The position numbers were made by a program, and so were the translations under genes. From NCBI GenBank assembly GCA_018857735.1, contig JABMCL010000883.1:808501-872500 (forward strand): a DNA stretch of 64,000 bases, read 5' to 3'. Below, in pieces: positions 1-64,000 of this stretch. The DNA is from Alviniconcha marisindica (lineage: Eukaryota > Mollusca > Gastropoda > Provannidae). A model generated the notes under the pieces. The model made no database searches, was not told the DNA's origin, and saw nothing but the letters and a program-made list of their open reading frames with translations. Every line of letters begins with the position of its first letter. Position 1 is the stretch's first letter.

Positions 1-412
1 GAACTACACTAGAAGCAAAAAACAATAGGCCTACTTTGTTTCAACAACCCGTTTTTCGTTGAAACGTGACAAGCTCTGCCAGACTGTTGCAGACACTTCA
101 GTGACCTAATGACCCCTTCCCATTTGAGATTTTCCTATTCCACTCTTTATTGTCTCTGTTTTAAATGGTGTAAATTAAGCTTTGTATAGTCAATATGCTC
201 ATGTGTGCCGGTGCCTGTGTATGCGTGTGTACATTTATGCATTTAGAATAGTCTCTATGGATAAGGTTTTGCGCATTATAAATACCTTAATAGTATTTAT
301 TATTATGTTTGTATTCTATTTTGTCTTTGGAATGCAAGTTGACTTAGTACTTGTTCCCCCCCCCCCCCCCCCCCCAATTATTTGTTTCCCATTTCTGATT
401 CCTCTGTTCCAG

Positions 413-625
413 CTGTTGTTTCTTGGTCGAGAGTACCCCAAGGGTTATGACTACTTCCGTGAGAAGCTGAAGAATGCATTCATGAAGAACAAGAATGTGA
501 CTGATGAGAAGGAAATTGAGATTCTGATTGCTCGGGGAGAGTACATCATCAAAGAACTGGAGGCTCTGTACATGCTGAGAAAATACCGGACAATGAAGAA
601 ACGCTATTACGTCGACAAGACCTAG
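413..625 (+). CDS. ETFRF1: ETFRF1 (LYRM5), terminal coding exon
   Basis: This exon encodes the last 70 residues of electron transfer flavoprotein regulatory factor 1, a small mitochondrial LYR-family protein known to bind ETF and displace its FAD. The translation starts [15 protein letters not shown], continues with a [17 protein letters not shown] stretch and ends in [19 protein letters not shown], which matches the human LYRM5 C-terminal two thirds almost position by position. The exon follows a pyrimidine-rich tract ending in CAG at 410-412 and begins in phase 0; the stop is TAG at 623-625. The LYR tripeptide itself lies in an upstream exon outside the window, so the gene is partial here only because the window starts inside an intron. 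The in-frame extension upstream of 413 is intron read-through and runs through a poly-C tract; it is not coding. Confidence 0.93.
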
Positions 626-823
626 CTTGCCTTCCTTGACCTGTGGTGTACAGTGGTGCTTTTTGGGGGGGGTGTGGGGAAATTGTAGTCTCCCACACTA
701 TTTCAACAAGAGCTGTCAAACTTGGCATTACCAGTGATCTACAGTGAGCCTTCCGCTTTCACAACCGGCCATTCCAGTGCTTTCGGGGATTAACTTTCAA
801 GGTCACAGCAGCATCAGAAGACC

Positions 824-829
824 AATAAA
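824..829 (+). terminator. Poly(A) signal of ETFRF1
   Basis: AATAAA lies 199 nt after the ETFRF1 stop and is followed at about 850-882 by a GT-rich stretch of the kind bound by CstF. This gives a 3' UTR of roughly 220 nt. It is the only canonical signal close to the stop codon. Confidence 0.75.
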
Positions 830-2990
830 CTAAATCCCTGCTTATTATTGTGTGATTTTTTGTGTGTGCTTTGTGTGCTGTGAAAAAAGTTGTACATCAC
901 TGTCTCTATTAAGTATTCAACAGACACAAGTTATATTTCCAGTCTGAATTCATCTGGCATTTAATCTTTCTGAGCCTCTTAACAAAAAAGGAAAAGAAAA
1001 AACCCAAAAAACTACTCCTACTCCTAGTGACATTTTACAGTGTGCTGTTGTTTGTGTGGGTTTTGTTGTGGGTTTGTGTGTGTGTGGGGGGGGTCATTCT
1101 TAAAAATATCATTTTCATTAATTTCTTGAGAACAAGAGTAAAAGTGGAATCAGACGACAGCCCAAAGATCCTTGCAGGGGGTAGCCAACAGACATCCCCA
1201 GCCTCCCTTTGGATCTTTCTGGACCAGTTCCAAACACAAGTCACCAAATCACAAGTAAAAATCTGGCTGACAGACAGTTCTGAACACAACACAGTCAGTT
1301 ACAGTAGCAAACACAAACCCAAGCCAAAACCATCAATAACAATTAATACGCATATTTTAATTATTTATATAGACCTCAATATTAACATTTTACATATTAT
1401 TTACAACAATGAGCAATATTTTCAAGCAAGTTCCTTATGATGATTTCAGCAAAAAATCAAAACACAGTATATATAATATATATCAAATCATGCATACATA
1501 CAACAGAATGTATGATTGACTGTTGTGATACATAATATGTTGGAGCCTATTCAATTAGTATTCAACAGTCACTCAGCGTGAGAACCTGCATTAGTCGCTT
1601 GTGGTGATCAACAAGGTGATCCATTTTATTCCACACATGGGAACCTATGTTAATCATTTAACCCAAGGAAAATATATGGAGAGGACTTGGAATTTTTTTA
1701 ACTGAATGGACTGGGAAGGCAGAAATTAGAAGACAAAAACTGACAGTGGATGAAGCACACAATATACAGGCGTATTCTGATGTACGCCAGACTTGCAAGT
1801 GAGAGCCATCAACGGATCTCTGGCTGTCAACAGTAACTCTATGCTGCACCTTGCTGCTGAAGATCAAATAAAGTAGACTACTTCAACACACAATGCTGTG
1901 CCCATCTGCAGGCAGGAATCAACAAAGAGATGAATTTGCACTTAAAAGATGTCACACAAGCACAGCAACAAAGACCCGAGTTGCCTACGGTAACTCTCAC
2001 CGGTCATGCCAGTAAATACAAGGTACATAAAATCCACCTTAGGTGCATCCTCTGGTGGAGTTTATGTGCCATGTAGAGAATGTACCGCTGGTGGAGTTTA
2101 CGTACCTTGCATTTACTTGCATGCCAGGTGAGAATTACTATAGGTGACTCGGGTTTTTGTTGTTGCGTTTGTGTGACATCTTTTGAGTGCAAATTAACCC
2201 CTTGCTTGTTGATTCTGCACAGGCACTCTGGGCCTCATTCTGTTTTAGATTACAGGCAAGAAATTCTTTCTTCTCCATTTCCCACAGTAAAGAAACTGCT
2301 GCTGTGTGAAATTCAGGTACCTGCTAGTGTTACTTGGCCACCTGTTTAGGCAGTATCTGAAAGCAGAGCTGACAGGAGGGCAATGTGTGTGCCCTGCCCG
2401 GTGTTCATGAAGGATAACTTAATGATCAGAAAATGGTTCAATTAAAGCAGGGTGTTGATATTTGAGGCTAGACTGTCTTGAGGATTTTCTACTGACAATG
2501 AGCAAGTCTGATCAGGGATAAACGAGAACAAAGAAGAAAAAAATGTTTTAGCTTCACCTGTTCAAGTGGAAACTGAATAAGCAAGTTGAGTTCAATTTAA
2601 AAGAAGAGTACAATACAACAAACAATTTTTTTCTAAAGCATTCACACTAACCAAACCCAGTCCCACCTCATCAGTGACAATTCTGAGTCATTAATGAAAT
2701 GGGTAACTCAACCATGACAGCAAAACATCACTGTGAAACCAGCTAAACTTTCTCTTACCTTTTCATATTTTCATTGTCTTGAAGTCACTGGACAATAACC
2801 ATTTTGTTCACTGCCAAGTCAAAGCATCAGTATGGAAAATGTTTATGTCATGTCCTATCCTATTTAGAAAAGAACTCATTGGGTAAGTTGATATAAATTA
2901 TAAATGTGTAATCTATTGATCACATGATGAAGTAGGAGTAGGATGTTTCCTTCTGCATTCCATCATGGTATTTTGAGTCCAGAAAGGTTA
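830..2990. other. Intergenic / TSSC4 3' flank, no gene recognised
   Basis: Between the ETFRF1 poly(A) site and the TSSC4 stop the sequence is AT-rich, with only short ORFs that lack similarity I can recognise. TSSC4 runs toward this stretch, so its 3' UTR must begin at 2990, but I see no convincing AATAAA on the minus strand close to the stop. A reverse-complement ATTAAA near 959-964 is a remote candidate. Small direct repeats of a CTCTGGTGGAGTTTA type word occur at 2045-2110. Confidence 0.5.
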
Positions 2991-4211
2991 TTAGTCATCA
3001 TCACGACAACGAATGTTGCGTCGGATTCCCTTGCGGCTTTTGAAGGTGGGTTTAGTTGCTTCATCTTCCTCCACACTAGTGAGGGTCGACTTGCCGGAGG
3101 CCTCATCCTCCCTGGTAATAGTTGACTTGCTGGAGGCCTCATCCTCCCTGGTAATGGTTGACTTGCTGGAGGCCTCATCCTCCCTGGTAATGGTTGACTT
3201 GCCTGAGGCCCCATGCTGTTCCCACTCACTGCTGGCCTCCAGGACGGCACAGTCACCTGGCATGACTCGATCCAGCCCTTCAGCAACTGCCTGGTCTTTG
3301 CTGGACGTTCTGCGGTCAATGGCGCTGATCCTGCTGCGCTTGGAGAAAGAGAAGAGACCTTTTGAGCAAGCACCAGACCCTGCATCAAACACCTCCTTCC
3401 CCTCCACACCCACTTCTTCTCTCTCTTGTTGCTCGCGTAGTCTGCGCCTGTCCTCAAGGAATGCCAGCGCCGCCTGCGTGTTGGATTTCTCTGACATGTC
3501 TGATCCCATCACATCTTCAAGGGAGTAGTAGGTCCAGTGCTGGGGGTGTTTCTTGTGGTCAGGTACCCAGTTGTGCACACCTGGAGCTCTTCCCCTGGGT
3601 CTGCGAAACTGAGAGTCTGGCCTCTGACCCAGTCTTCCTTGTGAGTGCCAGTGCCTGTCCTTTCCTTGCAAACTATTCCTGTGACCACTGTCTCCACTCA
3701 AACTATCCCTGTGACCACTGTCTCCACTCAAACTATCCCTGTGACCACTGTCTCCACTCAGACTATCCCTGCGATCACTGTCTCCACTCAAACTATCCCT
3801 GTGACCACTGTCTCCACTCAAACTATCCCTGTGACCACTGTCTCCACTCAAACTATCCCTGTGACCACTGTCTCTTTCACGCAAAGAGCATTTGTCTGGT
3901 TCATCCCTTTCAGGCTGGGACTCTCCAACGGACAACAGGTCACGTTTTCTGTCTGGGTCATCTCCCTTTTTCTGCTGCTGTGATTTGCTCCTCAATGAGG
4001 CAGATGTTTCCACAAAACCATCATCATCATCATCATCTGATCTGAGGTTATCATTGTCATCTGTGTCTACCCTGCTCCGTTCATGGACGAAGTGTTGCTG
4101 CTCTAGGGCATCCAGCCCACCAAACACATCACCACTGCGTCCCACAAAGCTACTGCCCGCACCCTTCAGCATGAAGGGAGTTGCCACATCTTCTTCTTTC
4201 ACCCCAGCCAT
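2991..4211 (-). CDS. TSSC4: TSSC4 homologue (U5 snRNP assembly factor), 406 aa
   Basis: Single-exon ORF from an ATG at 4211 to TAA at 2991. Two conserved blocks identify it: residues 12-34 (PFMLKGAGSSFVGRSGDVF), matching the human PFHLRGMSSTFSQRSRDIF block, and residues 216-252, where VPDHKKHPQHWTYYSLEDV is followed by a SEKSNTQAALAFL segment like human VPDYVAHPERWTKYSLEDV and its SEQSNQATALAFL. TSSC4 is known in human cells as a largely disordered nuclear factor that binds U5 snRNP and PRPF19 and helps di-/tri-snRNP formation. Human TSSC4 is 329 aa and also has one coding exon. The excess length comes from two in-frame repeat blocks: seven or so copies of a 10-residue SGDSGHRDSL unit (about 113-181) and three to four copies of an 11-residue ASSKSTITRED-like unit (about 335-375). 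A run of six Asp occupies 59-64. The C-terminus (GIRRNIRCRDDD) is basic then acidic. An acceptor-like CAG just upstream of the ATG suggests a non-coding 5' exon. Confidence 0.9.
   Translation of the reverse strand: MAGVKEEDVATPFMLKGAGSSFVGRSGDVFGGLDALEQQHFVHERSRVDTDDNDNLRSDDDDDDGFVETSASLRSKSQQQKKGDDPDRKRDLLSVGESQPERDEPDKCSLRERDSGHRDSLSGDSGHRDSLSGDSGHRDSLSGDSDRRDSLSGDSGHRDSLSGDSGHRDSLSGDSGHRNSLQGKDRHWHSQGRLGQRPDSQFRRPRGRAPGVHNWVPDHKKHPQHWTYYSLEDVMGSDMSEKSNTQAALAFLEDRRRLREQQEREEVGVEGKEVFDAGSGACSKGLFSFSKRSRISAIDRRTSSKDQAVAEGLDRVMPGDCAVLEASSEWEQHGASGKSTITREDEASSKSTITREDEASSKSTITREDEASGKSTLTSVEEDEATKPTFKSRKGIRRNIRCRDDD
3097..3205 (-). repeat. 33-bp coding minisatellite in TSSC4 C-terminus
   Basis: Three to four tandem copies of a 33-bp unit, a multiple of three, encode ASSKSTITRED-type repeats rich in Ser/Thr and acidic residues. 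Copies differ at few positions, so the expansion is recent compared with the rest of the gene. Confidence 0.85.
3664..3880 (-). repeat. 30-bp coding minisatellite in TSSC4 centre
   Basis: About seven tandem copies of a 30-bp unit encode SGDSGHRDSL. One copy reads SGDSDRRDSL and the last is SGDSGHRNSL. Because the unit is divisible by three all frames stay open across it, which creates the antisense ORFs seen here. Confidence 0.9.
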
Positions 4212-4334
4212 GGATGCTGGCTGCGTCAGCAGGATATCGAAGCAAAAGAGTAATCTGAAGAAAAAAACATAAAAGAACAGTTAACGTTAACAAATCTTTG
4301 AAAAAAAATAGCGTTACAAAAGAAGAAGAATCTT

Positions 4335-4595
4335 TGGACAATATCTTATGAACGGTTGAATTTTTGTAGCCAAATTTAGCATGGTGATGCGTCATCATTG
4401 GCTGGAGTATCATCATGCAAAAAGATTGCTTTACAATCTTCAAGGTCAATGTCACAATGAGGGTTCACAAAATCAAAATATGATTGTTTCTACCATATCT
4501 TCAGAACTGCAACTTTGATGGTATCATCTCAAGCTGGTGTGTCTTGTGAAAAGACTGGATTGTTGTGTTCAAGTTCAAGGTCACAGTGACAGTTT
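4335..4595. repeat. Diverged dispersed repeat, two tandem copies
   Basis: Two related blocks of about 150 bp share the order TATCTT..GAAC, a TTGATGGTATCATC-like middle and a terminal CAAGGTCANNGTCAC word (near 4440-4452 and 4578-4590). The layout resembles interspersed repeats with a CAAGGTCAC word common in molluscan genomes; the family name is unknown to me. Confidence 0.4.
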
Positions 4596-5228
4596 AAAAC
4601 TTCATTCAGTGTTTCTTAATCCTAGATATTCTGCACCACTCATACCTTTGTGACTAAACTAGGTAAGCTGATGTACCACCAGCGCTGCTCCAAAATCATG
4701 ATAGTTGTGATGTAAAAGCCAAGTCCACCATTTCGATACTAGTTGGCATTTTCACAGTCCCATAAAGTTACTCTCCTCCCCTGTCCACAAAACAGTTCAG
4801 CAACCTCAGCCCTGAATCAAAGGCATTCTGGTACTCTGACACAGGTACAGTGTTGAGCTGTGTTCCCCCCCCCCCCCCCCCCACCGATCTGTAAAAGCTA
4901 CCCAGAAACTGAGAAAAGTTTCATTTCAGAATTAGGGTTAAGCAATTTAAAGCATGCACACACACACTTAATAAGTTAATTACCCAGGTTCACATTAACA
5001 GGGCATTTGCAGTATTTTACCACTTAAGATCAGCACACACCAGAAAAGAAATCAGCAACCTTTCAGATATATATTATATATATATCAGCTGTTATTTTGT
5101 TTGATCTTCTCCCAAAAAACAAAGAAGAAGAAGAAAAGTGCAGCACAGAGAGAGAGAGAGAGAGCGTGCCTGTGTTCTAGATGGGGAAGGGAGCATGGTG
5201 TTTGCTAGTACAGCTCTAGTAGTATAGA
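4596..5228. other. Intergenic, low complexity, no gene seen
   Basis: Holds a poly-C tract of about 18 nt at 4865-4882, an (AT)n stretch at 5070-5090 and a (GA)n stretch at 5148-5164. No ORF or splice-framed homology was recognised. Any upstream non-coding exon and promoter of TSSC4 would lie in this interval or just before it. Confidence 0.4.
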
Positions 5229-5417
5229 CATAGTTCAGGAGCTGTGTGAGAGTCGAGGTGGCCGTCCTGAGCTGTCCGTCCTAACGAGCCTTCTGGTTTC
5301 CGTGGACATAAAGAATTATTGAACCGTGCTTCAGCATTGGTCACAACTTGTCCCTAATAATAGTAATATGTCAACTGACATCTGAGGACATTAAGCATCA
5401 CTTTATCATCATCATCT
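5229..5417 (+). mobile_element. Short dispersed element, copy 1
   Basis: This stretch is repeated in the same orientation at 55713-55877: both start near TTCAGGAGCTGTGTGAGAG, share a CTTCTGGTTTCCGTGGAC word and the segment GGTCACAACTTGTCCCTAAT, and end in a simple CATCATCATC tail. The second copy has a clear target duplication, which shows that this is a mobile SINE-like unit. Confidence 0.75.
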
Positions 5418-5426
5418 AGGTTAAGG

Positions 5427-5520
5427 TGAGCCGGTTTGGCCTAGCGGTAAGGTGTTAGGCTGTTAAGCGGAAGGACCTCGATTCGATACCGCTTCGGCTC
5501 TCCTTTCTCTTCCAAAAAGT
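5427..5520 (+). mobile_element. tRNA-derived SINE head (pol III box A and box B)
   Basis: TTGGCCTAGCGGTAAGG fits a tRNA box A and CTCGATTCGATACCGC fits a box B, spaced about as in a tRNA with a short variable arm. The segment cannot fold into a full modern tRNA, so I call it a SINE promoter. A degenerate relative lies near 57120-57180 (GTGAGCCGG .. GGCCTCGGCTCCATTCCGC). Confidence 0.75.
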
Positions 5521-5559
5521 TGTGGTAAGGTAAACATGTGTGTGTGGGGAGGGAGGGGG

Positions 5560-5835
5560 GTGTAGGGACAGTTGGGGGGGGGGGGGGGAACAGACAATGC
5601 ACCTAGGGGACAATGTACAATGGACCTGGGGGACAATAGGCTTTGGGGAAAGCAGGCCTGGGGGACAATGAACAAGGGGCCTCTGAGACAATGGGCCTGG
5701 AGGATAGCAGGTAATGGGCCCGGGGGTCAATGGACAATGGACCTGAAGCACAGTGGACAATGGACCTGGGGAGCAATGGGCCTAAGGAACAACAGACATG
5801 GAGGACAATGGACAACAGACCTAGGGGACAACAAT
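5560..5835 (+). repeat. G-rich 27-bp minisatellite
   Basis: About ten degenerate copies of a unit like GGACAATGGGCCTGGGG, starting after a poly-G run near 5573-5589. Copies decay toward the right. The strand asymmetry makes antisense ORFs that are not genes. Confidence 0.8.
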
Positions 5836-7049
5836 GTGTGGTATCTGTACACTTTTGTTCAATCTCAATTCTCAGAATGGGCTGCGCCAATAGTTATGTA
5901 TCTGATGACCAAGTTTGAATGTTTGAAGTATTTATAACATTAAAAAAAGACTACCCTCTTCCGAGACCAGCTGTGTAGATCGAGGGATAATCTAGGACTT
6001 ATAGGTCAGACCTGTGCTAGCTAACATCACCCAGCAACTACACTTGTATTCTTACTCTTAGAGGTTAACTGTAACTAGTGTAAGACTGGAGATGACTGAA
6101 AATTCCTAGGAAATTTTAAACGTCATTTTGGGCCACAAATATCATCAGAATCACTAAAAGTAAAACAGGGTCATAACAAGCGAATGAAGCCAATATTTTC
6201 AATAAAACTATAAAAGTGACTTTGATTACACTACAGCCTGTAAAGTGTAAATGGGTGCATCTTAATGTACATGATCGATTGTTTTGCTGGCATCAGCACT
6301 CAGGAAGAGTACACGGTTACTCAGAAACTAGATCTAGATCAAATGTCTGAAAGGAGCATACGCACACTGAATGACACAAATACAACAAAATCACTTTCTG
6401 TTGCTAATTTTGGGTTTATTCGCTTCGTATGACCCTGTTCAGTGTTCGAATGATTCTGATATTTGACATAAAACGGCGTAAAAAAGGTCCCAGCAATTTC
6501 CTACCGCCTCCTTGGATATTACTTAAGACTGCATTTCCTAGTGTATATATTGGAGCTGGTTTTGCTCCTGGGTGTGATCCCAGCGTTCGCGTAAATTATC
6601 TTACATTTGCCGCAAGGCGGACAGCCATTGACCCAACTCTCCCCAGGTCAAACCTCTTTTATTGTTTTAAAGTTTCAACATAATTCTAGGGGGACAAACT
6701 GCTTCTAATACAGCACCCCCCCCCCCTACCCTACCCCCCCCCCCCCCCCCCGCAACAGGAAAAGGGCTGGAATACCCGATTTCAGTATGGCCTGCAGATG
6801 AAGCGCCAGTGGGACTGGGACTCAGTCGAGGTTGAGATTTGGATCACTTTCGCACTCACTGACTCATCGAAACAAATTTTCTTACTTTTTTTCTCTCCTT
6901 TCTTTAGGCAGCGATCCCAGCTTTCTCCCGCGCGTAAAACTGTATAACTGAAGGTCAAATAAATGCAATAACTTCGACCAATATACATTGATCAATAACC
7001 CCAAATGAAAGAGTTTGGCCTTTGATGAGAACTCTCACTTGAAGAAGGG
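5836..7049. other. Intergenic between TSSC4 and ACTL6A, no gene seen
   Basis: Apart from poly-C tracts at 6715-6727 and 6736-6752 this is unremarkable unique-looking sequence. TSSC4 and ACTL6A point away from each other, so their promoters must lie between about 4.2 and 7.3 kb. Confidence 0.4.
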
Positions 7050-7345
7050 CAATAATTCACTGTCAACACTTTCCGGGAGTTGTCATTACGGTCGACTTTT
7101 CAGTATCGGCCTTTCAGTATTTAGCTGTTTTTACATGTAACTGGTCAAAAGAGCAGTACAAGCAATAACATTGTTGATATAAACTACAAACTGTATTCAC
7201 TTAGAAGAGTAGATGATTATTAGTTTAAACTCAACGTTTACGACAACCGTAAATGGAAACTAGCCGGGAAAAAATCCCATTGTTTGGCGTCGGTGCAGTG
7301 TTTCTTCTAGGTCTCCTATATAATATATTGTCCAAAATATAAAAT
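7050..7345 (+). promoter_or_regulatory. Likely promoter and 5' UTR of ACTL6A
   Basis: The 300 nt before the ACTL6A start codon include a CCCATTGTTTGG element (inverted-CCAAT-like surroundings) at about 7276-7287. The ATG has A at -3. No convincing TATA box at a fixed distance is visible. The assignment rests on position only. Confidence 0.35.
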
Positions 7346-7370
7346 ATGAGTGGAGGAGTCTATGGAGGCG
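7346..7370 (+). CDS. ACTL6A: ACTL6A coding exon 1
   Basis: Encodes MSGGVYGG plus the first base of Asp9. The donor is GTGAGT. All eight residues equal the human start, which fixes the initiation codon. Confidence 0.93.
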
Positions 7371-10300
7371 GTGAGTATTTCTGTGTATACATACATACTA
7401 TATTTGAAGATCCGCACTGTTACGCGTCTGCAGTGAGCTGGTTAGGCCTGGTGATATTGATGACTATTAGTAATAGTATTACTATTACTTAGTAATATTA
7501 CTAATGTAATACTACTTACTAGTAATTGTATTAAATAGAAAATTTAGTACAACAGTACAAGTAGTACAACTATGCAACGTTACATGTGTATCAATTAATG
7601 AATTATTGACCTTGATTGTAATTCCGTCACATCGCAGGACCTAACTTCAGCTATAGATTATACGCGAAGGGAGGGAAGTGCGTGTGTGTGACTGTGAGTG
7701 AGTTAGATCATGATGGTCGTTTGAAGTCCACAAATGTGAGGGCCATCGTTGGAAATGGAAAATCAGGGATGTGTTTTTCAATTTCATGCACATTTTGCAC
7801 ACAGTTTCTTTTAATACTGTACAGTGAGGTAACTGTTCATTTTCACAATGGTACTGCTGAGCCTCCGCTAGAACAGCGTATGCTGGTTTTTAATTTTACC
7901 AGTAAATGTTCCCCTTGACCCTTGTAGTACAAGTTGTACTGGTAAAAAATAGTCTCCAGTACCATGTACCAGCTGAAACTGAGTGCTTTGTATGACTAGT
8001 TGGAGATACTCTGTACCCTGGGTCCAGAAGCAAGTGGAAGCTCAAAGTCCACTGAAACAAGATTGCTTCCAGTGTTGATTAGCAAGCAAAACAATTACTG
8101 TTCACTGTCATGCCAGATGCTACACATCACATGCTAGCCGAAACTAATAATATATATATATATAGATAGATCAGTTCTGAGCACTGACGTCACGTTTGTC
8201 GCGTTTGTCGCTACACCGCCATGTTGGAAGCATACGCCGCGGTTGCCATATGACTTAGTGCCAAAAGGTGCGCAAGAAAAGAGGACAGAGGTACTAGAAA
8301 ATAAAGTTGACAGGAGTAATGAGTAATGCATTTTTTGAATGAACACATGTGAAGTCATCCACCAATGAAGGGAGAAGGCAGTGCTGCTCTTCGTTCCTGA
8401 GAAATTTGACTTTCAGTGTGACTTTCAGTGTGATTTGTGACAAGATGTTGAACATTACACATTACAACAAGCCCACATCACTGTGCTGCTAATCATGCAG
8501 TAAACTGTGAAAACCCAACTGATCTTACAAGATGTGATCCACATGAGTATTACCAAGTAAACTGTTGTTGTTCTGTGTCACACAGAACAGCATGCTACGC
8601 ATAGTTTGTTGCAATACATAACGTTCAACATACAGCCAATCTTGAACATTTTAAATGAATAAAAAGCAACACATTTTGAAATATAAACAGTTATTCTTTA
8701 ATTGAAAAATATGTGACAAGGAAGATTTGATGATTTTTTCCCCTCAAATTTAAGCTTTCTTGACATAAACAGCAAATGATGTAAGAAATATGTTGAACAT
8801 TACTATTTCAACAAGATGTACAATGGTGTTTGTTTCTTGATGAAAATGATAAATCAGTAACTTTTTATTACAGTAGAGTATAAAGACACATAACTATTTC
8901 CATGTGAACAGTTTTTGCTGCATTAATTTTGTTGTAGTGGATAGCATAATGTTAAATAGACGACATGGTACTTTGTTTTTCACAACAAAATAAGTAATAT
9001 TTATTATTTAACAAACAAGTAAGTGTTTTGTAAGAGAAAATGGAGCAAGTAAGAGTGAGTACAACTTTTGCTGCTTTTGGGTGTCACAGGAAAACACACA
9101 CGCAGCCTGTCATCCATGCGTTTCTTGGTCATGTTGACTCTGGTGCCTAGGACAAAAATAGTTAAACAGTTAATTTAAAAGTGAAAGAATTAATAATAAT
9201 AAATAGAAAAATCGTAATAAATATTACTAAAAAAAATCACAGCCAAAGAATAATGCTATTAAGATCGACACCTTACATTTTTTTAACTCTGGAAGGCAGA
9301 CAAGCATGGTCACTATAATTATGTCGAACGCTATTATTTCCACAGCTCGGTTGTAATCATAATGTTCAACATCAAACTTGACGACTTTAACCTGCGTAAA
9401 TTTGAATTGTCTACCATATATGATGATTTGTTTGAAGACGTAGTTTGTAAACAAAACGAACTGCGTTAAGCGCAAGCAAAAGATGTAAAGAGTACGATCA
9501 GAATATACTGTTTATAACCAATCTGCTGTCGCACATTACGATTTCAACATGCACCCATGTTGTAAGAAACTCGGTGAAAACAAATTTTCGAAAGCATCTG
9601 AACAAACTTTAGATTGATAGCAACAAAAACTCACTCTGTATGCTAACATTCTGATACTTTTAAAAGATTCGGCATATACCAATATAAATATCATCGTATA
9701 ACCGAAGATTTGACTAAATCTCCGATGAACGTTTAAATAAAGTTGAACGTTACGGTCTTCGAAAATATTACCACACACCTTTCGCATATCAGAACGTCTC
9801 TTCCATGCAGCCATGTGCTAAAAGCAAATGACCCGGATGTATGCAAAAGCGCAAAAACTTATTTTTTTTCCTTTTGCTTGTTTAATTTAATACGTTGTTG
9901 AATGTTATTTATTGCAACAATTTTATGAAGAATAGCAAAATATATTTTAAAACTACCCAGACATTTGGCAGTAAAATAAAACATTGGCACCTGATGCGTG
10001 ACGTACCACAGTGACTGGAGTAAAGTTTCACAAAGAGAAAGTCCGTTCTTACTAGATTGTCTGTGGATGCTGGTCATGAAACATTTCAACACACATAACG
10101 TTCAACTGAAGGATATTTCGGAGCCTCTAACTCCAAAAACAAAACTTAGTAATAATCGATTTTATATGCACTGTGTAAAGCGATATCTCCTCTGTGCAAA
10201 TCGGTGACTGAGGTAATGTTTTGATTTGTCATGTACGTGAATGAAAGCATCGAAAGCACTCACCGTGAGCATGTCCGTTTTCAGGGGTCGAATTCGTGGC

Positions 10301-11386
10301 GCTTTCACTTTCAAAAATTATATTTCTCCAGCTGCTCCAGATTTGGAGCTCATATTGTTTCCACTGTAATACTGACCAATTATGAACGCACACACAAAGC
10401 AACAACAAGACAAAGTGTTTGAAACGGATTTTATTGACAGTCAAAAATTGGACCCCCCATTTGCGCACCTTTTGGCACTAAGTCATACATTATATATTTT
10501 ATATGGTAGAGTTATAGAGTGCAGAGCGAGTGTTGAGTAGTCAGTATTATGGTGAAGTAAAAGGCCAAAGAGAAAGGAAAATACGTGGATAAGTTGGACA
10601 TTTGACCGAAGGTTTAATATTTGCAAGAAAAGAGCTGAGTAATTGGTCTGACCCGTACGAAGCAATAGCCAAAGTGATCAACCCCTTTAATCATTCGTAC
10701 CCTGACAAAGTGACATCGTGAAATAAAACGCCCACAAAGTGCTGATAATGTCTGGTTTTGCTCGACCTGAGCAGTTGATGTGAATGACAAGAACTGAAGT
10801 GATTATCTGTTGAACTTGAAGTCTTCAGTACTGTTCTTGCCTGTTGTTGTGGTGTGTGAGACAGTGTGTGCAAGCAAATTATATGCGGTGCATCATAAAT
10901 GATGAGCTTTTGGATAAAGTTTGAACTTTGTGATTTTTTGTTGCTGCTATAAATATAATTATAGTGCATTGATAATAAAACAGCTTCTGCAGTTTTAGGT
11001 ACAAAAGTGTAAATACTACACATGTGTGATTCAGTGATTACAAAGTATACTACATTTTTTCGGTGCAGCAAACACTGAGGACTTGGTAAAGTTCATCATG
11101 TACAATTAAAAACCACACACACTACACACATCCACCACACACAGACAAATACAAAGAAGCAGTATACTGTTGTTTATTTATTGAACTTTGAAGTACATTG
11201 TTGTTGTTTTTGTAAACGAGAGAATTCACCTCTTACTCAAATTTCAACATAAACTGGAGACAAATTTAAAGGGGATCCCAATTTAGACATGTTAGCTTGA
11301 AATGTAGAAAATGTGCAAATATTTCTATTTTCCAGCTGCGGAAAACACACACACTGCAGAAAACACATACACACGCACACACGCAT

Positions 11387-11444
<58 letters not shown>

Positions 11445-14400
11445 TTCCCAGTCTGACAGCCTGAGATTGTCTCCTGTTGAGCTGGCCCAGTAGCTGCAGA
11501 AAGTGATTGTCTCCTGTTGAGCTGGCCCAGTAGCTGCAGAAAGTGATTGTCCCAGTAGAAGATTGCTGTCACAGTGTCACTCTAGGGCTGACATTGGAAC
11601 AGGGTGGAGAAGAGGTTCTGCGCTGGTTGGCTGGTCTGATGGAGGATGCTGTGCTGTACCAGAGACCAGAATACAACTGTACCTCACCAGATCTGGCAAC
11701 GGGCCATGAGTCATGACAACACAGTCAGTGACAACAGCTGCAATTGGAAGGGGGACAAAACGCAGAGCTTCTACAGTTCTTGGCAGATTCTGAGGCATAC
11801 ATGAGTTTTGTCAGAAAAAAAAAGTTACACATAGCTGGTGGATGGCTCACCCTTTAGTGACTTGCTCACTGAGTTTTGGTAAATTTGGAGGAAAGGCTTC
11901 AGAAAAGGAGTTTCATTTGTTTAAAAGTAAAACTATAAATAATAAAAGGAATGTTTATATTATATCAATATATGTATTTTTTATACATGGATGTGCTATT
12001 TCTCCAAACTGCAGCACATAGTCCATTACAATACAAAGCAAAGAACAAAGAAGCAAAACACAGTGATAGTCAAAACAAACTGACACAGACACTCACACAC
12101 ACCATCACCTCCACAGACTGTCAGTAGGATAGCTTGAAGAGGTGAGATTTTAGATTTCAAAGATGGTTTGAATACTTTGATGGTTGATTTTATTTTATGA
12201 TTCAGAAAAAGAATTGTGGTTACTGTTTTGACAGATGAGGTGGGAGCGTTGGTGTTTGACCTTGGGTCCTACTCCTTCAGAGCTGGCTATGCTGGTGAAG
12301 ACACGCCCAAGGTAAGTCACCAAAGGTGAGACGGTTGAGGGTAAGACACACCCAAGGTGAGACGGTTGAGGGTAAGACACACCCAAGGTAAGATGGTTGA
12401 GGGTAAGACACCCAAGGTGAGTCACCAAAGGTGAGACGGTTGAGGGTAAGAATCACCAAAGGTGAGACAGTTGAGGGTAAGACACACCAAAGGTAAGATG
12501 GCTGAGGGTTAGACACACCCAAGGTAAGACGTTTGAGGGTAAGACACACCAAAGGTGAGATGGTTGAGGGTAAGACACACCCAAGGTAAGACGGTTGAGG
12601 GTAAGACACACCAAAGGTGAGACGGTTGAGGGTAAGACACACCAAAGGTGAGACGGTTGAGGGTAAGACACACCAAAGGTAAGACGGTTGAGGGTAAGAC
12701 ACACCAAAGGTGAGACGGTTGAGGGTAAGACACACCCAAGGTAAGATGGTTGAGGGTAAGACACCCCAAAGGTAAGACGGTTGAGGGTAAGACACACCAA
12801 AGGTGAGATGGTTGAGGGTAAGAATCACCAAAGGTAAGACGGTTGAGGGTAAGACACACCAAAGGTGAGACGGTTGAGGGTAAGACACACCCAAGGTAAG
12901 ACGGTTGAGGGTAAGACACACCAAAGGTGAGACGGTTGAGGGTAAGACACACCAAAGGTGAGACAGTTCAGGGTAAGAATCACCAAAGGTGAGATGGTTG
13001 AACTTGAAGGTAAGAATCACCAAAGGTAAGATGGTTGAACTTGAAGGTAAGAATCACCAAAGGTAAGATGGTTGAACTTGAAGGTAAGAATCACCAAAGG
13101 TAAGATGGTTGAGGGTAAGAATCACCAAAGGTAAGATGGTTGAACTTGAAGGTAAGAATCACCAAAGGTAAGATGGTTGAGGGTAAGAATCACCAAAGGT
13201 AAGACAGTCAAAGGTAAGTCACCAAAGGTAAGACAACCAAGGATAAAGAGTCACCAGAGGTAAGAGGGAAAGACGTACCCAGGGTAAAATAAGAACTAAG
13301 ATACACCAAGGGTAAGACGCACCATCAGTAAACTCACAAAGGGCACACAAAAGGTAAGAAGCACATAGGGAAAGACACACCCAGGTTAAAACATGTCAAG
13401 GGTAAGATTAAACATACACCAAGACACACCAACTGGTACAGTAGTAGGATAAGACATCCAGGGTATGACCCACTAACTTGACTAAGGGTAAAACGCATCA
13501 AAGGTAAGAGGCACAGGGGTGGGTGGGGGGAGGTAAGACCTACTAACTGGCAAGACACCCAGGGTATGATACACTAAGAATAAAATGACCTAAAGGTTTG
13601 GACACCAAGGGTCAGCCACACCAAGATTAAGACTAAGGCACACCAAGGGTCAGATACACAAACTGGTAAGACACCAAGGGTCAGACATACCAACTGGTCA
13701 GACACCAAGGGTCAGATACACAAACTGTAAGACACCAAGGGTCAGACATACCAACTGGTCAGACACCAAGGGTCAGATACACCAACTGGTAAGACACCAA
13801 GGGTCAGACATACCAACTGGTCAGACACCAAGGGTCAGACACACCAACTGGTAAGACACCAAGGGTCAGACACACCAACTGGTCAGACACCAAGGGTCAG
13901 ACACACCAACTGGTAAGACATCAATGGTCAGTCCTTCCCACTGGTAAGACACCAACTGGTAAGACACCAATGGTCAAACACACCAACTGGTAAGACATTC
14001 ATAACATTTATATAGTGCCTAATCCAACTAGACTGGCTCAAAGCTCTTCACAATTCAAAACAAGAATGAACATCACAATCAAAACGTGAAACATGCATAC
14101 ACCAGACAATCCAACGCCAACCGCAAAGCGCAGGCAAACATGCACACATCACAGAACAATTAATGCAATCAAGACATGGACCATGGACACATCTCATGAT
14201 TGCAAGTCAAATGTAAAGTCGTCAATTTTTTTTATCATCCCTCATGGGGCAATTCAAGAGCATCATAATAATCATAAACATATGCAAGCTGGTTGGAAGG
14301 TTTGGGAGAACAAGTGGGTTTTCAACTGTGACTTAAATGAGGAGTATGTTTGTGTGTGGCGGATGGAGAAAGGCAGATTATTCCAGGTTACGGGACCCTG

Positions 14401-15691
14401 ATAGGAGAAAGATCTCTGGCCTGAGTATTTCTTTTTGAACAGAGGGATCTTCAGTTTACGTGTGTCTGTGGTAGACTGTAAAGTACGGGATGGTGTGTAC
14501 AGTGTATATTTGTAGAAGGTCAGCGAGGTATTGTGGGGTGGAGGCAGTGACAGAGTTGTAACACATGCGGGACAGTTTGTATGTTATGCGGTCAGAGATT
14601 GGTAACCAATGCAGTTCTTGTCGGGATGACTTAAGGATTAATCAGGCAGATGTCTTTTGGATTTTCTGGAGTTTATATAGAAGACATTCAGGGATGAGGG
14701 ATACTACTGGGGTTTGGGCTGTGTCCTCTGTCAAGTACTGTCTGAGTGAGGAAATCTCCAAAGCTCCCAGTCCCAGTAGGCCATCTGCCACACTTTGTTT
14801 ATGTGTTCTTTCATGGAGAATCTTGAGTCAAGAATAATGCCAAGGTTTCTAACACTTTGATCAGTTTGAACAAATGGCACGACACTGGAACCTATCTGTA
14901 TCTGTATTGATGGAAGTAGGGCTTTGTCAGAGCTGGAGGTACAAGTACAAGAAGAACTTTGGTTTTGTTTTAGTTCAGTTGTATGAGTTTGTTTTGGACC
15001 ATCCAGCTCTGTGTGTCATTTGTGCAATGCTGAATGCTCTCAATAGCACTATCGATGTTGCATGAATCAGAGGAAGTGTTCAGAAGTATTAGAACTGGCT
15101 CTAGTAGTAGTACCCTGTTATCATATTTTACTATTTTAGTGGCAGAACTGGCTCTAGTAGTACTGTTAAAATATTTTCAGTGTCAGAATTGGCTCAAGTA
15201 GTAGTACTGTTGTTATATTTTCAGTGTTGGAACTGGCTCAAGTAGTAGTACTGTTATCATATTTTCAGTGGCAGAACTGGCTCTAGTAGTACTGTTATCA
15301 TATTTTCAGTGGCAGAACTGGCTCTAGTAGTACTGTATCATATTTTCAGTGGCAGAACTGGCTCTAGTAGTACAAAGTAAATCCATATTTTAAAAGGGGG
15401 TCCGGAAATTTTTTTGGGGAATGGATCAGGTACAGTAGTACTAGTAGTTTTAGTGTATCTTTTTTGTTTGTTTTTGTTTTAACTTTTTTTATTCAGTTTT
15501 TTGTTGTTGAGAAAAACATCAGCATCCATTCACGTAATTACATTAAATATTTCAATGATAAGAGTGGAGGAGAACTATTCACGCTTAACAGTTGTAGAAG
15601 AGATAATATGGAGAAGAGAGAGAGGGGGACTCCTGCGCACACACCCACGCACGCACGCACACACACACACCCACACACACGCACACACACA

Positions 15692-15726
<35 letters not shown>

Positions 15727-18700
15727 CACACTCACTGGGTAGGAAAGAATGGTGAGGATGCAAGAGTGTCATAAACAATACATTCTAACTTTCCAACAGT
15801 GGCAGTAAACAAAAGTTTGTGCCCGAAAAGTTTACAGTCATGAAACAACGACAACAAAAAGTGACATCATATTGGCATTACAGTTATTTCTAATAGTCGG
15901 TTTCACTGTCTGTCGTCCCGTGCTGTTCAAATTCTTATCCATTCTGTAAAAAAACCTACAGGAAGCTGACAAATCAGTCCTGCAAAAGAAAAAAAGAATA
16001 ATAATAAATGGAAGCAGACATAAAGCAACAAAAGGTGCACAACAAAAAACTATTCCCAGTTTGACAAGAAGTCAGGTAGGGTCAGTTTCAACTTTTGATT
16101 GTGTGCTTCAATTTTGTATCTTTTTTTCAACTCCTTTCTAAATGCACATAACTGAGGTTCGATTTTTTTCATATCTGCAACTATAGATAAAATATTTTGC
16201 ATACAGAATAATAAAATCAAGAACATTGTCACTTTTAAAATTATCATCTGTACCAAACAGTATATCTTATTTTTAGTGTCACTGTTAATGTCCACTATTT
16301 TAATATCTTTGGAGTTCTTGTTGCTTTTGGAAAGAGAAAGCACAAATTATATGGGCCTCTGTTTATTGTAATTGTCTGTACATTGTCTAAAACAAAAGTC
16401 TACACTTAAGTGAAATAAATAATGTTGCCATTTGGTGTTTTTTGGTAGGTTGTTACTGTTGGTTACTGATAAATAACGTAAGGATGGTTGAAATGTCGCA
16501 GGCAAAAGCATGGTCGTAGTCTGTTTCTGAGAAAAGACAGCAACGCTGCACAGCCCCTCATGTTTCATTGAAAAAAAGCATTTGGTCATGAATGTCAATG
16601 GCAAACCACACTCGACCATACATTGCATTGACACTGTACCTCAGCTGACTGACTTCCGTGGTTGACCAGTTTTCTTGAGCTCATGTCATCTGCCTGTGTG
16701 ATACCACTTTGAAAACAATGTCTAGGGTAATCTCTGATAAGACCAAAGGTAAGACGCACCAACAGTAGGCACACCACAAACACGCCAAGGATAGTCATGG
16801 ATACACCAAGCGTAAGTCTACAAGGTAAGACATTGGTCAGATACACCATAGGTAAGATACGTATATGTACGGTAAAACAACAAGGCTAAGACAAAGCTGT
16901 CTGCCTCTAGAGGACAGTGAAGCTTGACGCGCCAGGGGCAGTACGGTAAAACAACAGGGCTAAGACAAAGCTGTCTGCCTGTATGCAGAGGACTGAAGCT
17001 TGACGCCCCAGGGGCAGGGATTGACGGCCACTCTCGCTGTTTCAGGCCGAGATTCCCACTCATGTGGGAGTGGTGGAGGACATTGAAGCAGCCATGGAGA
17101 CAGAGGGTGGAGATGCTCCGGCTGCTCCAGAGAAGAAATACTTGATCGACACGGTGTACATGAAGCATCCTTGCAAGGGCATGGAGCTCATCAGCTTCCT
17201 CAAGGATGGCATGGGTAGGTGGGCTGGGGTCACTCCATGGGTAGGTGGGCTGGGGTCACTCCATGGGTAGGTGGGCTGGGGTCACTCCACGGTTGGGCGG
17301 GCTGGGGGTCACTCCATGGGTAGGCGGGCTGGGGTCACTACACAGGCAGGTGGGCTGGGGGTCACTACACAGGTGGGTGGGGGGTCACTACACAGTTGGG
17401 CAGGCTAGGGGTCACAACATGGGTGGGTGGGTGGGGGGGGGTCACTACATGGGTGGGGGGTGGGGGGGGGTCACTATGGGTGGATTGAGTGAGGGCCACT
17501 TCACGGGTAGGCAGACTTGTCATTCGATGGATAAATGGACTGAATGTCACTCCATGAGTAGGTAGACTGTGTGTCATGGGTAGGTGGTTTAGGCTCACTC
17601 CATGGGTAGATTGACTGGGTGTCACTCCATGGGTGGGTAGCCTGGGGGTCACTCCATGGGTAGATTGACTGGGTGTCACTCCATGGGTGGGTAGCCTGGG
17701 GGTCACTCCATGGGCAGGTAGATGCAGTCACTCAGTGGATAGGTAGACTGGATGTTACTCCATTGGTAGATTGAGTGGGGGTCACTCCATGGGTATACTG
17801 AACGGGGGTTGCTCCATGGGTGGGTAGACTGTCACTCCATGGGTAGATTGAGTGGGGGTCACATGGGTGGGTAGACTGTCACTCCACGGGTAGATTGAGT
17901 GGGGGTCACTCCATGGGTGGGTAGACTGTCACTCCATAAGTAGATTGAGTTGGGGTCACATGGGTGGGTAGACTGTCACTCCATAGGTAGATTGAGTTGG
18001 GGTCACATGGGTGGGTAGACTGTCACTCCACGGGTAGATTGAGTGGGGGTCACATGGGTGGGTAGACTGTCACTCCACGGGTAGATTGAGTGGGGGTCAC
18101 ATGGGTGGGTTGACTGTCACTCCACGGGTAGATTGAGTGGGGGTCACATGGGTGGGTAGACTGTCACTCCACGGGTAGATTGAGTTGGGGTCACATGGGT
18201 GGGTAGACTGTCACTCCACGGGTAGATTGAGTTGGGGTCACATGGGTGGGTAGACTGTCACTCCACGGGTAGATTGAGTTGGGGTCACATGGGTGGGTAG
18301 ACTCACTCCATTGGTATACTGAATGGGGATCACTCCATGGGTATACTGAGTGGGGGTCACTCCATGGGTGGGTAGACTGTCACTCCACGGGTAGATTGAG
18401 TGGGGTCACATGGGTGGGTAGACTGTCACTCCACGGGTAAACTGAGTGGAGGTCACATGGGTGGGTAGACTGTCATTCCATGGGTAGATTAAGTGGGGGT
18501 CACTCCATGGGTATGTAGACTGTCACTCCATGGGTATACTGAGTTGGGATCACTCCATGGGTAGGTACTAGGTAGATGTCACTCCATTGGGTATACTGAG
18601 TTGGGATCACTCCATGGGTAGGTGGATGTCACTCCATGGGTATACTGAATGGGCGTCACTCCATGGGTAGGTAGACTGTTCGGTGGGGGAGTGGAATGCC

Positions 18701-21002
18701 CCTGACCCCCTAGTTTCAGATGTTTTTTGTTTGTTTGTTGTTGTTGTCAATTCCCATGCCTGAAGATTGACTGGGTGTTACTCCACAGGTAGGTAGATTG
18801 ACTGAGTGTCTCTCCACAGGTAGGTAGACTAGGAGTCACTCTATCATCCATGGGTAGGTAGACTGGGTGTCACTCCATGGGTAGATAGACGGTGTCACTC
18901 CATGGGTGGATAGACAGTGTCACTCCATGGGTAGATGGACGGTGTCACTCCATGGGTAGGTGGACTGGGTGTTACTCCATGGGCAGATAGACGGTGTCAC
19001 TCCATGGGTAGATAGACAGTGTCACTCCATGGGTAGATAGACGGTGTCACTCCATGGGTAGGTGGACTGGGTGTCACTCCATGGGTAGATAGAGGTGTCA
19101 CTCCATGGGTAGACGGTGTCACTCCATGGGTGATAGACGGTGTCACTCCATGGGAGGTAGACTGGGTGTCACTCCATGGGCAGATAGACGGTGTCACTCC
19201 ATGGGTAGATAGACGGTGTCACTCTATGGGTGGATAGACAGTGTCACTCCATGGGTAGTGTCACTCCATGGGTGGATAGACAGTGTCACTCCATGGGCAG
19301 ATAGACGGTGTCACTCCATGGGTAGGTAGACTGGGTGTCACTCCATGGGTAGATAGATGGTGTCACTCCATGGGTAGGTAGACTGGGTGTCACTCCATGG
19401 GTCAGATAGACGGTGTAGGGTAGACTGGTACTCCATGGGTAGATAGACGGTGTCACTCCATGGGTAGGATAGACTGGTGTCACTCCATGGGTAGGTAGAC
19501 TGGGTGTCACTCCATGGGTAGATAGACGGTGTCACTCCATGGGAGTAGACGGTGTCACTCCATGGGTAGGTAGACTGGGTGTCACTCCATGGGAGATAGA
19601 CTGGTGTCACTCCATGGGTAGGTAGACTGGGTGTCACTCCATGGGTAGGTAGACTGGGTGTCACTCCATGGGTAGGTAGACTGGTGTCACTCCATGGGTA
19701 GTAGACGGGTGTCACTCCATGGGTAGGTAGACTGGGTGTCACTCCATGGGTAGGTAGACGAGTGTCACTCCATGGGTAGATAGACTGGTGTCACTCCATG
19801 GGTACGTAGTACTGGTGTGTTACTCCATGGGTAGGTAGATGTGTCACTCCATGGGTAAGGTCAGCTGGTGTCACTCCATGGGTAGTAGACGGTGTCACTC
19901 CATGGGTAGGTAGACTGGGTGTCACTCCATGGGTAGTAGACTGGTGTCACTCCTGGGTAGGTAGACGGTGTCACTCATGGGTGTAGACGTGTCACTCATG
20001 GGTAGGTACTGTGTCACTCCATGGGTAGGATAGACAGTGTCACTCATTGGGTGTCACCCATGAGTAGGTAGACAGATCTGGTAGTGATGGTTACCCGGTA
20101 CTAGCTGTGTGTCATTGGGTAGGAGAAGTACATGTGTTTGTCTGATTGGGTTACAGAAGTACTGTGGTTTGTCTGATTGGGTTACAGAAGTACAATGTGT
20201 TGTTGATTGGGTTACAGAAGTACTGTGTTTGTCTGATTGGGTTACAAAGTACATGTGTTTGTCTGATTGGGTTACAGAAGTACATGTGTTTGTCTGATTG
20301 GGTTACAGAAGGGACAGATATGTTTGCTGATTGGGTTACAGAAGTACATGGTTTGTCTGATTGGGTTACAGAAGTACATGTGTTTGTCTGATTGGGTTAC
20401 AGAAGTGCATTGTTTGTCTGATTGGGTACAGAAGTACACTGTTTGTCTGATTGGGTTACAGAAGTACAATATGTTTGTCTGATTGGGTTACAGAAGTACA
20501 CTGTGTTTGTCTGATTGGGTTACAGAAGTGCAATGTGTTTGTCTGATTGGGAACAGAAGTACAGTGTGTTTGATTGGGTTACAGAAGTACAATGTGTTTG
20601 TCTGATTGGGTTACAGAAGTACAGTGTGTTTGTCTGATTGGGTTACAGAAGTACAATGTGTTTGTCTGATTGAGTTGCAGTGGAGAACTGGGAGTGGGTC
20701 ATGTTTCAGAAGATGTGTAATATTTGCAGATATATTTGACAAGTTGGGTCACACTTGCAATGGAGAACAGGGACATGTTTGAGAAGTTGATGTGTAACAT
20801 TGACAGGTGTGTTTGACTGGTTGGGTTGCAGTGGAGAACTGGGACATGTTTGAGAAGGTGATGGATTATGTGTACAGTCGCAGCATCAAGTCAGAGTCTT
20901 GTCTTCATCCTCTGCTTATGTCAGAACCTGCAGTGAGTAAGCACACTCACACACCACACACACACACACACACACAGATGCATGTACACACACACACACA
21001 CA

Positions 21003-21059
<57 letters not shown>

Positions 21060-24000
21060 CAACCATGCATGTACACATACACACACACACACACACAAAG
21101 GAAAGCTTAAAGGCCTGTTTGATGCTGTAGCAGTGTTGTTGACTATGGACAAGGCATCCCAACGATGTCACGCTTTGACAGACATAGACAAAAATGTTAA
21201 AAGCCAGACAAAGTGTAAAATGAGACGGTGATGGTCAAGCTGGGAACCACCACTGTGGAACAGGTTAAAGCGTACTTTAGTACTGTAGAAGAAAAGTAAG
21301 CCAGTAGAGGGCTGAAGCAAAACAAGAAGTGGAAACATGATTCAGTGATTTTGGGTGTTCACAATCAAGGAAACACGATTCAGTGATTTTGGGTGTTCAC
21401 AATCAAGGAAACACGATTCAGTGATTTGGGTGTTCACAAACAAGGAAACCATTCACTGTTTGGGGAAACAAAGGGTAAAAGCGTATTTGGGGTTACAATA
21501 AAGGGAAAAGGGGCCAGTGAGGGCTGAAGCAAAACAAGAAGTGGAAACACGATTCAGTGATTTTGGGTGTTCACAGTCAAGGAAACCCGGTTCAGTGATT
21601 GGGTGTTTACGGTCAAGGAAACCCGGTTCAGTGATTGGGTGTTCACAATCAAGGAAATGTAATAGTCCCATTGGAACCCACCTGACCACCCATCAGTGAC
21701 TGTATTGTGTTTGTTGTCATTGTGTCTTACTCTGCAGTCCAGTGCTTTGTGCCTTGCACTGGGTTGTAGTTGTACAATTGTTACACAGTTATAGGCATAC
21801 AGCACCGTTCAATTGTTTGTTGCTGTTGCATGAGACTGTTTGTTCTTCATCACCATTCAGTCAAATTTGCCTCTTGCAGGACTTAGACCGCAGTTCATTG
21901 CCTTAAGTGATATATTGTGATTTACTTGGTCACATTGATGTATGTTACGATGACTGCAGTGGCGATGTCATCGATTGCTGTTGTGGGGTTATATCCCTTG
22001 ATATTGGCAGTGCCTTTACAGGATTGTTATTTCATGACAGAGTCACTTCAGTCTGTGCTTCATGACGGAACCACTGCTGTCTGCGTTTCATGACAGAACC
22101 ACTTCAATCTGTGTTTCAGTGGAACACCAAAGCAAAGCGGGAGAAGATGACAGAGATCATGTTTGAGAAGTACAACATTCCAGCGTTCTTCCTGTGCAAA
22201 AACTCGGTCCTGTCTGCGTATCCTGATTTAATTAAGCAATCACCACTTGTTGGTGCACTGTGTAGTCCAAACAGCAGTTTGTTCTTGTCTGGAGCTGTCA
22301 AGTCATAGCATTTTATCTGTGAACGTGAGTTATTTCACTGTGAAGTAACCAGCGTACTTTAATAATGATAGCGGTCATTTCTGTAGTGCCATATATATAT
22401 ACTTTAATAACGATAGTGGACAATAGTGGTCATTTCTATGATACCATATCTCACCGACAAGGGTTAGCATGCCGCACTTTACAAGATCAACTATAATGTG
22501 TACATTAAAACCTCAGAAATGATCCCTTGTCCACCACACACACCCACACCCTGATTCATAGTATTGTATTCCTTGCACACCACACCCACCCACATACTCA
22601 CACCCCTATACATAGTATTGTATTCCTTGCACCCCGCACCCAACAGGGTGCACAGAAAGAATGTAACAAGGAGTGAGGGAGGGTAACTGGGTGGGGTGGG
22701 CAAGTAAGAAGACAGAATTTGAAATCACTTTTGGTATTGTTTACAGAGGTTAGTTCTTAACACAGTTTTGCAGGCATGGGAGGACTGAATGTGACAGATG
22801 TCAAAAAGGGGAGAATTCCATTGGTTGGAACACAGTAGGAGAAACAGCGTTGGCCAAAAGTTTTTGTTCTAACAATAAACATGGGGGATACGAAGTGTCT
22901 GTGTGTCTGCAGAAGAACGAAGCTGCCTGGAAGGGGTGTACACTGTGAGATGGTCAGAGAAATAGGCAGGAGATGAGTCAGAGAAGTTGTGACAGATAGT
23001 TAACAATAACAGTTTGTAGTGTATTCTGGCATGGACTAGTAACCAGTGAAGAGGTTGCACATGGCCACATGTGTGTGCTTTGAACAGCAGTTTCACTGCA
23101 GTTCTAAACTTTATGCAGTCTACTGAGAAGGTAAAAGTGGCAGTCAGAAGAGAATTACAATAGTCTAACCTGGAAAGGACAAAGACACAGACAACAGTTT
23201 GGTTGCTTCAGCAGCGAGGCACTGGCAGATGCATCTGATTTCCACATAAGCAGGACTGGTAGACAGTGAAAATGTGCTCGTCAAGATCATTCTGTCTAAA
23301 ATGGGGAAACCAGGTTGCGAGCACAGGTCGTAAAAGGAACGTCAGCAGTGCCAACACAAAGAGAAGTAGGCTGACCTTGACCTTGACCAACAAGCCTGTA
23401 CGTCGCCTGTGGTGTGCCCTTTTTTATGTTCCATCTTCTGTCCTTGACTCAGTTTATCCCATGTCTTAGCAGGAACTTAGGAGTGTGATTCTGAAGTCCA
23501 AGCCCACAACCTACTCGTTTGACCCCATTCCTACCTGACTGACCCTTGACTGCTTAGATGACCTTCTACCGACTCTGGCTCAGGTTGTTGCTGACAGTCT
23601 GCTGGTTGTTTGCTTTCCATCAGGATTAAAAAATATGCTGTAGTTGAACCACACCTCACAAAGCCGACACTTGACCACAAAAACCCTGAGGACTACCATC
23701 CTGTCTCAAACCTTACATTCTTGTCCAAAGGCAAAGTCATTGAGAGAATAATTCTACAGCAGTTCTTTGCCTGCTAGAGCTCCCATGACCAGCTCTGCCC
23801 CTCTCAGTCTCCCTGCCATCCGTGTCAGCACTGAGGCAGCTGTACACAAAGTGGCTAATGAATTCTGTGGGCTCTGGATGGTGGTGATGTGTCTGTATCA
23901 GTATGACTTTATCTTGACCCTTCTTTGATCTGTCTTCTGCTTTCAATACCGTCAACCATTACGTATACTTCAGGTATGGGAATTGTCAGTGTCCAGTGAG

Positions 24001-24613
24001 AATGCAAATTTCTGCAGTAGTGAAACTGACTTTATGCAGGGAAAAAAGAATTGTTGGGGAGGTGGGGGTGCTTCTTGGGTACAAAAAAAAAGGAAGCACC
24101 AGTTTTAACTCTGCTCTGAATACCCATGAAACATTTGGAGTGCATTCACACGTGTTATCGCCCGTCTTATTCACTTTAATTGTGAACACAGCTGCTGGCT
24201 GTTACTCTTGCGGGCGGGCATAAGCACTGAATGCTGTCATTCATACATGCTTCTGTGCCGTGCTTTGACAAGGGGAAAAAAAGCGACTGTCCTGAAAGAT
24301 TCACGGTGTCCTATCTTACCATAGAGTCCTATCTTACTGGTGGGACTCAAGCTGTGACTGTCAGTGATCAGAGGTAAAGACCTACGGATGTTTCCTTCAG
24401 TGTCCCACAGGGCTCACTTCGCAGTCCTGTTCTCTTCATTCTGGACTCTGCCATCTCTCCTGTTTGATTGAAACTCATTCCATCTCCAACCAGCCTTTTG
24501 CTGAGAAGATAATAATAATAATTCAGGTATTTGTACTATGCAAAATCTTGTCCAGAGGGACTATTGCAATCCATTATATACACACAGATACAAAGGAACC
24601 TGCATTCCCCCTC

Positions 24614-24645
<32 letters not shown>

Positions 24646-27600
24646 TATGGATATTGATTGATTGATTAATGATTGCTTATATAGCACTATTTTCCACTTT
24701 CGAGCAGACTCACTGCGCTCGCATGTGATTCTACATGAGTGACTAGCTTTTCATAGCGCGTTTTTGAATATCCACTGAAGTGGTGTACTTACAGCGCTGG
24801 CATGGCTGGTGCCACGTGAAACCGCTGCCGTCTCGGCGCAAGTTTTGTGTACACCATACGTAAGGTGCATGCATGTTTAGCTGTAACCTGCCACCTGCAC
24901 TTTCAGCAGAATGACCGGGATCTTTTACGTGCTACTGCGGTAACACAGGGATGGAACAGATACCAAAATAAGAGTCAGCACAGAAAGTCGACCCCGGAGA
25001 AGAAAATTCTCCTGCCGCTCCTGCAGGGATTTGAACCCGCGAACTTTCATTCATGAGTCCATCGCTCTAACCACTGAGCTGTCCCCACCCCCTATACACC
25101 GTACACAGTTTACAACCAACTGAAACAGTTAAGAAACAGCAGAGGAAGATAAAGGTGTGGAGCAGGAAGCAGCAGTTTCATTGTATTTTGCATGCACACA
25201 CACGAAGAAATCTTGAGGTTAGATTCTGACTGAGTCCAGAGAGAGTCCAGTGACACACAGCTTCTTTACTCTGGTCCTGATCAGATACATGCCACTGCCC
25301 TGACCATGCAGATGTCTGGTCCTGATCAGATACATGCCGCTGCCCTGACCATGCAGATGTCTGGTCCTGATCAGATACATGCCGCTGACCATGCAGATGT
25401 CTGGTCCTGATCAGATACATGCCGCTGCCCTGACCATGCAGATGTCTGGTCCTGATCAGATACATGCCGCTGTCCTGACCATGCAGATGTCTGGTCCTGA
25501 TCAGATACATGCCGCTGACCATGCAGATGTCTGGTCCTGATCAGATACATGCCGCTGTCCTGACCATGCAGATGTCTGGTCCTGATCAGATACATGCCGC
25601 TGCCCTGACCATGCAGATGTATCTCTGATCAGCTCTGTCCCCCAGTACCTGGCTGTTGAAACAACTGAAACTCTGGCCGGTGCCTTTGTTCCCTTGAAGA
25701 GTGTTGTAATTCCCTTCAGCCTGGCTGCCCACTTTACAGTGTCAACAGATGACAACAACAAAAGAACTCTGCAGCGAAACTTGTTTTCCAAACATGCAGA
25801 TGTAGTAATGTACAATATATCTTCTTCAGACTCTTCACTGGCTACCACTGTACCAGCGAGAATAGATTACAAACTGTCGGCTATCTGTCACTACTTCTTC
25901 AACTCATCTCTTGCCTACCTGTCTGATCTCACAGTGTACACACCTTCCAAACAACTTTGTTCTGAAGACTCATGGACGCTTCACATCCCCCACTATAAAA
26001 CTAAAACTTTAGTCCAGTGCTCTTTCTCTTACACCATCACTGTGCCCCAAAGCAATGGAATCCTCTCCCTTCTGACATCCAGCACATTCAGTCCGTCCAT
26101 GCCTTCAGACCTGCATAACATCCAGCACATTCAGTCCTTCCATGCCTTCAGACCTGCATAACATCCAGCACATTCAGTCCTCCCATGCCTTCAAACCTGC
26201 ATAAGAGACTCCCCTCCAAGGCTCTCCCAACAAAACCACAAAGATTTAAAATTCTTTCTTTCAGACCTCTGTGTTTCTACATGGACTTGGCCCATGAATA
26301 TGCTAGGGTTAGGGTTGGCCCATGAATATGTTAGGGTTAGGGTTGGCCCATGAATATGGAAGGGTTAGGGTTGGCCCGTGAATATGTTAGGGTTAGGGTT
26401 GGCCCGTGATGATGAATACTGGTTGACTGGGCGTAAAACACCAATTCACTTACTTGGCCCATGAATATGTTATTGTTAGGGTTAGGGTTGGCCCATGAAT
26501 ATGTTAGGGTTAGGGTTGGCCCATGAATATGTTGTTAGGGTTAGGGTTGGCCCATGAATATATTAGGGTTAGGGTTGGCCCATGAATATGTTGTTAGGGT
26601 TAGGGTTGGCCCATGAATATATTAGGGTTAGGGTTCGCCCCTGAATATGTTGTTGTTAGGGTAATGGTTGGCCCATGAATATGTTGTTGTTAGTGTTAGG
26701 GTTGGCCCATGAATATGTTGTTAGGGCTAGGGTTGGCCCATGAATATATTGTTGTTAGGGTTAGGGTTGGCCCATGAATATGTTGTTAGGGTTAGGGTTG
26801 GCCCATGAATATATTAGGGTTAGGGTTGGCCCATGAATATTTTTAGGGTTAGGGTTGGCCCATGAATATGTTGGTTAGGGTAGGGTTGGCCCATGAATAT
26901 ATTAGGGTTAGGGTTGGCCCATGAATATGTTGTTGTTAGGGTTAGGGTTGGCCCATGAAGGTTTGGGTTAGGGTTGGCCCATGAATATGTTAGGGTTGGC
27001 CCATGAATATGTTGGGTTGGCCCATGAATAGTTGTTGTTAGGGTTGGCCCATGAATGGGTTAGGGTTAGGGTTGGCCCATGAATATGTTAGGAGTTGAGA
27101 TCCCATGAATCCAATGTTAGTGGTGTGGACTGAATCATAGTGAACAGGATTGTGTTGAGTCCCAGTCCCAATGTAGTGGGTGACAGAATCAAGTGAATAG
27201 GATTGTGTTTGTTGAGTCCCAGTCCAAGGTAGTGGGTGACTGAATCATAGTGAATAGGATTGTGTTGAGTCCCAGTCCAATGTAGTGGGTGACTGAATCA
27301 TAGTGAATAGGATTGTGTTGAGTCCCAGTCCCAATGTAGTGGGTGACTGAATCATAGTGAATAGGATTGTGTTTGTTGAGTCCCAGTCCCCAGTAGTGGG
27401 TGACTGAATCAAGTGAATAGGATTGTGTTGAGTCCCAGTCCCAAGTAGTGGGTGACTGAATCATAGTGAATAGGATTGTGTTGAGTCCCAATGTAGTGGG
27501 TGACTGAATCATAGTGAATAGGATTGTGTTGAGTCCCAATGTAGTGGGTGACTGAATCATAGTGAATAGGATTGTGTTTGTTGAGTCCCAATCCCAGTGT

Positions 27601-30600
27601 AGTGGGTGACTGAATCACAGTGAATAGGATTGTGTTGAGTCCCAGTCCCAATGTAGTGGGTGACTGAATCACAGTGAATAGGATTGTGTTTGTTGAGTCC
27701 CAGTCCCAAGGTAGTGGGTGACTGAATCATAGTGAATAGGATTGTTTGTTGCCAGTCCCAAGTAGTGGGTGACTGAATCATAGTGAATGGATTGTGTTAA
27801 GTCCCAATGTAGTGGGTGACTGAATCATAGTGAATAGGATTGTGTTGAGTCCCAGTCCCAATGTAGTGGGTGACTGAATCAAGTGAATAGGATTGTGTTG
27901 AGTCCCAGTCCCAAGGTAGTGGGTGACTGAATCATAGTGAATAGGATTGTGTTTGTTGAGTCCCAGTCCCAAGGTAGTGGGTGACTGAATCATAGTGAAT
28001 AGGATTGTGTTGAGTCCCAGTCCCAAGGTAGTGGGTAACTGAATCATAGTGAATAGGATTGTGTTGAATCCCAGTCCCAATGTAGTGGGTGACTGAATCA
28101 CAGTGAATAGGATTGTGTTTGTTGAGTCCCAGTTCCAATGTAGTGGGTGACTGAATCATAGTGAATATGTCTATACTATTCTCATGAAGCATAGAATTCC
28201 AGACATAAGTCAAGCAGTACATGACTTAGTGCCAAAAGGTGTGCATGAAAACAGGTCAAGGGGGGTAGAAAATAAAACTGATGATACATTGAAACTAGCT
28301 GTTTTTAGAATGTGCACAATGCTGGGAAAGATTTCTTAAAAGCAAAAGATAAAAACTTGTGCACTTTTGGAGATATTTGCTGACAAAGGTCATAAAGGCC
28401 GCATGTTGTACATCAGATATTACAACATGCATAGTTCATTGTGTCTTCAGTTTTGCACAAGTATGCACAAAATCAAGTCACACTAGTAGTGCACATCTAC
28501 GCTACTATGTTTGTGCCAAATTTTGTACACTCATAATTTAACACATGATTGTGACATGTTGATTGTTGTAATATCTGATGGGTGATATAAACCCATAACT
28601 CAGCATTTTTTTTATATAACAATAACACACCCTTTCATGCAATATACTATAATCAGCCATACAAGTGCATGCAAAAAACACAGTAAAAAGATTTTTTCTC
28701 AGTTTGCATTTAATAACAAGTCATAAAAATTAAATGAAACAAATATCTGTATTACATCAGTATTACAACTAAATAACATTTCCCCAATTTTCAGCATAGA
28801 AAACATTCTGTTTGCTTAGACCAGTCTAACAAAAACAAATCAGAATGACATGATTCTATCAAGGTAATTAACAATTAAGTCCAGCCCCCCCCCCCCCCCC
28901 CCCCCCCCCAGCTCTTGAGATGTGGATTCTCTGCGGCCAGCCTCTCTCTGTACCGTCTGCAACTGTCTGTGTTTGATGTTTTCCTCCTTGCTGTACCACT
29001 TGGCTCGGGAGTACGCTCAGTTCCGCATACCCTGGTCATGTCAGTGAATCTGAAGTGTTATGAATATGAAATTATTAACCCACTAACCAACTGTCCCAAT
29101 ACTGATATGCTCAGTACAAACATGTCAAACCTACACACCATGACTTCAACACAAATCAGTACTCAGTTCTCAGAACCGCTATTAGTAATACTAACATCTG
29201 CTGGGCTTAATTAAACTTTAAAAGTTTAATGTTTTACGTCATGTTACAACAACAGTTGTGTGGCAAACATTACGTCTGACATAACTTTCAGGACGAAAAT
29301 TACTTCCAGAAAAAAAAACTGTAACTTCGTCACTCTCGCTCAGTTAACAAAATATTCTCACACTAAACAGTCTACAAAAAGCATGCACTTATAACTGACA
29401 AGTTTTTGATGAAATTGAGTACACATCCTGAATCAACAGTTGCATATAAGATTTACAAGATATTGCCTTGTCGTAATGAAATTCTTCACGCTGTACTCGG
29501 CTAAGTATAAAAAAACGGGTTTCAAATCTTCAGTGCAGGAAGATGCCACTTTTCACAGTACTTTCATTTTGCACACCCAAATCGGCGGAAAACTTGAAAA
29601 TAATCTCAATAACCTCTTGAAAAAGTGCACAGTGCATGTTCTACATCAGACCACTGTACCTACGTTGGACCACTGAAGGAGACTACAACACACCTTTCAA
29701 TGTTTCTGAACAAAGACACGCCATATGGCCAGGAGAATGAAGGCACTCAGGAAAGGTCACGTGACGTGCCGGATGTTGTCGATAAAAAAGAGATTGCTTT
29801 CTCGTTTGTTTTGTACAAAATATTAGATATCTTGTAGGGACGTCAGATATTACAACAATATCAAACGATCGGGGAAATATTCTTCAGATTTCGTGCAAAA
29901 CTTTGCTGGAAAAAAAAACAAGTATCGCTGTGTGGTGCAAATGCATGGAACACACTTGACGTTTCCGGTGATTCCGAGCGATGCTGTCGTTTTTCGGTTG
30001 TTCAAAGTTTTCAGTTCGAGTTTGCAACATATCTGATGTACATACAGGGCAAACATTCGCGATCAATTGATCAAAAATACAACTATCATGAGTGTTGATG
30101 TTATATTATCCATATAAAATGATGTTTTCTGCATACAAATCAGTGATTGTTTCTCCATGTGCTTGCGATTTGTTTGTAAGCAAAGTGATGAAAATCACTC
30201 GGTACATGGATGTCCGTTTTTGGCAGTCATTTTTCTGTGCTTTTTCAGTGTGTGATGACTGTATCTTGAAATCAACCACAGCCTGGTTGCTGAAATTATC
30301 TGCACTATATATTCATTCATTCATGCAAGTACACAACACAACATTTCAGATAAAAACAGTTTTCAACAATGTTTTATTTTCAACTGAAGTGCATAACCCC
30401 TTGCATGCTCACCTTTTGGCATTAAGTCATATATATGATAATGGCAATGGTAATTATATTGTGTACCTTAACTACTCAGCTTTGCCAATGGACGATCAAC
30501 AGCTCTCATACTGGACAGCGGCGCCACACATACTTCAGCAGTTCCTGTATATGATGGCTACGTCCTAACACAAGGTCAGCATGTTCATATTACCACATCT

Positions 30601-33600
30601 GCAATTTGTGTTTGTAAATGTATAACTGTGGCCTAATGCACGGTCAGTGAATGTGTCTGTAAACCCACTGTTTCTGTTTGTGTTGGCAGTGCCCTGACAC
30701 AAAGTCAGTGACTAGCTTTAGAATTAGACGTACAGTTCCTATATGATAATTGTGGCCTAACACAAGATCACTGAGTGTACCTGTAGACCCACAGTTCCTG
30801 TTATGTTGGCTGTGTTCTAACCAGTCAGTGGCCACACATCTGTAGACTTGAGTTCCTCTGCATGGTGGCTGTGTTCTAACACAGGTCAGTGGCCACACAT
30901 CTGTAGACTTGAGTTCCTCTGCATGGTGGCTGTGTTCTAACACAGGTCAGTGGCCACGCATCTGTAGACCTGGAGTTCCTCTACATGGTGGCTGTGTTCT
31001 AACACAGGTCAGTGGCCACACATCTGTAGACCTGGAGTTCCTCTACATGGTGGCTGTGTTCTAACACAGGTCAGTGGCCACACATCTGTAGACCTTGAGT
31101 TCCTCTGCATGGTGGCTGTGTTCTAACCAGTCAGTGGCCACACATCTGTAGACCTTGAGTTCCTCTGCATGGTGGCTGTGTTCTAACACAGGTCAGTGGC
31201 CACACATCTGTAGACCTGGAGTTCCTCTACATGGTGGCTGTGTTCTAACACAGGTCAGTGGCCACACATCTGTAGACCTGGAGTTCCTCTACATGGTGGC
31301 TGTGTTCTAACACAGGTCAGTGGCCCCACATCTGTAGACCTTGAGTTCCTCTACATGGTGGCTGTGTTCTAACACAGGTCAGTGGCCACACATCTGTAGA
31401 CCTTGAGTTCCTCTACATGGTGGCTGTGTTCTAACCAGGGCAGTGGCCACACATCTGTAGACCTTGAGTTCCTCTGCATGGTGGCTGTGTTCTAACACAG
31501 GTCAGTGGCCACACATCTGTAGACCTTGAGTTCCTCTACATGGTGGCTGTGTTCTAACACAGGTCAGTGGCCACACATCTGTAGACCTTGAGTTCCTCTA
31601 CATGGTGGCTGTGTTCTAACACAGGTCAGTGGCCACACATCTGTAGACCTTGAGTTCCTCTGCATGGTGGCTGTGTTCTAACACAGGTCAGTGGCCACAC
31701 ATCTGTAGACCTTGAGTTCCTCTACATGGTGGCTGTGTTCTAACCAGTCAGTGGCCACACATCTGTAGACCTTGAGTTCCTCTGCATGGTGGCTGTGTTC
31801 TAACACAGGTCAGTGGCCACACATCTGTAGACCTTGAGTTCCTCTACATGGTGGCTGTGTTCTAACACAGGTCAGTGGCCACACATCTGTAGACCTTGAG
31901 TTCCTCTGCATGGTGGCTGTGTTCTAACACAGGTCAGTGGCCACACATCTGTAGACCTTGAGTTCCTCTACATGGTGGCTGTGTTCTAACACAGGTCAGT
32001 GGCCACACATCTGTAGACCTTGAGTTCCTCTGCATGGTGGCTGTGTTCTAACACAGGTCAGTGGCCACACATCTGTAGACCTTGAGTTCCTCTCATGGTG
32101 GCTGTGTTCTAACACAGGGCAGTGGCCACACATCTGTAGACCTTGAGTTCCTCTGCATGGTGGCTGTGTTCTAACACAGGTCAGTGGCCACACATCTGTA
32201 GACCCTTTAGTTCTCTCATGGTGGCTGTGTTCTAACACAGGTCAGTGGCACACATCTGTAGACCCTTTGTTCTCTATGGTGGCTGTGTTCTAACACAGGT
32301 CAGTGGCCATCACTTTTAGGGCTTGTTTAACACAGGTCAGTGGCCATACTTTTTACATGGTGGCTGTGTTCTAACACAGGTCAGTGGCCATACATTTTAT
32401 GGTGGCTGTGTTCTAACACAGGTCAGTGGCCATACTTTTTATGGCGGCTGTGTTCTAACACAGTCAGTGGCCATGCTTTTTATGGTGGCTGTGTTGTAAC
32501 ACAGGTCAGTGGCCATGCTTTTTATGGTGGTTTGGGTGTTGTAACACGTAGTGTCTTTTTATGGGCGTGTTCTAACACAGGTCAGTGCCATTTTTTATGG
32601 TGGCTGTGTTCTAACTAACACAGGTCAGTGGCCATGCTTTTTATGGGCTGTGTTCTAACAAGTCAGTGGCCATACATTTTATGGTGGCTGTGTTCTAACT
32701 ACAGTCAGTCTAGTGTAGACCCACATTTTGTTGGCGTTGTCTAACAATACTGTATCTGTGGACCACACTATGTTTATGTTGGCTGTGTCTAACACAGGCT
32801 GTAACTAGTGTAGACCCACAATGTTCTGTCAGTGACTTATTTGTCAACCCACAGTTTATGTTGACTGTGTCACTGACTTATTTGTAACCCATGTTTATGT
32901 TGGCTGTATCATGACTGTATTTGTAGACCACAGTTTATGTTGGCTGTCAATGACTGTATTTGTAGACCCACAGTTTATGTTGGCTGTGTCAATGACTGTA
33001 TTTGTAGACCCACAGTTTATGTTGGCTGTGTCAATGACTGTATTTGTAGACCTACAGTTTATGTTGGCTGTGTCAATGACTGTATTTGTAGACCCACAGT
33101 TTATGTTGGCTGTGTCAATGACTGTATTTGTAGACCCACAGTTTATGTTGGCTGTGTCAATGACTGTATTTGTAGACCTACAGTTTATGTTGGCTGTGTC
33201 AATGACTGTATTTGTAGACCCACAGTTTATGTTGGCTGTGTCAATGACTGTATTTGTAGACCCACAGTTTATGTTGGCTGTGTCAATGGCTGTATTTGTA
33301 GACCTACAGTTTATGTTGGCTGTGCCAATGACTGTATTTGTAGACCCACAGTTTATGTTGGCTGTGTCCAATGGGCCTTTTATTTGGAGACCTAAGTACT
33401 TTGCGTGTTGACCACATCATTTAAGTGGGCCCTTTTATATATGGGGGGAACACACAGTTCATCTTTACATTGGCTGTGTCCTAGTTGGACCTTGTCTCTG
33501 TGGGAGATGCTTTAAGATACTTGTAAGGCGAGGTGACCACATCATCAAGATGGACCTTGTGTCTGTGGGAGATGATCAATACTTGTAAGGCGAGGTGACC

Positions 33601-35704
33601 ACATCATCAAGCTGGACCTTGTGTCTGTGGGAGATGCTTTAAGATACTTGTAAGGCGAGGTGACCACATCATCAAGCTGGACCTTGTGTCTGTGGGAGAT
33701 GCTTAAGATACTTGTAAGGGAGGTGACCACATCATCAAGCTGGACCTTGTGTCTGTGGGAGATGCTTTAAGATAGTTGTAAGGTGAGGTGACCACATCAT
33801 CAAGCTGGACCTTGTGTCTGTGGGAGATGCTTTAAGATAGTGGTAAGGTGAGGTGACCACATCATCAAGCTGGACCTTGTGTCTGTGGGAGATGCTTTAA
33901 GATAGTTGTAAGGTGAGGTGACCACATCATCAAGCTGGACCTTGTGTCTGTGGGAGATGCTTTAAGATAGTTGTAAGGTGAGGTGACCACATCATCAAGC
34001 TGGACCTTGTGTCTGTGGGAGATGATCAAATACTTGTAAGGTGAGGTGACCACATCATCAAGCTGGACCTTGTGTCTGTGGGAGATGATCAATACTTGTA
34101 AGGCGAGGTGACCACATCATCAAACTGGACCTTGTGTCTGTGGGAGATGCTTTAAGATACTTGTAAGGCGAGGTGACCACATCATCAAGCTGGACCTTGT
34201 GTCTGTGGGAGATGCTTTAAGATAGTGGTAAGGTGAGGTGACCACATCATCAAGCTGGACCTTGTGTCTGTGGGAGATGATCAATACTTGTAAGGTGAGG
34301 TGACCACATCATCAAGCTGGACCTTGTGTCTGTGGGAGATGATCAATACTTGTAAGGTGAGGTGACCACATCATCAAGCTGGACCTTGTGTCTGTGGGAA
34401 ATGCATTAAGACACAAGGCGACCACGTCATCAAGCTGGACCTTGTGTCTGTGGGAGATGCATTAAGACACAAGGCAGGGTGACCACATCATCAAGCTGGA
34501 CCATGTGTTCCACACTGTTTGCAGCAGCGGTCATTGGCAGTGGACTGTAGGAGGGTGTAGAATGTCACACGGTGATGAAGACCTGTTTGTGTGTTGCTAG
34601 GTATCGTCAAGTCTCCACTGGCCGGTGAATTTATGACGGTGGAGTGTCGCAAGCTGATGGAAGAGCTGAACGTTGAGGTTGTGCCCCCTTACCTCATCAG
34701 TAGCAAGGTCTGTGGTCTTCCTTGTTTGGTGTTGTTGTGCATGCCTGTGTATGTTTGTTGGTAAAAATTATAGCAACAGGGCCTTGTTTGGTGTTGTTGC
34801 ACATGCCTGTACGTGTGCGAGTGTTGGTAAAATTATAATAACAGGGCCTTGTTTGGTGTTGTTGCGTATACCTGTACGTGTGTGAGTGTTGGTAAAATTA
34901 TAGTAACAGGGTCTATGGTCTACAGGTCTTCCTTCTTTCCACTGAAGGGAGACTGGGGATGTCTGATGACCCACTCCAGTCTGTAATCCCAGGGCTGTCA
35001 TTTGATTTCCCTCTCTTGTTTTTCAGTCTAATTCAGTATTTCTCTTGCTCTTTCTGCTGAGGGTCCATTCTTGTGATTTTTTCCAGAAGATTCTCCAACA
35101 TCTTAAGACTAAGAGTTGGGATTTTTTTGTATGGCTCTTGTTGAACAGCTAGGAGGTGATAGTTGGTAAGTGGTATGTGCAGTTTGCTGCCATGTGACAT
35201 TGGTAATTTGCCATTATGCACATGTGTTTTTGTTGTTGTTGTTGTTATTGTTGATTTAACTGGTGCTGCCCTTCGTGTTTTCTATTTTTCTTTATTCTGG
35301 TATCAATAAATTAGACAGAATGGATGATGACACCGACATGTTCTAGCTTTATGTGCTTTTTAACAAGGGTAATATCACTGGGACTAACGCTTTGAACATT
35401 TGTGTTTGATGTTTGTGTATCACTGTATGTTTTGTTTTCTGTTTATATTAGGATTGATTTTGTGGGTTTGACTTGTAGAAGGATGAGAAGAGTTTTGAAA
35501 TGTTGCATTTGCATAATTATGACAGAAGTTGTCCTGAGGTGACCCTGTATGGCTGACAGTAGGCTAACATCCAACTACTAACTACCACTAATCTTCCTTG
35601 TTTGGTGTTCTTGCTCATGTGTTTGTGGTTGTGTGTGTGTGGTGATGAAATATAGTAAGGTCTGTAGTCTTCCTTGTTTGGTGTTCTTGCACACAAGTTT
35701 GTGG

Positions 35705-35767
<63 letters not shown>

Positions 35768-38700
35768 GTGATGAAATATAGTAACTGGGTCTGTGATCTT
35801 TTTTGTTTGGTGTTCTTGCACATGAGTTTGTGGTTGTGTGTACTTATCTGACATAAATCTTTTATATATAGTGATGACACTGACAGTATGTTAATGACTT
35901 AATCTCTTTGGTATATATATAGATGTGACAGAGATGACAGTGTTGATCACTTTGGTATATAGTGGTGACACTGTTGATCACTTTGATATATTGTGGTGAC
36001 AGTGTTGATCACTTTGGTATATAGTGGTGACAGTGTTGATCACTTTGGTATATAGTGGTGACAGTGATGACAGTGTTGATCACTTTGGTATATAGTGGTG
36101 ACAGTGTTGATCACTTTGGTATATAGTGGTGACATTGATGACAGTGTTGATCACTTTGGTATACAGTGGTAACAGTGATGACAGTGTTGATCACTTTGGT
36201 ATATAGTGGTGACAGTGTTGATCACTTTGGTATATAGTGATGACAGTGTTGATCACTTTGGTATATAGTGATGATGGTGTTGATCACTTTGGTATATAGT
36301 GGTGATGGTGATGACAGTGTTGATCACTTTGGTATTTAGTGATGACAGTGTTGATCACTTTGGTATATAGTGGTGACAGTGTTGATCACTTTGGTGTATA
36401 GTGGTGACAATGATGACAGTGTTGAACACTTTGATATATAGTGGTGACAGTGTTGACCACTTTGGTATATAGTGGTGACAGTGTTGATCACTTTGGTATA
36501 TATATATAGTGGTGATGGTGATGAGAGTGTTGATCACTTTAGTATATAGCGGTGACAGTGATGACAGCATTAGTCACTTTGGTATATAGTGGTGACAGTG
36601 TTGATCACTTTGGTATATATAGTGGTGATGGTGATGACAGTGTTGATCACTTTAGTACATAGCGGTGACAGTGATGACAGCATTGGTCACTGGTATATAG
36701 TGGTGACAGTGTTGATCACTTTGGTATATATAGTGGTGATGGTGATGACAGTGTTGATCACTTTGGTATATATAGTGGTGACGGTGATGACAGTGTTGAT
36801 CACTTTGGTATATATAGTGGTGACGGTGATGACAGTGTTGATCACTTTGGTATATATAGTGGTGACGGTGATGACAGTGTTGATCACTTTGGTATATATA
36901 GTGGTGACGGTGATGACAGTGTGTGATTCCTTTGGTTTCCTTAGGAGGCAGTGGGTGACAAAATGCCGGCCAAATGGAAGAAGAAAGAAAACATTGACGT
37001 CACCAAATCTTTCCACAACTACATGGAAAAGGTACAGCTCATTGCAAAGTACATGCTATAATACTCTGCAAGTCTGTCCACAACTGCACTGTACAACTTA
37101 TGCCATTTCTGTCCTCATATCCATGGAAAGGTTCTTCTGTTGAGTAGACTTACAACTTGTAGTTGTACCCGGTCTGTCCACAACTGCACGGTACAACTTA
37201 TGCCAAATCTGTCCACCGACCTGTGGAAAGGTTCTTCTGTTGAGCTTGTACCAAATCTGTCCACAACTTCATGGAAAAGTGTTTTTCAGTAGAATTACAT
37301 TATATAAAAAGGTCTGTACAACTTGTTACTAAATCTTCCCATAACTCCATGAAAAGGTTCTTTTGGTAGAATTACAACTTGTTATTAAATCATTCCACAA
37401 TCCATGGAAAGCTCCAATTCAGTAGAATTACAACTTGTTATTACATCATTCCACAGTTCCATGGAAAGCTCCAGTTCAAAGTAGAATTGCAACTTGTTAT
37501 TAAATCATTCCACAACTCCATGGAAAGCTCCAGTTCAAAGTAGAATTACAACTTGTTATTAAATCATTCCACAATTCCATGGAAAGCTCCAGTTCAAAGT
37601 AGAATTACAACTTGTTATTAAATCATTCCACAACTCCATGGAAAGCTCCAGTTCAGTAGAATTACAACTTGTTATTAAATCATTCTACAACTCCATGGAA
37701 AGCTCCAGTTCAGTAGAATTACAACTTGTTATTAAATCATTCCACAACTCCATGGAAAGCTCCAGTTCAATAGAATTACAACTAGTTATTAAATCATTCC
37801 ACAACTCCATGGAAAGCTCCAGTTCAGTAGAATTACAACTTGTTATTAAATCATTCCACAACTCCATGGAAAGCTCCAGTTCAGTAGAATTACAACTTGT
37901 TATTAAATCATTCCACAACTCCATGGAAAGCTCCAGTTCAAAGTAGAATTACAACTTGTTATTAAATCATTCCACAACTCCATGGAAAGCTCCAGTTCAG
38001 TAGAATTACAACTTGTTATTAAATCATTCCACAACTCCATGGAAAGCTCCAGTTCAGTAGAATTACAACTTGTTATTAAATCATTCCACAACTCCATGGA
38101 AAGCTCCAGTTCAAAGTAGAATTACAACTTGTTATTAAATCATTCCACAACTCCATGGAAAGCTCCAGTTCAATAGAATTACAACTAGTTATTAAATCAT
38201 TCCACAACTCCATGGAAAGCTCCAGTTCAGTAGAATTACAACTTGTTATTAAATCATTCCACAACTCCATGGAAAGCTCCAGTTCAAAGTAGAATTACAA
38301 CTTGTTATTAAATCATTCCACAACTCCATGGAAAGCTCCAGTTCAAAGTAGAATTACAACTTGTTATTAAATCATTCCACAACTCCATGGAAAGCTCCAA
38401 TTCAGTAGAATTACAACTTGTTATTAAATCATTCCACAACTCCATGGAAAGCTCCAGTTCAGTAGAATTACAACTTGTTATTAAATCATTCCACAACTCA
38501 ATGGAAAGCTCCAGTTCAAAGTAGAATTACAACTTGTTATTAAATCATTCCACAACTCCATGGAAAGCTCGAGTTCAGTAGAATTACAACTAGTTATTAA
38601 ATCATTCCACAACTCCATGGAAAGCTCCAATTCAGTAGAATTACAACTTGTTATTAAATCATTCCACAACTCCATGGAAAGCTCCAGTTCAAAGTAGAAT

Positions 38701-41700
38701 TACAACTTGTTATTAAATCATTCCACAACTCCATGGAAAGCTCCAGTTCAGTAGAATTACAACTTGTTATTAAATCATTCCACAACTCCATGGAAAGCTC
38801 CAGTTCAAAGTGGAATTGCAGCTTGTACCAGCTACTGAGTGAACATCACACACTTTGATTTGACAGCAAGTTCAACAAGAGGTTTGCGTTCAGTGCTCTT
38901 TTCACAGTATTGTGTCAAGCATTCACTGAAGTGTTTTTGTTTCAGGATGTGTACCAAGATTTTGCAGCATCCATTTTACAGGTGTGTGACACTCCATATG
39001 ATCCAAGGTGCGTATGCATGTGCTCAGATATGAATCGGTCTACTGTCCATCTCTCTTTGTCTCTCTCTGTCCATCTGTCTGCCTGTCTGTCTTTGGAAAA
39101 GCACCAGTTCCTTCACCCCTTTCAGTCTGGATTTAGACACAAATACTCCTGCAACACTGCATTAGCACACCTTACAAATTCTTGGCAAACAGTCATAAAT
39201 AAATCTGATATTTCTGGTGTGGTTTTCCTAGACCTAAAGAAGGCTTTTGAGATGATATTGTTGATGCTAAAATCACAGAAATTTGCCTCTTGTCTGCACA
39301 TTATGTAGACATTAAACTCTAACTAACACACATACGCACACGGACACCTGCATAATTTACGGACAAGTAGCAATCATATCAGGGGATCCGGCATAAAATA
39401 CTGTCAGATAAAGGCAACTTTAAAAACCCTTATTTCCAAGACACCCATACACATAGCTGTCAACCCCTTTTGGGAGTAAGCCTTAGTCCACAGTTTGTTA
39501 ACCTGTATTTCCCTTATGCAGGCCGGGGTCTTTTGTTTTTTTGCTGGTGGCAGCGGCATTTTGAATTTAAAAAAAAAAAAAGTGGCAGTGGAAGGAAGAA
39601 GCAATGTTGTGCAAAATACACATTCACGACTTCAAATCTCACTTTTGATGAGATTTATTGCACTAGGCCAATCAGTGTGCATTTGGCGAGGGCGTGTGTT
39701 GGCTGCTCCTTCGGCAGTTTTTCAATCTTTTTGCTCAGTTTAAAACAAAACTGAAAATTGTGTTTTCCTGGATCCATTTTCCAATATGGCCATATCCCCA
39801 CCAAAATAATGAAAAAAATGTATTTTATACTAGTAAACTGTATGGGTTGACAGGTATGCATACATATACAGACAATGGTCATGGCTGTGTCACACCCTGA
39901 CCTAGAAATCTTGACATCCTATTGAAGAAGTTCACCAGTTATTTTAAAAACTTATGTTCTCTACCAGTTTTTAAAAATTGTAGCATGATAACAGAATGCA
40001 GAATGTCTTACTACATGACTCTTCTCTGAGGACTCAGTAAAGTTTGGTGTACCACAAGGTTCGGTCTTCGGACCTATTCTGTTTAGTCTCTTTATTAATG
40101 ACCTTCCATTACATAAAAAATGTGTGTTGACTGTGACATGTTCATGATGTTGGCAGATGACGCAACACTGCACACATCTGGACAAGATATTCTACAAATC
40201 AGATATGCAAGAAAAATTAGATCAGGTATTCAACTGGTGTGATAATAATCATATATGTGACCCGTTCTCATGAAGTGAGTCTTAACTTAAAAATGAACAA
40301 TTTGAGATATCTGCATGTCTCAAATCTGCAAATTCTGCTTGTTATTTTGATACTTAAATCATGTTTCTACTCAAAAAAATGTGGATGTGATATGTTTCTG
40401 AAGGTTCCATGTGTGGCAGAGGCCATTTTGAGAAAATCAGCTTTAAGGTTTTCACTGTGCATTGAGTAGTTTTTCCTTTAATCCTTAGCAACAGGAGGTT
40501 TAAATGTACGAATCTTTACCAATTTTGGCACAGGAACATATCAAACATTTGGGGCACCCGAAGAGACTTGAAAGAGACTAGTTAGTTTTTAATGTGCTTT
40601 GTCAATGTTTTTAATCCCATGCTCTCAGTCTAAAATGAGCAAAATGTATTCCAGGTAGCATGAATAAAATGTGTTTTAAACATATTTATTCAACTTTTCA
40701 GAGCATATCAGTGCAAACACACCAATGTTTAATGCTTATAGACTTTAATTTCACAAAAATCAGAAAACATCCAGATAGACCCCCACTGACTGCTTTTGCC
40801 TAGCACAGTAAGCCGGCTGCGAGTTAAGACTCAATTGGTGAGAACAGGTCACATATGGTCATCAGTCTGATCAAGACCAAGTCTGTGACAATCTGTTCGT
40901 GTCAATCGCTACCGGACAGAAACACTAGCTGTTACCCTTACTGCTCGATCTCATTTTATGTGAAGCAAAAATTTATCAAGTGTTGAAGCACCATTTTTAG
41001 GTATAACCATAGACAGTAAACTTCACTGGGACCCACATACTGATAATGTGTGCAAAACAGTTTTGAGACAAGTCTGCCTTCTGTATAAGCTAAGGTACTA
41101 TGTAGACAACTGACACCAGGAAACATGTTCTTTAATGCCCACGTTAAGCCTCACATTGGTTATGCATCAATCGTGTGGGACAGATGTAGTGATGTTCTCA
41201 AAAAAAGATTAAATTGTCTGCACAGAAGAGCTGACCAGAAATTAAAAGAGATGAAGACAATGAGTCTACACAAACAACTGGATTAGCCTACAGCTAGAGT
41301 CTGTTCATGTACAGGGTCCTTAACAATGAGGCCCCAGAGTATATACCTAACCCTAGCCCTCCCTCATGTTATTCAACTTTAGGAACTATCACTTTATTCT
41401 GCTTACGCCAAGGATAGACATTTTCAAAACAAGTATAGCCTACTCTGGTAACAACCAGAGAACCTTAATCTCTATGGGACAACCTACCTCCAACAGTCAG
41501 GGCGTGTCACTCACTCAGTTCCTTCAAGTGAAAACCTTCAACCAGAGAACCTTAATCTCTATGGGACAACCTACCTCCAACAGTCAGGGCGTGTCACTCA
41601 CTCAGTTCCTTCAAGCGAAAATTTGTGTGCATGTCTTGGAGCAGTTACATAGGATGGATTGTGACAGGAAACTGCTGGAGAGAGAAAGAGAGACAGAGAG

Positions 41701-42105
41701 GTTTTTGAGTGATTGGCATGGCCATTGCAGTGATTGGTCATGCCTAGCTTCTACACCCATTCAGTTCCATCCAGTCCTGACTTGCTGACTGCTTGTGCAA
41801 GTGAAGCTTTTGCTTCTTTTCTCTCCCTTATTGTTGCTTATAACAATAGCATTGCTTGCTTCTGCTTTATTCTCCAACGTTAGTAATAGTAGCTTATATG
41901 AATTTGTCAGATGTTCATCTGGTTTATCAGTTGGTTGTATGCTTATACATATATATAACTGAGTGATGTATGCATGTATACACTCTGTGCATATAGCGTT
42001 GTGAACATGCAAAGATTTTGAGTGGAAGTTCTTGCACTCCATGTATAAATTTTTATTGAATTAGATTTCACTCATTTATTCACGCTTCACATAATGATAA
42101 TACAC

Positions 42106-42156
<51 letters not shown>

Positions 42157-43192
42157 GATACCTTGTAAAAATAAAAAATAAGAAAATCATCAGTAGCTTA
42201 GGTTTGTCCTGAGGTGACCCTGTACAGTTGATGGGATGTAAAATCCAAGAACTAACTAACTAAGCTTAGCAAGGATCAGTTTGACAGGTTTTGACTGAAC
42301 CTACACTTGAACTAACTAACTAAGCTTAGCATTATAGCAAGGACCAGTTTGACAAGGACCAGTTAGACAGATTTTGACTGAACTTGAACTAACTAAGCCT
42401 AGCAATGGCCAGTTTGACAGGTTTTGACTGAACATAAACTTGAACTAACAAAGCTTAGCAAGAACCAGTTAGACTGGTTTTGACTGAACCTAAACTTGAA
42501 CTAGCTAAACTTAGCATTATATTTATAGCAAGGACCTGTTTGACAGGTTTTGACTGAACCTAAACTTGAACTAACTAAGCCTAGCAAAGACCAGTTTGAC
42601 AAATTTTGACTGAACATAAACTTGAACTAACTAAGCTTAGCAAGAACCAGTTAGGTTTTGACTGAACCTAAACTTGAACTAGTTAAACTTAGCATTATAT
42701 TTATAGCAAGGACCAGTTTGACAGGTTTTAACTGAACATAAACTTGAACTAACTGAACTTAGCATTATATTTATAGCAAGGACCAGTTTGACAGGTTTTG
42801 ACTGAACATAAACTTGAACTAACTGAACTTAGCATTATATTTATAGCAAGGACCAGTTTGACAGGTTTTGACTGAACCTAAACTTGAACCAACTAAGCTT
42901 AGCAAGGACCAGTTTGACAGGTTTTGATGGAACCTAAACTTGAACTAACTAAGCTTAGCAAGAACCAGTTAGACAGGTTTTGACTGAACCTAAACTTGAA
43001 CTAAGCTTAGCAAGGCCCAGTTAGACAGGCTTTGGCTGAACCTAAACTTGAACTAACTAACTAAGCTTAGCAAGGACGAGTTAGACTGGTTTTGACTGAA
43101 CCTAAACTACAATCCTTGTAAAATGAAGTTTTCAAATTTGAGTTCTCTGTCTCTTAAAATGTCTGGACTCTCTCTCTCTCTCTCTCTCTCTC

Positions 43193-43229
<37 letters not shown>

Positions 43230-46200
43230 GTCTTGTTGTCTTTATTATTTGTACAAATTGTAGTACAGCAAGGACTGGCTGTTTCTATGTGTTCCATGTG
43301 TGCAAACGGACCTAGTGCTGCTAACCTTCAGTATTAAATGAGATCCAAACACATAAAGCTTCAAAAGAACGCTATTTATTAGGACAAAAACACACAATTT
43401 GCAAATTTAGGGGTAATCCCCTTTGGACTAGCACTGGACAAGAAAACAACCCCAAAGTGATTTATTTTTCATCATTTTTCACCATTTAAATATTGTTTAA
43501 GTGTCAGTTTTATAGCTTGACAAAGAGGATTACCACAACTATTTGCAAATTGTGTGTTTTTGACCTAATAAATAGCATTCTTTTGAACTTTATGTGTTTT
43601 GGATCTTGTTTTAGAATGCTGGCCAGTCATTCTTGTTTCAGATTTTTTTATTTTTTTATCTCCTTTTTTCTTGAGTATTAAAGTTTTCAAGTTCGAGTTC
43701 TTTCTCTCCCACAAAAGTTCATTTGTCCCAACTTCCTTGGTACTGGCCACTTACACCTCTCCTTCACTAGCCACTCTGTCACCTCTCCTTCACTAGCCAC
43801 TCTCCATCAGCTCTCCTTCACTAGCCACTCTGTCACCTCTCCTTCACTAGCCACTCTGTCACCTCTCCTTCACTAGCCACTCTCTGTCACCTCTCCTTCA
43901 CTAGCCACTCTCTGTCACCTCTCCTTCACTAGCCACTCTCTGTCACCTCTCCTTCACTAGCCACTCTCTGTCGCCTCTCCTTCACTGTCCACTCTCCGTC
44001 ACCTCTCCTTCACCAGCCACTCTCTGTCACCTCTCCTTCACTATCCACTCTCTGTCACCTCTCCTTCACTATCCACTCTCTGTCACCTCTCCTTCACTAG
44101 CCACTCTCTGTCACATCTTCACCAGCCACTCTGTCACCTCTCTTTCACCAGCCACTCTCTGTCACCTCTCCTTCACTATCCACTCTCTGTCACCTCTCCT
44201 TCACCAGCCACTCTCTGTCACCTCTCCTTCACCAGCCACTCTCTGTCACCTCTCCTTCACCAGCCACTCTCTGTCACCTCTCCTTCACCAGCCACTCTCT
44301 GTCACCTCTCCTTCCCCGCCACTCTCTGTCACCTCTCCTTCACCATCCACTCTCTGTCACCTCTCCTTCACTGTCCACTGTCTGTCACCTCTCCTTCACC
44401 AGCCACTCTCTGTCGCCTCTCCTTCACTGTCCACTGTCTGTCACCTCTCCTTCACCAGCCACTCTCTGTCGCCTCTTCTTCATTGGCCACTCTGTCGCCT
44501 CTCCTTCACTGTCCACTGTCTGTCACCTCTCCTTCACCAGCCATTCTCTGTCACCTCTCCTTCACCAGCAACTCTCTGTCACCTCTCCTTCACCAGCCAC
44601 TCTCTGTCACCTCTCCTTCACCAGCCACTCTCTGTCACCTCTCCTTCACTGTCCACTGTCTGTCACCTCTCCTTCACCAGCCACTCTCTGTCACCTCTCC
44701 TTCACCAGCCACTCTCCTTCACCAGCCACTCTCTGTCACCTCTCCTTCACTGTCCACTGTCTGTCACCTCTCCTTCACCAGCCACTCTCTGTCACCTCTC
44801 CTTCACCAGCCACTCTCCTTCACCAGCCACTCTCTGTCACCTCTCCTTCACTGTCCACTGTCTGTCACCTCTCCTTCACCAGCCACTCTCTGTCACCTCT
44901 CCTTCACCAGCCACTCTCTGTCACATCTTCACCAGCCACTCTCTGTCGCCTCTCCTTCACCAGCCACTCTCTGTCACCTCTCCTTCACCAGCCACTCTCT
45001 GTCACATCTTCACCAGCCACTCTCTGTCACCTCTCCTTCACCAGCCACTCTCTGTCACCTCTCCTTCACCAGCCACTCTCTGTCACCTCTCCTTCACCAG
45101 CCACTCTCTGTCGCCTCTCCTTCACCAGCCACTCTGTTACTTCCACTCTGCGTTCGCTGGCCACTCTGTTGCTGTTATTAGGACAAGTGTGCTAAACAGT
45201 GTTCTACAGCAAGTGTTACCATTGCCTCCACAGCCTGGTGGATTCCATGCCTGCTGTCCATTATGAGTTTCCTAATGGCTACAACCAAGACTTTGGCAGC
45301 GAACGATTCAGAGTCTGCGAGGGCCTCTTTGACCCCTCCATCATCAAAGTAATTGACTGTGCATACCATGTTTTATGTGGGTGTGTGAGTCTCTACCTCG
45401 TTGACTAACTGACTTAGTGTGTGTACCATGTTTTATGTGTATGCATGGTTCTGTGTACATACCTCATTGACTGTGTCTTCTGTGTTTTATGTATGTGCTT
45501 GAATCAATGATTCTGTGTGTTCTATTTTTTTTGTGTGTGTATGATTCTTTATACCTCATTGATGTGTATGATTCTATGTACCTCACTGACTCAGCGACTG
45601 TGTGTTTTATGTGTGTGTGTCTGATTCTGTGTACCTCTTTGGCTGTGTGTAGTGTGTACCTCAACTGGCTGCATGCTCTACATTTTCTCTGTGTGTGTGT
45701 GTGATTCTGCGTGCCCCTAACTGTGTGTTCTGTTTTGTGTGTGTGTGATTCTGTGTGCCTGATTGTGTGTTTTGTGTTAGATACATATGTGTGTGTGTGT
45801 TGGGGGGAGGGTGGGGGGGGGAACAAATACCACTGAATGTCAGATTTTCCCTTTGGGGTTTTACATAGCATCAAACGATTGTGCCATTTAGACAAAAACA
45901 ACAACAACAAAAAACAAGAATTTGATTCTCGCCAAGGTAAAGCACAAGGAATGTTTCTTGGTGATGGTTCATTCATTCATCATCACTGTCACATTTGTAG
46001 GGCCATACAACAACAGCAATGGTAATATCACATTTCATTCATTTCGTTCATCATCACTGTCACAACAACAGCAATGGTAAAATCACATTTCATTTATCAT
46101 CACTGTCAAAACTGTAATGATATCACATTTCATTCATCATCACTGTCAAAACTGTAATGATATCACATTTCTTTTATCATCACTGTCACAACAACAGCAA

Positions 46201-49200
46201 TGGTAATATCACATTTCATTCATCATCACTGTCACAACAACAGTAATGGTAATACCACATTTTGTTCATCATCACTGTTGCAACAACAGTAATGGTAATA
46301 CCACATTTCATTCATCATCACTGTCGCAACAACAGTAATGGTAATACCACATTTCATTCATCATCACTGTCGCAACAACAGCAATGGTAATATCACATTT
46401 CATTCATCATCACTGTCACAACAACAGTAATGATATCACGTTTCTTTCATCATCACTGTCACAACAACAGTAATGGTATTATCACCTTTCATTTATCATC
46501 ACTGTCACAACAGTAATGATATCACATTTCTTTCATCATCTCTGTCACAACAACAGTAATGGTATTATCACATTTCATTTATCATCACTGTCACAACAAC
46601 AGTGATGGTATCACATTTCATTCACCATCACTGTCACACCTGTAGGGCCATACAACAACGATAATGATATCACATTTCATTCATCATCACTATCACATTT
46701 TATTCATCATCACTGTCACAACAACAGTAATGATATTATCACATTTCATTCATCATCACTATCACATTTTATTCATCATCACTGTCACAACAACAGTAAT
46801 GATATTATCACATTTCATTCATCATCACTGTCACAACAACAGTAATGATATTATCACATTTCATTCATCATCAATGTCACAACAGTAATGATATTATCAC
46901 ATTTCATTCATCATCAATGTCACAACAACAGTAATGATATTATCACATTTCATTCATCATCACTGTCACAACAACAGTAATGATATTATCACATTTCATT
47001 CATCATCAGTCTCACAACAGTAATGATATTACCACATTAGCAGTACACTTGGCAGTCTCTATTGTTTTCATCACTCACACTGCTGCTGACAAAAACGGCC
47101 AGGTTTACTGGTATGCTGAAGCATTAGGGATGTCTGCTATTTTGGCCACTAAGTGGCACTTCATTATTTCACAACAAGGTTTGCCTGTGATATGTGTAGC
47201 TCTAGTGACATGTTGATGTATGTTCTGTACAGGAAGCACAGGGTAGCTGTATGCTGTACAGTGTGTTGACACAGTGTTGATGTGTGTGTGTGTGATATAC
47301 AGGAAGCACAAGGCAACTCTATGCTGGGCGTGGGGCACGTGGTTACCACCAGTGTTGGCATGTGTGATATTGACATCAGACCAGTGAGTACTCCAGCTTC
47401 GCCTCTTGTCTTCCCTTTGTTCCAGATGCTATATCAGTGCTTAGGTAATACCACGTCTACCCCCACCCCCCCCCACCCCCACCCCCCCACCCCACCCCAC
47501 CCCACCCCTGTTTTTTTATACGTTAGTTTCCCCTTGACAATTTCCCTATACATAGGTGAAAGTATGCCCATATCCATGTATAGAGATTTATGACCGAATT
47601 AATGTGTATGTGCAGATCTCCGTAAACAGGAAAATGGACATGAGTGAAACAGAATGGCCCACCCCTGGGTACAGTGTCAGGGATGGGAGCTTTGGGCTAA
47701 TCTCATGGTACAGTGTCAGGGATGGGTGCTTTGGGCTAATCTCTTGGTACAGTGTCAGGGATGGGTGCTTTGGGCTAATCTCTTGGTACAGTGTCAGGGA
47801 TGGGTGCTTTGGGCTAATCTCTTGGTACAGCGTCAGGGATGGGTGCTTTGGGCTAATCTCTTGGTACAGCGTCAGGGATGGGTGCTTTGGGCTAATCTCT
47901 TGGTACAGCGTCAGGGATGGGTGCTTTGGGCTAATCTCTTGGTACAGCGTCAGGGATGGGTGCTTTGGGCTAATCTCTTGGTACAGCGTCAGGGATGGGT
48001 GCTTTGGGCTAATCTCTTGGTACAGCGTCAGGGATGGGTGCTTTGGGCTAATCTCTTGGTACAGCGTCAGGGATGGGTGCTTTGGGCTAATCTCTTGGTA
48101 CAGTGTCAGGGATGGGTGCTTTGGGCTAATCTCTTGGTACAGTGTCAGGGATGGGTGCTTTGGGCTAATCTCTTGGTACAGTGTCAGGGATGGGTGCTTT
48201 GGGCTAATCTCTTGGTACAGTGTCAGGGATGGGTGCTTTGGGCTAATCTCTTGGTACAGCGTCAGGGATGGGTGCTTTGGGCTAATCTCTTGGTACAGCG
48301 TCAGGGATGGGTGCTTTGGGCTAATCTCTTGGTACAGCGTCAGGGATGGGTGCTTTGGGCTAATCTCTTGGTACAGCGTCAGGGATGGGTGCTTTGGGCT
48401 AATCTCTTGGTACAGTGTCAGGGATGGGTGCTTTGGGCTAATCTCATGGTACATTGTCAGGGATGGGTGCTTTGGGCTAATCTCATGGTACATTGTCAGG
48501 GATGGGTGCTTTGGGCTAATCTCTTGGTACATTGTCAGGGATGGGTGCTTTAGGCTCATCCCCAGATGAAGAACTTGGAAAGGGTTCGTTATTATTATTG
48601 AGATTAAAAATAAGAGCTTTTTCGTGCCATGGGGTAGGCCGACGACTAACAAAACATTATAAACCCTCTCCTTTCTGTTTCTGAGTTTGTATGGTGGGCT
48701 TTGGGCTAATCCCATGGTACAGTGTCAGGGATGGGAGCTTTAGGCTAATCCCATTGTACAGTGTCAGGGATGGGAGATTTAGGCTTATCCCAGGGTACAT
48801 TGTCAGGGATGAGTGCTTTAGGCTTATCCCAGGGTACATTGACAGGGATGGGTGCTTTGGGCTCATCCCCAAGTGAAGAACTTGGAAAGGGTTCGTTATT
48901 GTTATCCTTATTGAGATTAAAAATAAGAGCTTTTTCGTGCCATGGGGCAGGCCGACGACTGTAACAAAACGTTATAAACCCTCTCCTTTCTGTTTCAGAG
49001 TTTGTATGGTGGGGTGATTGTTGTAGGTGGAAACTCTCTTCTTCAAGGATTCACAGATCGGCTGAACCGTGACCTTGGCAACAAAACGCCACCCGTGAGT
49101 TGTTTGAGCTTTTTCATCTGTCTAACTTCCTGTTATGTTAGTAATTATTTCAGGTGTTCAATCTTTTAACTTCACTTGCCTTATTTCACCTGTACTTTCA

Positions 49201-52200
49201 AGTAGTTCATATTCTGTTAGTGATAGAAAAGTGTGAATAATTGTGCCTAATATATGCATGTGGATCATTTGGTAATAATGATTTGGATGATCAGACTAAG
49301 AGTGTATGGTGTAGTGTGAGTACATAGATCCAAAGGACCACAGTGTGCGAGTGTTATGAAATTGTTGAAAGGTGACTTCACTTTTTGTGATTTCCTTGTT
49401 TGCAAGTTTAGACAGAGCCTGGTGACAGTTCTTTTCTCTTCCCTGTATAATTTTGTGTGTGGTGCAGTGAGATGTAGGTCGTGGACCGTAAAGTGGACAG
49501 TTTTTGATCAGACTTCACTGAAGGAGAGTGGTTTTTTGGACTGTGGACATTGGTGAAACAATTGTCAGGATCACAACACCATCTGTAAAGGTCATTACTG
49601 TGATCACGATGTTCCTTTGCCTGACGGAGCATGTGACTGAAGATCATTGCTGGTATTACGATGTTCCTTTGCCTGACAGAGCATGTGACTGAAGATCATT
49701 GCTGTGATCATTATGTTCCCTTGATCATTGCTGTAATTATGATGTTCCTTTGCCTTACAGAGCATGTGACTGAAGATCATTGCTGTAATTACGATGTGCC
49801 TTTGCCGTACGGACCATGTGACTGAAGATCATTGCTGTAATTACGATGTGCCTTTGCCTGACAGACCATGTGACTGAAGATCATTGCTGTAATTACGATG
49901 TGCCTTTGCCTGACAGACCATGTGACTGAAGATCATTGCTGTGATCATGATGTTCCCTTGATCATTGCTGTAATTATGATGTTCCTTTGCCTGACAGAGC
50001 ATGCGACTGAAGATCATAGCCGCTGCCAGTTCTGCGGAGAGGCGATTCAGCAGCTGGATTGGAGGGTCCATTTTGGCTTCTCTGGTCAGTTACCCATATG
50101 TGTGTTCGTTTGAGAGAGACATGGAGAGATGTTAGCAAGTGAGAGGTACTGGAATCAGTACCTAAACCTTCAAACCTCTCTTTTATTGAGGAAATATTAT
50201 GTTAAACAGTAACATTTACTTTTCACTCACTTTGCAAAAAGAAGAGTCTATGATGCAAATAGTCATGCTCAGTGCCATGTTTGCCAAGCAGGTAGGCATG
50301 CCAGAAACTTCACTGTTGCTAATTTTGGGTTGCATGCTATAATTGTGATCAGTGTGACACCTCATTGTTGCCATTTTGGGGGGTATGTGCAAAGGTTTGT
50401 GATCAGTATTATTGTTGTCATTTTTGGGGTATGTGCTATGATTGTGATCAGTGTCAAAATTCATTGCCATTTTGGGGCACACGCTATAATTGTCATCAGT
50501 GTCAAACTTCATTGTGGTTTTTTTTGTGGGTTATGTGCTATGATTGTGATCAATGTCAAAATTCATTGTTGCCATTTTGGGGGGTACGTGGTATAATTGT
50601 CATCAGTGTCAAACCTCAATGTTGCCATTTTTGGAGGTATGTGCAATAATTGTGATCAGTATTAAACTTCACTGGTGCCATTTTGGGGGGTATGTGCTGT
50701 ACCTTGTCATCCGTGTGGAATTTGACATCAGTCTTACCAGAAATGTGGTGTGTTTTTTCTCTCTGTTTTGTTTCTTCAGTTTTCCAGCTAGGCACCAGAG
50801 TATGTGCTGCACTTTGGTTGGAAGGAGGGGTGTACAGTGACTATTTGTAGCACTTTAGTAGGAGGGAGGGGTACACAGTGACTATTTATAGCATTTTGGT
50901 TGGAAGGATGGGTGCACAGTGACTGTTTGTAGCACTTTGGTTGGGGTAGGGGTGCACAGTGACTATTTATAGCACTTTGGTTAGAAGAAGGGGTGCTCAG
51001 TGACTATTTATAGCACCTTGGTTGGAGGGAGGGGTGCTCAGTGACTATTTATAGCACTTTGATTGGAAGGAGGGGTGCTCAGTGACTATTTACAGCACTT
51101 TGGTTGGAAGGAGGGGTGCTCAGTGACTATCTATAGCACTTTGGTTGGAAGGGGGGGTGCACAGTGACTATAGCACTTTGGTTGGAGGGAGGGGTGCTCA
51201 GTGACTATTTATAGCACCTTGGTTGGAGGGAGGGGTGCTCAGTGACTATTTATAGCACCTTGGTTGGAGGGAGGGGTGCTCAATGACTATTTATAGCACT
51301 TTGGTTGGAGGGAGGGGTGCTCAGTGACTATTTATAGCACTTTGATTGGAAGGAGGGGTGCATAGTGACTATAGCACTTTGGTTGGAGAGAGAGGTGCAC
51401 AGTGACTATTTATAGCACTTTGGTTAGGGGAGGGGTGCACAGTGACTATTTACAGCACTTTGGTTGGAGGGAGGGGTGCACAGTGACTATTTATAGCACT
51501 TTGGTTAGGGGAGGGGTACACAGTGACTATCTATAGCACTTTAATTGGGGGAGGGGTACACAGTGACTATTTATAGCACTTTGGTTGGAAGGGGGGTGCA
51601 CAGTGACTATAGCACTTTGGTTAGGGGAGGGGTGCATTGACTATTTATAGCACTTTGGTTAGGGGAGGGGTGCATTGACTATTTATAGCACTTTGGTTGG
51701 GGGAGGGGTGCACGGTGACTATTTATAGCACTTTGGTTGGAAGGAGGGGTGCACAGTGACTATTTGTAGCACTTTGGTTAGGGGAGGGGTGAACAGTGAC
51801 TATTTATAGCACTTTGGTTAGGGGAAGTGTGCACAGTGACTGTTTATAGCACTTTGGTTAGGGGAGGGGTGCACAGTGACTATTTATAGCACTTTGGTAA
51901 GGGGAGGGGTGTACAGTGACTATTTATAGCACTTTGGTTAGGGGGAGGGGTGCACAGAATATTTATAGCACTTTGGTTGGGGGGAGGGGTGCACAGTGAC
52001 TATTTATAGCACTTTGGTTAGGGGGAGGGGTGCACAGTGACTATTTATAGCACTTTGGTTAGGGGGAGGGGTGCACAGTGACTATTTATAGCACTTTGGT
52101 TAGGGGGAGGGGTGCACAGTGACTATTTATAGCACTTTAGTTAGGGGGAGGGGTGCACAGTGACTATTTATAGCACTTTGGTTGGGGGAGGGGTGCACAG

Positions 52201-55399: not shown

Positions 55400-56910
55400 T
55401 TGCGGTCAAGAGGCCTATGGCATTCAGGTACAAACTAAAGGGATAAGAGGCCTGTGGCATTCAGGTACAAACTGAAGGGCCAAGAGGCCTATGACATTCA
55501 GGTACAAGGGCCGAGAGGCCTGTGACATTCAGGTACAAACTAAAGGGATAAGAGGCCTGTGGCATTCAGGTACAAACTGAAGGGACAAGAGGCCTGTGGC
55601 ATTTAGGTACAAACTGAAGGGACAAGAGGCCTGTGGCATTTAGGTACAAACTGAAGGGACAAGAGGCCTGTGGCATTCAGGTGCAAACTGAAGGGACAAG
55701 AGGCATAATAAGCATGGTTCAGGAGCTGTGTGAGAGTTGAGGTGGACGTCCTGGACTGTCCGTCCTTCTGGTTTCCGTGGACGTAAAGATTTATTGCACC
55801 GTGCTTTGGCATTGGTCACAACTTGTCCCTAATATGTCAACTGACATCTGAGGACATAAAGCATCACTTCATCATCAGCATAATAAGAGTGTATGTCACA
55901 GCGTTTCTGCACACATTAAAGGGCCTGTGACATTCAGGGACAAACTGAAGGGCCAAGAGGCCTGTGACATTCAGGTACAAACTGAAGGGCCAAGAGGCCT
56001 ATGACATTCAGGTACAAACTGAAGGGTCAAGAGGCCTATGACATTCAGGTACAAACAAGGGACAAGAGGCCTACGCCATTCAGGTACAAACTGAAGGGAC
56101 AAGAGGCCTACGCCATTCAGGTACAAACTGAAGGGACCAGAGGCCTATGGCATTCAGGTACAAACTGAAGGGGCAAGAGGCCTATGCCATTCAGGCACAA
56201 GGGCCAAGAGGCCTGTGCCATTCAGGTACAAATTGAAGGATCACGACATTAAGGTACAAACTGAAAGGACAAGAGGTCTGACATTCAGGTACAAATTGAA
56301 GGGTCATGACATTCAGATACAAACTGAAAGGACAAGAGGTCTATGACATTCAGGTACAAATTGAAGGATCACGACATTCAGGTACAAACTGAAAGGACAA
56401 GAGGTCTGACATTCAGGTACAAATTGAAGGGTCATGACATTCAGATACAAACTGAAAGGACAAGAGGTCTATGACATTCAGGTACAAATTGAAGGGTCAT
56501 GACATTCAGATACAAACTGAAAGGACAAGAGGTCTATGACATTCAGGTACAAATTGAAGGGTCATGACATTCAGATACAAACTGAAAGGACAAGAGGTCT
56601 ATGCCATTCAGGTACAAATTGAAGGGACAAGAGGTCTATGCCATTCAGGTACAAATTGAAGGGTCATGACATTCAGGTACAGACTGAAGGGTCAAGAGGC
56701 TTATGACATTCAGGAACAAACTGAAGGACCTGTAACAATCAGGTGCAAACTGAAGGGTCTAGAGGCCTATGACATTCAGGTACAAACTGACGGGTCAAAA
56801 GGCTTATGGGTTTCAGGTACAAACTAAAGGACCTGTGACATTCAGGTACGAACTGAAGGACCTGTGACATTCAGGTACAAACTGAAGGGCCTGTGACATT
56901 CAGGTACCAA
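55400..56910 (+). repeat. 37-bp minisatellite, interrupted by a mobile element
   Basis: About 35 copies of AAACTGAAGGGACAAGAGGC then CTGTGACATTCAGGTAC. A sub-family at 56230-56660 alternates AAGGACAAGAGGTCTATGAC with GAAGGGTCATGACATTCAGA. The array is split at 55703-55887 by an inserted element. Confidence 0.93.
55713..55877 (+). mobile_element. 165-bp SINE-like element with 10-bp TSD, copy 2
   Basis: The direct repeat GCATAATAAG stands at 55703-55712 and 55878-55887. The element (CATGGTTCAGGAGCTGTGTG to CATCACTTCATCATCA) matches 5229-5417. No pol III boxes are visible, so it may be a 5'-truncated or non-tRNA SINE. Confidence 0.88.
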
Positions 56911-56979
56911 GAGCAGAATGAATTGCTACTAACTACCTAAAGAAACACGTTATAGCCCAGTCATCCTCCTCTACTCTTT

Positions 56980-57420
56980 TCTCCCCGAAGGGAGGCCGGG
57001 CATGTCTGATGTTAGTCCCTGTCTGGAATCTCAGGGCTGTCATTTAATAGACCCATTCACAGCCCCGCCCCTCTCCCGCTGTTACCGCGAGGTATCCCAA
57101 GCGGCGGGCAGCAAGAGGGCTTGTGAGCCGGTTTAAAGCAGAAGGGCCTCGGCTCCATTCCGCTTCGGCTGTCCTTTTTCTCCACAAAGACTGTGGTTAG
57201 TCTTGTGGCTGTGTCCCTCACAATTAACGAAACATTAAAATGGCTCTCATTGCTGCCCATCTTAATGCAGGAGTCATTCTGGTGGTGACAATGTAGCGAT
57301 AGGTATATACTCTCCATTGTCCCCCACCTCCTTCCCCTCTCTCCCCGTCCCTAAAAAAGCCTTATTGTTTCCGCCGTGGACGTTAAACACCATGTTTACC
57401 AAAGGGCTTCCACTAGGAAA
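56980..57420. mobile_element. Degenerate SINE / dispersed repeat cluster
   Basis: CCCGAAGGGAGGCCGGGC with CTCAGGGCTGTCATTTAAT matches 34935-35030. GTGAGCCGG, GGCCTCGGCTCCATTCCGC and TTCGGCTGTCC match the SINE head at 5427 with a box A deletion. The tail has CCGTGGACGTTAAACACC, the usual end of related molluscan repeats. Confidence 0.6.
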
Positions 57421-59140
57421 GCGACCAATTTACTGCGGTCACTTCAGTCCAGATACCATGTCACGTTTCTTTCCTGTCTGACAGTGAGAAGATTTCCTAA
57501 ACTACAATAGGAGCATGGACAGATACTTCTCGTGTTTTTTGGACGATAACAAAGTGTTTGAATCGAGTGAAGAAGTAGACTCGACTGGGCAAATGACAGT
57601 CCGATGCTACAGATGATGCGAAAGAACGAAGCTCCATATAGACTTCCCGGTTTGATTTAGTCACTACAAGACAGAAAATCACCGAAAATCCGACACCACG
57701 CGCTGCCTACCTAAAAATGAGGGGTCGAGTGACACCCTAGAAACCAGAACAAGCGCTAAACAGGTAGAGAAAGAAACTGGACGGAAATGCCTGCGTCAAA
57801 CCCCCCCCCAAAAAAGGCAAAGAAAGAAGCTGAACACAAAAGTCTGTGGCAAAATTAATAAGAAAGACGAAACAACACAAATGCGAGAGTTAAATGAAGA
57901 AATGGCTGCACTAATCAGGCAAGCAAACAATTGAAACCAAATGGCCAGATGGAAAGGATGGTGAAAATGACGAAGGAGGATCAAGGAGAAAGAGTGATGG
58001 GGGGGGGGGGGGGGAAATCCATTCTCCCACCCGATAGAAAACTGTACATGGCAACTGTCTCTGACAGCGTGCAATGTGACAAAGGCTGGAAACGCGTAAT
58101 CATTGCCCACAATGATGCTAACAGCCACTGGGCAATAGACGCTCACGAAGTACCCACATAATTTTTTTTTTTTTTTTTTTTTAAATCGAGTTGTCTCAAC
58201 TAGCGAGGCACCCCGAGGTTACTCCCATCATCCCCACATCGAAGAAGAACGAAACAACTCGAGACGCAAAAGGGAACGCAAAGAGAGGAAAAACAAAAGT
58301 AGTCGGAGTGTATACCAAGAACCTCACTGACCCAAACACGAAACCCTAACCCAGGGAAAGCGCAAAGGATCAAGTCTGATCAACTAGAAAGAAAAAAAAG
58401 GCCTGAAGGATAACGCAAACAAGGAACTTATTGGGACGAATGCAAAACAGTCCGTAAGAGGAAGGCTCCCTGATGAGGTCTAGCCTGCCGTTGTCTGCAG
58501 ACCTAAAACATTCACCGTCCCTCCAAACTTTCAACGCTGAAGCAAACCCGCATCTCGTCCAGTTTCCCACCAAGCTTTCTGAGTTATTTGTACATGCTTA
58601 CTGCCCCTGTCTCATATCCTCTGTGTGAGGGGGTGGGGGCTGGGAGGGGTGGAATTGTGAATAATGTGATGAGATTATTTTCTTTATTGTACATTGTTGC
58701 TTCTCATACGGTACATGTACATTATTTTTCTTGTGTATTGTTAGTTGTCATATATGTTTGTTTTTGTTTTTAACACGTTATCTTTGATATTTTTCTCAAT
58801 TAACGTTGAAAATGTCGGAGAATGTTGCAAAGCGTAGCGGTGATTTTTGTGTAGATAAGAGAATAGCGATATATTGGCCTAAAAGTTATCTTTTAGTATT
58901 AATTTATTATTATTGTGAAGGCAGGGGTCGTCCCTGTCTCCCAACTAAAACGGACTGAAACTCCATGAATCGGACAAGGTTATACAAAGAAAGAAAGAAA
59001 GAAAGAAAGGAGAGTGACGGGAAGAAGAAAGGAAACAAAAAGACGGGGAAAAACAAAATCCCAACTGTTGTCAATCCTTACAGATTCGAACTGGAAATTC
59101 GATTACCCTGTAGGCACCCTTACAACCATTTTGCTGTGGC
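57421..59140. other. Unassigned, no gene recognised
   Basis: Contains a poly-G tract (58000-58013), a poly-T tract (58161-58182) and an (AAAG)n stretch (58987-59010). Short ORFs lack recognisable similarity. Confidence 0.4.
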
Positions 59141-59142
59141 CC

Positions 59143-59788
59143 GTTCATAACTGGGCGAACGTTTGTTCGCCGAACATACTTCGGACAATTCGACGGACTA
59201 TGATTCGTTTCTTAATTGAACTTTTAGTTCGCCGAACATGGTTCGGACAGTTCGACGAACTTTACTTCGTTCTCAACTGGCTTATAATGAAATGCAAGCT
59301 TCGGCCCGAACTCGCGGCAGACAGCATGATCGAAAATGTAGGCTAAAGTCAAGTCGTCAAGTCTATATACTTTAATCATCCCTCACAGGGTAATTCAACT
59401 AACTGCTATCTCATTCTGGGTCCCCGAGACAAGGTTGCGCCTCCCACAAGTCAACAAATAAAAAATCCCTCCGAAGAGAGTGAAGAACCTAGCGACACCG
59501 TCATCCATTTTTATTTTTATTTCTTCCTCATACACAGGAGAGCTCTGCTCTCAGCCAATCAGAGGTAATGTTCGTCGAATAGGGCGAATGTTCCCAGAAC
59601 ATGATTAGCGAAGCTATTTGGATCCCGAATATAGCTTCGTCGCAGTTCGCCGAATACTCCCAACTCGGTTCGCGAAGCAAAAGTTCGCCCAATTCAGAAC
59701 CAACTAGGTTCGCCGAATACTCCCAACTAGGTTCGCGAAGCAAAAGTTCGCCCAATTCAGAACCAACTAGGTTCGCCCAATTAAGAAC
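59143..59788. mobile_element. TTCGCCGAA-rich inverted-repeat element
   Basis: GTTCATAACTGGGCGAAC at the left end pairs with GTTCGCCCAATTAAGAAC at the right. The interior has many TTCGCCGAA(C/T) and TTCGGACA words, one duplicated block on the left (GTTCGCCGAACAT.. at 59165 and 59228) and a 62-bp duplicated block on the right (starting near 59647 and 59709). The centre (59350-59400) has a segment shared with 14216-14262. No ORF; non-autonomous. Confidence 0.7.
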
Positions 59789-60265
59789 GCGCTTTAGGGC
59801 GATTGAACCAAAAACCACAAAACTGCTCTGAGTCAGTGTGTGCCGAGCCGTTGTTTGTGATAGCAGCATCTGAGACAAAAATCCGCGCTAAAAATAGCAA
59901 CATTTCGCGTCTCTGATTGGTAGAGATCGGCGACCGCTTGGGGCGTGTGGATGGGTCCATTCCCCTTTCCCATCTCCTCTATCGTTTTTCTGCCTAGTCC
60001 TCTTGCTCTTTCTGTCTTGCCATGCATGTCTCTGTTTGTGCTTGTTCTCGTATGTGTGTGTATAATGTATGCGTAATGTGTGAGGATAATGTGTTTTTAT
60101 GTTTTCCCGAAAATTCCACCCGTCTCTCCTTATTCAATTTTAGAAACGCTTATTTTGGACACACCACCGGAGAGGGGCACCTGGGAAGTTGTGCCTCAAT
60201 TCCGCCTTTAGTTTTCCGTTCTGACCTTTCCTTCTTTTACCTTCGTTCTAAGTTAGCATTAGCAT

Positions 60266-60942
60266 TTGGATTCAGTCAAAGGCGCCTACGTTCATGGAAG
60301 CAGCACCCACTGCATATATACGGTGTTACACCGTAACCCTCCAGATTTGGAAGAACACATCAACGTGGAATACGTCATCGCGGACAGCACAGACGTCGGT
60401 CACTACAGCAACCGCCGCACGCCAAAGAACCGCTCCTCCGCCTCCCGCCACTACGAAGACGTCAACGACAACGTCAAGACAGACGTCCTCATCCCGGACC
60501 GGGACTGGAACTGTGCCTCTGTCTCCGAGCCGAATCCGCCGTCAGATGGGCGGCGGAAGAAAGCGTGCAGGGACCCTAACCCTAACCCCGTCCTTCAAGC
60601 CGGACACCGAGCTGGACGCCAAGGCGAGTGTCGATGACACGGGAGTGGGGAAGAGTGCGGCAAAGAGTGCCCGCGGAGAAAGCTCCGCCTTTGCCGTGCG
60701 TGTCAGTATTGACGGACGATTCTCGCCGGGCGATCGCCGTAAGCGGCGAATACACAGAGACTGACAGAACGTGGTCGGTGGAAGAGGCTTGCGAAACACT
60801 GCCGCCTGAAGTGAGGGCGTCAGACCGGAGGAGTGGCGCAGAGGTCAGCTGCGTGATAAGAGGACCTTTAGGCGACATTTACAGCCAGGTGCACAAAGTC
60901 ACCGACAGTCCGGAAACCGACTGGTTCTTTTGGACGGGATGA
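60266..60942 (+). pseudogene. GC-rich frameshifted coding remnant, receptor-tail-like
   Basis: The GC content and reading-frame quality rise sharply here. Three consecutive frames each look coding in turn: EEHINVEYVIADSTDVGHYS and SRHYEDVNDNVKTD (to about 60560), then FKPDTELDAKASVDDTGVGK and SSAFAVRVSIDGRFSPGD (to about 60720), then AIAVSGEYTETDRTWSVEEA and GPLGDIYSQVHKVTDSPETD to a TGA at 60940. Spaced tyrosine motifs ending in a DIYSQVHK-like tail resemble cytoplasmic tails of molluscan multidomain surface receptors. Two frame changes are needed, so it is a pseudogene, or a real terminal exon with sequencing indels. A CCCTAACCCTAACCCC word sits at the first shift. Family identification is tentative. 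Confidence 0.4.
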
Positions 60943-61290
60943 AAGTCCGGGAAGGGGAAACGGCTTGCCTGACACGGTACGAGTCCGTGTCTTCGCTGAA
61001 TTCGCAAGAGTGTGCGCATGCAGGTCTGTGTGGTTGTTGACACAAATACTACGTGGAAAAAGGCGAGTAAGTAAGGAATTCTTCGTTTTTATCATAACGC
61101 TTTATTCAAAAGAAGGCAGGAAGATCAGATGGCCAGTTAACCAAGCTTCACGACAAACAACGTCTGCAAAGTTTCAGTTCATGAATGTACATTGCATTTA
61201 TTTGATTATTAATTGTTTTGGTTTCAATCGCTGTTTTCGTCAACGTTCATTGTCCCAGTACTTGACCAGATTATGTCAGTACAGAATACT

Positions 61291-61363
<73 letters not shown>
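61291..61363. repeat. (CT)n(AT)n compound microsatellite
   Basis: (CT)n of about 40 nt merging into (TA)n of about 28 nt. Confidence 0.97.
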
Positions 61364-61366
<3 letters not shown>

Positions 61367-61794
61367 ACATGCACGTCAAGCTTATACATACCTGATGTCC
61401 AGGTCGAAAAGTCACTGTCCTTTTTCTCTGTTTTATTCGACTGTTTCTACCTTGCGTTGTTATCAGTGTTGCTTTGTGCCGAGAACGGGGGTGGGGGTGG
61501 AGGGGGCGAGAGAGGATGGACCGGGGCAGGGAGAGACCAATACAGGTATCAGTGCGGTCGAGAAATAGGATACATGGAAACAGGCACACCTGTAACAATT
61601 TAAAATGAACGCCAAACCATGGCCTTCTTCCACTTCTAAAGAGAACACAACAAAAGAAGAATTCTGTATTGAACAAGAACAATGAAAGTGAGCACAAGAA
61701 CCAGAACAATAAATGTAAAGGCAGGAAGAAACCAACAGCCAGAACAATGACTGCAGAGACCGAAAGAACCAGAAGAACCAGAACTGTGGATGTA

Positions 61795-62360
61795 TAGTAA
61801 AGAGGACGAACAAGAACAGTCAGAACAAAGAGGACGAACAAGAACAGTCGGAACAATGAGGACGAACAAGAACAGTCAGAATAATAAAGAGGACGAACAA
61901 AAACAGAACAATAAAGAGGACGAACATAAACAGAACAATAAAGAGGACGAACAAGAACAGTCAGAACAATAAAATAAAGAGGAAGAACGAGAACAGAACA
62001 ATAAAGAGGACGAACAAGAACAATAAAGTAAAGAGGACGAACAAGAACAGTCAGAACAATAAAGAGGACGAACAAGAACAGTCAGAACAATAAAGAGGAC
62101 GCACAAGAACAGTCAGAACAATCAAGTAAAGAGGACGAACAAGAACAGTCAGAACAATAAATAGGACGAACAAGAACTGTCAGAACAATAAAGTAAAGAG
62201 GATGAACAAGAACAGAACTATAAAGTAACGAGGACGAACAAGAACAGAACAATAAAGAGGATGAACAAGAACAGTCAGAACAATAAAGTAAAGAGGACGA
62301 ACAAGAACAGTCAGAACAATAAAGTAAAGAGGACGAACAAGAACAGTCAGAACAATAGAG
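61795..62360 (+). repeat. 31-bp A-rich minisatellite
   Basis: About 20 copies of AGAGGACGAACAAGAACAGT then CAGAACAATAA, some with an extra AAGTAA or missing CAGTC. Confidence 0.95.
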
Positions 62361-62514
62361 AGAAATTGTACCCTCCGCAGGCTGATAGCTAGTGCCCCCT
62401 TAAGATTTTTTTCAAGGCCCGGCCAGCCCTCTCCTTAACGTTCATTAAAATGTATCCACGTGTTGTCTCAATTAAGTCAGTGCCAATCTAAACAGTGCCT
62501 TTGAAGTGCCTTGT

Positions 62515-62665
62515 GCGCAAACCTAGCAACTTGTCTAGGTGTGCAGGGTAAGTGGGGTGGGGAAACTTAGCAACATGTGAATGAGGGTGCAGGGTAAGTG
62601 GGGTGAAGAAACCTAGCAACATGTGAATGTGGGTGCAGGGTAAGTGGGGTGAATACACCTAGTAA
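62515..62665 (+). repeat. 49-bp tandem repeat, three copies
   Basis: GCAGGGTAAGTGGGGTG and CCTAGCAACATGTGAATG recur three times. Each copy has a consensus-like GTAAGT donor word. Confidence 0.88.
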
Positions 62666-63639
62666 AATGCAAAATGATGGGTAAGTGAGGGGAGGGAAGG
62701 TGAACGAGGGTACAGTTAAACACAAAATACCGCCAAGTGATCCATGCATACTCTCTCGCGCGCGACTGCTGCAAACACAGAGCATCTCCAGACAGCAGCA
62801 CGAAATAAAAAGAAGCGCTCAGTTAACTCGCATTTAAAACAATAAAACGCAGGATCGATCGACATTGACTTTCTTCCAGAAATATGGACGCTTCTAAGAC
62901 CTGACCAGTAGACTCAATTTCGGTCGGGATGGTGGCGTTGTCACCGCTGGGCTTCTCAGGCCGATGTTGGCGATGTCGCCGTCACATCAGTGATGCACAC
63001 ACAGCAGCAGCCACTGCCACGGTGACACCAACAGCAATCCAACTGACACAGTTGGTCTTGTGACTGTCGCTCGTGTCATCCGCGTCTGTAAAATCTGCAG
63101 AGACCAGGAAACGTCATTTTCCGAGATCACGGATGTTAATGGAAACAAAGAAAGAAAACAAAGCAAAAAGAAATCCCCGCAAAAGGAACAACGCCCTTTC
63201 TTTCACGGTACATCTTCTGCTGGTCAAACAAGTCTACGTTCCAATCCACGCAATTTTGCCAGACGATGATGCATTTTACGACCTTCCTTTCGTTGCTTGC
63301 GCCAACCTGTAAAAAGTGGTAAATTCAGAACTCCATGCATTGTTTCCATCCTACTATTGAAATGCCGTTGAATCTTGACGCAGACAACTGGAACTGTGTG
63401 TGTGAGGCGGAGGAGAGTACTTTGAAGGAATGTGAACATTGTAGGTAAATCGGATCGCCACTTCCCGTTCTAGTGAATGCGGTCACCACTTAATGAACAG
63501 CCCTCATAATGATGCTTAATAATAACAATGACGACAAAAATACTTGTGGCAAGGGGAATTGACGCACCTAACCCTTCATAGCCTAAAGCGCTTACAAATT
63601 CTTTTATACGTACATATTTTTTAACAACAGAAATTCAAA

Positions 63640-63642
63640 TGT

Positions 63643-63740
<98 letters not shown>
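63640..63740. repeat. (CA)n microsatellite
   Basis: Pure (CA)n of nearly 100 nt; the antisense ORF over it is spurious. Confidence 0.98.
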
Positions 63741-63905
63741 GATCTGAAAGAACAGACACAGGTAGCATGAGGACAGAGACAGGGAGTTAGTTCCAGGTAG
63801 CTGGAATTGGTTCCTGGTAGTTGGAACCCGTTAAAAGAAAGAGCGCCGACCACTGGACTTAGTGCGGAAGGATGGTATTCTGAACACTCGGCTGTTTGCA
63901 GAAGA

Positions 63906-63928
63906 GGGGGGGGGGGGGGGGGGGGGGC
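63906..63928. repeat. Poly-G tract
   Basis: About 22 consecutive G. It is one of several such tracts in the window (C runs at 356-375, 4865, 6736, 28887; G runs at 5573, 58000). Confidence 0.97.
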
Positions 63929-64000
63929 TGACGGGAAGCATTGTACGGGTGAAGAAGTTCTGAAAGGTAGATGGGGCCTTGATCAGAGATGATCTTAAAG

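Follow-up and report, generated by a model that had tools for sequence, protein, structure and literature searches.

Here, we analysed a 64,000-nt stretch of DNA (the window) drawn from the 817.6-Mb assembly of the gastropod Alviniconcha marisindica. The window holds the complete gene for ACTL6A (BAF53) at positions 7346..53687 of the plus strand, the 3' end of an ETFRF1-like gene of the LYR family and, on the minus strand, TSSC4 (Pfam PF15264, 6.1e-17), which is a U5 snRNP assembly factor. ACTL6A was modelled with tblastn and GT/AG splice sites and consists of 14 coding exons separated by 13 GT-AG introns. The model yields an open frame of 426 amino acids, whose product carries a Pfam Actin domain (8.7e-145) and is 92% identical over 100% of the sequence to the protein of Babylonia areolata, 91% to that of Littorina saxatilis and 90% to that of Nucella lapillus, values that mark the animal as a caenogastropod. 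The coding exons are:

7346-7370, plus strand, ACTL6A coding exon 1
12235-12311, plus strand, ACTL6A coding exon 2
17046-17214, plus strand, ACTL6A coding exon 3
20832-20932, plus strand, ACTL6A coding exon 4
22120-22217, plus strand, ACTL6A coding exon 5
30480-30574, plus strand, ACTL6A coding exon 6
34601-34707, plus strand, ACTL6A coding exon 7
36945-37031, plus strand, ACTL6A coding exon 8
38946-39007, plus strand, ACTL6A coding exon 9
45234-45348, plus strand, ACTL6A coding exon 10
47303-47383, plus strand, ACTL6A coding exon 11
48999-49094, plus strand, ACTL6A coding exon 12
49998-50084, plus strand, ACTL6A coding exon 13
53607-53687, plus strand, ACTL6A coding exon 14, stop included

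The introns total 45,061 nt, and 22,299 nt thereof (49%) are tandem arrays with a period of at least 10 as detected by TRF; outside ACTL6A, such arrays occupy 21% of the rest of the window. When each array is collapsed to a single unit, intron 3 shrinks to 232 of 3617 nt and intron 11 to 284 of 1615 nt, while 696 and 461 nt are left of introns 6 and 8. An array in intron 5 (window 26287-27092) has a unit that includes telomere-like TTAGGG repeats. An open frame at 38859-39305 takes in exon 9 together with a fragment resembling a reverse transcriptase (PF00078, 0.00032, under the curated cut-off) that lies in intron 9, which contains no junction copies. Fragments at 5425-5500, 55714-55900 and 57090-57200 have, by eye, the appearance of tRNA-derived SINEs.

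Compared by eye with the proteins of Babylonia, Littorina, Nucella and Patella, the exon edges of ACTL6A appear conserved. All four relatives have a protein of 426 amino acids, exactly the length that is obtained when the exon-proximal splice sites of the snail gene are used. This conservation implies that the exon-proximal sites are the ones in use, and we infer that the mRNA is spliced there. It also identifies the exon as the founder and the array as the copy, in line with the original prediction that the true junction is the conserved starting point.

That prediction had claimed, for nearly every ACTL6A intron, a repeat unit or duplicated block that contains a recognisable copy of the adjacent exon edge with its donor or acceptor. 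We searched with 30 exonic plus 30 intronic nt of each junction (D for the 3' end of the given exon, A for the 5' start of the given exon) against its own intron, self excluded, and against the 12 other introns. A junction was flagged when the score in its own intron, a simple match count, was over 3 points higher than in any of the others. By this rule, the own intron holds the best copy for 12 of the 26 junctions. Both boundary types are affected, with six donors (D2 38, D3 31, D6 20, D7 31, D8 28, D10 19) and six acceptors (A4 36, A5 22, A8 19, A11 26, A12 41, A13 47). A wrong-intron control flagged none of the 26 junctions in each of 12 shifts, and none of 1000 own-junction shuffles attained the score of any of the 12. 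The flagged junctions sit in introns 2, 3 (both ends), 4, 6, 7 (both), 8, 10 (both), 11 and 12, i.e. in 9 of 13 introns, which falls short of 'nearly every'. Intron 9, which had been listed among the affected ones, gave no own-junction copy in this search (D9 12, A10 10), nor did introns 1, 5 and 13.

The copies differ in how much exon they carry. The best ones are long, namely those of A13 (50/53 identical), A12 (43/45), D2 (44/48) and A4 (48/59) with 15-29 exonic nt; those of D6 (28/35) and D8 (45/60) have 30 exonic nt each. Copies of D3, D7, A5 and A8 share only 5-9 exonic nt and thus represent not a copied exon but an array that starts at the junction or extends across it, so that a recognisable exon edge does not extend to all 12; A8 and D10 are weak matches (score 19 each). 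In a search with 40 exonic nt only, the own intron came out top for 9 of 26 edges, by a margin of at least 5 for D6, D8, A4, A11 and A13, by 3 for D4 and by 1 for D2, while D13 and A12 were merely tied; scores reached 28. The arrays and copies concerned are listed here (a slash marks the exon end):

12299..13266, plus strand, intron 2 array, 31-nt unit with the exon-2 end and donor (ACACCAAAG/GTAAG; TRF)
13640-13997, plus strand, second array of intron 2, related to the first
17210..20052, plus strand, donor-side array of intron 3, ~26-nt unit CATGG/GTAGGTGGGCTGGGGTCACTC
20124..20863, plus strand, acceptor-side array and blocks of intron 3 with the acceptor copied; score 39, z 11.2
22030..22118, plus strand, intron 4 array adjoining exon 5, 28-nt unit; score 22, 6 exonic nt
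30613..32796, plus strand, intron 6 array, 62-nt unit with ~35 nt of the exon 6 end and the donor; z 10.0
34708..35800, plus strand, donor-side copies in intron 7; score 31, 7 exonic nt
35916..36936, plus strand, acceptor-side array of intron 7, stopping 8 nt before exon 8; weak junction match, score 19
37069..38807, plus strand, intron 8 array, 57-nt unit with ~30 nt of the exon 8 end; 31 hits
45396..45438, plus strand, weak copy in intron 10 of the exon 10 end and donor region; score 19
47210..47256, plus strand, single copy in intron 10 of the exon 11 acceptor with 24 exonic nt; score 26
48391..49013, plus strand, ~307-nt block duplication in intron 11, 2 copies; score 41
49588..50017, plus strand, intron 12 array, 52-nt unit with the exon 13 acceptor and ~23 exonic nt; score 47, z 11.1

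Several of these arrays reach into the exon itself. The intron 2 array runs over the last 13 nt of exon 2, the donor-side array of intron 3 (score 31, 5 exonic nt) has its start 5 nt within exon 3, and the intron 12 array overlaps 20 nt of exon 13; overall, TRF arrays extend at least 5 nt into the exon at 5 ACTL6A junctions. Towards exon 4, the closest acceptor-side blocks carry up to ~41 nt of this exon, and the exon edge is present in 2 of 14 A4 hits. On the donor side of intron 7, a 65-nt array (34720-34911) starts 12 nt past the donor and a further copy lies at 35653-35689. The weak donor copy in intron 10 has 14 exonic nt and is identical at 32/44 positions, and the exon 11 acceptor copy lies 47 nt upstream of the real acceptor as a single 47-nt duplication. 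The ~307-nt block of intron 11 bears the exon 12 acceptor with 15 exonic nt and has lost the AG in its copy at 48654-48698. In introns 10 and 11 the predicted junction-bearing repeat thus holds for block duplications but not for the main array units (46 nt and 39 nt, respectively), which lack a junction match (scores 8-10). More generally, introns 10, 11 and 13 and the 3' flank have main array units that were ruled out as junction copies (scores 7-12), as were the array units of intron 9 (scores 7-10). We do not claim the second intron-6 array as a derivative of D6 (score 11), nor a relation of the third intron-6 array to the exon-6 end, where a score of 15 is spread over a long gapped stretch.

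The reverse comparison, in which every array is matched against all junctions as had been proposed for checking the idea, gave a partial correspondence. Of the 34 arrays, 7 matched their nearest junction better than the other 25 (one tied; 1.3 expected), and five of these 7 matches (D2, A4, D6, A12 and A13) outscored all 100 shuffles. The intron 2 array best matches D2, and none of 100 shuffles reaches this score; the intron-8 array matches D8, the farther of its two junctions. That junction sequence is copied in tandem at many exon ends, with units that match their own junction and not others, is hence borne out.

Copies were counted by local alignment with thresholds of 12-14, and reversed introns provided the chance scores. 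For D2 the chance score (12) equals the threshold and for A4 (15), A5 (14) and A11 (16) it lies above it, and weak copy rows of these four junctions may be chance matches; 5 of 6 A11 hits are TG-type repeats. The families comprise 40 (D2), 20 (D3), 14 (A4), 37 (D6), 31 (D8) and 6 (A13) hits, the D6 hits closest to the exon being degenerate. Among covering hits, the donor GT is kept in 38/40 (D2), 19/20 (D3) and 33/36 (D6) copies and mostly lost in those of D8 (3/29 keep it); the acceptor AG is kept in 9/10 (A4), 4/6 (A13) and 0/1 (A12) copies. By a nine-position consensus count, the true donor of intron 6 (window 30575-34600) scores 7/9, while 34 decoy donors in this intron reach at least 8/9. 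Copies of D3 (rho 0.76) and D8 (0.61) are more similar to the array consensus the farther they lie from the junction, the near-junction copies of intron 8 being the most divergent ones; copies of D2 are less similar (rho -0.58), and for D6, A4 and A13 no trend was significant. Edge divergence is therefore not general.

We extended the junction search to other genes of the same genome, placing their exons by comparison with human proteins and by a consensus rule. Junctions set at the wrong position would in most cases reduce the number flagged, unless a repeat copy had been mistaken for the exon. The gene sets were picked by family and not randomly. The actin-family set (ACTR1A, ACTR2, ACTR3 plus four further loci; 34 introns) yielded 6 flagged junctions out of 68 (control 0-1/68). 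Two cases are strong, an acceptor of an actin-like gene (score 50, 30 exonic nt) and an ACTR2 donor (score 30, 8 exonic nt); the remaining four score 18-23, one without intronic and one without exonic nt. This count omitted one ACTR2 intron and three gapped pairs, which removed an intron (L015) flagged in a first, smaller count (7/58, 29 introns), and by hand also repeat copies in an actin-like gene with a 91-nt unit; the smaller count had omitted junctions that scored below 8 or were unresolved (L016, one of L013, one of L018). The CCT set (TCP1, CCT3, CCT4, CCT5, CCT6 and CCT7; 43 introns) took stretches from seven of the contigs with PF00118 matches. There, 8 of 86 junctions were flagged, in 5 of 6 genes (control 0-1/86), all aligned over 46-62 columns that include 16-30 exonic nt, with scores of 26-54; 9 intron candidates were skipped, one stretch (L035) had no usable intron, and three CCT5 exon-start repeat copies, themselves mirage copies (see below), were left out by hand. 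This CCT5 exon start (query residues 243-257) occurs four times at 85-nt spacing (L032, 5648-6052, minus strand), and the last copy runs on into the exon. The controls show that junction copies are specific to their own locus in these genes, too. Altogether 26 of 180 counted junctions were flagged, some of them weakly, with 12/26 in ACTL6A and 14/154 in the rest; own-edge matching, which had been proposed as a genome-wide check, is seen in the other sampled genes at a lower rate, and ACTL6A is the extreme among the sampled gene sets. Outside the counted sets, and found afterwards, an actin-like paralogue (L012, ~1.1-1.7 kb, minus strand) carries 6.7 copies of a 91-nt unit at 99%, composed of 25 nt of intron with the acceptor and 66 exon-like nt. 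It looks like the youngest of the mirages found.

But, are junctions a preferred substrate of duplication, or is placement blind? The former was the core of the original prediction, in which introns expand outward from exon ends; junctions would then be hot spots, through transcription- or splicing-coupled breakage. It is supported by the array edges of ACTL6A, which lie within 10 nt of 7 of 26 junctions, while 1.28 are expected from within-intron permutation (p 0.0001); within 50 nt the result is marginal (8 versus 4.9, p 0.05). We dropped this permutation as proof of seeding, because its null bars arrays from crossing exon ends and thus understates what blind duplication would yield. A founder test collapses the introns, counts each array as a single founder and lets founders overlap exon ends; for ACTL6A, it gives 2.1-2.7 junction founders under blind placement. 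A looser count of 6-8 founders in ACTL6A exceeds this 2-4-fold (p 0.04 to 0.0002) and rests on judgement of which arrays copy a junction. A mechanical rule free of that judgement, by which an array must extend at least 5 nt into the exon, leaves 5 junction-crossing arrays in ACTL6A alone (p 0.06-0.12 or 0.14-0.56). Pooled over 90 introns it finds 11 such arrays versus 7.75-10.93 expected (p 0.16-0.53), without ACTL6A 6 versus 5.0-5.9, and with the threshold tightened to at least 10 nt 9 versus 6.7-10.0. These counts lie at the blind expectation and lead us to favour blind duplication, but they err on the low side, since D6, D8 and three CCT junctions out of eight escape the rule. In addition, random intronic points were repeated (score of at least 19) more often than junctions, with 65% versus 12/26 (46%) in ACTL6A, 20% versus 5/68 in the actin family and 15% versus 9/86 in the CCT genes, a comparison that sets expanded arrays against single junctions and so shows just that junctions are not exceptional. 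Arrays are also present at a distance from any junction (introns 5 and 9), in the 3' flank and within the TSSC4 coding exon (minus strand), which contains two frame-keeping minisatellites (3084-3214 and 3669-3874, units of 36 and 30 nt). Involvement of both donors and acceptors and a positive GC skew in 13 of 18 measured arrays would fit the hot-spot idea. The skew is negative in the other 5, though, and G-quadruplex motifs are confined to the donor array of intron 3 (21) and one in intron 11, on which ground we reject R-loops, one of the causes that had been suggested, or G-quadruplexes as a general cause. With random points repeated more often and mechanical counts near the blind expectation, we reject junction hot spots as a needed cause; a modest junction excess may exist in ACTL6A alone. 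We consider junction-seeded growth unlikely as an explanation, and it is slightly more doubtful still that the ACTL6A introns were built largely outward from their own junctions by duplication aimed at exon ends, with the true junction as the conserved founder of each array, and that this is a main route of intron growth in caenogastropods.

Selection could instead have favoured spare splice sites, with arrays of intact donors or acceptors that buffer splicing or slow it as decoys. The dinucleotides kept in most copies of D2, D3, D6 and A4 and the 34 intron 6 decoys that outscore the true donor point this way, but since copying multiplies a small number of founder mutations, retention is little independent evidence. 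Moreover, most D8 copies have lost the GT and the A12 copy its AG, and the frequency of junction copies does not exceed what is predicted from blind duplication, making such selection very improbable. Misassembled or noisy repeats are less probable again. A second contig of the same assembly (L009; G000:C1913:1-10000, 10.8 kb) is a palindromic fold-back of ACTL6A introns 5-6 that carries the exon-6 junction and array and folds back within the intron-6 array; it may be another allele or an artefact. Against an artefact, copies within arrays differ by substitutions, families differ between introns, and other genes on other contigs have a like architecture. Chance, or similarity through the GT/AG signals common to all junctions, is the least credible account. 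It might be thought of for A8 and D10, which score just 19, whereas the wrong-intron control and the shuffles rule it out for the ten stronger junctions and exon letters alone suffice for scores of up to 28.

We therefore favour as the probable explanation that these are mirage-type minisatellites, which arise from blind, very active tandem duplication and are tolerated because the exon-proximal splice site survives. Duplication, likely blind and very active, would strike anywhere in this snail genome, and some events would copy a short stretch across an exon end with its splice signal in tandem into the adjacent intron. Where one breakpoint falls in the exon and the other in the intron, the original exon and splice site would stay intact, so that selection would tolerate the event; of duplications inside an exon, only those in frame would escape removal. 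The copies may then be amplified and homogenised by slippage or unequal exchange, while the spliceosome would keep to the exon-proximal site despite dozens of intact decoys downstream. By this route, shorter ancestral introns would have lengthened in place.

The name mirages was coined for tandem repeats across exon-intron boundaries in amphioxus Adh3, and such repeats also occur in globins (PMC3087553), a precedent that the original prediction, aware of single splice-site duplications only, had missed. As far as the accessible parts of the two sources describe them, mirages have gene-specific units of 10 to ~160 bp, affect both 5' and 3' boundaries and keep AG/GT in many copies (PMC3087553, PMC3902484). 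PGBD5 is a further example with repeats of 60 and 108 bp (PMC3902484); Gb9 is a mirage gene as well, and the globin Gb6 mirage has 6 and 3 units in two haplotypes, which thus differ in length (PMC3087553). Boundary copies escape homogenisation, and RT-PCR suggests that splicing is undisturbed (PMC3087553). The snail arrays show the same sequence features, namely a boundary-spanning unit, both boundary types, specificity for the locus and many copies with AG/GT kept. They differ in that amphioxus is a cephalochordate with one or two affected boundaries per gene and few units, whereas ACTL6A of this gastropod has 12/26 boundaries and dozens of copies over 2 kb, and in that regular splicing is RT-PCR-supported in amphioxus and deduced from the genomic sequence in the snail. 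The Rogers model of intron gain likewise starts from tandem duplication of sequence with splice signals but creates a new intron from a duplication with AG/GT proto-splice sites, in so far as it is outlined alongside mirages (PMC3087553), whereas in the snail existing introns would grow. Ordinary intronic minisatellites, to which most of ACTL6A's 34 arrays belong, have the same array sizes and units and differ in that the unit lacks an exon edge.

In the accessible parts of these sources, mirages are reported from lancelets only and proposed as a source of new introns. A molluscan mirage was not among the matches listed in a search of the open-licence full-text literature, a scope that most subscription papers fall outside. 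New here are the mollusc host, the density in one gene and the spread to other genes of the genome. The snail mirages are thus a candidate general route of intron growth. They turn into countable questions whether duplication prefers junctions and how the spliceosome would pick the exon-proximal site among dozens, some intact decoys being better than the real site by a simple consensus count.
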